DNA from: Owenia fusiformis | Lineage: Eukaryota > Annelida > Polychaeta > Sabellida > Oweniidae | Direction: 5' to 3' | Length of the DNA: 64,000 nucleotides | Assembly (NCBI GenBank): GCA_903813345.2 | Contig: CAIIXF020000012.1 | Span: 28,532,684 to 28,596,683 of the forward strand | Shown: positions 1 through 64,000 of the stretch, in pieces | How the letters are laid out: each line of letters opens with the position of its first letter | Position numbering within the stretch: the stretch's first letter is position 1 | Position numbers and translations under genes: made by a program | Notes under the pieces: generated by a model | Databases searched by the model: none | Seen by the model: only the letters and a program-made list of their open reading frames with translations | Told to the model about the DNA's origin: nothing

Positions 1-233
1 AACAATGAACAGAATAAATTATTTTTCAGTCATATATCACGCCATAAATCATAAAATCTCTGTCTTTATTCCTTATGTATGGTATAATAATGTTGTGTCC
101 TAATGTGAACACCCGACCTCTACGATTGATCCATTTGCTATGTTAGCACTTCAACTCAGGCCCAAATGTCTGAGTTTTAATTTAATCTTTTTCAATAATT
201 TTGATTTTTCATTTTAATCATGCATTTCCGCAG
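1..233 (+). other. Intron of SART3 (3' part)
   Basis: AT-rich sequence with no supported coding potential. It ends in a pyrimidine-containing acceptor (ttccgcag) directly before the exon at 234. The donor of this intron and the upstream exons lie left of the window. Confidence 0.7.
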
Positions 234-3200
234 TATGAGGACCAATCCACCAATGAGGCATCAAGTAAAGAGACTGGCGATGGTTTCCAGGCCTCCAAAG
301 CTCCTGTTTCTAAATCCCCACCCCCAGGCTTCAAAGCACCAGCGCCCCCAGGTTTCAAAGCTCCTGCCAGTAAAGCCCCACCCCCAGGATATAAAGGACC
401 CCCTCCTCCGGGATTTAAGGGACCGCCTCCCCCTGGATTTAAAGGTCCACCCCCTCCAGGTTACAAAGGGGATGAACCAGCTGCCAAAAAGCTTAAAGGT
501 AAAATTGATCTTTATACAGGGTGACCCCAAAAAATGTAAATGCATCACTGTTTCATGCCTTGAACATGCCATATTTAGCATGGACAGTGCCTAGTATGAG
601 TCAAAAAAGAGCACACTGTAATTAAGAATGCTATTCCAAAAAAGAATATTGCAATTTTGAACAACCCTGTATTATGCATTAAACTATTTTTGAAAAAATG
701 AAATGTCTGCCTTCAAAGTTTCTAACCAAATTGTACATGTTCGAATAAATGAATATTATAATGATAATATATGTAATATGTCAGTTTCACGACATTCATT
801 TTATTTTTTTAGTTGTAACAACCCACACATCCTACTACAACTGTACAAAGCCAAATTGGTTACAAGTAGAATATTATGGAGTCGTTTCTTTTCAAATCAT
901 TGAAATATATATACAGTAATGTCTCAACCCCCCCCACCCCCCACCCCCCTGCTAATATTAGTGAATTAATGTATGAACATTTGTTCCTTACAATCACTTT
1001 TTGCTTTTCAGAAGATACTCACGAAAGCAGTTCTACCAAAGCTGAGGATCCTGGGAAAAACAATGCTGCCCATGACCCTAGCGACCACAACAAAGATCTG
1101 ACAGTCTTCGTTAGCAACCTTGGTTATGACATCACAGTTGATAAGATACGGGAAAAATTTACGCAAGTAAGAGCATTTTAATTGGGGAATCAGAAATATA
1201 AATAATAATTTTGAACCTAGCCAAATTGATACATGAAACTGCAAGTTGAGCCAACTTAATGGATATGTGTTGTTATATAACCAATAAAGTACAAAAAATT
1301 TTTTAAAAAACGTCCCGAACTTAGAGAGTTAATATCTCAGAAACTATAAATAGTATATAAGTGAAACTTTCAGTATTATAACTTCATCCTATTGCCTCTC
1401 AGACCTGAAAGTTTCAATGCAGTACCTTTAGTATTAACAACGATATATGTATATCAAACAGAATTCTTTTTTGCACAGCAATGCTACACATTTTTGGCAC
1501 ATATTATTATGTCACATATTGCTATAATTTCAAACCTTTTTGTGGACAGTGTTTGGCATTTAGCATCTGTAACAAATGTTAGGTAGTGACATTTTGCATG
1601 TTAATACTTTCTAAATGATCTTGTGGTGTCTTCCAGGTCGGTGATCTCAGTGATATAAGACTGGTGAAAGACTACAAGGGGCGCTCTAAAGGCTTTTGCT
1701 ATGTAGAGTTCAAACAATTTGTAAGTACATGAAATAGTACATAATCTATAGTGTTCATATAAGACTGGTGAAAGACTACAAGGGGCGCTCTAAAGGCTTT
1801 TGCTATGTAGAGTTCAAACAATTTGTAAGTACATGAAATAGTACATAATCTATAGTGTTCATATAAGACTGGTGAAAGACTACAAAGGGCGCTCTAAAGG
1901 CTTTTGCTATGTAGAGTTCAAACAATTTGTAAGTACATGAAATAGTACATAATCTATAGTGTTCATATAAGACTGGTGAAAGACTACAAAGGGCGCTCTA
2001 TAGGCTTTTGCTATGTAGAGTTCAAACAATTTGTAAGTACATGTAATAGTACATAGAGTATAGTGTTCATATAAGACTGGTGAAAGACTACAAAGGGCGC
2101 TCTATAGGCTTTTGCTATGTAGAGTTCAAACAATTTGTAAGTACATGTAATAGTACATAGAGTATAGTGTTCATATAAGACTGGTGAAAGACTACAAAGG
2201 GCGCTCTATAGGCTTTTGCTATGTAGAGTTCAAACAATTTGTAAGTACATGTAATAGTACATAATCTATAGTGTTCATATAAGACTGGTGAAAGACTACA
2301 AAGGGCGCTCTATAGGCTTTTGCTATGTAGAGTTCAAACAATTTGTAAGTACATGTAATAGTACATAATCTATAGTGTTCATATAAGACTGGTGAAAGAC
2401 TACAAAGGGCGCTCTATAGGCTTTTGCTATGTAGAGTTCAAACAATTTGTAAGTACATGTAATAGTACATAATCTATAGTGTTCATATAAGACTGGTGAA
2501 AGACTACAAAGGGCGCTCTATAGGCTTTTGCTATGTAGAGTTCAAACAATTTGTAAGTACATGTAATAGTACATAGAGTATAGTGTTCATATAAGACTGG
2601 TGAAAGACTACAAAGGGCGCTCTATAGGCTTTTGCTATGTAGAGTTCAAACAATTTGTAAGTACATGTAATAGTACATAATCTATAGTGTTCATATAAGA
2701 CTGGTGAAAGACTACAAAGGGCGCTCTATAGGCTTTTGCTATGTAGAGTTCAAACAATTTGTAAGTACATGTAATAGTACATAGAGTATAGTGTTCATAT
2801 AAGACTGGTGAAAGACTACAAAGGGCGCTCTATAGGCTTTTGCTATGTAGAGTTCAAACAATTTGTAAGTACATGTAATAGTACATAATCTATAGTGTTC
2901 ATATAAGACTGGTGAAAGACTACAAAGGGCGCTCTAAAGGCTTTTGCTATGTAGAGTTCAAACAATTTGTAAGTACATGAAATAGTACATAATCTATAGT
3001 GTTCATATAAGACTGGTGAAAGACTACAAAGGGCGCTCTATAGGCTTTTGCTATGTAGAGTTCAAACAATTTGTAAGTACATGTAATAGTACATAGAGTA
3101 TAGTGTTCATATAAGACTGGTGAAAGACTACAAAGGGCGCTCTATAGGCTTTTGCTATGTAGAGTTCAAACAATTTGTAAGTACATGTAATAGTACATAG

Positions 3201-6200
3201 AGTATAGTGTTCATATAAGACTGGTGAAAGACTACAAAGGGCGCTCTATAGGCTTTTGCTATGTAGAGTTCAAACAATTTGTAAGTACATGTAATAGTAC
3301 ATAATCTATAGTGTTCATATAAGACTGGTGAAAGACTACAAAGGGCGCTCTATAGGCTTTTGCTATGTAGAGTTCAAACAATTTGTAAGTACATGTAATA
3401 GTACATAGAGTATAGTGTTCATATAAGACTGGTGAAAGACTACAAAGGGCGCTCTATAGGCTTTTGCTATGTAGAGTTCAAACAATTTGTAAGTACATGT
3501 AATAGTACATAATCTATAGTGTTCATATAAGACTGGTGAAAGACTACAAAGGGCGCTCTAAAGGCTTTTGCTATGTAGAGTTCAAACAATTTGTAAGTAC
3601 ATGAAATAGTACATAATCTATAGTGTTCATATAAGACTGGTGAAAGACTACAAAGGGCGCTCTATAGGCTTTTGCTATGTAGAGTTCAAACAATTTGTAA
3701 GTACATGTAATAGTACATAGAGTATAGTGTTCATATAAGACTGGTGAAAGACTACAAAGGGCGCTCTATAGGCTTTTGCTATGTAGAGTTCAAACAATTT
3801 GTAAGTACATGTAATAGTACATAGAGTATAGTGTTCATATAAGACTGGTGAAAGACTACAAAGGGCGCTCTATAGGCTTTTGCTATGTAGAGTTCAAACA
3901 ATTTGTAAGTACATGTAATAGTACATAATCTATAGTGTTCATATAAGACTGGTGAAAGACTACAAAGGGCGCTCTATAGGCTTTTGCTATGTAGAGTTCA
4001 AACAATTTGTAAGTACATGTAATAGTACATAGAGTATAGTGTTCATATAAGACTGGTGAAAGACTACAAAGGGCGCTCTATAGGCTTTTGCTATGTAGAG
4101 TTCAAACAATTTGTAAGTACATGTAATAGTACATAATCTATAGTGTTCATATAAGACTGGTGAAAGACTACAAAGGGCGCTCTATAGGCTTTTGCTATGT
4201 AGAGTTCAAACAATTTGTAAGTACATGTAATAGTACATAATCTATAGTGTTCATATAAGACTGGTGAAAGACTACAAAGGGCGCTCTATAGGCTTTTGCT
4301 ATGTAGAGTTCAAACAATTTGTAAGTACATGTAATAGTACATAGAGTATAGTGTTCATATAAGACTGGTGAAAGACTACAAAGGGCGCTCTATAGGCTTT
4401 TGCTATGTAGAGTTCAAACAATTTGTAAGTACATGTAATAGTACATAGAGTATAGTGTTCATATAAGACTGGTGAAAGACTACAAAGGGCGCTCTAAAGG
4501 CTTTTGCTATGTAGAGTTCAAACAATTTGTAAGTACATGTAATAGTACATAGAGTATAGTGTTCATATAAGACTGGTGAAAGACTACAAAGGGCGCTCTA
4601 TAGGCTTTTGCTATGTAGAGTTCAAACAATTTGTAAGTACATGTAATAGTACATAGAGTATAGTGTTCATAATGGAGTGTTCATTATGAGATGCACTCAC
4701 ATTCTGATTCTGTGACATTGGCCTCGACAGATTATCTAAAAAGCACTTGAGATAGAACAAACATAGTGTGTAGTTTCCGTTTGCGATGTATTCAATATTT
4801 GAGATTTGCTACCATTCCGATTCTAATAACATTTGACTTGACAGCATATCTAGAATTCAAATGAAAAAATGCCCTCGTTTTAGATTACGCAGTTTTGCAG
4901 ATGTAGTTTCCATCTCTATTTTAAGAGTTTGGCTGATATAGTTCTCTCCTTCGTTGTATGTACTTGCTGATTGGAGTATAAAGGTATAAGGAATATAAAT
5001 GTAATTAGGTCCCTGGAAAAAAAACATTTGTGAGGGGAACAGTAATCCTTGGTGGTCAATATATTTATAAATATATTTATTCCAGGCATCTGTAGCTGAA
5101 GCGTTGAAGCTGGATCGGCAACCCATAGATGGAAGACCAATGTTTGTATCTCCATTCCAGAAAGATAATAGAAATAAACTCAAGGTGAGATTCATGTTAT
5201 TGATATTAGATTCATGATCCATTCTTTGGATTGTCAAAGTTTGATTGTCAGTATTTAAAGAGGTTCTAACTCCCAACACATGTTTAGCTATCACAGCCCA
5301 ATCATTCAGAAACTTCTGTTCAAATCATTTTTTCTCAAAGAATATTTATTTTACTATCTTTTCTTTTAAAAGGACATCTTTCAATACTTTTCAAAGATTA
5401 AAAATGCCTGATGTTCTTTTATAGTTTGACACAGGACTTGAGAGGAACAAGCTATTTGTGAAAAATCTGCCAAACACTACAACTAAAGAAGCATTAGAGA
5501 ATATATTTAAACAGGTGAGTAGGGCTATGTAGTACTATTGCATTGGATTATTGTATATACTTACACTCCCTTCAAAAGTTTGACAAAATTGCGTACATCT
5601 ATGTACGAGAACACTCCCCTTCAAAAGTTTGACAAAATTGCATACACTTTTGTACACTCCCCTTCAAAAGTTTGACAAAATTGCATAAACTTATGTACAC
5701 TCCCTTTCAACAGTATGACAAAATTGCATACACCTATGTACACTCCCTTCAAAAGTTTGACAAAATTGCATACACCTATGTACACTCCCCTTCAAAAGTT
5801 TGACAAAATTGCATACAACTATGTACACTCCCCTTCAAAAGTTTGACAAAATTGCATACAACTATGTACACTCCCCTTCAAAAGTTCGGTTAAATCGTAT
5901 TGATGTTTGAAATTCTTTTTTTCTGTCATCAGTGATTTCCAAATATAATATAAACACACTTCAATGCATGGTCCAGTGGTGGAGTCGGTGTTGCCAAATC
6001 TTATACAGGGGGTGTAGAATTATTTTTTCATATACATATATTAAGAGATTCTCTGTAATATTCATCTTAAATAACCGTTGTACAATTTTTTTAATTCATA
6101 ATAAATAAAGTTTTTGAAAACTGAAAAAAGCTAGTAATTTTACAGAACTTGTTATGATCCATACAAGTGAAAATAATTGAAAAGATATGTTTCATATATT

Positions 6201-7102
6201 GCAGCATGGTATACTTAAGGAGGTGCGGCTTGTGACGTATAGGAATGGGGCCTCTAAAGGCATGGCATACATAGAGTACGAGGACCAGGTATGTTCTTAA
6301 AGAAGTCAAGACAATCCTCATCTTAAACATAAAATAGCATATTATTAAAATATATGTTTATTTCATCCAACATTATCAATGCGTTTTCATATAATTTATA
6401 GATACTTACGTTGCACACATTTGCATGTAAAGTCTCTGTATACGTCTTCTTATCCCTTTTATTCTCCAGGCTGATGCTAGTACAGCTATGTTAAAGACAG
6501 ATGGTCTAGAAATTGGTGATAAAACAATATCAGTTGCCATTAGCAACCCGCCACCCAGAAAAATGCCAATGAAAGATCGAACATTTGCGCCATCTTTAGG
6601 AGGAGGAAAGAAACAAATGGAAGAGTAAGATCATTTTTCATCTTATTTAACTCCGGCTTCTAGCTTACTTCCTTTTCTGCATTTATAACGTAATATTACA
6701 ATCATGAATCGGTATAAAAATATGAGTACATGGTAAAAATGTGGCAGATCACTTTTTTAATTTTTTAATTTTTATGTATTTTGTAATTTCAATGAGTTGA
6801 AAGAAAAAATGGTTTATCACATTTAATTAAGAAGCTTTCATAGATGCAATGCAAATAATTTATTTATTTTGACTATTTCTCATGTGATTCCTTATTTCAG
6901 TCGTAAGGCGAGAACTCAAGTGTCATTTATGCCTCGATCAGTTCATAAGCCATCATCAACTGTGACATCAAAATCATCTAGTGTAACATCACAATCATCC
7001 AGTGTGACATCATCATCCACATTAGACAGTACAGAACAGAAACCCCAGGCTACCGCAGGAATGAGCAATGCAGATTTCAGAAATTTACTTTTGAAGAAAT
7101 GA
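234..7102 (+). CDS. SART3: SART3, U4/U6 snRNP recycling factor, C-terminal part (5' end off-window)
   Basis: Nine coding exons with GT-AG borders and consistent phases: 234-498, 1012-1166, 1637-1720, 5086-5184, 5425-5514, 6205-6288, 6470-6624, 6901-7102 (stop TGA 7100-7102); earlier exons lie off-window. (Eight listed exons are certain; the count of nine in the summary includes the presumed upstream exon.) The first exon encodes a Pro/Gly/Lys-rich linker with PPPGFKG-type repeats. The next exons encode RRM1 (RNP2-like TVFVSNLG, RNP1-like KGFCYVEF) and RRM2 (KLFVKNLP, KGMAYIEY). A Ser/Thr-rich tail follows, ending in MSNADFRNLLLKK, which matches the family's LSm-binding C-terminus (human MSNADFAKLFLRK). 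In the known family, N-terminal HAT repeats bind snRNP partners, the RRMs bind U6 snRNA, and the protein helps reassemble U4/U6 di-snRNP in the nucleus and Cajal bodies. The HAT part is not in the window. The odd features are the 29-copy exon/donor array after exon 1637-1720 and the proline-rich linker, which I do not recall from vertebrate SART3. Confidence 0.95.
310..474 (+). repeat. Coding PPPGFKG/PPPGYKG repeat in the SART3 linker
   Basis: An in-frame degenerate tandem repeat inside the exon 234-498, about seven units of the type P-P-P-G-(F/Y)-K-(A/G). It makes a basic, proline- and aromatic-spaced low-complexity segment just upstream of the RRMs. The frame is fixed by the splice phases on both sides, so the peptide is real if the exon is used. 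The function is unknown; a flexible or protein-binding linker is an inference. Confidence 0.8.
517..669. mobile_element. Short TA-flanked MITE (CAGGGT ends) in a SART3 intron
   Basis: A 153-bp segment starts CAGGGTGACCCC and ends GAACAACCCTG, so the termini are imperfect inverted repeats. TA lies on both sides (515-516 and 670-671), as expected for Tc1/mariner-type insertion. There is no coding capacity. The CAGGGTG terminus recurs at 14047 and 18858 in this window. Confidence 0.6.
1511..1608 (+). repeat. Dispersed GGTGGTGACA repeat, copy 1 (partial)
   Basis: It contains the family hallmarks in order: TTTTTGTGGACAGTGTTTGG, CATCTGTAACAAATG, then GTGACATTTTGCATGTTAAT. About ten loci of this roughly 150-bp family are scattered through the window. 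This copy lies in the SART3 intron just upstream of the acceptor at 1636 and has the same orientation as the gene. Confidence 0.75.
1655..4672 (+). repeat. 29-copy, 104-bp exon-plus-5'-splice-site minisatellite in SART3
   Basis: The unit has a constant 104-bp period. Each unit is the last 66 bp of the RRM1 exon 1637-1720 (from ATAAGACTGG to CAATTT) plus GTAAGTACATG and the rest of 38 bp of intron head. The first copy is the end of the authentic exon. Copies then repeat without interruption to about 4672, where the sequence becomes unique. All 29 copies keep the TTT|GTAAGTAC donor. No copy has a good polypyrimidine tract, and the only AG before the exonic part is the weak tcatataag. Variation is low and structured: AAA or ATA in RNP1, and three intron variants. 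Reading from the exon past the first donor meets a stop within four codons. Confidence 0.97.
4673..5085 (+). other. Rest of SART3 intron after the array
   Basis: Unique AT-rich intron sequence. It begins with a short echo of the array end (gtgttcat repeated at 4663 and 4678) and ends in tttattccag before the exon at 5086. The 145-codon minus-strand frame covering 4857-5294 runs across a real SART3 exon and is not considered a gene. Confidence 0.7.
5564..6014. mobile_element. TA-flanked MITE whose left end is tandemly amplified
   Basis: The left end CACTCCCTTCAAAAGTTTGA and the right end GTTGCCAAATCTTATACAGG...GGTG are imperfect inverted termini of the same family as the 180-bp element at 18098-18277. 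TA lies on both sides (5562-5563, 6015-6016). In the simple copy the left terminus occurs once. Here it is repeated about eight times with a 43-bp period (5564-5890), each with ACACTCCCCTTCAAAAG and TTTGACAAAATTGCATA. The element lies in the SART3 intron between exons 5425-5514 and 6205-6288. Confidence 0.7.
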
Positions 7103-9269
7103 ACAGTGAAGTTAAACTTGAAATCTTACACTATTGCCAAAATAAACAGAGCATTTATGACAATGTGGTATTTATTCATTAGTTCCCAGAATGCACTTCT
7201 ACAGTGGTATACGGAGGAGTTGTATACGATGACGATATACCACTCTCCACTGTATATCGTTGTTATAGACCCATGTTATACAACTGTAATTGGACTTAGA
7301 GTGGTATAAATGAAAGTATCACCATGGATGGATACATGTTTTTTTTTTAAGACTGATGCTGAGCAAGTTCTGGAAGTGAACTTCATCTAATTACCATACC
7401 TTCCTCTGATTGGTCAGTTCCTTTCTCTGTCATCAAGCGGGAGATTCAAATTGTGCTGCTTCAAATTGTTTTATTTGTTTTGGAAGCGAACTTCATATAA
7501 CTGACACCTAAAATTGGTGCATTTTTGAGGAATTCTGATAATCTGATTAAGAAAGAATTTCATTGGCACAGCCAGGATCTTAATTTAGTTTTATGATTTA
7601 TAGTAGATCTAAAGACTGGCTTTATTGGGGGATGCTGGGGGAAACTGTTTGAGGTTCCTGAGTTTTTATGCATTACTTAATGGACTCTATTTACAAAATA
7701 GAGGTGGAGAGTAGAATGAGCAAGGAATAAAATATCAATGAATGGTATAATACTTTTACTCTCTAAATAGACCATATAAAAAGAATCGATGTCCTCAGTT
7801 CAAAAAACTTCTAACTCTGTCACCTGCTGATGTAGCCAAAATATGATGTTCAAAGGTGCATGTGCAGTGTGGCAAGTGATTTTAGACGGTCATATCTTTT
7901 ACCACAAAAAACATATTGTATTAATAAAAACCACTGCATTTGTGGCCAGAAAGTACTCATGGTGAAAGATATGACTAAAATCACTTGCCATACCGCACAT
8001 GGACCTTTTATGTAAAATATTATGAAATGTGACCAAGAATAAGTATGAATATAAAATTCAGAAGAACAAAAATAAGATGTTTTGTGTTTTTATATCACCA
8101 GAGAGAAGCTGTAATTCTCATCTTAATTCAGTAAAACCTATGTACCTATAAAACCTACCTTTAAACACAATTTATTCAGAAGCACCCAAACTTATCCTTT
8201 TTGGCGGTTTAAAAGTTATTGTAATCATGATTTTATAAATGGTATGACATCAAAATTTTGATTCGATGACACGGTTAGCAGAGCTAACTGTACCATTGTT
8301 GGAAAGCATCATTCTGTTGGGTGTTTTGTTCTGTTTTTCAAAATTTTAAAATTATTGAAAAAATGAAATCCAATGCAATCCCTGTACTTTTACATTTAGC
8401 CTACGCTTGTTCTGCATAAAATATAATAATTAGATGAATCAATATTAATTTGTGTCTTCTACTGCTGCCCTTTGTGCTACACAAGCAAATTGATCTCAAA
8501 TACAGATATCCCACATGAAAGTGTTCTGATAAGAAATCATATTCTCGGCATCAAGAATGCAAGTAAACGCGTTTCTTGTTTTCCCGAGTTTTCTCACTGA
8601 GATGGGCTGCATTATACTCACCGGATTATACTGTTGTACTGTAGTTTCTGAAGGAGCCTAGTTAATAGTTTAACTGTCTAACGGAGATATATAAGTTCTC
8701 ATTTTGATGTCATACTTTTATGCATTCAATAAAATGTATTCAAACATGACCGTGCTCTATTCGAATTTCTCAACCAATCAGAATGCAGCATAGCCAATAT
8801 AGAACGTTCTCTAATTCTCCATAGATGCACGATCATGCTCTATTCAATCTGCAATTTGCATTGTTTTGAGTGACGTCACATCTCAGCTGCACATCTGGGG
8901 CTCTGTCCGGGGATAGCTGTTCTTCAGAATCTTGACAGCATGCGTATTCTTCCTTCATGCCCGTTCCACAGACACGGCTTTTACTAATTTTTATGTTTGA
9001 ACTCGTTGGACAGAATGTTAGTACAAATGCACTCACCTTCGGTTCGTGCTTTGTACAACATTCTGTCCAACTCGTGCTGAATTTCACCATATTGAATGGC
9101 CTATCATTATTTATTCCTAAATAAAAACATCGTTTTTAAAACAATATTTTAGTTTTAAATTCAAGTTTACCATTATTTGAGACTATTATGAATGTATTAC
9201 ACGATCTGAAGATTATGTTTTTTTAATCATTAATGTTTTTTTATTTATTTTAAAAGAATAAATTAAATA
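7103..9269. other. SART3 3' UTR and intergenic DNA
   Basis: No supported gene. It holds further AATAAA-like motifs and an imperfect hairpin at 9001-9076, whose arms TTGGACAGAATGTT (9006-9019) and AACATTCTGTCCAA (9057-9070) are exact complements with a GTACAAATGCAC/GTGCTTTGTAC inner stem. The more GC-rich 8830-9090 segment around the hairpin looks like a fragment of a dispersed element of unknown family. Confidence 0.5.
7141..7146 (+). promoter_or_regulatory. Candidate poly(A) signal of SART3
   Basis: The first AATAAA after the stop codon, 39 bp downstream. Later candidates (around 7727 and 8728) would make a longer 3' UTR, so this is only one option. Confidence 0.4.
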
Positions 9270-9606
9270 CACTCTTAAAAATGAATTACTTGAGTATTTC
9301 CCAAGTATTTCCCAAGTATAAAAATTACTTAAAGTTAAATACTTAGTTTTACTTCATTTTACTTAGGTTTAACTTGTATTGTCATTTTGAGTTTTTTAAT
9401 TGCTTAATTATGTAAATGAGTATTACAATTACTACAGTAAGTATTTCAATTTCTCTCCTTGCATTAGTAAATTCACCATAAATGAATTACTTAAAAATTA
9501 CTTAAAAATTATTCAGTAGTTCAAGATTATTTAAGTAATTTTTGACTTAAAATGAGTAGTACAATTTCTCAATATAAGGAAATCCAAGTAATAATTTTTA
9601 AGAGTG
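9270..9606. mobile_element. 337-bp TA-flanked MITE with CACTCTTAAAAA ends
   Basis: The left end CACTCTTAAAAATGAATTAC and the right end GTAATAATTTTTAAGAGTG are inverted terminal repeats, and TA lies on both sides (9268-9269, 9607-9608). The inside is AT-rich with many ACTTAA and AAGTA motifs and no coding capacity. The TA target duplication suggests mobilisation by a Tc1/mariner-like transposase supplied elsewhere. Confidence 0.75.
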
Positions 9607-9644
9607 TAGAATTGATTGTTGATTGTATCAAGGAGCAAAAGTCT

Positions 9645-10012
9645 TTTCTGGGTCACCGCGAATGGCATGATTTCCTCGAGTCTCTTCAGTTGCAAGGCAA
9701 CCATACTGGGACCGATTCGTGTCGTTCCACTACTGCCCTTGGTGGGGGCCCGCTACCATACTGTATGACTCCCGGAGTTTACTAAAGCACGTTAGTGGAG
9801 GAACCAACCACAGTCTCACAATCTGTCTCCGACAAGAGCAGTCAGAGAACCAATCCATGCCAAGGGCCGGTAAACGGTTGGACCTTCGGACCGGGTGTCC
9901 GTAGTGACAATGATTAACAACTCCGTACCTGGGGCTCGAACGCGGGACCTCCGTATCCCACCGTACGTTCAACCCACATTGTAGTCTCTCTACGCCACGA
10001 GGCTATTCTGCT
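9645..10012 (-). mobile_element. tRNA-derived SINE-like element
   Basis: A GC-richer island in AT-rich DNA. Read on the minus strand it starts near GCCTCGTGGCGTAGAGAG, a pol III A-box-like sequence. About 50 bp later it has GGTCCCGCGTTCGAGCCCC, a B-box-like sequence (GTTCGAGCC core). A body of about 300 bp with no open frame of interest follows. The spacing and order of the boxes match a tRNA-derived SINE head. The body does not resemble any family I can name, and I see no clear target duplication. Confidence 0.65.
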
Positions 10013-10020
10013 TAGGTGTC

Positions 10021-11076
10021 AAAACCGCTCAAAAATGTAATAGTTGCTTCAATATCTTGCTTGAATGAACACGAACGTGGTCTAAATAATCCTATTTTCA
10101 CTTTACTTGTATTTTGTTTTCAAATAACTAATTATAAACAACAACAATATAACGCGCTTGCAAACGTGTAATTGGCTACTTCGTATAATTGTGTTGTCGG
10201 AGAAATCAGAAGAATGAGAAAGAATTCCATTTTAACAAGTTGATATCATCCTGCCATAAATCATGAAAACAAAGCATATTTGTGTGTAAAGAATGATTCC
10301 GATTTGTTATACAAAAGTTTTCGTCTTGTATTAAGTGCAACTGGAAATTTCAGGTCAAGATCACAGTGACTGGCGAATGAGAAATCAAAATGGAAAATTT
10401 AAGACCCGCGAAACCAGAACTTTAACTTGGAAAGTTTATACTGTAAATTGTACGATCTCAGTGAAAAAAAGAATGCATAGAAGAGGTACAAAAGTAAGGT
10501 GACTGTATTTGCCATTTCAACCTTTTTATACCAATTACCATGAAATTGTCAGAGAATATGTATTATCCGTTTATACATTATGACCCAAATGTTCAATACC
10601 TAATTCTAACTAATAAGCGTTATTTGTGGTATTTATAACGTGAACCCATCATACTCGGAGCAGGTGATTAATTACGAGGGGTATACAAAAATTAATATTT
10701 TTCTCAAGTATATCTTTCTGTTACGTTACAAAAATGTACAATTAATATACACATACATCACACTAGTCGTTTTATTGAATAAACTTTTATGGAACAATAT
10801 GCGTGCTTGACAAATTCAATTTATCATAAATCCATGAAATCAGAAGCACTTCTATCTGGAAAGTTTTGTAAAAATAGGACAAACCTCATTGAAAACATGA
10901 TGAAACGTTTACATACATGTAAGCGGCCTACGCCACTGTTTTAGGAAACTCTTATTTAAAAAAAACGTAAAATTGGATGACGGTTCATATAACTACTTAC
11001 AATTTATCAGACCAATGCTCACCGGGGTCAATAGCTCTTGTGGTATTTAATATACCAACGAAATGACAGTAAAACT
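10021..11076. other. Intergenic AT-rich DNA, no gene seen
   Basis: No coding exon, RNA gene or strong repeat is recognisable. TTTATT at 10771-10776 could be a poly(A) signal (AATAAA) on the minus strand for the sulfotransferase, about 610 bp after its stop. Confidence 0.45.
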
Positions 11077-11386
11077 GAAGTTAACTCTGTCAAAAATTAA
11101 ATGTCCAACACTTAATTCCATATTTGGTCATGCATTGACTCCAATATAGTCAGAGACTCAAAATGTGAACACATGTCAAGGTCACTGTTTACTACTTAAG
11201 GTGGGACCTGATATATCGATAAAATTACAGTAAAGCCTAAGTAAGTAAATACACTTCTTCTTAAATTTACAATGCCCAACACTTAATTCCATTTTTAGAG
11301 ATGTATGGACTCCCACTATAGTCAGAACTTTGACATGCGAATACTTCTCAATATGAACACTTTTACCCACCCCAATCCAATTCAGA
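11077..11386. repeat. Diverged tandem duplication of a dispersed repeat
   Basis: Two related stretches (about 11077-11180 and 11225-11365) share CACTTAATTCCAT, then a GACTCC..TATAGTCAGA motif, then TGTGAACAC/TATGAACAC. They also resemble the GAACAC-rich dispersed family found near 39686, 45500 and 51642. The region overlaps the probable 3' UTR of the minus-strand sulfotransferase. Confidence 0.5.
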
Positions 11387-13318
11387 TTAAATAGGGGGAG
11401 CCTGGTATCCGAACATTTTAAAGTCATTTCCATATTTTAGGTACAGTTTGTGAAAATCCTTCAACATAATACTGTGGTATCCCTCCGTTAATTTAGACCT
11501 AGATTTAACTTTTGAGACACCAGTTTTCGTCTGTCCAAAATGTACTTTGTCCCTCCAGCCTATTTTCTCAAGGATGTAGTTTGAATCTTCAAGTAACGTT
11601 TCATATTTCAGGACGTATTGATATTTAACGTGACAGGGATGACACAATTGCTGAACCGATCTCCAGTGTTCATCCAACCAATCATGATGGAAATCCCGAT
11701 CGAGGAGATATCTTACGAATTCATTAAAAGTGACATCACAAGAGCGTTCATAATTCCCTACAGTGCTGTCGTTATCAGTATTGTTGTCTTTGAGGTTATC
11801 ATAGTAACTAGGAATTTTGCTCAACTCGTTATTTCTGTATTTCTTAATTATATTCTTCCCGTAGGTATCACAATACCAATCTCGTCCAGCAACGTGAGGA
11901 TGCTCCTGAAATTTATTCCTCCAGGCGGACAATATACGCTCATAGGGATCACGTACGATTAAAAACGTGGTATACGTTCCGAATATCTCCTTTAGTTTGT
12001 CTTGTGGTACGAACGCGGGCGTTTTGAGAATTATGTTGAGGTACGTCTCTAGTTTGAAATAGTAATCGTTCACCTCTTGCCATGTCTTGTTCAAATGCAC
12101 CTTCAGCATTAACTTCCTCCAGCTCGTTGACGCCACCTTTGGCACCATGCAATAGACAAATTTATTTTCTTCATCGATGTATATTTTGTCCGATTTTTTG
12201 TACATTACTTCATTAAATGTGAGATCTAATGTGCTCGGGTCTCTGTATGTGATATCGCAGATTTTAGAGAGCGTCATACGGCGGTTTTTGAATCTTTTCT
12301 CGATGTTTTTCACTTCGTTGCTGTTTGTTGTCTTGGTGAAATAGTCCCGAAGGTAAGCTCCTTTGTTCGTTCTGTATGGGTCAAAGGGCTGAAATTAAAG
12401 AAAACATGCAATCAGGACAATTATGTACGAGGCAATAACATGCAAAATGTCACCACCTGCAATTTCTTACAACAAGGTACCGCCGGGCGCCGAATGCTGT
12501 CACAAAAAGTTAGATAAAAATTGTTTTGTTGACATAAAAAATGGGCTCTTCTTTATAAGAGCATATGAAGTGTAACTAACAATGAGTCAGATCAGGTGAA
12601 ACACTCCCATCAGTAAATTTTACAGAAATATATACATTCAGACATTTTATGATGAAAATAAAAACAATGAATCATTTTATTTTATTTTCATGTCACCAGT
12701 AGAAGTGATGACATGTTGTTATAGTCTCAAATTTTTGTGGACGGTGTTCTGTGGTTGGTATTCGGCGGTTGGTGCTCGGCTGTCGGCGTCTGTAACAAAT
12801 GGTCAGGTGGTGACATTTTGCATGTTAATGCCTTGTTCTCTAGGCTACGTCCCTGGAGCATGTCAGTATGAGCCAATACACCTAATCTCCTTTGCTTCGA
12901 TGAAAAAACTAGGATTTATTGACAACGTTCACGTTTAAAAGCAATAAGTTAATCCAGTTTTTTTGGAAATATTGCATCACATTAAGTAGGCTTTGATTAA
13001 TTGAATATAGGACAATTGATTTTCAATTACTTTTTCCAATATACACTTCAATTTTCCTCCATCTAATTCAATTAATCATTTGTGCGTTGTAAATCATTCT
13101 GATACTCAGACCATCTCTACAATGCACAAGAGAAGGAAACCGAGAGAAGGCTGTGATATCTCACGATGGTTGTAAATATGTATGTACGAGTATTTTAGCC
13201 TTACCTTGAACAGCACGAAGACAAGAGTATTAATGGTAACCATGACAACGAGTAATGGCCACACTGATCGCACCCTGCAGGGCCTTGTCAGGAGTAAATA
13301 TAGTATTTTTCCAATCAT
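11387..13318 (-). CDS. Golgi carbohydrate sulfotransferase (HNK-1ST / CHST8-14 type)
   Basis: Two coding exons, 13205-13318 (ATG at 13318) and 11387-12388 (stop TAA at 11387-11389), joined in phase 0 by a GT-AG intron; the product is 371 aa. Exon 1 encodes a short cytosolic tail and one hydrophobic helix (about residues 19-37, WPLLVVMVTINTLVFVLF), the type II anchor usual for Golgi glycan sulfotransferases. Exon 2 carries the PAPS-binding motifs: the 5'-phosphosulfate loop MVPKVASTSWR and the 3'-phosphate motif VRDPYERILSAWRNKF. The typical C-terminal segment QLCHPCHVKYQYVLKYETL follows. Members transfer sulfate from PAPS to GalNAc, GlcA or related sugars of glycans. Which substrate this one uses cannot be told. 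Length and motifs look complete, and no defect is seen. The gene stands alone. Confidence 0.93.
12434..12517 (-). repeat. Dispersed GGTGGTGACA repeat, copy 2 (partial)
   Basis: It contains AACATGCAAAATGTCACCAC, the complement of the family's 3' terminus, and a degenerate internal part ending CACAAAAAGTT. It lies in the sulfotransferase intron, in the same sense as that gene. Confidence 0.7.
12688..12833 (+). repeat. Dispersed GGTGGTGACA repeat, copy 3 (near full length)
   Basis: It begins with ATGTCACCAGTAGAAGTGAT, a short palindromic head, and then has GTTATAGTCTC and TTTTTGTGGACGGTGTTCTG. A run of GTTGGTATTCGGCGG-like sub-repeats follows, and it ends GGTGGTGACATTTTGCATG. It lies in the sulfotransferase intron, opposite to that gene's sense; this is the only antisense intragenic copy in the window. 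Confidence 0.8.
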
Positions 13319-13687
13319 ATTTTATAGTCGAATTTATTAGAAACTCATTTAAATTATACTATATCCCATGTTGTTATAATAAAGCGTTTCAATTTATTTT
13401 TATTACAACCGCGTTAATAGTAAATCCATATTGTTATAGAAATACCTTCTAATGTATCTAATGTCTGAGTTTAATCCCTGTATTCATTTAGTCGCAGTTG
13501 AATTGTTAAGTTGACAATTAGATATTTTAATGAGGAACGTATTTTATTCTATTTTGTCTTTATCTATGTCTTACGAGGAGTAGTCTAAGCATTTTCCATG
13601 TGAGTTCAGTCATCTGCGGAGATACAGTGGCGGAGTTAGTTCTTGTTCGTTAGAGTGCATTACCTGCACAGAATGTGATCCTTGGAT

Positions 13688-14035
13688 GTTCATCAATGCA
13701 CACAATACACACTATGCATTCATTATATCATCCTTTTTAATGCGCACGGTGCATTTCTTGGGTGCTCCTTATTAATGCACACAACGCATTCCTTGATGCT
13801 CTTTATCAATACACTTAATGCATTCCTTTGGCGTTCCTTATTAATACACATAATCTATTTCTTGGGTCCTTATCAATGTACACCATGCGATCCTCGAATT
13901 CTCCTTATTAATGCACCTAATGCATGCATTCCTTGGGTCTTTATAATACTCAAAATGTATCCCTTATGTCATGCTTAATAATGCACACAACGCAGTCCTT
14001 GGGTATTCTGGGTATTCCTTACTAATACACACAAT
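13688..14035 (+). repeat. Degenerate tandem repeat, unit about 45 bp
   Basis: Seven or eight diverged units with the shared core AATGCATTCCTTGGGT then CCTTATTAATGCACAC. Small open frames across it are a by-product of the repeat. It abuts the inverted-repeat element that starts at 14047. Confidence 0.75.
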
Positions 14036-14046
14036 GCCTACAACTA

Positions 14047-15091
14047 CAGGGTGTTCCAAAAGTAACAGGACTTTTGCTGGCATTTTGTTAAATATGCACC
14101 AATCGTCTTCAAAATTGTACAGAATGTACTTTCATGTATCGTTACTAAAACTGCAAAGTTTCAACAAAATATATGAAACTCGGGTAGAGTTATAGTTGCT
14201 ATAGTAACATGACATCGCAATACCCGGGGCAACATTCCACACAGAGAGTTAGAGAGACTTTAAGCATTTTGTACATATCATATCAAAGTTGAAATGCAAC
14301 AACTGGTGGGAATAACATTTGTTTTACATCATTTGATATTCCTATGTATCCTCTACTTTAAAAAAAATAGGCTCGTCTTGGTCGGTACAAGAGTAGTACT
14401 CTGTATCCATGACCCAAACACATGAGTGACCCATTTGAGGACATGTCACCCAGGGTCGATTGGACAATTTGGAGAAGGTCATTCTCATCTTTAAAGGTCT
14501 TACAGCACTGATTAGCACTCCGTTCTCAATATAAGTAAGAATTGGATATTGTATGATCAGAAGAGTATGGTGCATGGTCTTAGACCTCAAGACCTAACTC
14601 CTCTTATAGCTGCATGGTCTTTAATGGTGGCCTGCGGTCAGGCGCGTTATCAAGGTGGATGACTGGCTCCTAATTGGGTCTTTTCAAAAACTCAACCGTG
14701 AATTGTTCAGACTGTTATACATAGTGATATTCCAGGAAATTGAATAAATATTATTATGAAATTATACTTGAATCTGAGTTGTATAGCATCACCTTTACAA
14801 CAAAGCAACTAATAAAATAAATAAGAAATGTTGTATTGTAATAGGTGAATTAGATACTTTCTTCAATAATACAAAAATGTTAGATATCACATTTTCATGA
14901 AAAAGTTGCCCCGGGTATTGTGATGTCACGTTACTATAGTAACCATAACTCTATCCACATTTCATAATTTTTTCTGAGACTTTACAATTTTAGTTGCAAT
15001 ACCACAAAGTACAATTTGTAAAAATTTGAAGACACTCGATGCAAAATTGACAAAATGCCAGCACCAGTCCTGTTACTTTTGGAACACCCTG
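14047..15091. mobile_element. 1.05-kb non-autonomous DNA element with about 190-bp inverted repeats
   Basis: It is flanked by TA on both sides (14045-14046, 15092-15093). The ends are CAGGGTGTTCCAAAAGTAAC and its complement GTTACTTTTGGAACACCCTG. The inverted repeats continue inward about 190 bp on each side as far as TACCCGGGGCAAC (14221) and GTTGCCCCGGGTA (about 14906), with moderate divergence. The interior of about 670 bp has no transposase-like frame. The TA duplication and CAGGGTG ends suggest a Tc1/mariner-like origin. Confidence 0.8.
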
Positions 15092-15120
15092 TATATTGAT
15101 AAGGATGATATCAACGTGTT

Positions 15121-15345
15121 AACAGTTGTGAAAAAACAAAGTTAATTTCACTATGATTTAATCCCCACTCCCCTCGTACAAAAAATTGCCGTTTAGCTTG
15201 ATTTTCAAAAAATCAACGTTCACTAAATGAAATCACCATTGACCCATTTCTCCCATACTGATACTATAGAAGAAATGAGATGTCATGGTTTATCATCATG
15301 ATGCCTTGCCCCATAATGAAATTAACTTTGTTTTTCCAGAACTGT
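15121..15345. mobile_element. Inverted-repeat element, about 225 bp
   Basis: The left arm AACAGTTGTGAAAAAACAAA continues GTTAATTTCACTATG. The right arm is its near complement, CATAATGAAATTAACTTTG then TTTTTCCAGAACTGTT. A related right end occurs near 28260-28310 (GAAGTTAACTTGGTCCTTCC). There is no coding capacity. Confidence 0.6.
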
Positions 15346-16349
15346 TGATGCCGGACACCATCCCTGTAGTCTATCTACATCTTAAAAGTCAGTGAAATCT
15401 CCATTGTGCATCTGTTTATTTTAGCTTACTCATGTATTATTTACATGATGGTGGTACATGGTATTGGCTGATTAAGGTGAAGTCGTGCTTGTGATGCCAT
15501 GTCGACTCAATCCAATTGTCTCCCGTAGGAGACGACTCCCACCTCTATACTGCCCACACCCTGCTATTGACCTAGCCTTGACCCGTCTCCTTGTTATGGC
15601 GCCTCTTCTACCCCCACCCCACTCCCATTTTCTTTCTTGCATTTTATTTTCCTTCATACCCCCTACTTATTACCCGATTCACCTCCTTGTTAGCTTTTAC
15701 CTTTCTCCTTTTTTACATTTCCTGAATGAAGCTGTTTCCCATATAGTCCACTCACGTCACTCACTCATACATGTACATGATCTTTATGTACATGCTCTTT
15801 ATGTACAGCCACTGTCCACACCAACCTGCGTAGTACATAAGGAAGGTGAATTATATTATTGAAAGGGCTGTCATTAAGAGGCAATATATAACACTTACAC
15901 CCTTTGCAATGTGTCAATGTCAAGCCAGAGGGGTTAAATCGATCGATAATATGTTTGAGTAGCTTTTTCAATAGTTTGATTCTCTTAAAAAATATATCTG
16001 ATGCAGAAATATCCAAAGTCACTTGAATTGATAAAGATGTCAACTTTTTTTCCAGTGAAATTACTGAACTGCCATAGTTCATTGAAACTGAATAAATGTT
16101 ATTAGTGAACTCCCATAGCACAGTTTAGTCCACTGAAAATAGTGAATACATTTAAATGTCTAAACTCACACTGTGTCGAAACACATTTTAGTCTATTGGA
16201 AATACTAAATACCTTTAAATTAATAACTCCTGTAAGAACTGGTGCCTTTATACGTCTACTGTATAGTTTTAGTACAAAGTACATAACTACCTAATGGAAA
16301 TAAGCAAAAAATTATAATAAATAGACTTTACGTATAATAAACCATAACA
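15346..16349. other. Intergenic DNA, no gene seen
   Basis: A pyrimidine-rich stretch at 15480-15720 opens a 125-codon plus-strand frame with no recognisable domain. Base composition alone explains it. The rest is AT-rich with no recognised feature. Confidence 0.4.
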
Positions 16350-16729
16350 TAGCATTAACATGCAAAATGTCACCACCTACCATTTGTTACAGATACCGAA
16401 TGCCAACTGTCAAATGCGACTGCCATCCTCAAAAAAAGTTGGAGACTTTAACAATATTTTCTACTTCAGGTGGTGACAAGGCATTAACATGCAAAATGTC
16501 ACCACCTCCCATTTGTTACAGATACCGAATGTCAACTGTCAAATGCTGACTGCCATCCACAAAAAAGTTGGAGACTATAACAATATGTCACCACTTCAGG
16601 TGGTAACAAGGCATTAACATGCAAAATGTCACCACATGTCATTTGTTACAGATGCCAACCACTGAACGCACTATCCAAGAAACATTGGAGACTTTAACAA
16701 TATGCCACCACTTCTGGTGGTGACATAAT
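16350..16729 (-). repeat. Three tandem copies of the dispersed GGTGGTGACA repeat
   Basis: Three consecutive units (about 16350-16470, 16480-16600, 16610-16729) each contain GCATTAACATGCAAAATGTC, a CATTTGTTACAGAT core, and AGTTGGAGAC or CATTGGAGAC. The last ends with CCACCACTTCTGGTGGTGACA, the palindromic head of the family seen from the other strand. The locus is intergenic. Confidence 0.8.
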
Positions 16730-16739
16730 AAAAATAAAA

Positions 16740-18090
16740 ACAGAAGAATAGTCTATGATATCAGCCAGTTTATTATTAGTTTCTTTACTAACAACATGTG
16801 GCAGACAGAACACAAAAGGTTGTGTAATTATTTATTCTTGAGCAGTTGCCTTGGCAACATAGCAATGATCAACAACAACAACAATGGAACACAAAGTTAC
16901 CAACGATTCTGCAGCACAAAAAATAAATCTCAGGCAAAAATAATTATTCTGCAGCACAAATTTATATTCTGTAGCCCAAATAACATCATAGAAGTCATAC
17001 CATATATATATCTAATCTTGAAATTAAGAAATTCATAACTGTTATCATGGTTACAATGAACAATAGACTTAAGGAGTTCATTACTTAAGGAATATTTCAC
17101 TGATGCAAAGATGAAAGTAAAAGTTATGAAAGAGGTAGAAATTCTCAATAGACCTGGTAATCAGGTAATAGATGCTTAGTCAAAAAAATGAATTGTTTAT
17201 TTAAACTGGCATGACTTCAAGAGATTATTAAATGCTATTAAATTACTAAATGTACAGTAATATGACCTTTGTAACCCTGTATTATATCCCCTTAGGTTAT
17301 AGCCCATTGCTTCAGCCATGATACTGCAAACTAATACCAAATAGAGAGTCTTCGCACAATGATTTTAGCTCATGTATCTAAAATCTGTAACGCATTCACC
17401 AGATTTATGCGTAGCAGTTCAATTAAAACGAGATGCGGTTGCGAATACATTTTAGCTATAACCCATTGTGCGAAGTATTTCTATTGATACCGGGATTTCA
17501 CACTACTCTGAATTTCTGTACCACCCTGCATAAAAGGCGGGAATCTCCCCAGTATAAGAGCAATCGGGCGCTGAATTCTGTTGTGAATCTGAAAATTACA
17601 CTCCACTCTGTTCAAACTATGTTAACACTCTGTCGAAATGATGAAATGTTGAGATATTGTGACCAAAGCATGTGAAAGTAGAATTTAGCACCATGTTGGA
17701 AAGAAACATGGGGAGATTACTGATCATAGTATTATGAGGGCTTAGGTCCCTTGGATCCCTTTGATCCTTTGGATCCCTAACTGTGCATATTGAGGATTAA
17801 ACTCTTTCTAGCCTTGTGATCAGTTCTTTATGTGATTTAATGAAAGTAGATTTTAATGGCCTTGGCTTGAAATTACTTTCAATCAATGGCCCACTGGGCT
17901 GCAGAATAAATTTGGATGTATTTGCCACTCTTCACATTTTTTGAGGTTTTGGGCTCAAATAAGGAAATGAAATTTGCATTTATCCATTTATATTTCCCTG
18001 AATAAATGACTCTAAGTTTACAAAATTATGAACATTTTTGACTGTTTACGATGCAATAGAAATCTGTGACTACAACTACCACCAACCAAC
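16740..18090. other. Intergenic DNA with one inverted-repeat element
   Basis: The arms CTTCGCACAATG (17350) and CATTGTGCGAAG (to 17478), with further matching inside (TTTTAGCTCATG/ATTTTAGCTATA), outline a roughly 130-bp foldback element. Otherwise the stretch is AT-rich without a supported gene. Confidence 0.5.
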
Positions 18091-18097
18091 CAATGTA

Positions 18098-18277
18098 CAC
18101 TCCCCTCAAAAAGTTTGGCAACCAAAAGTTCTCCTTTTAAGTTAACGTATTAAAGCTTGTTTATGTTTGATGATTTTAACACATTCATCAAATTTATATT
18201 TTCCAATCTATTTCAATCAAAGAGCAAAACATGCTATAATATGTAGATTCCCAGTTGCCAAACTTATAGAGGGAGTG
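18098..18277. mobile_element. 180-bp TA-flanked MITE (CACTCCC ends)
   Basis: The left end CACTCCCCTCAAAAAGTTTG and the right end CAAACTTATAGAGGGAGTG are imperfect inverted repeats, with TA on both sides (18096-18097, 18278-18279). It is the simple form of the family whose copy at 5564-6014 has an amplified left end. Confidence 0.75.
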
Positions 18278-18857
18278 TAGATTAATTTAAAAACACAGAA
18301 TTCAATTCAACTTTGGGTTCCATTGTTATAACACCATCTCATTCAACTTTCAGCTGAATTTAAATATTTCAATACAATTATTTCATTATTGTTGGACAGA
18401 ATTTCAAAAATAACCAAGTCAAACTGAACCCTTCAGAGTTTAAATTTCACCTGAAAGTTGATACTTTGACTACCTCTCCACCCTTTTATCACAACACTGA
18501 ACTCTTCCATGTAACCAAATTGAATGGATCAGTTCATTACAAAAGGGGGGAAAGGTTGGAATTTAAGCATTCTACATACAATTGATGTTTTCCCCTACCT
18601 AAAAAGCTATTATTACATAATACCAGTCCTTTTGAATATTTTACAAGCGTAATACCAACAGATTAAAAAAACTAAACATATAATATTATGATATACAAAT
18701 CAAACTTAAATTATAATAAATTTTTGTGGCAATTCAGTAAACTTAACACGTTACACACATTGTGCTTTTTTAAATATTTACTTTCAGATAATACTACAAT
18801 TTAATGTACATTTACAATTATACATTGATCACAAACATATTTTATTAAAAGTCCATA
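18278..18857. other. Intergenic DNA with an inverted repeat
   Basis: CAACTTTCAGCTGAATTTAAA (18343) faces TTTAAATTTCACCTGAAAGTTG (about 18438), which suggests another foldback element. No gene is seen. Confidence 0.4.
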
Positions 18858-18893
18858 CAGGGTGTCCATAAAACAGACTTTATAGACACCCTG
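18858..18893. mobile_element. Minimal 36-bp TA-flanked CAGGGTGTC palindrome
   Basis: CAGGGTGTCCATAAA at the left and TTTATAGACACCCTG at the right, with only a few bases between and TA on both sides. It looks like two element termini with the interior lost. A degenerate relative (ACAGGGTGTTCATAAAGTC to TTATGGACACCTACAG) lies at about 31350-31425. Confidence 0.6.
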
Positions 18894-19081
18894 TACATTT
18901 TAACCTTGACGAAATGCTGTTTTTTATTGATATAAGTTATAACAATTGTTAGTTGTACAGTATGCAGAAATTTGGGATAAAGCCTGTTTTTCAAATATAA
19001 GTGTTGAACTTCTAACGGAAATCCATCTATTTAATAATAATGAACTTTTCAAATAAATTGAGGTTTGGAAGTTTGAATTGC

Positions 19082-19218
19082 AACATTGAGCCCAAAATTA
19101 AAATATTGTATTTTATTTATCTTTGAAATTAATTATTAAAATAGGTTTCAACATTGAGCCCAAAATCAGAACATTGTATTTTATTTATCTTTGAAATTAA
19201 TTATTACAATAGGTTTCA
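19082..19218 (+). repeat. Two-copy tandem repeat, about 68 bp
   Basis: CAACATTGAGCCCAAAAT, then ATTGTATTTTATTTATCTTT, then AATTAATTATTA and AATAGGTTTC occur twice in a row with few differences. Confidence 0.8.
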
Positions 19219-19299
19219 AAATCGTGTAATGTAATTTGGGTCCTACGAACTATGGTCGCTCTCCATGTGGCCAAAGAGGGTAATACAGGAGGAGCAAAA

Positions 19300-19625
19300 G
19301 ACCCGGGAAGAGGGGGATTAACACCAGAGTTCAAAGATGACATACGCTTATATAAGCCTGTATTGAGATGACATACACCTCTGATTGGTCCAAATCGATA
19401 AACAAAAATGGCGGATTCAAAATTTTCTAATAACGCTTCGAATAATATTATGTTGATTCCTGGCACATTAACCAATCATAGCTTTGTTTTTCACATCAAG
19501 ATAAAGAAATATGTAAGGAATATGTTTACATTGTTTAAAAGCAAACGAAGGTGGTACGCAAGAGACGTATGATGTCAGTCATCGCTAAAGCTCTGGGGCT
19601 TTCCCTCCTCTTAGACCCGGGACTG
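19300..19625. other. Possible foldback element containing a 54-codon ORF
   Basis: Imperfect inverted ends (GACCCGGGAAGAGGGGGA near 19300 and TCCCTCCTCTTAGACCCGGG near 19605) enclose CCAAT-type boxes in both directions and an ATGGCGGATTC start at 19408. That start opens 54 codons to TGA at 19570-19572, and the peptide is basic (KIKKY, KSKRRWY). I do not recognise it. It could be chance coding inside an element. Confidence 0.3.
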
Positions 19626-20234
19626 TTATATCTATCGATTTGCTCTATCATTTGGGGACACATATCGCCATTGATAAATAAATATCTAATGAAGAACAAC
19701 AAGTTTACAAATTATTAACTCAGCATTTGACATTCGTATTGTATCGGTGTACATTCTTATTGTATTAGTGCAAACCAATACAATAAAACAAGTTTAACAA
19801 TCTGGTAATCTTGAATAATATGGGAGACATTTTAAATTGCAAAACCAATTAACAAATTCAAAGGTAACATATACAACATATAAATTTGAGTACAAAAAAT
19901 GGTATTTGGCAACCATTATGAGCCTACTTTAAGGTCCATTAAGTTTCACATTTCTGCTAAGGCAGGGGGGGGGGTGTCTCGCAATTTTACTGCAACGATG
20001 TATCAACAATGTTTATACACAAAAGCATTCTATTTCTAAGGTGTTTTATACGGTATTTTGTCCATAAATAAAATCTCATTATTCAACAAATATTCTCTTT
20101 TTCTTTGACCAACATTTTTTCTATAAAGTCACTTGATTTGTCTATACATTCAATATTCTAGGACTTCAGCAAAACATCTGTTTATTTATTGAGTTGATTC
20201 TCAGTTTTCATGAGCATTTTCACGAATGAACACA
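19626..20234. other. Intergenic AT-rich DNA, no gene seen
   Basis: No coding potential, RNA gene or clear repeat apart from a short G run near 19966-19975. Confidence 0.4.
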
Positions 20235-20622
20235 GGAGGAGTGAGTAGCTCCCATAATTCTTTCATATTCTATCGTATTCGGGGATTCCCCATTACATCA
20301 TCTCTTGCATCATCACCAATCAAATTGCAGGATTTGATCACGTGAACAAACCTTAGCACGTGCTCTCTCAGTGCTGCGCATGCGCAAAGTTAAATTTGAA
20401 ATCGTGGGAATGGCGTTAACATCAGTTCAACATCATCATTTCAAAATTCAAACCTACGGTAATACTATTGAAGTTACTCGATCCATACTTGTAGAGAATA
20501 CTCATAAAACTACAGTGAACATTTGGAGATCCATTTTAACGGCAAATTGAGGCCTGTTTATAAAATTTGTTTTCGAACGTGCTAATATGATAGAGCATCT
20601 TTAGGAAATCTCCCCCCCTGAA
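20235..20622 (+). repeat. About 385-bp dispersed repeat with promoter-like motifs, copy 1
   Basis: It matches 62677-63050 in the same orientation along its whole length, from GAGTGAGTAGCTCCCATAAT to GGAAATCTCCCCC. This copy holds a CCAAT box (ACCAATC), an E-box palindrome TCACGTGA (20338-20345) and a perfect NRF1-type palindrome TGCGCATGCGCA (20375-20386). No open frame of note. Family unknown. Confidence 0.75.
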
Positions 20623-22737
20623 TGAACACAAACTATAACATCCTACAATAAGGTACATGTAAGATGTAAGCCAACCTGATTTGGTATATAAACATGTGCA
20701 CAACTTTCACTTGGTTAACAATATTTACAATTCATGTGTGTGTACAACACCCAGTGACAGGACGTTTCAACAATATATACACGTAGATTACCATGTAAAT
20801 CTGCCCTTTTAGAACCTGTCCCCCCCCTCTCTTACTCAGGTGAGAGCAAGGGAGAGGGGGATACATGGCTTTGATGCTATTGATGCAAACTAGTGAAACA
20901 ATGATGTGAAATTTTCACTTCTGACACGGTAACCATGTCAACATAATTCACAACAAATCTTCTTTTGCTCCCCCCATTTCTCTCATTTTCTCCCGTTGCC
21001 CACTTCTTCCACATTTTCCTTATTTTCTCCTGTTCTTAATTTTCTCGAATGTATATAACTTAAATTTCCCATTATTCTCCCGCGTAATCCACTATTGTTC
21101 CCATTTCTACCATTCAATTTTATTTTGACGATTTCATTCAATGATTATATAGACTACACTTAAATATATGCTATCGATCAACATCATTTCTCAACATACA
21201 AAATAGATGTAGCTTTTGAGTGCCATTCAACTCATGTTCAGAACCAAGGGGTCTATTAGTACACATTGTGTTTTATACAAGCAGAATAAAGCATTTACAA
21301 TGCATTTACTTGCAAATAATCACCTTTCAGGCTGGCTTAAGCTTCATAATTTACATGTATATGATATTCTGTGTACATTTTCTAGACAGTAATCACTCTA
21401 CTTTACCTTGCATTAGGTGTTCATAAGCAACCCTTTTGGCTTATTAGTAATGATTATGTTATTTGTTTTTATTTGTCTATTCCTTATTAATGGTTTATCA
21501 GATGACTGATGATGTTAATAAGGTACTTTCAAAAATATACTAAACAATACAATTGCACAAACACAGTATCTTATGCATTTCTAGGGGTTAGGTATAGTAG
21601 AGTGTAATTCTCCAAAACAGGCCACAAAGGTTCATTGTTTGTTTTATTCTCTTCTGCATGACACAAAATTTGGATCATCCAACTGTATATTCTAACTTCA
21701 TAGATTACAATTTATTTCCTTTAACCCCACTTTTGCCTTTTTCAATTTGCCTTGACTATTTGAAGATTTTGACTATGCCTACGCATTATGAAAGAAATTC
21801 CTCAATTTTGAGCTGTTGCTTATCTACTATGATAATTTGCAAATTGTTTTGTACATTTTTTGAGGGAGCCCAAGTAATCATAGAACATAGAATATATATA
21901 CAGTATAACAGGTATATGTGTCTGTGAACACCTAAAAGTATGATCACATTTCAAGTATCATTAGTGTTCAGTGTTCACTGTAGACTCGCTTTACTGCCAT
22001 TTCCTGACTTCTGAGTTTTACTATTATACAATGAAAGTTACAAAGTGGACCTGTTGTATGTGAAGACCATTAGAAATAGAATGCTTCTTGTTTCACAATT
22101 ACATTTTTCATTAACCATGAGCTCACAACTGGCAAGCAGATATGATTTAAATGATCACATAACTCAGAGAAAAGCTTTTGATTGGTTGACAAAAAATCAG
22201 TGACACACCACAAATGTTTTTCATACAATGACATGCCACATGTACTTCTGAAAATTTTGAAATTGGGATAAGAAAAAAATAAAATAAACTGTATGAGGCA
22301 AAAAATCAAATATACCTAAATATATTTTTATATCTTTTATTTGCTTGATGACCTTACTTATCCCAGATAGTGACAGTGTTTCAGACTAATACTTAAGTGT
22401 ACTGTGATATCCATTTACTGGCCTTCCTGGACAATTTTTAAGGGTTACAATTTAAAATGTAAACCTGGATACATATGAAATGATTCTTTATTTTTTCCTT
22501 CCACTTTTGAACACAACATATTTTTGATATCGAAAGATGTAAAATAATATATCGTAAAAAGCAAAGTGGAAGGCAGGGTCACATTTGTGTCAACCATTCA
22601 AAGTTTTTCTCCAGTTAAATTTTATGTTAATTCTTATGATATTGATATTTATAAAGTGAATATATAACAATCATTCACAATTTACATAATTCTGTGCACA
22701 CATACCTGTATGAACAGTATGAACTTTGTATACTACA
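20623..22737. other. Intergenic DNA, no gene seen
   Basis: AT-rich sequence with pyrimidine-rich stretches around 20820-21120. Small open frames (up to about 90 codons) show no recognisable domains, splice context or codon signal. Confidence 0.4.
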
Positions 22738-23190
22738 TGTAGTATCAACCATGAACTTCATGAAATCTGAACTTCAAAAAGACTGCACTTCATGAAGTCT
22801 GAACATCAAAAAGTATGCACTTCATTGCATGAAGTATGGACTTCAAAAATATGCACACTGTGAAGCATGAACTTCAAAAAGTATGTACTTCATAAAGTCT
22901 GAGCTTCCAAAAGTCTATACTTCATGAAGTCCGAACATCAAAAATATCCACTTCATTGCATGAAGTATAGACTTCAAAAAGAATGTACTTCATAAAGTCT
23001 GAACATCAAAAATTCTTCACTTCATGAAGTCCGAACATCAAAAAGTACACACTTCATGAAATATGAACTTCAAAAAGTAAACACTAATGAAGTCTGGACT
23101 GCACTTCATGATTATGAACTTCAAAAAAACAGGACTTCATGAAATGTGAACTTCAAAAAATATGTACTTCAGATTTCGCACTTCATGAGA
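22738..23190 (+). repeat. Degenerate CTTCATGAAGT/GAACTTCAAAAAGTA tandem repeat
   Basis: About 13 diverged units, roughly 30-45 bp each, combining CACTTCATGAAGTCTGAAC with ATCAAAAAGTATG. The CTTCATGAAG core is itself a palindrome, so each unit can form a small stem. Confidence 0.8.
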
Positions 23191-24040
23191 GTCTTACCAG
23201 ATTCCACCTTTGAGCTGAGAGAAAAATCAAACCAAAAATATTTTACCGTTTTTATTATTTTTTGTTTGAGGTTGCCTCCATATTTTTGTCATCTTTCATT
23301 TGACTTTTCCCCGACTCCACACCAATTTGTTTAAGTCTTTTTTTATTTAGTTAATGTCTGTTTCATCCATATCTATCTATATATAAAGTAGAGGACGCAG
23401 ATTTTGACTGTATCGCCATAGCAATGCACATTTTTTTGTTGTTGTTTTATTTACGTGCCACTTTCATATTTTATAATGCTTGTCACTAAATATAGTGCAA
23501 TATAGTGTAGTGCAACTCTACGATGTCACTTCTGTCCATGTGTGCTGTTACTCACACAGCAGGTTTGACATATTAATGAAGAAATCTGAAAATCTTCGCA
23601 GCCCACAATAGAAAATGTGGTCCTTTGTGTATACTGTATTCCCAAAACCAAACGTTATATTTTAACCTATACACACGTCCTGCTCCTGTAGCTTGTAATC
23701 GCTAGAAGTCTAACATCCGGTTTGGTGATACATTATCTTTCATTGAATGAGTCACGTTTTAGCTCTCATTAAGCAAAGATATCAATTCCTAAAATAAATC
23801 CTATATCATAGTAGTTCATCTTCCCTTTCCGATATATTTGATGATTTTTCGCTCCCAGTTGGGTGAATATATTGTCTGTTATTCCCCTCGTGGTTGCTTA
23901 TTTACATAGATTTACAAGTACCAATCACTCTAATCCACTCTTCGTGATTCCCGTAACTTAAACAAGAGCCTTTAACGTGTGCAAATAATCCTATCCTATT
24001 CCTTAAATATTTACATTACTGCATTTGGGTTCATTCTGTA
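23191..24040. other. Intergenic DNA, no gene seen
   Basis: Nothing beyond AT-rich sequence with a few thymine runs. Confidence 0.4.
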
Positions 24041-24125
24041 GGTTCCAATGTAGGTATTATCATTCCAATATAGGTATTATCGTTCCAAAATAGGCATTAT
24101 CTTTCCAATATAGGCAATCTTTCCC
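24041..24125 (+). repeat. Short tandem repeat, about 19 bp x 4-5
   Basis: Repeated TTCCAATATAGGTATTATC-type units with small changes. Confidence 0.7.
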
Positions 24126-24469
24126 AAATAGGCATCTCTCTATATATAATCCTTCATAGAAGTTTCTCCCATAGGGAATATATCTTCAGGGAAAATCTAT
24201 TCCAAACAATGAACATGTCTTCAACTAAGGGTAAATATTTCCTATATCCAATATCTCCCTATATCCTCCCCCGAAGTCAAAGTAAGTGCAGTGACTTGGG
24301 GAACTGGGCGGTATTTCATAATTCCAGGTATTTCAAGACACATGTCACAAAATAGTTTTGTATTTAAAAACTTACATTTGATTACTATCTGGTTAAACCA
24401 GAAGAGCAATTGAACTTTTTGGCTGATATTCATTTTAATCCAAAATAGATTGCTCCAGATGACGTTACT

Positions 24470-24822
24470 TTATTCAAGAGGGCTCTGGATACATCTAGAA
24501 GGCTCTGGGTATATCGAGTGGGCTCTGGATACATCTAAAAGGCTCTGGGTACATCTAGTGGGTTCTGGGTACATCTAGAAGGCTCTGGATACATCTAGAA
24601 GGCTCTGGATACATCTAGAAGGCTCTGGATACATCTAGAAGGCTCTAGGTATATCAAGAGAGCTCTGGATACATCTAGAAGGCTCTGGACACATCTAGAA
24701 GGCTCTGGATACATCTAGAAGGCTCTGGATACATCTAGAAGGCTCTGGATACATCTAGAAGGCTCTAGGTATATCAAGCAGGCTCTGGATACATCTAGAA
24801 GGCTCTGGATACATCTAGATAC
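24470..24822 (+). repeat. 20-bp minisatellite, about 17 copies
   Basis: The unit is GGCTCTGGATACATCTAGAA with point variants (GGGT for GGAT, TATATC for ACATCT). One block of five units is repeated, giving a weak higher-order pattern. It lies 0.7 kb downstream of the stop of the large minus-strand gene. Confidence 0.9.
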
Positions 24823-25039
24823 TTAGTATAAGTGACTATGGGCTGAGTGACTCAGGCTGCAGTATAGGCAAGAACTTGATTGGGTGCTGGAAGAGAAAAT
24901 TCTGAGTTTGAGTCAATTTGCTGAAGATCATTCGGGATTTGTATCCTTCTGAATAGTTGTTCCTTTTAGAGATAAATGAATATTTTTGGATAAATAATTA
25001 CATGATATTTGGCCTAAACATAGAACTTGTGCACTGCTC

Positions 25040-25212
25040 GCCTCAGTTTTTCTTATTTTCACAACTCTTAATTTGTCAAAACATGCCAATTTTTCAAAAC
25101 TTTTGTAATTTTCAAGCAAGGCATGTAAATTTTTAGGATATGGATCAAAGCCTCTTTTCAAAATCTCTAATGAGTGCAATGCCCACTTGCTTTAATACTA
25201 GGGAGATCACTA
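25040..25212 (-). repeat. Dispersed CAGTGATCTCCC repeat, degenerate copy
   Basis: It ends GCCCACTTGCTTTAATACTA then GGGAGATCACT, and upstream it has AATTTTTCAAAAC and AATTTTCAAG. These match the family also seen at 33800-34015, 39939-40142 and 48430-48602. Confidence 0.6.
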
Positions 25213-25365
25213 AAATTAACCATATCTATCAAGATAGGTTAACATACTTACATTTTTCCTTCAACTCAACTGTCCTTTCCCACTCTGTAAAACATTTAAA
25301 AATAAATTATTAATATCATAACCCATTACTGTTTTTGTTAATATGGCGATTTTAAAGTTCTTAAT

Positions 25366-25371
25366 TTTATT
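25366..25371 (-). promoter_or_regulatory. Candidate poly(A) signal of the large minus-strand gene
   Basis: TTTATT on the plus strand, which is AATAAA on the minus strand, about 137 bp after the stop codon at 25508-25510. Confidence 0.45.
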
Positions 25372-25507
25372 GACATCTCAGACTGTTTAATCTAGTTTAT
25401 ATTGAAGACCAATATCACAAAAAATCATCAATTTTACAAAAACAAATTTGAAATATTTTTAGTTCCGCTATAAAATTCCCAATTGTTGACTAATGACATA
25501 TGTTTTA

Positions 25508-28500
25508 TCATTTTAAGTTACCTTTTACGAGGTATTTCACCATTTCTTCTAAGTTGAAGTTGCCTCTTTGCTTCTCATAGTACACCTGTCTCTCACTAGA
25601 TGTCATTTGTGGGAGCGTTCTTTGTGAAATTTTTTCGCACAAAGACAGCTCCCTAGGGGGAGCCACTATACCATTCATTTTTAGAGCCTCATAGGCTGTC
25701 GCTACATTATCAACATCTATACATTGGTCACCCCCGAATGAGATCCCACTATCTTTATTTCCAATATCACTTTCTATGGTGAAGTTCTCTTGAGGGGCCT
25801 GATGAGAGTCTAATGTTAAAGCTTCGAGTTCTTTATCATCAAAACCAAAGGATATTCCTAGGTTAAGTGGACTAGTTAATTTATCATTCCCTAAAAACAC
25901 CACTGATTGCTTGGGCTTTTGTTTAATGCCGAGAGTGAATGACTTAGAAGAGGTTAGTGAAGTATTTGACTCTTCAGCAGTCTTCTTCCCCTCAAGGTCT
26001 TTGATATCACTATGGGATGCACTAGAGTGAGCGACAACAAGGTCGTCACTTTTTGACTTAGATATATGTGGCGTTTTACTGGTGTTTTCGTTACTAAGAT
26101 CTACATTGCTGCCACCTATTGGTGGCGATGTAGGTCCTCTGTATTGAGTCACTTCACTGAGAGTTGGGAAATCTGGCTTCGAGACAATATCCATTGATTT
26201 GGCTATAGACGGGGCAACAGATGGGGCAGCCATATTGTCCATATCCGTCAGTTTCCGTCTGACGCTATCTCTGGCGGCTGCTTCTATCTCTGTTGTTGGA
26301 AGCTCTTGACTGGAATACTTCTTTTCATTACTGTCACCCTCCTGTTGTTTGCAGGAGTTAATAGAGTCATTGAGGGAGCCCACTGAATGTCGCCGTTCAG
26401 TGTTACCAGTTCCCTGAGCAATTATTTTCACCATGGCTGCTGACGGCCCTTTATCTTTTGGTTTAGGAGAGGCAGCTATTTTTGCATACGAAATCACCGG
26501 AGGGATAGAATCCGAGGGGAGGGGGAGTGAACGTACTGATTCTACATCACTGTCACTAGGTGGCGCTTGTACCTCAAGGGCCGTTACTGTGCCTGTAGAA
26601 TTACGTCTTCCACCTCCCAAGGCAGGAAATGCTGATGGACTAAGAGCCCGTTCTTTCTGACCCTCAACAGAGGGAGGGGGTGTAATAGAACGAACTGCCA
26701 AGGTAGGTCGCTTGGGAGGCTCAGACTCTACATGAGGGTTAGGGATCGTACTATTACGTTCCTTTTCTCTAATCTGGTCTCGGTGTTGAAAATTGTCACG
26801 TTGGTGGGGGTGTGTGCGATGGGAAGATGGATAGCTAGATAGGTGGTGATTGTGTGTATGATTGTTATGAGGTGTGACATGTTTCTTCTTCTTGCGGTCC
26901 ACTTTCTGGAAGGCTTCCTCGACCTTGGGCACAGGTTCAATGTCTGTAAATATATAATAACTAGGAGTGTCTATATTGGTAGAGTCGAGAACCTCACTGA
27001 TCACATCGCTCCTGTTGCCATCACCAATACTGGCAGGCTTATCAGATAAATTATCCTTCATATTGTCCGAGTTATTTGTTCCGCTGCCACTAGAGCTACA
27101 TTCACTTATAGTGTCTTTATGTTTCCCCTCACTGGCTTCTGAGCTTCCTTTACTCTCAGTAGCATCGTCACCATTATCCGATCCCCCGCCCCCGACAAGC
27201 TCCACCCCCTTTTTCTCCTTATGCTTCTTACTTTTAACCTTCCCGCTAGTACCCAAATTATTAGGTCCATTCGCCTTTGGTTTTTCACCGATAAACTCCA
27301 ATAGCTTGTCCATATTTTGGGTACCAACGTTTCCAGGAAGGTCTTTTGCTACTTTGATTTGTTCATTCTTTTTGTCCTTTTTACGCTGCTGACGAATTTT
27401 TTTCTTTTCATATTCATTTTTAGCATCGTTTGTTGTAGTAGAGTCCATGTCACGAATCTGTGTTTTCCCCAACTGATAGCCTTCAATTTGACTAAGTGTG
27501 GATGGTATTCTACTGTGTTCATTTTCTAATCGACCACCCTGGAATTCAAAGAATAAAGTCCATAAAGCAAATTTACTCTTCAATCATATTGTACTATTAA
27601 ATGGTTTCATTTGCAGCAAGCAATTTTCCATAATTTTGTTATCATTTGTTATCATTTGTTTTCATTTGTTTTGCCTGTCAGAAAATTCCAATGAAACATC
27701 TGAATATGCAATCAATTTCTAAACAACAGTACACGTACGGTGGTGCCATATGGGCTCTCACATCTATGGTTTGGGTCTTTGAACTTGCTCTCAGACTTTT
27801 TAACTTTTGGAATTCTAATTCATGTTATGAAACGAAATGACCACACTATACTTTCATTTGTTTTAACAGAAAAATTGACAAAAGTATCAAATAAAACGTG
27901 AAATACAAGGTATATTTATCCTATGACATAATTTCAAATATAACCAGTGTGAAATATTGACTTAACAGTTTATAGAAGGCGTGAATACAGTCATGTTCAA
28001 ATCAAAAATAGGTTCCACACACATTGTAGGCTAATCCCATTTGCTCACAAATATTGTCAGTTTCACTGAAATGAATTCAATTTGAATCATTACGATTTAC
28101 CCCCTGCCCCCTATAATTTGAATCATTACAATTTACCCCCTGGCCCCTATAATTTGAATCATTAAGCTTTACCCCCTGTCCCCTATATTTGATATTGATG
28201 ATTTCGCCTTTCACTTAATTTTTCAAAAATCACATTCTTGGCTATGAATGAAATCATCATTAACCCCCTCCCTTCAAGTGAAGTTAACTTGGTCCTTCCA
28301 CAACACTGACAATGTGACACTATCACTTTTTATTGTATGATCTGTAAAATAAAGCCCTCTGATTGGTCAGATCTTGTGCTGTACCAATCTGCGACGGAGA
28401 TTGTCCCCGTTGATCATCTCCGTCGCAATACATAAAATATTGGTGCGGAGGGGACAATCTCAGTAGCAATACAGAGGATCACACGATAAAAAAGTTATTG

Positions 28501-31500
28501 AATGATTTGAAGTGCAATACAGGATATATTCTGTCTCGATATTATGTATTCGTCTCGTTCCAATACAGAATTTCTCGAGCAGAATATGTCCTGTATTGTA
28601 CTTCAAATCATTCAATAACTTATAGTATCATCTCACTATACCTTAGATCTGGCTGCTTTGCTACCATACTGGAGTCCCTCAATAGGATTACCATTAAGAT
28701 CAGTTGATTCATGGTTGCCTGATTTATCCAGTTCACCACTATAACTGTCATCTGGAAATACACATAAAATACACATTATTTCAGTTGTCCTGGCCAAACT
28801 TTTAATGTAATATATAATTAATATGATTTTTCAGGAAAAATACATTGGGAATGTATAGATCTAAAATAGAATGTAAAATCCATCTACTCAATCAAAAAGT
28901 CATTTAAGAAAAATTTTCCTTTTATAAATACCTACTTATTTCATATTAAACCTCCAATATCCTATATACATGTCTACTGTACTATTATATGCATACTTCA
29001 CTTTAAATTAAATATTTTAAGATTCCTTGTCATCATGAGGCATTCGCCACCTATGCATGGCATAATACCAAAAAGAGCTACATTATATTCCTAGTTCTTC
29101 TATCCATGTCCATCTCACCAAACTTCTGTTATGTGTGTTTAACTATGAATTAAATCTTTCAAGATCGCCTGCCATTGTGTGGCATTTACAACCCAACTAA
29201 TATCCCTAGTTCTTCCTTGCCCATCTAACCTAACTTCTGTTCTCTAAACCAACTCAACTGTTATAATGTAATATGCCCAAAATGGCAGCTAAACGCTATT
29301 TCAATAAGTTAAGTGATGCGCAAGTTTTGCCTCATTGCTTTCGATCAAATATATTAGTCCACTGAAAATGAGAGGATTTATCAGAATTAGGGAAGTTCCC
29401 TAACAAAAGATCTCACTATCTTGGTCATTTTTCGGCATTCTTTATACTTCTCAGATATACAAAATATCTAGCTACTTGTTCTTCCTATTTCTCAGAATTA
29501 CAAAAGATCTCATTGCCTTCATTTCTCAGAATTACAGATCACATTAACTACACGTCTTTTTTATTTAGCATTATTCAAATCAGAATTAGTTAAGTCCCTC
29601 AAAATAGATTTTATCTCTAGTAAGTTTTACTGTATCAAATTGTTCACTGCTCCCAAGGTGAACTGGCAAAATTGTCTATATCCCGAGAAAATATTAATGA
29701 CAAAAAAGTTTATCCAGCTGACTATTGAAAATATAAAATAATTATAAATGGTTGCTCATACTTCAAAAGTAGACAGGATAAATTGTTAACCTGTAAATCA
29801 ACCAACGAACAAAGGAGGCTATCATTATTGTCCGATACAAGAATCTAATGACAAATCACAAAAGATTTTTGATGGGAGTTTAATTATGAGCCACTTTCTA
29901 TATAACTTGTTTTATGCGTAGTTTGCGCCTAATAGCCGTGCTTCGTGATTTATTGCCTCGCACAAGTCCATCTAATTTACCATGACACAATGAGAACCTC
30001 GCTAGCATAAACATTACGTTCCGAGAAACAACCATTTCTGTATGCTATACTTCCGTGTAAAAGATCTGAATTGTTGCCAAAGTGTCGTAGTACATAGCCT
30101 TGTTTTGAGTCATTGTGATCCCCCTCTCCCTAAAATTAAAGTAGATGGGCTAGGGGACCTTGGTGATACAACCTCAGTCATAGAGGGAAAGATATAGAAA
30201 TATCCCTTAGCAAATATAACATATCTACCCTCGGGCAGATAATATGATATAAGCCAGGAATAATCACAATATCCTGAGTCTCATATAGGATAATCTCTAT
30301 ATTTCCCTGAAAGTAAACCATGTATCCAAGACCTCCAAGTAAATGACCCTTAAGTTATGTAGTACAATGACATGTATATTTAATGAAGAAAAGTGAACAG
30401 CGAGGAGAGGACTCACCATTGAGATATGTGTACTAAATTGTTGAGTATGAAATATGATGGATGAATGCTATGAGTTGTATCTAGACAAACAATATGACAA
30501 ACTTGGCAGAATTCCACTGAAAATGTAACCATTAAAATCTAGGCTAAATACAGTTTAACCCTTATGTTAGTTGTAGTAGTAAAGAGATCGGGTGCCTCAC
30601 CAGGGTCTTAAATAGGTGAGGCAAAAGCAAAGATGAGGCAAAATATCTTTCTGAAGTTTTTTTGACAAGATACAGTAAAATTAGAATGCACTGAATTCCT
30701 GTTGAGCCACAAAAAAGGTTTTCACTGTCGGTAGATGTTCACTACAGAAAGGGGATTTTATACAGGAGTTGATGTTAAATGTGTCTTGAAATGTAAATGC
30801 ATGTATTCACTAAGACAGGTTTTATTGTTAGTACCTCAGTGAAAATACTCGCATCTGATTGGTCAATTAGCAGTCAACATTTTTTCGGTCTCTGTCAACA
30901 GTAGTTTCTTGGTTTAAAGTCCCTGTATACAATTTTGCCAGTTGACTTCTGGAGAGGTCAACAATTGTATACTGTACCTTAATAACATTTATTTCTGTAA
31001 AATTCCGGGGATGTAATTGCCTTGCATGGCTAATTATATAGCTACACCAACAAAAGGAAAGTTGGAAAAAAAATTCTAGTAAGGTGTTCACTCACAAAAG
31101 TTTAACTGTACGTTACTCTATATCTGGGCTCAGTGACCTTTTCAAATCATGATAAATATGCTGCAGGTTTTAATGAATCATTTCACTAACAAAAAAATCT
31201 TTAACTCTAATGACTTTGGATGAAATATATCTACGTAGAAGCTACTTATATACCTCTCTTAGTAGCACATGTTGGTACTCCAAAGAGGCCTACAGTTGTG
31301 AAGGGGGGAGGGGGGGGGGTGATGCACTCCCAGTATTGTTAAGTACTACAACAGGGTGTTCATAAAGTCTCTTTACATTTTACATAGACTTTGTAATCAA
31401 GAAATTTTATGGACACCTACAGTATTTTAATTTGGACATTCACCTGTAAATTGATCAGAGTCTAGTAATTCATCAAGTAATACATCAACTATTGAAAAGG

Positions 31501-34500
31501 GTAGCAAATCATGAGATTTTATGTCATGTCATTCATAAACAATAACTTCTATACATGTACTCTGAAAATGTAACCACACATATGATACAGAAAACTGAAG
31601 AGAAACTACCAACTGCCAAAAATGTGAAACATCTATGACGTACCTTTGCTTGGCTCTTCCCACCTTCCCATGTTCTCTCCTGACATTTATCTCCACAGAA
31701 AAACACAAGCCTATGAATCAGTTAATAAAAATGCCATTTCACGAAGCTTCTAACTGAACATCATTTGACTGTTACATTTCATTCACATATAGGCTCCCTG
31801 TATCATAGATTTCCCTTCTAAGTTACGTCAGACAATCCGCTTATATATTCACATATTTTCTTTCATTTCCCTTTCACTGTAAGAGTTACATATTAAAACC
31901 TTGCATCTTGACGCAACGTAGCAACATGTCTATAGGGTCAATACCCAATGTGTATATCCAATATCCATCAGATGAGCTAATAACTGGAATTTCTTTAGAC
32001 GTTAGGCACGCCTTTACTCAGCTAGCGATACCCATTATCACTAATTTATATCAGCAAAACAACCTAGTATACACATAAGGTGATCCAACTTTGTTCTAGA
32101 CACTTCTCTACCCATGAATCATAACCTATCATTTAAAAACTGTAGGTGGAGAATTTGAACATCTTGAATTAAATCCACCCACGACTTTTCACAAAAATAC
32201 ATGTAGTAAAAAATCCTTTTGTTTGTTTAGTTAATTGGTTTTCTCTGGCTTTGATTCTAGGACTTAGCCTGTGTGTAAAGTGAATCCATTCACATTCTTC
32301 ACAGAAAATTCTATTCTTGTAACCCTGATGCTTAAAGGCAAGATGTAATAAGTACTCACTCTGACTTAAAAAGATAAGTTCACAGCTTTGATGCTTATGT
32401 GATCTTAATGAGCTCAAGAGTAGTCATGGCTTCTTTTTGGAATTTGAATTTGAAATAAATACCAGCTTATTATAAAATCATAAAATTCTTCTGGTGGTAA
32501 CATAAAATCAACGCTTGGTTATCTAAACATTTTTGACTGGTCAGAGTAATGTTTTGATCTGAGAGGTTTTACTGTAATCTACAAAAGGTTTTACTGTAAT
32601 CTACAAATGGTTTTACTGTAATCTACAAAAGGTTTTACTGTAATCTACAAATGGTTTTACTGTAATCTACAAATGGTTTTACTGTAATCTACAAAAGGTT
32701 TTACTGTAATCTACAAAAGGATTTACTGTAATCTACAAAAGGTTTTACTGTAATCTACAAAAGGTTTTACTGTAATCTACAAAAGGATTTACTGTAATCT
32801 ACAAAAGGTTTTACTGTAATCTACAAATGGTTTTACTGTAATCTACAAATGGTTTTACTGTAATCTACAAAAGGTTTTACTGTAATCTACAAAAGGATTT
32901 ACTGTAATCTACAAAAGGTTTTACTGTAATCTACAAAAGGTTTTACTGTAATCTACAAAAGGATTTACTGTAATCTACAAAAGGTTTTACTGTAATCTAC
33001 AAAAGGTTTTACTGTAATCTACAAAAGGTTTTACTGTAATCTACAAAAGGTTTTACTGTAATCTACAAAATACAGAATCTATTTAGCAATAGCTAAAGTT
33101 AAGGTGATCCTTGATTTATTTACATGGGTACATTTCCTGTTCAAAAGGTCTATCTATTGAAAGGTGAAGAAAATGAATGTTTTCTATACAGGCTTCTATA
33201 CATCTTGATTCACAAGGTTTCAGTGGTGCCTACCTCATAAAAAATGGTCAATGCAAAATTGCAAAAACTAAAGTGGTTTTGAGGATACAAGAATAATCAA
33301 GATAGGTTTTTTAGCATTTATTTGTTTTTCCAACTTTTCATCCATAAAATGATGAATTTAATTTGTTCAATTAAATTTATATATTAGCATGATTTTGAAG
33401 TTATCCAAAAATCTGTGTTTCAGTTGAATCCAGGATGACCCTGATTTTGCCATTGAATGAACAAAAAAGGTTCTTTAATATGTTACAAAAAGCCCAGCTG
33501 CTATGAGGAGGAATATTAGAATGCAAATGAATCTGTATCAGTTTTTATTGAACATCCCTCGTAACTTCCACATCAAGTGACAATTCTCTGTTAAATTGCC
33601 TTCATGCATTTATCAATTTGCCCATTATCAAAAATGTTAATGACACCCCTGACTTTAGTTGATAATATATGTCCTGAATAACCCTTACTATATAACAGGT
33701 AGATATTATATAAGTACACATTGCAAGGTTCAAACTGAAATACATATCATTGAGCATCATTAGCATAGACAGAGACAGGCCCATAGCCAGATTTTGCCAA
33801 GGGGGTTCACTTTTCAAAAAATTCCAGAGGCGTTCGTATTTGACAACATTGGCCTAAAATCACTTGAAAACTGCTAAGAGTTTGAAAGATTTTATAGCCA
33901 ATGGGGAATTTTCCCATTTTTTCAGATTCACCCAGATACTGGCCAATTTTTCTTGATTTCAAGTTGGTGCAAGGTGGGTGCAAGCCTATTTTCATATTTC
34001 AGGTGGGTGCAGCACCTAATGCTTTGCTCAATTATAGCCAAATTACTCATTCGTTCTGAGCCAAAATATAGGTCAACCAATTGCCGGATCAATTAATCAA
34101 AATTTTGGGGAAACAATATGTACACTATTTGAACATATGTTTCCTACTACATTTCCTCAACATGGGGAAGTATAGTATCTTTTCCCTTTAGCTAAAGCTT
34201 AAGTTATCCCCCTAGTCAAATGTCATGTTTTAGCATCATTCATAAAAACAATCTACATATATGATGGTTAAAATTACAGAGGGGAAAATATTTAATCGAA
34301 AGATGAGGGTAGAGTGACGCTTTTTTAAATTTTTATGATGACATTTACATAAAGAGGTAGAGAACAGATCAAAATAAAAAAAATTGTGAATCAATCACAC
34401 TGTTGAAATTTACATTTCCAAAATTGCATATATAAAACTTCTAATAAAAATCACCATTACTATCACCCAATTTCACAGAGTGCTCATATACTGTACATAT

Positions 34501-37500
34501 ATATGAGGTAATCAGTGATCACAAAATATGTGACATTAATTTACAAATTTTAATTTAATTTGCTAGCATCAGTCTGACCTTGCGAATTTCAGTACTGAAC
34601 ATTTTGAAATTCAGAGCACATAAAGGACAGTGTTTTGCTGGCTACTAAATTCATTCCTACTTGAAACTTTATATCTAATATTTACATTCTACTTTACATA
34701 CTATAAAAACCATGACGATTCCCTGGAATGAAAATACATTGATTTTTCACAGGTTTCATGGATTACTTGAATCAAACTCATAATTCCTTGTATTTGAGCC
34801 TACTAAAAGTCAATACTACATCACTTATTTTGACTTCTTATCTTTTTTATTTTCTACGTTATGTTTAATAACCTCAGTGACATGTTATTATATTCAAGAG
34901 TATTTGTTTTTCTCTACATACCTAAAAATCTGGTGAAGAATGGGAAAAATGACTGATTATTCAAAAACATTTTTCGAGATTCTTCACTCACTCCCACTCT
35001 AGTTCAGTCCATTTCTCCCAGTAGCCAAGTCATCACTACATTTGAACTCCAATAACCTTTCATAAGTACCACACACAGAGATGTCACATATCAATTTTCA
35101 TTCAAAACTAGGTCTAACTTACCTGTGAGAGGTATTTATGATTTAAATACTTGGACTTTGAAAGTTTTTCATCAGCGAGACAATATTATCAATAAATGTA
35201 CATGTTCTCCCATCAAAATATTTCACCCCTCTCCCGACTATTTTCGCAATTTTCTCATCAAATTATTCCTATGGGTCGAAACTCAGATATTTCTGTGAAT
35301 CTAAAACAAAACTTGATCCTGAAAAACTTAATCGTTCAACAACAACCTATGTTTTTCCATTATTTCTATACGCTAAAAAATGACTTTGAAACAATTTATG
35401 TACAAGATATATACTGTGTGTACTGGATATCTGCCTAATATACCTGCGTCAATTGACATATCTCTACACGGGTAATCATATAATTTATGTATATTTGAAC
35501 ACTAGGTAGCTAAAATATACCAGGCAAACTAAATATATTTTATGAAGTCTTTCATCGAGCTCATGTGCCCCCCTTCCTTGTGACACCCCCCCCCCATATC
35601 TTACGTCACAATGAGGTGCTGTAAATAAAGGCAGGAGGTCTTAAACTTGATGTTGACTATTTTATGAACTTAAGTGTTAAAAAACACTTAGTAGTATGCA
35701 AAGAAAAGATGATCACCATATGTTGACTGGCACACCTCCAAAATGTGTGAGAAATAAAGACTGGGTAACAGGCGATGGCCAGTATTAAAAAAAAAAAAAA
35801 TTCACCAGACAAACAGACTCCCTTGGCTTGCTACAGGCCTGCTAATAATGCCATGAAGTTGAATGCTAAGCTCCTATACATAAACTTAAGTGATGAAAAA
35901 ACTGACAATCTATAAAAAAAAACATGGCCAACCGATTTTGAATTTTTTCAACTGAGGCAGTTACCTAAAAGGGATCAAGTCTGACATAAATGTGACTTCA
36001 CTTTCCCAATGATTTCTATCAGACATGTTAGAAGCAAGAGCCCCCCCCCTTTATTCCCCCATAATTAGACCCCCCCCTTCATTCAACCATAATAAGAGCA
36101 CCCCCTCCTTCATTCAACCATAGTAAGACCCCCTTCATTCAACCATAATAAGACCCCCCTTCATTCAACCATAATAAGACCCCCCTTCATTCAACCATAA
36201 TAAGACCCCCCTTCATTCAACCATAATAAGATCTCCCTTCATTCAACCATAATAAGACCCCCCTTCATTCAACCACAATAAGACCCCCCTTCATTCAACC
36301 ATAATAAGACCCCTCCTTCATTCAACCATAGTAAGACCCCCCCTTCATTCAATCATAATAAAACCCCCCTTCATTCAACCATAAGACCCCCCTTCATTCA
36401 ACCATAATAAGACCCCCCTTCATTCAACCATAATAAGACCCCCCCTTCATTCAACCATAATAAGACCCCCCTTCATTCAACCATAATAAGACCCCCCTTC
36501 ATTCAACCATAATAAGACCCCCCTTAATTCAACCATAAAAAGACCCCCCCTTCATTCAACCATAATAAGATCCCCCCTTCATTCAACCATAATAAGATCC
36601 CCCTTCACTCAACCATAATAAGACCCCCCCTTAATTCAACCATAATAAGACCCCCCCCTTCATTAAACCATAATAAGACCCCCCTTCATTCAACCATAAT
36701 AAGACCCCCTCTTCATTCAACCATAATAAGACCCTCCTTCACACAACCATAAAAAGATCCCACCTTCATTCAACCATAATAAGACCCCGCCCCCCTTCAT
36801 TCAACCATAATAAGACCCCCTTCATTCAACTATAATAAGACCCCCCTCTTTATTCCTCCATAATAACAGCCCACCCCTCCATTCCTCAATAATAAGAGGG
36901 TAAAACATTTGTCTGTGAAAACTTCTTTGTTCAGATACCTTGAACTATGAATATTTTTCGTAAATTACATGGCCTATTGACTCCCAAGTTAACAGGGCCT
37001 CTTAAATATGAATATCTGGCATTTATTTCATTTTGCATATGCATATGGAAGTCTTTTAAACTATTCTACATTATGGAAATCTCAAAAGAGAGTATACACT
37101 CATACAGTTTGTCAAATGAAATTTACCTATTCAGTTACAATTCATTGTAACATTACAATATTTTCATTTCCCCCATGATTATTGTGTTATCTGTACAATA
37201 ACACCAGTGATATTTCTGATATTATAGATATCCATGTGATATTTTTCAGAAAATCTGATATCCTTTATCAGGTGCACTATTGATTCATATTATAAATAAA
37301 TTTGAGACTTTTTTGATATTTGATTGTTATCATGGGATATACCCAATATCAGATCACTTCTCATCATATCATTTTATGCCTCATAGATCAAGTAAAAAAG
37401 TGTGGATAAAAATGATATCCTTCAAAATGATCTGATATTCTATATATCTACATTGTATTATCCATAGCCTGTACAATACCTTAAAACATACACATTCCTC

Positions 37501-40500
37501 TAAAGCATTAGATAAAGGCTCACATCTCCATTTACCTATACAGTATATGCTAAATAGGAATTGACTCCATATAACATGAGCAAAAATAGAATTTGTACTT
37601 TTATAACAGAGGTCACCATATTCCTTCCTCAATAACATTTCATTCATACTCACTTGGAGACAAGATTATTTCAAGGCTCAGCAATTCGCTACATGACTAC
37701 GACTATTCCCAGTTGTATACAGGAGACAATGCTACAGATGCTTACGTTAATTGAAAATTCCTTGTTTTGTTCTCCAAGGTTACGAAATTACTCCTATGTA
37801 GGTAGTCCTATTGCAAATGCATCATAAATTCCAATAGCGAGTCTACACCTTCCAAAAATATAATCTCCACAAAATATCCTATATAGATAAAAACTGCTCT
37901 ATTTTATGAATAGGCCAAGGTTATTCGTTTGAAAGTTTAACATGTCATAAATTTAAACCCTGAATCTTTACTGTATACTCTATCTTGGCTGTTGTTTTTT
38001 GTTCTATTTAGAATTCATGTAAAAAACTACTGTACTATCCTGGTTTCTATATACAGTACTAATCTGATCTATTTCTGGGTGAGAAATTTGCCCTACTTGT
38101 ACATATTAGGCCAGGCCAATCTAAAGCATGCGGTTAATCATACTGTATATTTTTACATACCTGCACTGTATAATCTTTCATTCATTAAAAAAGGCACATG
38201 GTAAACGACAAACCTATGAATCAAAATGGCCAGCTTAAATTACCTATCATGCCCAAAATATAAGAAGTACTAGATTTTATACCAAGAAATATCTGTGAAA
38301 ATTTCAAAGTAATTCATCAAGCAGAAATGTCTAGATAAGACAACGTCACACAATTGTCATCTACCCGAATGTCAAGTTAACGATAATATCACGCCTCTTT
38401 AGTTGTGTTTAACATCAGCTTACATAGACGTAGCCCCCCCCCATAAAAATAAAAATAGAACCATGTTTTGTTCATGCCACAATCGCACCACTCCCCCCCC
38501 TGACTGAAAACCAAAATTTTTTGGTGATCGCGACCCCCTGACTGAAAGCTGGCTATGCCCCTGGTTCAACACGATAAACCAGCATGATAATACAGATGTA
38601 TAACATTCTAACTATCCTCTGAAACATATTTTAAATTCTGATGGCCTAACTGATAAAAAATCAGCACATGCTCTGCTATAGAATAACCTAACCAAACTCA
38701 TAATAAAACATTATTCCAAACCTGCGAATATATGAATATTTCCTTATCCAGTGTATTCTCGTACAATATAATAGCTTTCTTTCTGATGCATATAGCTGTA
38801 TGCAATTTCATCACAATTATTAATTAACAAAATCATAAATCTATTGACCAGTCTATACTATACAACACAGGCAAGGAACATCATCTCATGGCTTCACTTT
38901 AAATGTCAAACCCTCTCAAAAAGTATCTTCTGGTCTCTTGATCTAGTTTAGATTAACCCAAACATTTTTTTTAAAGTACAGTTGATTTAAGGGAACTTCA
39001 ACATTGTACACATCCAATTATAAATATCAAGTCTTATTGTAAATATTGTATCGAGTCACGATGATTTCTCAAGAAACACTTTTATTTGTCAGATGACAAC
39101 ACAGACAGAATTAAGATGGAAAAGCACAGTTAAACTTGTCTTAAAAGAACAGTGCATTAAACCTGCCTTATACAGGCCTCCTAGACTCCAACTAACACAA
39201 TCATCAATTCAAATCCAGCGAACTGAGTGAAGAAATATGTTCTGGAGAGAGGAACTTGTGGTTCACGACTAAAGAATTGAAATTTTGTTGTGAGAACTGT
39301 GGTTCGGGTGGAAGGAACATAGTTTGCAAGGTCGCAACTGATGATCGTGTTTGTGGAAGTCTAAGAGGCCTCTTATAAGAACACTGCAACAATTTCTATG
39401 AGAATAAGACGAAATGTTTTCAGGAAATGTTCTAACATATAGAACCAAAAAATCTTCAAAGCTTAAGGCTTAAACTTCCCCAATGGTAAGAACCTGGAGT
39501 ACATTAGAAAATTACGCTCTTTTTAAGATGCAAAATCAAGATACTGGACAGACAGGCATCCGCTAGTCTTGGCTCAAATCTCTGCCCCCTCCCCCACCCC
39601 CTTTCTACTTCATCTTCAGGGATTAGGTATGTCAGGGTTACAAAGGCTATAAGCAAAGCTAGGAACAGCAAACCATGTATATCCTTACACCTCTCTAATT
39701 CAAACACCCCTCGATGTGAAGACTTTTTCTCAGTCCCAAATTTGACTTACATGTTGAAAAAAACCTGGAATGTGAACACCTGCTAATCTAAACACTTTTG
39801 GCTGGTTCCAGAGGTGTTCAGATAAGACAGGTTCTACTGTACTCAACTTATAGGTGTTACTGCAATATCATATTCTTAGCAGTCTGAGCAAACCATCATA
39901 AGCTGTCAGGGAGCATTAGCATACCATAGATCATACACAGTGATCTCCCAAGCATTAAAGCAAGTGGGCGCAGCACCCACCTGAGATTTCAAAAATAGGC
40001 TTGAACCCACCTGAAAATCAATTTGCATCCACTTGAAAATGAGAAAAATCATGAAAAATTGGCATATTTTGACCAATTTTGGTCTGAATTGTGAAAATGA
40101 GAATTTTGCACCTACCTGAGAAAATATCCTGGGGAGATCACTGATACATCTAAGGTATTTAGTAGTACATGTATTTAAACCACTGAATTGTCCAATAACA
40201 ACTTTCATGTTATTTCACATTTAGAAAATTCTATTTATCATTGTTTCAATACAATATATTGTTATTGTGCTACTGATACATCACATTGATTTTTATATTA
40301 TCTATCAAACTTACCTGACTATAAGTTCATTTACTGGATTGTATTTGTGTATTCAAACTAGTAGTTTAAATCATGTAGACTTGTTTTCTACAATTTTATA
40401 ATTCCCTCTGCTTAAAATCACATAAAGTGCACACGAAGCACTCTTTTATTTAACAAAACAAAACTGTTGAAAATACATATGTTGTACTTACATATTGGGA

Positions 40501-43500
40501 AAGGGAATCCGCGCCAACCTGGGAAGTATAGGCATCATATATAAACACTGCTAAATAGTTCCAAATCAACACATGTGTTGAAATGAACACCTGTAGTAAT
40601 GATCACTTGTTGTGATGAATACTTCTACTTATGAACACTCACTGAAATGAACACTTCTAATTACAAAAATATGAGAGCTCCAATATCACTTATATGTATA
40701 ATCCAAACTCATCCTTCACTCATTCCTTCACTCTAATATTAAGTAGAAGCCCTTAATATTGTCTCAAGGCCTTCAGTATTGTCTAGAGGCCCTCAGTATT
40801 GTCTAGATGCCCTCAGTATTATCTAAAGGCTCTCATTATTGTCCAAAGTCCTTCAAAATTGTCTAGAAGACCTAAATGTAATCTAGAAGCCCTTAGTATT
40901 ATCGAGAAGCCCTAAAAGTTTGTTGAAGCCCTCAATATTTCCTAGAAGCCCTCAAATTTTCTCATTTTATGACAATTCACAAATGTAGATTCCTTCCTTG
41001 CTTATCCATTTGTACATGTATCACAGTATTGCTTTCATGTTCAATAATTTTCTCCAGCTAGGGGATTGACACTAGACATATTCCACCCATTTATTGTTGT
41101 ATTACCCTTTTCCAGAGATTATGTCTTTAGAAAGAGTGTCATTTGTATAGTAGTAACTACAACCTCAGGGTATTCCGTCCAAAATTGTAAATTATCTAAT
41201 ATACTCACAAGACAAAAATTCAAATTTATTAAGGTGCATTCAGTATCTCAACCCGGTGTCGAAATCAAGCAAACGTTTTATCAATCTTTGGACCTTATAG
41301 ATACCCTACCAAACATTTAACACAAAGTTTGAGTTTTTCCTTAAAAAAAACATGGAATGAGTTGAAACAATATGGAATACAAAAATTGAAATGAAGTAAG
41401 AAACATGGCTTATTGTTGTAAATGAGAAACTTCAATCATTTGATGAATTCTTTTAGAATTATTGTAAAATGTATTTTGAAGACGATGGAATATTTTGCCT
41501 TAACCTCTTATGTTATAAGATTATGTACATGTCACATGTATGATTTGTATGACCCCCTCAACCTTATCAGAAATGATAAATGAATTTCTTAAACAGAGAT
41601 AAACCAAATCATCAATGAAAAAATAATTTGAATAAGAGAAATGGTTGATTTTCTTAAACTGTTCATCTTCGTTTCCTACCACCAAGATAGCATGTAATCC
41701 CAAAATACTGAAAATGCTTAAACGCAACCATAATTTAGAATTTCTCTCATAGACAATAAAACTCAGAAAAGGACTGTAGGTTAAGTTAACTTTAACAAGG
41801 ACAGTAACCCCATCATGCAAAATGTATTTAGACCCCTAGTTGTTCATCAAGTATTTGAGCCTCTTCCCCCTCCCATCTACACGTGGTATGAGGGTCATAC
41901 ATGTTTGAAGCAAGACTACAAGACCCCTGGTAATATGCATCTTCCCTGTTTTGTAAAATCAAGATCTTATTCTCAGGCATGAAGCCTGCTTTTGCCAAGG
42001 GGTTCACCTTTCAAAAAATTCCAGGGGGTTCACATTGGACACCTTTGGCTCAAAATCACTTAAAAAAAACTCAGAATGGTAAAAAACTGTATGATTTTGA
42101 AAGAATTTTGGGCAAAAGGCGGTTCACTCCACCAATCTTGGACAGACTCTAGAATTTTAAGTATCAGAGTAAATGAATTAGGTCATCTTCCACAGAAGCA
42201 AATCAAATGGTTGGAGACTGGAGATAGGTATATGAGAATTGAGACCTATCAGGGCAAAGGATGGCCACTCCTACCCCACTTATCTCTCTTATCATATGCT
42301 TACATTATCAATATATCACATGTAAAAGCCTGGTTCTATATATAGTCCAAAAGTAAAACCTTTCAAAGTGAATTGCTCTTATTTGCATAGGTGAGAATCA
42401 AACACTGGACATTATTAATGTTTTTAAGAATTTGATAGAGAGGCAGAACTCTAAAATCAAAATGCTGAGAACTAGACCATGGCAAATGTAAGAGATACTG
42501 ATCCATGTCCTGTAAATGAGAGGTTCTGCGCTAAAATGGGGAGACATTTTTGTCAGAACAAGGGGTGAAATCGGCCCCCTAAAAGTGCAACCCCATCATT
42601 ATGTACATTGTGTATATGAAATACATGTTCCTTTACCAAGTGCCTTTAAATGTGACAACTTGACATCCCTTCATGATTCGCTATACCATACTGAGAATAT
42701 ATCCAAATATGGGCATCATAAGTCAATTGCCGGCAAGGCAAACCGCAATACTGTATTTTCAAGGTCAATAATTGTGTTCAGTATGAATGAAGTGTTGTGA
42801 AGTACTACAACTTAGTCTATACCCTGGGTTTATTGTAATAAATAATACTCTCTGATAAGGTTCAATTACTTTATACTTTGGGAGTTCAAAGGGTACTTGA
42901 GCACTTATAGGTCACACAGTAAATTATAATTAAACTGAAGAGGCACACATCATTGATAAAGAACAAGGTATTAACATGCAAAATATCATCACCACCTGCC
43001 ATTTGTTACAGGCACCAACCACCATTAGTTACAGACGCCAATCACCAACCGCCAAACACCATCAGCAAAAAATGTTAGAGACTATAACAATTTGTCACCA
43101 CTTCTGGTGGTGGTGACATGAACATTTTATTACATAGAGTTCTTTTATAAGAGTTCTTAATAAATACTGAAGTCCATCATACAGATTTTTTGAAAGGGCC
43201 TCAGAAAATAACCAACTAACGAGCCAGCCAAACAACCAATCAACAAGCCAACTAAACAACCAACAAAACAATCTATTTTACAAACAAATATGTACTGGAC
43301 TATATAACTAATGTTCCATAAAGTACAACAGGTTAACAAGTGGAGGGTTCACATTTTAGATTTATTTAACACAAGCACATAACAACAACTGCCGACATCA
43401 CTCAGAGGGGGAAGATGGTAATTGCAAACCAATGTATAAGAGCTTCTAAAAAGCTTTATTAAGAAGCATAGCTTATGAACACTGTAAAGAAGTCAGCCCC

Positions 43501-46500
43501 CTCTTTACAGCTTATAAACAGTAAAAGCTGAATATAGAAAATACTTGGAGAAAACTTTCAAATTTGCGTTACCTAAAATGAAACTCTGTTAGTAGAACAC
43601 TTCTATAGCACTATTTTGACGTACCAAAGATGTTCACCTAACACAGGTTTTACTGTACTAACTGTGTGCAGAGCTATTAAGAGGGCGGTAGATTGACTCC
43701 CTTTGTTACTACAGCTCATGTTAAAAGATATGTCCCGGGCTACTATACAGTGATTCCTGAAACACTATCCCCCCCTTTCACTTAACTTTCATTGTAAAAC
43801 CATCGAAATAAACCATGACATTTAAATTCTTCTCGGCCAATGCTTCTAGTGAAACAGAAAGATGAGACCAAAAAGATGAGACCAGAAAGAGACTAGAGGA
43901 CATGTTCTACTGTAGTTTCATTTTGCTTCTTAAAAGAGTGATTCATCAACAGTAATTAGTATTTACTTACTACTAGTCTCAGCTGGGTTGGCCATTACAG
44001 ATCCATGCAATGCAGGACAGTAGCCAGGGGGGTCCATATTGGGCCAAGTTTGCCAAACATGAACCCCCTTGGAATTCTTTTACAAGTGAACTTGGCAAAG
44101 AAGCTGGCTATAGGCCTGCACTGTGAAGGTCTACAGGCCTGACAATCTGAAGAGCTAAATAAATTAAAACCCAAAATACCATCTTGTTCAAAACATAATT
44201 TTCATGTCTACTCATCAATCCCAATGAATGTATAAATGCATACTAGTATCATAGCAATGATGATGATTTTACCAAATGCACTTTTTTATTTCATGACATT
44301 TGCATCTCTGTATCAGATACAGTCAAGAAACATTTGCAATGTTAACATGCAGTTTGTTGTTTGTTGTTTGTTGTTTATTGAAAAACACAAGTTGATACTT
44401 TAACCATTAGTCTACACAGGCTTTATTTGCAATACACAGTGCTCACCATAAATAAATGGCATCTTGATTTTCTATCACCATTCCCAGACCATAGTGATTT
44501 GAGACTTCATACTTTCCAATATTATCCAATAATGTTCAGATACACATCCCTTTTTTAGTTTTTAATATTTTACATTTTGTATACCCTCACCTACTAATGT
44601 ATGGCCCCTTGAAAATTTTCTCGTTTTTTTACATGGGATATCCTCACTTCGGCAAATCCAGGTGTCATTTTTTTTTATTTATTGTGAGCACTGTATTAGT
44701 AGTAGAACAATCAATGATGGAATCTAAGGACAAGCCATGAACACACCTCTTTTGTGCTGAGTAGAAGGGGTCCTCAAATGAAGCTTGGCATACTGTAATA
44801 TTAGATCGATATTCTTTCACTGTAAACCTGTTGATTTTGTCTATTATTCTTTTTTATGAGACTGAATAAATATAGGTGCTAGGTACAAGCCTACGGCAAC
44901 AATTTACACGTCACTTTGTAAATACTTTACATAATATGATAGCCTAATATAGTTTAGTATAATATAAGTAGATTTACTTTTGTACAGACTAATGTCTTGA
45001 CGGCTTAAAGGTTAACAGATACATATATATATTTCAGTGTTATGTAACGAAGACTGCAGGTTGAGTTTTACTATGAAAGGGATATCATCTTCACAGTCAA
45101 ACCGCTCAATTACAGTTTTGTTGAAAAATTGGATGAGAATATTTAGCAATTGGCAGTGCTCTACCCAGGATTTTTAGCGCAACATTTTGGATTTTTTTAA
45201 ACGTTTTGTACATTTTAGGATTTTGTAGTTTTTTAGCAGAATTTTTGTAATTTTTTGTGCAATAGTTTAAGATTTAATTTAAACAATTATTTTTACATTT
45301 TGTGAGGCACATTAATTAAATTTAACTGTTATGAAATAAATGTATATGAAGGTGCTACGCCTTGGAGATTTCAATGTGGGGAGAGCACTTATGGGCTACC
45401 ATGGTACGGTAATCTCTTATTTTATGTCAATCGTGTTGAGTAACAGAATACTTACAAATCTTTAGCATCATTTGGCATTTGAAATGCAGATAAATCTGTA
45501 TCTTCGAATACTTCTCAAATCCGACACTTACAAATCTGAATACCATTCAATGTGAACACTTTTCTTCAAAGCTATTTTGTTATATCTCCCATAGACCAAC
45601 ATATCATAGAAAACCTTGAAATGTGAACACCTGCTAATCCGAACACTTTCAGTCAATTCCAGTGGCATTGGGATGAGAAAGGTTTAGGAATGCTGTCCAA
45701 AAGTTGACAGTTGTAATTTTACACACTTTGAAGCTTTGCTATCATGCGCTGTCAAATAAATACAAGCAAATACAGACAGCCAAAAAATAATTTGAATGGA
45801 TACCCTCTTTCGTGCACAAGTCAAAAGCACACACAATACCATTCATAAATGCCGACAAAATTGAACTTTAAACAATTATTTACATTATAAACCTAACATC
45901 TTACTATAGGAGTCTAGACTACAACATAAACAACCTGTTCTCATATGTCATGACCATACAAAACCATTCACATTGTAAATGACACAAACTTCCCATTGTT
46001 AACTTGAACTCTTAACAAATCCTAGATGTCTTATTACTACATGTATTCTCATATTTCCCAGGACTTGTCATTTTGAGCTGTGATTACTTTTTGTATGTTT
46101 AGTTGAGGCTTCAGTTGAGACAACATTTTGGTTGAGGACACCCTTTTAGTTAATTGAGGATGATCTTTGGTAAAATTTACCAACAAAGATATCAAAGGTA
46201 AAAAACATGTAGACAAAATTTATCAGGATACCAGCCCAGCTGACCACCCACCCATCCAGCAAACTGATCACAATTTAACACCTAAGGGCGTAATAAAAAA
46301 AACAATCAGAAATCCCTTTGCTTGCTAAAACCCACCATCCCTCAACAGATTGGTGATATACTGACTTGCCACATTGGCCCTCAAACATGTATTACCATCC
46401 AGCATATTGCCTGTGATATTACACAGAAAATAATGACGTGTTTAACAGTTCTGGTTCCAAATCTCTCCCTAATCTGATGATTCACAGACAACCTCTTATT

Positions 46501-49500
46501 AGATCAGACTTCTTTTATTAAGAAATCTGGAACAAATCATAATATATGAAGTTGGGGAAATATATACATGCACAAATAAGGGGGACTAGATGCTTGTAAG
46601 CTTTTCTATCAAGTGTTTTATCAGCAAAAGGTAACAATATTATCACTAGTTGAGGGGGCGTGTCAGCAACAGGTAACAATATTATCACTAGTTGAGGGGG
46701 CGTGTCAGCAACAGGTAACAATATTATCACTAGTTGAGGGGGCGTGTCAGCAACAGGTAACAATATTGTCACTAGTTGAGGGGGCATGTCAGCAACAGGT
46801 AACAATATTGTCACTAGTTGAGGGGGCGTGTCAGCAACAGATAAAAATATTTTCACTTGTTGAGGGGCGTGTCAGCAACAGGTATCAAAATAGTCACTAG
46901 TTGAGGGGGGCGTGTCAGTATATCACCAATCAGAGGTCTTGTTACCAGCAGGCATTTTTCATTGGTTATTTTAACGAAAATTCCCTGCGGCTGTGTGGTA
47001 TTTTACAACTGTTATGTCCTTTACTTCCAACAATTTTACCTGTTGTTTCAATTTTGCCTGTTGCCAAAAATTCTGATGAAACCAATGTTTGATATAATTA
47101 AAGATTGTGAATGAAATCAAACTTAGGTTTCAAGCTTGTATGGACCTTTTCGTCACCCTATCCAAACACATCTTGGAATTCAAAAGTCTGAAGTTGAAAA
47201 TCAAACTTAAATGTGAACATAATCTAAACATAGTATTCTGCAATACACCTCTCTTTACAAACTGACCTTCAGGATTAAAATCAACATACCAATATTTGAT
47301 TCCATTTCAAAAGATTCAACAGACTTGAATGCTCAGTATTACTTTTATTTGCATTCGTACTTGTAGCTTCATGTAATTCCTTTATGACTCTAGCATTAGA
47401 GCAGTTGGTCAGAACCCTTTTCAATATCATATATAGTGAGATTTCTCTTCTTTAAAAGGGAGCAGGGGTCCAGGTATAAGCCTGAAGGGTAATTTATACT
47501 CTGTAAATAAGAGACAATCTAGCCTTAGAGGTATAGGTTTAACCCCTAAACAGGTTTCAATCTTTGTCAAACATACATTCTGGGAAAATTGAGAGACAAG
47601 TCTTGCCTCGACTCCACACTTATGGAACCCCTCAACCATCTACTTCTCCTAATGGAGGAAGCCCTTTAGCCAGGCCAGGTGGAAGTTTCTGGCCAAAAAA
47701 TTATTTAAAAACTTTCAAGTTGTTTTAGGCCAAAGTTGTCAAAATCTTCCTGTAATTTTTGGAAAAGTGAACCCCCCTTCCCTTGACAAAAGTTACTTAA
47801 GGGCCTGGCAGGTGAGTGGACTGTAGATGTGAAATGAATGGGGTTACAAGAAAAGGATGTGACTAATGAGAATTGCATTCCATATATCATGACATCAGGA
47901 CCTCATTTTCAATACAATACAGACAGTATTGATTTCAGCTGGATTCGTTAATAACAACTCAGTTTATTTTGTCCAGCACAGCGGTTGATTTGAGGTCTAC
48001 CACATAGCATGATATTGGATTTGAAAAAACAAATTGGCAGGAAAGGCAGTTTTTATGCAGTAAACAAGTTGTTTATTCAAAGCACAATGTACATGCATTA
48101 AATAGATTGGTTTAAAGGGTACGCTGTGTGATAAGGTCACCCAATGTGATATGGCTACCCCTGTATGATAAAGGTATACTATATGATAACTTTACCCTGT
48201 ACGATAAGGCTACTCTTCCTGATAATGCTACCCTGAGATATACTATGATATATGACTACCCTGCATGATAAGCCTATGTACACTATATGTGAAAAGATTA
48301 TTTGATAAGAATACCTTGTATGCACAATGGTAAGGACTGCATGATACACTATGTATGATAATACTGTAGGGATAAGGGTATAATATGGTTATCCTGGCAT
48401 ATCCTGCATGATCAAGCTACCATACCAGTTTTCTCCAGTGGGTACAAAATTCCCATTTTCATAATTACGACCACAATTGGTGAAAATATGCCAATTTTTC
48501 ATGATTTTTCTCATTTTCAAGTGAGTGCAAATGGATTTTCGGGTCTTTTTTGAAATCTCAGGTGGGTGCTGCACCCACTTGCTTTAATGCTGGGGAAATC
48601 ACTGCATACATTGCTATGTCAAAATGAAAATGTAAATAAGGTAGTTCCACATGAATGTTACTTTTGAGATCAGTTCTGAATTTTTTTTTTTCAAAGGCAC
48701 AACTTTTTCATCAACATTTACAGTTTAACTAAAATCTACTGTTATCAGTAAAAACAAATATTAACTGGATTAGCTGTTTGTGGACATTTTTGATAGTCTC
48801 ATTTGATTTTTGAGTGGGGCTATATTTGAGTGGGGCTATATATAAGTGGGGCTATACTTGACAACAGGTACATATTTCACCTAGGCCACTCCTTAAAATG
48901 ATTTCAATTAATGATCAAAAACAAAAAAACACTAATCTCCATATTTCAATTCTACTTAACAACTGTTTCTTTCAGTGTTCCTCTCAGGATTTTCCTCAAG
49001 TTGGTGCCAATTTTCAGTCTCAAAATTTGACCAAAGGTCCATGTGCAAAAAACAAAAAAACACTAATCTCCATATTTCAATTCTACTTAACAAATGTTTC
49101 TTTCAGTGTTCCTCTCAGGATTTTTCCTCAATATGGTGGTTTTTCAGTATCAAAATTTGACCCGATTGCATCAAATTTTAATTGGGTGAAAATGGTACAT
49201 TTTCAAATCCTTAAGTGGGAGCAGTGCTTGCTTCAATACGAGGGAGATGATTGAACAAACTTCAAGTGAACAGAGTAATAGTGTAATCCCTTATAGGGAT
49301 GGGAGGGAACCAAAGAATTTCTGAACAACAGAACAAAAAATCAACTGACCTTTACTTGCTGTTTTCTTCTTCTTTTTCTTCTTTTTGTTGGGGTCTGTTG
49401 CCATGCCAAGCTCCAGGGGATTCCCTGTTGCTATAGGTTCACCTTGGGGAAGGTTTGGCACATCTTTGGTGATAGGCTTGTCATAAATATCATTAACTCT

Positions 49501-52500
49501 CTGCTGAATGGCCTGCATATGATGGTCTTTCCCAGATGGAAACGGTGGATTGTTTACCTCCTTTATATTAGGCACAATTGTCTTCTCGATACGTACACTA
49601 TCACTGGAAGTTGAGCTAGGCATTCTGGAAGATGGATCGCCATAGCGACGCTGGTTAATGTAAGCATTTGTTTGGTTGAGAGGAAATGTAACTGCAGTAT
49701 CAACATCCGGGTTGCCGGAACGATTAGACAAATTTTTGTTGAGCGAATTATGATTTATCCTAGGGATGCTATAATTTTTTTTACTGAACGAGATCTCCTG
49801 GTCTGATGACAATTTGGGGCCAGTCAGTTTCATTGGACCATTAGACTTAACAGGTCTATCTTCATCAAATTCATAATCCTCTCCCTCCTCTGTCTGCATA
49901 TGGGCATAATCATTATGTTTCCCATAGAGACGATCATGAACATTGACACTTTTTAGGTCATCATCAGAGTCCTCTATATTAAGCACCTCATCATATGTAT
50001 TATTTGTTACTCGAAAAGTTTTCATTTCTGTCGATCTGGGGCCATCACTCATGGACCTAGAAGTCCTAAAATCATGGTCAGATGATATGGATCGTGGGGA
50101 ATCATCAACAGGTATCTCTTCATCAGCGTTAAATCCAACGTCATAAGCCTTATCATGTGAGTTGACAATATGTGTGTTGCTAGAGCGAATTTCAACAGGC
50201 CTCTTATTTACATATCCTGCTCTATTATACATGACTGGTTTTTCATCCTCTGGCGTCTCCTTTGTTGACGGGAAATAATCAAACACTCCACGTTGCTCAT
50301 TCTCATCAATATCCAAATCAGCATCACTAGCGCTACCTATTGTAGTCTTACTAGAGTTACACACACCCGAATCAACACTCATATCTGACCACTTACGACT
50401 CATGTTTCTTGACGTGCGTTCTAGAGATTTTAAAGACACTTTAGGTGAAGTAGCTCCACCTGAATCTTCGTCATCATCAATATATTTTATCCCACTTAGA
50501 TCGCTGTGATCAGTCAAGCTGTTGGTAGTCATATTATTGCTAGTCACGCTGTTACTAATATCACTTGTTGTATCCCGTATATCAGATCGTGACTGTGATT
50601 CAACAGGGTTCACTTTATTGTCACCAGGTGTCACTGGTGCACTCCTAGCGAGACTATAATCTCGAGCGTTTGAGACAAGATGGTTGAAGTCTTTTTCGGG
50701 TAACTCTGATATCTTTCTCGCCTCGTCTTTAATGAGGTCAACCTGGAAAATGAAAATGAAAGTAATCTTCAATCAAGTCAAATTTCAAAATGTTTGAGCA
50801 TTGCCCAAGATATGATATTTTGATATGATTCATTTCAGGCTGTTTTATTTCATATTTTAACATATAATGGCATTTAAAAACAAGGCATTAATGATAAAAT
50901 GTCACCACCTTGTAAGTTTTTGCAAAATATTACAGATGGATGAACTCTGAATGCCAAACACCATCAACACAAAATTGGAGAATATGTCACCACAAACACA
51001 ATATAACATATAAAAAAAATAGAAAATTATCATTTTTCTTACTTTTAAAACCACTAATGAAACAGTTGTGAAATACACTAAAACATTATTTTATGAATAT
51101 ATCATCAAAGGAGGTACATAGATATAACAGTAAACACTTGGGTTCATATTCACTTGCCCTTGGCCAAGACAGGCTTAACTGACTCTAATAAAGATAGTAA
51201 AATGAAAGCATCATGGGTACTCCAGGTGACGTACATAAAAATTGGGTCAAACACCTAAAATAATGTCCTATCACCTCCCACGCTAATGCATCTGTAAAAA
51301 AGCTAAGTATCAGCTTTTATTTATCCAATTCAAGAGAACTGTGAAAGACATACAGAATTTTCAAAAATTGTGACAGTGACACCTAATTATCTAAAACCAA
51401 TACCTTGATGATATGTAATTTCATTGTACAATGCATATAATAATAAAGCATTCACATGCAAAATGTCACAACCTGCCATTTGTTACAGATGCGAATTCCG
51501 AACACTGTCCACAAAAAGTTGGAGACAAAAACAAGATGCCACCACTTGTGGTGACATAAGTGGTGACATAAAAAGCATTTACCCCCACTCTAATCACTCC
51601 AAACTCATATAAAATATGCTTACATATACAGTATAAAACACAAACACCTCTCTAATCTGAACACCTTTCAATATTGAACACCCTTTCTCAGTCATAATTT
51701 TCCAATTGACTCACATATAAAATCCTGAAAGTGAACACTTGCTTTTTCCCTGTCCTAGAAGCATAATCTGAGTAAACAAGTTTTATAGTACATGAAGATC
51801 ACCCTGACCCATGTATATTATACACCAAAACAATTCAAGACTTATCCCAATAATATAAATACATGTTCAGTATATGTGAACTGTTCTACCTTCTTATTCC
51901 TTTTCAATCATATAAATACATGTTCAGTACATGTGTACTACTAAAGGTCAAATGCAGAAATTATTACACGTTTAACCTAAATATGCCTCATATTCTATTC
52001 ATTTTGCCTCACCTATTAATAAAGGCTATTAATTTTGCCTCACCTATTAATAAAGGCTATTAATTTTGCCTTACCTATTAATATAGGCTATTCATTTTGC
52101 CTCATCGATTAATACAGGCTATCAATTTTGCCTTCCCTTATTTTAGGTTCTAGATACACCCTGCATGTTTGCCTCGAACAGAATACAAACCTAGAAAAAT
52201 AAATGAATATCTTTCAGATACCCAACACATCCTGATATACCCTTGCCAATTGTCCGATTTCACTTATATGTTAGATTTATTAATTTGTCTGTCCTAATCA
52301 TAGCCTAATAACTAAACTCTTTACCTCAGGGTATTAATACATGTATTTCAGTAATTTTTCAATTGCAACATCCGAGAAATGAGTTGACACATCTGAGATC
52401 ATGATGACTTTACACAAACTGCAGCATTTCTAGCATTGATTCATATATACCTATATATGTAATAATGAATAATATGTATTCTGTAGATCTAATTTACATT

Positions 52501-55500
52501 ATAGAGCTCTAGGGGGCTGCCTCAAAGACATTAAAGTTAATCAATAAGAAAATAAATTGGTGATGTCATTATTAAGAAACGGTTTATACCAATACAAAGA
52601 ATCTTGCTTTAGCCCCCCTCCCCCTCCATCTTCTCTCTTTAACACAGTAAATAACAGATTCTAAAATTGCAGATTCTAAAATTGGTTAATGAGATAAGTT
52701 TTTTATAATTCCCTCATAGACAGGACCTAGTCTTGCTTAAGCCTCCCTCCCCCTCTGTCTTCTCTCTTAGCACTTTGTAAAGCTATAGGATAAGCTATTT
52801 CTTATTTTCCTCCTATGTTCATGACATACATGTTCCAGCAATAGGGTAGACACAACCCCACCCTCTTATAACAAGAAACATTGAGCTGAACGTTCCTAGT
52901 ATATGGTCCCTCATGATTCACCTGCTGTATGATACCTGGTAATTAGAACAGACATTGCAATTTACAGCTTTGCAACTTCTTAGTAGAGCAAATTATGCTT
53001 GGCCCTAGATCAATAATACATATAGACATAACACATACTGTTTTGGAAATTAATAAACATACGTAGTAATGTATGAAATTAATATGTACTGCTTGTAAAC
53101 TTGTAATAGGTCATCTGAAATGAATATGCACTGCTTGTAAACTTGTAATAGGTCACCTGAAATAAATGTTTGTACCCCTGTATCATCAAAATTGAATATG
53201 TATTGGTTGTAACCTTGTAAAAGGTCATCTAAAATGAATATGTTGCCTGTAAAGGTCATCATCTTGTAATAGGTCATCTGAAATGAATATGTACTGCTTG
53301 TAATAGGTCATCTAAAATGAATATGTACTGTTTGCAGGCCATCCAACTGTCCCGCAATTAAAGTTTTCACGCAAATTGCATATATGTCACGCATTTGCAT
53401 CAAATTTTCTCGTCCCCCCCCACCCCCGTTGATAGAGTTAATGAACATGATTTGGATATATACAATTTACAATTTGAACGAAGGTGTTCAAAATTTGGAC
53501 CACAGGTATTCAGATTTGGATCAAGGTGTTCATAATTTGAAGGTAGATGTTCTTCATTTGTAAGTCACTCATTTTAGGTGTTCCCAGGTTGACAGGCTTG
53601 TGTTTGTGACTTTGTATGAAATAAATATATTTGACATAAGGGATGTGTGGTCTAAGGTCTTGAAGCAACTATATTCTGTGTTTGTTCAACTAACTGTTCC
53701 CTCATGATAAGCTATAATAACAACCAAGGTCAGTACTCTCTCCAGGAAATATTTGGATTATGGTGGAAATATTTTCAATATAATGGTTCTGTTGCAATAA
53801 ATCAAATTGATTTCATTTCTACCTTTTACAAGATATAATTCTATATTTCAGTCAATTTTAGATGCTGGTAGCCATGGCCATAGGTATAGGCACCCTGGCT
53901 TGAGCGAGCTGCGGTGTGTATATTCTATTCATGTATTATTATCATAAAAATAGAACTATCTTCTTGATCTGATAGGGTTACATGTAGACATGGTATGTGC
54001 AGACATGTAAAAAGTACATGTAAAACCAGTACAGCTAACAGCATCCATGAACTAAATTTACATTAATTTTTTGAATTTTTCCTACATGAAGATGATACAT
54101 GATAAATCATTAATTAGAAATCTATTCCAAAGTTTATCAGATAAGCAGATATTGAGTAAACATAAAAAGTATATATACTGTATATAGACCCGGTATTTGT
54201 GTTATACTGCATATAAACGAACTAAAAAGATATGTTTTAGAAACAGTTACACTTATAATCTAACCTGGATCCCAGGCATGGTCGAACAGAAATCTTCTTG
54301 GCCCCAGTACGTCCACTTAAATTTCCCCTAGATGGCTCTCCAAGCAGTAAAATTCAACGAAATAAATGATAGAAGCTCATAGCGAAAGGTCATGCAGGCT
54401 GTCGAAACAGACCCCTTAGCACAAGTGCAAACCCATAATAAGCTCTACTTTACTGTTTAACTCTCATAAGTACCAGTATACATTTTATCGTTAATTTGAA
54501 TGGATATGATGCCAACTTGTAAACTATGGGTGTTAATTGTTTGGAAAACACAATTGAAAATCAAATTTGATTGAAAATATATGTACTACTGAAAACAAAA
54601 ACTACTCCAAAAAGAATATAATCTTGCAAAGGTTCCATGGTTAAAGCTAGCACAAAGAAAGGAAGAAAAGAATCGAGGTTAGAGTCACACTGAAATAGAT
54701 TAGACATTAGAAGTATTGCTAATCCTATAGTGTGTCTAACCTCTCATATACCTATATCCAATAAATACCTTGAACAGCGATACATATTTTATAGCTCTTA
54801 TATTTGTAGTACAATATTGGATTTATGGCTTGTGGCCTTACTACTAAATGTATGAGTAGATCTCTTTAGCGCCAAATCGAATAACTCTTTTAAGTCAACA
54901 TCTATAACCTATACATGCTCATGCATTTAGCCTGACTAAATAAGTCAAAGCAACATTTACTACACATAAATGTACTGTCTATACAATAAGGTATACCTAA
55001 AGGTTCAGAAATTTTCCTGTTTGGGTTCAGGTAATAAATTGAGCACAAATAAATATTATACTAGAAAATTCAGTGACCTATATTTTTGTACTTTTAAAGA
55101 GAATGTCACTGAATTTCTATATATTGCAGAAAATTATCACTTTGAACTAATACTGTAGGTTGGGTTTATTTGGTGCTAAAAATTTGGTGATTTTGTCATC
55201 TTTGGCATATTGTCTGCTATTTAATTTGGCGAACACTAGGGCTCGGACATTGCCCTGACGCCACAACTTCCATATACACTGGAACAAAATACATATAGTG
55301 TAACACCTATTCCTTCAATTCAACTACTTTATCTTGTAATTTATTGTTCAAGCAACTCCCCTGGGCCTATTTAGAAGTGATATGTTCTGATTATCACCCT
55401 TATCCTTTTCAGATTTTGTAAAACTTAACAAGAAGTGACTTAAACATACTAGACAGAATTCCCGGGGATCCTTTTTAAATTTTGGCGAAGATGTATATTG

Positions 55501-57562
55501 GCGTTTTTTCAAATTCATCATATTAAAGCGGGCGCCAAATTAACCCAATCTGCATAATCTTGGTACATTGAAATTTGACATACTCAGCAGAAGACTAAAA
55601 GATGTAGATTGTATGGCTCTAATGATAGGTGCATTCGGTATTAAACAACAGCCCAATGAAAATCTGTCCTACTTGACGTGATGCTAAGTTGGAGATGTTA
55701 ATGTTAATAACCTTGTTTTTGTCTATCGCATATTAGTCTATTAGGAAGCAATCAAAATTTCTTAACATTACAGAATTTAGTTAATCTTAAAGGCAGAATC
55801 ACATCTACAGGTGGTGACAAATTGGAAGCAATGCACTTGACTTCGTCTCGTTCCAATACAGAATTTTTCGAGCAGAATATATCCTGTAATGCACTTCAAA
55901 TCATTCTATAACATTTTTATCCTGTGATCCTCTGCAATGCTACTGAGAATGTCCTCTCCGTACCAATATTTTCTCTATTGCGACGGAGATGATCAATGGG
56001 GACAATCTCAGTAGCAAAACAGATTGGTACAGCACAAGAACTGACCAATCAGAAGGCTTCATTTTACAGATCATATGATAAATACAATTACGAAGATCAA
56101 GATGATGTTAATGATTAGTCCTTGCTAGATCTGATTCTGCCTTGAAAATAAAGACATGTACAAACAGAAAATTCTAGACTTTTGTAATATAACATAAACT
56201 TCTATTGTATGCGCCCAAGACCAGAATGTCGGGACGGTATTGGAACTAGATACAGTAAGACTTCAATAGCATAGGCAAAATGGTCCTATCATCGCATGGG
56301 TACTTCGGAAAACTACTGATAATTTCAATTATGATAACTTCGGTTAACTTTGAAGATACAAAAGAACATGGGAAATGGCGATGATAGGTCAAATAGGCAT
56401 TTTGGATATGCATAAAACGAATGTGGATATGACTCAATCCGAATAGCAGTTTTAATTTGTGCGGCCAATGATGACGGACTAGTATGTATCCAACAGACTG
56501 ACTAGAAGTCAGTCTGTTATGATGTACTACTTTCCTGTGGAAATTGCAGTGAAATTTTTTGCACAAAATTATCAATTGGAGGAACCATTTTTTCAATAAA
56601 ATAAACATTACAAAATTTCAATTAAATAGTAAGGTACAATTAAATGCAATAAAAAGTAACATAGCATATTGTCAAGTGGAAATAAAGCTAGTTGAAGTAA
56701 CAAATGTGCAAATTAATTTTACCCAATCGGCCATTTTGAATAGCACTTCCTATGTAAACAAATATATAGAATTGCCAAACTTTAACATAGGTGCCTTATA
56801 GTCTGAATATAATTCAGACTAAATAGGATATAGTCTAGATGACGGACGGACCGATCCTAAAGGATCACTGTGTGAGCCAAAAAGAGATTTGTAAATATAA
56901 GGATAAATCATAAGATAGTGTTGAGCTGATATTTGTAACACAGGTTAAGAGAGGTGTGTGCATATTTTAGCTATTATGGACATTCCTGCGATAGGACCAT
57001 TCAATAGCAAAATTAGAACCACTCCACCAACCACTTCCAATACTGCCTGTGGTCCATCAATTGAGAATTACAACCAAAACAGTTTCCTTATTAAGCCTAA
57101 CTTCATACCCCCCCCCCCCCCTTCATTCACATTCACTGTAACTTCATGGAGGTGTTCATGATGAAAATATAATGAATTGTAAATTGCAAGTTCCACGTTG
57201 CACTAACCTGATAATAAGGAATAACAAGCGAAAAATACACCAAGGTTTTAATATCAAACACTCCAGTGTGCAAACGCATATGCTAAACACGTAACCAACT
57301 CAAAGAATTACGTGTAGAGTTCCCAAAAATGTTTACATATTGACTTGAAATCAGCAAAATAAATCCGAAAATTCGAAGTTTTCCCGGTAAGAGAAAATAA
57401 ACTGCAAATTTAACAATAAAATACCTGCTCAGGATCGCAATCCTTTGGCACAATCGTATCGTATACTTGGAGGAATTGGTCTGGGTCTTGGTTTCTCAAA
57501 GCACAACCTAGAAGAAACGAATATCGAGTGTTTTCTTCAACATTTTTTTCCGCTATGTCCAT
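25508..57562 (-). CDS. Large, mostly disordered protein of about 1235 aa, family not recognised
   Basis: Exons in transcript order: 57425-57562 (ATG at 57562), 49350-50742, 31644-31679, 28642-28751, 25508-27538 (stop TGA). All joins are GT-AG with matching phases (0, 1, 1, 0). The N-terminus (about residues 1-90) looks folded and helical, with ENTRYSFLLGCALRNQDPDQ and VPKDCDPEQVDLIKDEARKI. Then come about 370 acidic, Ser/Asp-rich residues, a run of eight lysines (residue about 500), a coiled, charged KKKIRQQRKKDKKNEQ segment and a His-rich stretch. A motif PVISYAKIAASPKPK follows, and the C-terminus (last 60 residues, to RQVYYEKQRGNFNLEEMVKY) looks conserved. Length and order suggest a scaffold or RNA-associated protein, but that is a guess. 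The gene spans 32 kb, mostly repeat-filled introns. Further microexons may exist (candidates at 47290-47331 and 40492-40518). It starts head-to-head with CDIPT. Confidence 0.85.
27539..28641 (-). other. Intron of the large minus-strand gene
   Basis: It holds a 36-bp x 3 repeat (28081-28188, core GAATCATTA and TTTACCCCCTG), a fragment like the right end of the 15121-15345 element (28200-28310), and the palindromic element at 28345-28621. No extra exon seen. Confidence 0.6.
28345..28621. mobile_element. Foldback element with two nested hairpins
   Basis: Arms of about 42 bp face each other: AAGTTATTGAATGATTTGAA at 28491 and TTCAAATCATTCAATAACTT ending at 28620, loop about 46 bp. An inner hairpin GCGACGGAGA/TCTCCGTCGC lies at 28391-28425. 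A related copy in the opposite orientation lies at 55845-56075 and has only one of the large arms. TGATTGGTCAGA/CTGACCAATCAG marks one edge of each copy. Confidence 0.7.
31644..31679 (-). CDS. 36-nt microexon of the large minus-strand gene
   Basis: On the minus strand it is bounded by an acceptor (gataaatgtcag) and a donor (GTACGTCATAG). It enters and leaves in phase 1 and adds 12 residues (core ENMGRWEEPSK) without disturbing the frame between exons 49350-50742 and 28642-28751. The phases also match without it, so it could be constitutive or a cassette exon. Confidence 0.7.
32569..33069 (+). repeat. 22-bp minisatellite, about 23 copies
   Basis: The unit is GGTTTTACTGTAATCTACAA plus two variable bases (AA or TG), with GGATTT variants every few units that give a multi-unit rhythm. 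It starts exactly where a dispersed repeat (AAACATTTTTGACTGGTCAG at about 32524, then GAGAGGTTTTACTGTA) reaches its 3' end. Confidence 0.95.
33780..34015. repeat. Two dispersed repeats in tandem, degenerate
   Basis: The left half has GCCAAGGGGGTTCACTTTTC and AAAAAATTCCAGAGG, as at 41985 and 44020. The right half has CAAGCCTATTTTCATATTTC then AGGTGGGTGCAGCACC, as in the family at 39939 and 48430. Confidence 0.6.
36030..36890 (+). repeat. 26-bp C-rich minisatellite, about 32 copies
   Basis: The unit is CCCCCCTTCATTCAACCATA plus ATAAGA. Copies differ mainly in the length of the C run (3 to 9). The array lies in the long intron of the minus-strand gene, so the transcript carries G-runs at regular 26-nt spacing. 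Confidence 0.95.
39686..39840 (+). repeat. Dispersed GAACAC/GGTTCTACTGTA repeat
   Basis: It contains CACCTCTCTAATTCAAACAC, TTTCTCAGTCCCAAATTTGA, GAATGTGAACACCTGCTAAT, and at the end GATAAGACAGGTTCTACTGTA. It matches 51642-51795 over most of its length and 45500-45690 in part. Confidence 0.75.
39939..40142. mobile_element. MITE-like element with CAGTGATCTCCC termini
   Basis: The left end CAGTGATCTCCCAAGCATTA and the right end TCCTGGGGAGATCACTG are inverted repeats about 204 bp apart. Inside are GGGCGCAGCACCCACCTGAG and GAAAAATCATGAAAAATTGG. Related copies: 25040-25212, 33880-34015, 48430-48602 and parts of 48990-49250. Confidence 0.7.
40492..40518 (-). other. Candidate 27-nt microexon (weak)
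   Basis: On the minus strand a good acceptor (ctatacttcccag) and a strong donor (GTAAGTACAAC) enclose 27 nt, a multiple of three. Read in phase 1 it has no internal stop. Joined directly to the 36-nt exon it would create a stop, so it could only be used in place of that exon. Confidence 0.25.
40740..40955 (+). repeat. Degenerate 18-bp tandem repeat
   Basis: About 12 units of the type AAGCCCTCAGTATTGTCT with AG or AT variants. Confidence 0.75.
41985..42130 (+). repeat. Dispersed GCCAAGGGGTTCAC repeat
   Basis: TTTGCCAAGGGGTTCACCTT, AAAAAATTCCAGGGGGTTCA and GGCTCAAAATCACTTAAAAA match 33780-33870. Related sequences in either orientation lie at 44020-44115, 47665-47815 and 59727-59890. Confidence 0.65.
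42969..43121 (-). repeat. Dispersed GGTGGTGACA repeat, copy in the long intron
   Basis: It runs from TATTAACATGCAAAATATCA through CATTTGTTACAGGCACCAAC to TCACCACTTCTGGTGGTGGT. It has the same sense as the surrounding gene. Confidence 0.8.
45500..45690 (+). repeat. Dispersed GAACAC repeat, second copy
   Basis: CTTCTCAAATCCGACACTTA, CAATGTGAACACTTTTCTTC, AAATGTGAACACCTGCTAAT and GAACACTTTCAGTCAATTCC follow the order of the copy at 39686-39840. Confidence 0.65.
46621..46915 (+). repeat. 42-bp minisatellite, 7 copies
   Basis: The unit joins CAGCAACAGGTAACAATATT and ATCACTAGTTGAGGGGGCGT. The period is 42, a multiple of three, so repetitive frames stay open on both strands (95 and 112 codons). 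These are repeat artefacts, not genes. Confidence 0.95.
47290..47331 (-). other. Candidate 42-nt microexon of the large gene
   Basis: On the minus strand it ends at a good donor (ATTG|GTATGTTG). It is a multiple of three in phase 1 and reads FKSVESFEMESNI without a stop, similar in style to the neighbouring acidic exons. The acceptor (agtaatactgag) has a poor pyrimidine tract, so support is moderate at best. Confidence 0.35.
47665..47815 (-). repeat. Dispersed GCCAAGG-type repeat, inverted copy
   Basis: Contains TTTAGGCCAAAGTTGTCAAA and GGAAAAGTGAACCCCCCTTC, then TTACTTAAGGGCCTGGCA. The last motif recurs at 59870-59885 (CTAAGGGCCTG). Confidence 0.55.
48112..48410 (+). repeat. Degenerate CTACCCTGTATGATAAGG repeat
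   Basis: About 12 poorly conserved units of 18-25 bp built around TACCCTGTATGATAA. Confidence 0.65.
48430..48602 (-). repeat. Dispersed CAGTGATCTCCC-family repeat, inverted copy
   Basis: The complement of 39939-40142 over most of its length: AAATATGCCAATTTTTCATG, AAATCTCAGGTGGGTGCTGC and ACTTGCTTTAATGCTGGGG, with AAATCACTG at the end. Confidence 0.7.
48917..49250 (+). repeat. 131-bp tandem duplication plus repeat tail
   Basis: ACTAATCTCCATATTTCAAT starts at 48931 and again at 49062, and the following 100 bases (TCTTTCAGTGTTCCTCTCAG onward) are nearly the same in both. The right part runs into a degenerate CAGTGATCTCCC-family end (AGGGAGATGATTG at 49240). Confidence 0.8.
50883..51000 (-). 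repeat. Dispersed GGTGGTGACA repeat (partial)
   Basis: AAGGCATTAATGATAAAATG then TCACCACCTTG at one end, and CCAAACACCATCAACACAAA with ATGTCACCAC at the other. Same sense as the host gene. Confidence 0.65.
51447..51556 (-). repeat. Dispersed GGTGGTGACA repeat (partial)
   Basis: AAAGCATTCACATGCAAAAT, CATTTGTTACAGATGCGAAT, GTCCACAAAAAGTTGGAGAC and CCACCACTTGTGGTGACATA. Same sense as the host gene. Confidence 0.75.
51642..51795 (+). repeat. Dispersed GAACAC repeat, third copy
   Basis: ACACCTCTCTAATCTGAACA, CACCCTTTCTCAGTCATAAT, ATCCTGAAAGTGAACACTTG and a tail TTTTATAGTA match 39686-39840 in order. Confidence 0.7.
52005..52130 (+). repeat. 31-bp tandem repeat, 4 copies
   Basis: The unit is CACCTATTAATAAAGGCTAT then TAATTTTGCCT, with increasing divergence to the right. 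Confidence 0.9.
53065..53335 (+). repeat. Degenerate tandem repeat, unit about 42-48 bp
   Basis: Five or six units share GAATATGTACTGCTTGTAA, ACTTGTAATAGGTCATCT and AAAATGAATATG. A minus-strand 75-codon frame is a by-product of the repeat. Confidence 0.8.
55845..56075 (-). mobile_element. Second copy of the 28345-28621 element, inverted
   Basis: TCGTCTCGTTCCAATACAGA, TGCACTTCAAATCATTC, TTGCGACGGAGATGATCAAT and CTGACCAATCAGAAGGCTTC match the first copy in the opposite direction. Only one of the large foldback arms is present. Confidence 0.7.
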
Positions 57563-57688
57563 TTTTGAGTTTCGGCCATCTTGAATAATTTAGCGTTGTC
57601 AGGCCAGTTTAGCCTCGAACCAAAATCTTTTGACTTTCAAACAGGAAGTGAAGAAGTAAAAATTTACCTGTCCGTTTTGCCACTGTTC
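57563..57688. promoter_or_regulatory. Bidirectional promoter region between the large gene and CDIPT
   Basis: Only 126 bp separate the two start codons of the head-to-head genes. The stretch has an ETS/GABP-type site ACAGGAAGTG (57641-57650) and a YY1-type site GCCATCTTG (57575-57583; CAAGATGGC on the minus strand). Both are typical of TATA-less shared promoters. No TATA box stands out. The minus-strand YY1 site contains an ATG that opens an eight-codon upstream frame overlapping the main start. Confidence 0.7.
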
Positions 57689-60676
57689 ATGGCCAATATG
57701 ACAGACAACGTTTACCTGTTCGTACCCAATCTCATTGGTTAGTGATTAGACTATATACTCATACTTTCCAGTTGAACAGATTTTGTCAAATTGTCTTTTT
57801 TTTAGGCTTTGGAAATTTTTACTTTCCAGATTTATTTTCATGCAGATTTTTCAGTTTTCAGCTCAGAATAAAGCTGGAAGGCTAGGCCTTGATCTACCTG
57901 TATTGAGAGCAACATGATCGACCTGAAACTAAGCTACTGAGATATTGTATTGAATCAGTTGTGAGCAGTGTCTTTGATATTGTGTGACCGTCCTCTTGAT
58001 TCACAGGCATCGGAGCAGATATTAGAGTTCTCCTGACCCCCCCCCCGCTCTCTGTGTATAGATATAATAATATTTTTATATGCTTGGTACACAGAGTTTG
58101 GGGGTAGGTATTTCTTACGATACCTGTGATTCGAAGGCTCGATCATAAATTTCCATTTATGACAGTGTACATGAATAGAAACATTCTTGCGGAGAAATGA
58201 AAAGTATTCAAAATCTAATAGTCTGCTATTTATGCATTTCACGTATTGAATACTCGATTAAACTTTTTTCTCTGCCTGATCCTGGTGTAATGACCCTTGA
58301 TAGAAAGTCACAACTTGCTACTAGTCTCTAGACTTCAACATGTCCCTAGTCCTACTATCCTACCTACCTACCTAGTCTAGGTGCGGTAGAGTGTCCGACT
58401 TGTGAGCAGAGGGTCCTGGGTTCGATTCCCGCATTGGGCATTGAATTTAAGTACACTCCCTTTTGGTTCTGGTATTTACAATTAACTTGTTACACTCGGC
58501 TTCCCAGATGAGTGTGCTCAGGGTCGATACACTCATAGGCCTATGCAGAGGATATTGCAAGTGTTATGTTTTTTCAAGACGTTAGACATGACATGCATGA
58601 ATCTCAGAAACTGTTTTTTCTTTCAGGGTATGCCAGGATTGTCCTCGCCCTAGTGTCATTCTACTTTATGCCAACAGACTATGTAACCGCTACATGGTGC
58701 TATCTTCTCAGTGGCCTCCTAGATGCTTTTGATGGACATGCAGCTAGGATGCTTAATCAAGGTGGGAATCAAGGTTTATAGATTGGGAAATAAGTTTTTA
58801 TGTCTACAATTGGTGGTGACACATTGTTATAGTCCTCAACCTTTTTGTGGATGGTGTTAGGTTGTCAACATTCGCCAGTCAGCATCTATAACAAATGGCA
58901 GGTGGTGACATTTTTCATGTTTATGCCTTTTTATTGTTATACAAGTACGAACACAGTCAATAGATAGTGCTTGATTCAAAAGGATTTTGTATTTTGCCAC
59001 ATGACATCACATTTATCCATTGGGGCTAAAATAAACAAGTTTGAATAAGTTAAATAGTTAAAAGAACCTGTTAATTCCTATAATCTCACATTTTTAATTT
59101 TAACGATAGACCACTTAGTCCACCACAGCAACACCTATATTCCCTGACCTGCTATGTTTCTAGGGCCAATTTATGATTTGTAACATTTGGAAAATCTAGT
59201 TAATAAACCACAAGTACCTTGTCTTCCTCCAAACGCAAGGCTCCAGAGATCATTCACTCTCTGAAGAAAAAGAGTAGATGATGTCTGGAGTCCAGTGTTT
59301 AGAGTATGATACTAAACATGCACTAACTTAACCTGCATTTTCTTTATTAATAGGAACAAAATTTGGTGCTATGTTAGACCAGCTGACAGACCGATGTGCC
59401 ACCATGTGTCTGCTTGTGGTACTTTCCTGTTTCTACCCCCAATATATGATTCTATTCCAAATCAGCATGATCATTGATATTGTGGCCCATTGGATGCATT
59501 TACACAGGTGAGTGGGTGCTCAGGCTCGACATATCCCAGCGCTTGGTAAAAAATTTTGCTGCGGGATAAAGTGATTTCAGAACTACACTAATGCCTGATC
59601 AAAAAATATGCTATCAAGCCATCACATAATTACCATACTATATTACCCTTGCAAAAAATTTCATTTTTCATGTCCTTTTTGAAGATCAAAGTATATGCTA
59701 TCAAGCAATCATACATCTCTATGTCAGGGGAGGCGGCTGGACAAGGATTATTTCAAAAGCATACGGTTTTTCACCATTTTGTGTAGTTTTCAAGTGATTT
59801 TGGGCCAAAACTCTAAAAATTGAACTCCACCTATATTTTAAAAAATTGAACCTTCCTTTGGCAAAAACTGACTAAGGGCCTGTTGGTTGTGCAGGATCTA
59901 ATGTTATATCCCCATTATTATTCCTAAAATAAACAGGTAATTTTGGTGAAAACAGGCAGTTTGGTTCCAACTGCAAATGGAACCCAATGCTTTTTTTATG
60001 TCACCATCAGCAGTGATGACATATTGTTATGGTCTCCAACTTTTTTGTGGGCAGTGTTTGGTGGTTGGTGTTCAGTGGTCGATGTCCAGCAGTTGGTGTT
60101 CGGCATCTGTAACAAATGTCAGGCAGTAACATTTTGCACGTTAGTGGCGTGTACATGTATTTTAGGGATAGAGGTGCAGCACCTACAGTTAATTCATGGC
60201 ACCAATGTTATATTAAAAACTAAAAATGCCAGGCTTTCACGGGTGTTTGAATATGGCATTTAAGCCATCTACTTATGGAGGTAAAAAATTCTGAATGGCC
60301 TAATAGGTCAGGTAATACTGGTTCATCAAATGATTATTCTAGAGACAATCTAAAAAAAACTGAAGAAAAAACATAAAAAATATCAAACAGAAGTTTTATA
60401 TATATTGTTATAGCATGCACATGTATAGTATCCAACTAAACACATTTTGAGGACAGTGTTTGGCATACAGTGGTTGGTTTTCAGTGGTCGGTGTCTGTAA
60501 AAAATGGCAGGTGGTGACATTTTGCATGTACATGCCTTTTTCTAAGACCTTGTAGTTCACATAATTAAACATTATGCCCCATTTCTGGTTTCAGTTCAGT
60601 AATGAGTGGATCTACTAGTCACAAGCAGATAGATCTTGCAGGAAATCCCATTCTACGTCACTATTACACTAATAGG
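57689..60676 (+). CDS. CDIPT: Phosphatidylinositol synthase (CDIPT), 5' part; 3' end off-window
   Basis: Four exons with GT-AG borders: 57689-57737, 58627-58761, 59354-59507, 60595-60676. Their phases (1, 1, 2, 0) give one continuous frame of 140 codons. The start at 57689 gives MANMTDNVYLFVPNLIG, close to vertebrate CDIPT. The CDP-alcohol phosphotransferase signature D-x2-DG-x2-AR-x8-G-x3-D-x3-D is complete (DAFDGHAAR, then G and the two D of GAMLDQLTD), and the HLHSSVMSGSTSHK segment is family-typical. The enzyme joins CDP-diacylglycerol and myo-inositol to make phosphatidylinositol in the ER membrane, the base of all phosphoinositides. The C-terminal third (expected CAGNELFY-type segment) is not seen up to 64000. 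Its exon 4 seeds the 80-bp array that follows. Confidence 0.95.
58376..58530 (+). mobile_element. tRNA-derived SINE-like element in CDIPT intron 1
   Basis: TAGGTGCGGTAGAGTG is an A-box-like sequence, and GGGTTCGATTCCCGC, 37 bp on, is a perfect B box. A non-tRNA tail follows (ACACTCGGCTTCCCAGATGA). The anticodon arm does not pair, so this is not a functional tRNA gene. Confidence 0.65.
58801..58928 (+). repeat. Dispersed GGTGGTGACA repeat in CDIPT intron 2
   Basis: It runs from GGTGGTGACACATTGTTATA through CAACCTTTTTGTGGATGGTG to GGCAGGTGGTGACATTTTTC. Sense with the gene. Confidence 0.8.
59727..59890 (+). repeat. Dispersed GCCAAGG-type repeat in CDIPT intron 3
   Basis: Contains CAAGTGATTTTGGGCCAAAA and CTTTGGCAAAAACTGACTAA then GGGCCTG, which match the family at 33780, 41985 and 47665 with much divergence. 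Confidence 0.5.
59999..60147 (+). repeat. Dispersed GGTGGTGACA repeat in CDIPT intron 3
   Basis: ATGTCACCATCAGCAGTGAT, TATTGTTATGGTCTCCAACT, then GGTTGGTGTTCAGTGG sub-repeats and CATCTGTAACAAATGTCAGG. Near full length, sense with the gene. Confidence 0.8.
60408..60541 (+). repeat. Dispersed GGTGGTGACA repeat just before CDIPT exon 4
   Basis: AGGACAGTGTTTGGCATACA, GGTTGGTTTTCAGTGGTCGG and GGCAGGTGGTGACATTTTGC. It ends about 50 bp before the acceptor at 60593-60594. Sense with the gene. Confidence 0.75.
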
Positions 60677-62042
60677 GTAAGTATGTTGTATAAGAGTGAA
60701 GCAAGCAGATAGATCTTGCAGGAAATCCCATTCTGTGTCACTATTACACTAATAGGGTAAGTATGTTGTATAAGAGTGAAGCAAGCAGATAGATCTTGCA
60801 GGAAATCCCATTCTATGTCACTATAACACTAATAGGGTAAGTATGTTGTATAAGAGTGAAGCAAGCAGATAGATCTTGCAGGAAATCCCATTCTACGTCA
60901 CTATTACACTAATAGGGTAAGTATGTTGTATAAGAGTAAAGCAAGCAGATATATCTTGCAGGAAATCCCATTCTGCGTCACTATTACACTAATAGGGTAA
61001 GTATTTTGTATAAGAGTGAAGCAAGCAGATAGATCTTGCAGGAAATCCCATTCTGCGTCACTATTACACTAATAGGGTAAGTATGTTGTATAAGAGTGAA
61101 GCAAGCAGATAGATCTTGCAGGAAATCCCATTCTGCGTCACTATTACACTAATAGGGTAAGTATTTTGTATAAGAGTGAAGCAAGCAGATAGATCTTGCA
61201 GGAAATCCCATTCTGCGTCACTATTACACTAATAGGGTAAGTATGTTGTATAAGAGTGAAGCAAGCAGATAGATCTTGCAGGAAATCCCATTCTGCGTCA
61301 TTATTACACTAATAGGGTAAGTATGTTGTATAAGAGTGAAGCAAGCAGATAGATCTTGCAGGAAATCCCATTCTATGTCACTATAACACTAATAGGGTAA
61401 GTATGTTGTATAAGAGTGAAGCAAGCAGATAGATCTTGCAGGAAATCCCATTCTGCGTCACTATTACACTAATAGGGTAAGTATTTTGTATAAGAGTGAA
61501 GCAAGCAGATAGATCTTGCAGGAAATCCCATTCTGCGTCAGTATTACACTAATAGGGTAAGTATGTTGTATAAGAGTGAAGCAAACAGGTAAATCTTGCA
61601 GGAAATCCCATTCTGCGTCACTATTACACTAATAGGGTAAGTATGTTGTATAAGAGTGAAGCAAGCAGATAGATCTTGCAGGAAATCCCATTCTGCGTCA
61701 TTATTACACTAATAGGGTAAGTATGTTGTATAAGAGTGAAGCAAGCAGATAGATCTTGCAGGAAATCCCATTCTATGTCACTATAACACTAATAGGGTAA
61801 GTATGTTGTATAAGAGTGAAGCAAGCAGATAGATCTTGCAGGAAATCCCATTCTATGTCACTATAACACTAATAGGGTAAGTATGTTGTATAAGAGTGAA
61901 GCAAGCAGATAGATCTTGCAGGAAATCCCATTCTGCTTCATTATAACACTAATAGGGTAAGTATGTTGTATAAGAGTGAAGCAAGCAGATAGATCTTGCA
62001 GGAAATCCCATTCTGCGTCACTATTACACTAATAGGGTAAGA
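60621..62042 (+). repeat. 18-copy, 80-bp exon-plus-5'-splice-site minisatellite in CDIPT
   Basis: A constant 80-bp period. Each unit holds the last 51-56 bp of exon 4 (CAGATAGATCTTGCAGGAAA to ACTAATAGG) followed by GTAAGTATGTTGTATAAGAG and TGAAGCAAG. Copy 1 is the end of the authentic exon. Copy 18 runs into unique intron at 62042, where its donor reads GTAAGATTTT. All earlier copies keep GTAAGT. The exonic part has 17 in-frame codons, and copies differ by a few substitutions (for example CGT to TGT, TAT to ATA/AAC context changes). Reading through the first donor gives a stop in the next unit. Confidence 0.97.
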
Positions 62043-62676
62043 TTTTCTTGGAGTGTGAGAACAATTAGAAAAATATAAATAACATGTTCACTTGCAATAG
62101 ACCTTTTCAATCTTGACCTCTTCTGGTGAACCAGAGAAACTGGGATATATTAGCTTGATTTATAATGCATACTGTACTTTTAAAGAAGAATTTTTTTAAG
62201 CAAATCTGATTTTAAAAGTTTCTGAAAAACAGCAATAAGTTTATGCTTTTATAGGGAAACTCGGAAAATATGTATTGCATGCATAATCACTATCTCTGGA
62301 ACAATCTGTTAGTCTTATAGTCTAGTTTCTGGGGTTGAAAGGGCTTAGAGCAAGACTTATTGTTATCCTGCCTCTTCTTTTTTTTCTTGACGTAGTGTTT
62401 AAAGGCAGAATCAAATCTAGCAAGATCCTTAAGAGTACTATTGACAAAAATTGTTTTAGAATATTTTGGGCTCATGTCTTTCCTTGTCATGTCTATTTTC
62501 TAAAAATCCCCCAAGTATACTGTATTTGAGGGAAAATGAAGGTTTTTACACTGATGCATTCATGTGTCTACAAATATGGTTACTATTTTTATTTATTATT
62601 TGGGAGAATATACACATTTTCTCCCCATTTTGGCACTTTGAATCAGAAATAACTTTGCCAATTTATAACATATCGT
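62043..62676 (+). other. CDIPT intron after the array
   Basis: AT-rich, with no exon recognisable as the next CDIPT coding exon. Confidence 0.5.
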
Positions 62677-63050
62677 GCAGAAGAAGTGAGTAGCTCCCAT
62701 AATTCTATCATATACTATGTTATTCGGGGATTCCCAAAAGTATGATGTCTAATCAAATTGCAGGATGTGATCATGCGAACAATCATGAGCACATGCTCTC
62801 TCAGTGCCACGCATGCGCAAAGTTAAATTTGAAATCGTGGAAATGGTGTTTATTTCAGTTTAACATCATCATTCTAAAACTACGGTCATACTATTGAAGT
62901 TACTCGATCCAAACTTGTAGGGAATATTCATAAAACAACAGCAAACATTAAGAGATCCATTTCAATGGCAAATGAGGCCTGTTTATTAAATTGGTTATTG
63001 AACGTGCCGAATACTACAGCTCATCTTTGGGAAATCTCCCCCCCCCCCTG
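62677..63050 (+). repeat. About 385-bp dispersed repeat, copy 2
   Basis: Same order of motifs as 20235-20622: GAAGTGAGTAGCTCCCATAA, TATTCGGGGATTCCC, CACGCATGCGCAAAGTTAAA, TTACTCGATCCAAACTTG and GGGAAATCTCCCCC. In this copy the E-box and NRF1 palindromes are degraded (TCATGCGA; CACGCATGCGCA). Confidence 0.75.
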
Positions 63051-64000
63051 ATATCGTGGAGCTTTTGGAAGATATTATATTTGAGATTGTGAGGAATATG
63101 TCGGTAGGTCAACTGTACATATTAATACTCACAATTTTGTCACTCCCTGTAGATCTGATTCTGTCTTTAATTTCAGAGAATGTTGAGCTCATTTCATGAA
63201 CACCATGTGTCAAAATGAAAGAAAATTAATTTCAAATGGTATAATCTCCTCATGGGGTTTCACTTCTATACCTCAACAATATTGATTTAGCTTGTCTTTT
63301 CCCATCCTCTGATCACAGGGCTTCAAAATCCAGAATATATTCTTTTACCCCCTGTGATAAGCAGTTACCATTTCCCCGATTAAGAGCTCGCAATCTGATT
63401 GGCTGTCGCAACACTGCGACAGAAATCATGTATAAGTCATTGCGCATAATTAGATCACGTAATTCAGTTAAATTGGGCGCTTCCAAATTGGTTATAGCAG
63501 GGGGAAGAAGGAGGTATGGATTCTGGACACCTGCTTTGGAGGATGGTCTTTTCCATTTACTCCAATACATTGGTATTGCCAGTTATGGTACATAATACTA
63601 ATATTTTTGTTTATATAAATCCCATAAGATTTTGTTCTGAACAGCTAATGCCATTAATTTTATCTTTTTCTGCACTTCAAAGCTTCTCAGGCACGATGTT
63701 TAAAAACAAACAAACAGAAATTAATTTGTATTACCAGCTTAAATTTATTTAATTTGATTAAAAACTATGAATATACAACAATGTAGAAATGACAATATAT
63801 TGTTTCTTGCACAGTAAATATAACTCTTAAATGTTCAGCAAAATTGTGTCATGTGCCTACTTTTTTTTATTTTAGTTGTAATCATAATATGGAAATAAAT
63901 ATAACATATATGTATAACATAAATGATTTAATTTAATAATGAAGTTAATACCATATATTAAAGTTAACAAAAATATATGAGCCAGGGCACAGGTAAAGGG
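63051..64000. other. Presumed CDIPT intron to the window edge
   Basis: No exon seen. A perfect 8-bp hairpin CTGTCGCA/TGCGACAG with a four-base loop lies at 63403-63422 next to GATTGGCTG, similar in style to the foldback element at 28345 (GATTGGTC, GCGACGG). Confidence 0.45.

Follow-up and report, generated by a model that had tools for sequence, protein, structure and literature searches.

Two exon/donor minisatellites in unrelated genes of the annelid Owenia fusiformis, compared with amphioxus mirages

Minisatellites described at exon–intron boundaries

In amphioxus, minisatellites called 'mirages' have been reported at both the donor and the acceptor edges of exons, in Adh3 (units of 10–72 bp) and in the globin genes BflGb6 and BflGb9 (units of 150–160 bp), with troponin C and PGBD5 as further cases (PMC3902484). 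They are unstable in length, and splicing is normal as the authors read their own data. (Here and below, statements on published systems refer to the excerpts of the papers that were available.) A minisatellite in human IFI6 (6-16) supplies multiple splice donors (Turri 1995, cited in PMC4526556). In the Rogers model, introns are proposed to be gained when AGGT segments duplicate in tandem, with ATP2A1 and 24-bp arrays in fission yeast as examples (PMC4974935). Human genes in segmental duplications carry variable minisatellites, some of them at exon–intron boundaries (PMC2812944), and an earthworm gene has intronic minisatellites together with unexplained exon duplications (PMC12783039). The excerpt of PMC5802833 has nothing on such arrays, and none of the literature matches listed contains a genome-wide count of donor versus acceptor arrays.

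We analysed a 64,000-nt stretch of Owenia fusiformis DNA (the window) that contains two such arrays, one in a SART3 gene and one in a CDIPT-like gene (Table 1). The first-pass annotation of the window had taken them for a class not described before. This claimed novelty fails: the amphioxus mirages and the IFI6 minisatellite are already published. As in an amphioxus mirage, both units span an exon–intron boundary (68 + 36 bp and 55 + 25 bp). Unlike the amphioxus mirages, both arrays are on the donor side and are known from DNA sequence alone; and with 29 and 18 copies they are larger than the globin cases (e.g. 6 and 3 copies in the excerpted account of BflGb6). As in IFI6, the minisatellite repeats a donor, but in IFI6 the downstream units serve as donors, so that several mRNAs are made, whereas the later donors tested here bring in stop codons, as judged by frame only. 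Rogers-type intron gain likewise involves a tandem duplication around a splice signal with the extra copies spliced out; in array 1, however, the acceptor (5086) is outside the array, and the intron has its own acceptor and is not a new one. The boundary repeats of the human genes alter how the exons or introns of recent paralogues are built (PMC2812944), unlike the arrays here.

Table 1. Positions in the window of the two arrays, their exons and donors, and the interspersed repeat F1
Feature	Position	Strand	Remarks
F1 copy before array 1 exon	1511..1627	+	ends ~10–20 bp ahead of acceptor; end varies by alignment
SART3 exon, part of RRM1 (VGDLSDIRLVKDYKGRSKGFCYVEFKQF)	1637..1720	+	84 bp; array 1 takes in its last 68 bp
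Array 1	1653..4671	+	29 full 104-bp units (68 bp exonic + 36 bp intronic)
Array 1 first donor GTAAGT (TTT/GTAAGT)	1721..1726	+	GT at 1721
Old degenerate two-copy tandem duplication	4680..4865	+	copies ~110 bp apart; directly 3' of array 1
Next SART3 exon after array 1	5086..5184	+	acceptor outside array 1, 414 bp downstream
F1, further loci	12420-12546, 12673-12839, 42957-43164, 51427-51559, 58795-58938, 59993-60152		
F1 locus	16330-16739		three copies head to tail at 16345-16739, a tandem array from an interspersed repeat
F1 copy before array 2 exon	60387..60556	+	ends ~40–50 bp ahead of acceptor; end varies by alignment
CDIPT-like exon (..SVMSGSTSHKQIDLAGNPILRHYYTNR)	60595..60676	+	82 bp; array 2 takes in its last 55 bp
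Array 2	60622..62041	+	80-bp units, each 55 bp exonic + 25 bp intronic; 17 full, the 18th partial
Array 2 first donor GTAAGT (AGG/GTAAGT)	60677..60682	+	GT at 60677

Anatomy of the arrays and the donors they carry

Arrays 1 and 2 have the top two scores among the 50 Tandem Repeats Finder rows in the window: 5653 for array 1 (104 bp, 29.0 copies, 98% matches) and 2637 for array 2 (80 bp, 17.8 copies, 96% matches), with 1214 for the third. They are 56 kb apart. The first-pass annotation had described both as starting within a coding exon and crossing its donor, which we confirm (array 1 starts 16 bp and array 2 starts 27 bp into the exon), and had put their reach at 30–40 bp past the donor, which suits array 1 (36 bp) and overstates array 2 (25 bp). 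That one anatomy recurs in two unrelated genes also stands. Array 2 closes with a partial 18th copy, which stops at GTAAG (it reads GTAAGA) and is followed by different intron sequence. Compared with its flanks, neither unit scores clearly above chance: for array 1 the score was attained by 100 out of 300 shuffles on the 3' side and 207 out of 300 on the 5' side, and for array 2 by 19 and 261 out of 300, respectively. For the old duplication directly 3' of array 1 the score was attained by none of 300 shuffles. Searches of viral contigs with both units as exact patterns gave 0 matches.

The gene with array 1 appears to be SART3: when joined, its exons match the SART3 chains 2do4, 7xx9 and 7xx8 in PDB (1e-23 to 6e-16), and Pfam assigns two RRM domains and an Lsm_interact hit of 21.3 bits, slightly below the cut-off of 21.4. 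PABP and nucleolin outscore the SART3 chains in PDB because both RRMs are covered by these multi-RRM proteins. A SART3 exon also holds a 24-bp in-frame coding repeat (PPPPGFKG-like, 376-469). The gene with array 2 encodes a CDP-OH_P_transf domain (E = 1.7e-16) and is presumably CDIPT; a composite of its exons had no match in PDB, and no next exon was recognised between the array and 63999.

Two further genes were noted on the minus strand. A sulfotransferase exon (Sulfotransfer_2, E = 1.4e-43), apparently the last of its gene, is found at 11387-12388. A long minus-strand gene, presumed to be a single one, occupies 25517-57579 with large exons at 50743-49345 and ~27454-25517; neither large exon has a Pfam match at E 0.01, and one exon of this gene resembles AceES-2 below the cut-off (E = 0.01). 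Probably inside one of its introns is an extremely strand-asymmetric 26-bp array of 30 copies (36044-36847; 312 C and 33 G on the plus strand).

Only one donor in each array appears able to serve the gene. Among the donors tested (1, 2, 3, 4 and the last, which is 29 in array 1 and 18 in array 2), donor 1 is the sole one with an open frame, and this is so in both arrays. With donor 2 the frame meets five stops in array 1 and one in array 2; with each donor tested after the first, a stop follows at once in array 1 (..KQFVST*) and within one unit in array 2 (..SEASR*). In both arrays copy 1 prolongs the open exon, so the coding-intact junction is at one edge of the array, as in an amphioxus mirage. 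Growth into the intron only had been read as the sign of a process. Judged by the reading frames it is a necessity, and not evidence of a process, because neither unit length (104 or 80 bp) is divisible by 3 and the units carry stop codons. The best acceptor-like AG has nine pyrimidines out of 12 in the array 1 unit and seven out of 12 in the array 2 unit, and several true acceptors in the window, with 7–10 out of 11, are no better; use of array copies as exons via cryptic acceptors is compatible with the sequence.

Later copies seem to change as if free of coding constraint. Relative to copy 1, the exonic parts of both arrays have 12 distinct changes, four synonymous and eight non-synonymous, and the synonymous share of all possible changes is 0.20–0.22. 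The peptide of copy 1 is encoded by six out of 29 copies in array 1 and eight out of 17 in array 2 (copy 1 counted), and the lysine of the RRM motif RSKGF is changed to isoleucine in 23 out of 29 copies of array 1. These changes, and the stops met from later donors, agree with the earlier proposal that the copies are tolerated through splicing.

GTAAGT is kept in 29 out of 29 copies of array 1 and in all 17 full copies of array 2, so the first-pass statement that essentially every copy retains it is accurate. Its treatment as special does not survive. None of the 16 variable columns of the two arrays falls in the 18 donor columns (P = 0.18), and 78 out of 104 hexamers in the array 1 unit and 39 out of 80 in the array 2 unit are equally invariant; its persistence thus says nothing in favour of selection, and low divergence suffices for it. 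The same comparison bears on a selected function, in which the 29 + 17 intact donors would act as U1-binding decoys against premature polyadenylation of a long intron, or would slow splicing. No greater conservation of the donor columns than of the other columns can be demonstrated, and the array 1 intron (1721-4671 and 4672-5085) has no AATAAA or ATTAAA; we consider such a function very unlikely.

Turnover inside the arrays has left a pattern in array 1. Its 29 copies fall into five distinct unit types with six variable columns, in the order aabccdddcdcdbccdcdbccdcddccec. Copies six units (624 bp) apart differ by a mean distance of 1.09, versus 2.32 overall, and a value as low at any lag from 1 to 12 was seen in 26 out of 5000 shuffles. 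This higher-order periodicity is what would be expected from duplication or exchange of blocks. The longest run of unit types that recurs is, by itself, not unusual (386 out of 5000 shuffles for array 1; 1612 out of 5000 for array 2). In amphioxus mirages the edge copies escape homogenisation. Here, copies 1 and 2 of array 1 are the sole holders of one base state and have others of their states in common with few copies; since these two copies keep their own state, the derived copies would be those that were amplified. In array 2 (11 distinct unit types and 10 variable columns among 17 full copies) copy 1 is one base off the consensus, and its distinctness is hardly visible. Assembly is difficult for long arrays of near-identical units, and one amphioxus mirage was misassembled in a draft, according to the excerpted report; but an assembly artefact would sit poorly with the ordered succession of several unit variants and with the clean flanks, and is the least probable of the readings weighed here.

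Chance, donor preference and the neighbouring F1 repeat

How surprising two donor-spanning arrays are depends on the reference set. We compared 34 arrays (one row per place, chosen from the 50 Tandem Repeats Finder rows) with exon coordinates from our own annotation, which are good to a few bases, the list being incomplete for the long minus-strand gene. With 14 donors, 0.26 donor-spanning units are expected, and the post hoc probability of at least two is 0.028. The corresponding post hoc values are P = 0.11 when 14 donors and 16 acceptors are taken together, P = 0.17 with a generous 40 donors, and P = 0.001 for the four arrays with a period of at least 40 and at least five copies. The first-pass view that two cases are hard to ascribe to chance is thus borne out in some reference sets (0.001 or 0.028) and not in others (0.11 or 0.17). 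For certain array classes a count of two seems more than pure chance would give, and this speaks against the explanation that we prefer, in which the initial duplications are chance events.

We also searched each junction for local copies of itself (29 junctions; same strand, within 6 kb; an uncertain acceptor near 27460 was left out). Such copies were found at two out of 14 donors, i.e. the two known ones, versus none out of 15 acceptors; the matches under acceptors 1637 and 60595 are arrays 1 and 2 themselves, reached via the exon. The intron side reads GTAAGT at both arrayed donors and at none of the other 12 donors in the window (e.g. the donor near 49344 is AAG/GTCAGT). That the arrayed donors are exactly the two with GTAAGT out of 14 has a chance of 1 in 91 (calculated by hand). 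This is not predicted by plain neutrality, and it is the single hint of something more than plain tolerance: the duplication may be tolerated only where the first donor is strong, or may be promoted by such a donor. The array 1 donor, however, has a poor exon side (TTT) and only six out of nine consensus matches, which counts against a simple reading in terms of donor strength.

The counts at donors and acceptors and the restriction of GTAAGT to the arrayed donors would both fit a process that specifically amplifies donor junctions across the genome, for example one linked to transcription through R-loops or U1 binding, with strong GTAAGT donors seeding the arrays. Such a process is, in our judgement, unlikely. 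There are only two cases, the probabilities depend on the class and reach 0.17, and the amphioxus globin cases, as excerpted, include an acceptor-side array, an argument against any process confined to donors in that animal. Read in the sense direction, the units have a modest GC skew (0.20 in array 1 and 0.16 in array 2; the plus-strand values of five other arrays range from −0.81 to 0.28), and their single-strand folding does not exceed that of shuffled sequences (z = 0.33, −0.28, 0.05 and −0.09). The R-loop or U1 link put forward in the first-pass annotation is therefore not singled out by skew or by folding.

A different trigger is suggested by an interspersed repeat, F1, which is found in 11 copies at nine loci (with approximate ends) and whose fuller copies contain the palindrome ATGTCACCACCAGAAGTGGTGACAT close to one end. 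F1 copies are just upstream of both arrayed exons, in the same orientation, and four out of nine loci, the two beside the arrayed exons included, lie 60 bp or less from an exon edge (post hoc P = 0.0033 when placement is restricted to each gap; P = 0.00015 when it is free). The 40-bp figures in these placement tests vary with where the F1 ends are set. A nearby F1 copy might thus destabilise the exon and trigger its duplication. But the F1 copies are old (63–92% identical in pairs) compared with the units (98% and 96%), neither array contains an F1 match, the exon edges near 12388 and 58762 have F1 alongside and no array, and the association is post hoc; we regard a role of F1 as more improbable still than the decoy function. 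The F1 core, as an exact pattern, had 0 matches in viral and prokaryote contigs, and one F1 copy compared with phages gave none.

A probably tolerated duplication and its consequences

We conclude that the arrays are probably two independent exon/donor minisatellites of the mirage kind, whose extra copies are tolerated as they are spliced away. The start, in either gene, would have been a short tandem duplication that arose by chance across the 3' edge of an exon. It would survive as long as the first (5'-most) donor is the one used in vivo, so that the second copy lands in the intron. The intronic copies, free of coding constraint and presumably neutral, could then multiply as minisatellites ordinarily do (by slippage, by unequal exchange or by conversion, also in multi-unit blocks), while the first copy stays the working exon. 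This explanation builds on the anatomy, the frames with their stop codons, the lost coding constraint and the block structure of array 1, each of which can be read from the DNA. We also count in its favour that published mirages of the same build leave regular splicing undisturbed, as far as the excerpts go.

It is conceivable, though doubtful, that GTAAGT junctions are preferred minisatellite seeds in this genome, a strong first donor tolerating and perhaps promoting duplication through U1 or R-loops. Exon-edge arrays would then be common, donor-biased and a source of ongoing intron growth, possibly outside cephalochordates as well. By crossing a donor, an in-exon duplication that would destroy the gene may be turned into a harmless one, after which the intron is inflated by 1.4–3 kb. 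If donors were favoured over acceptors genome-wide, such arrays would provide a natural test of how a choice is made among dozens of identical donors.
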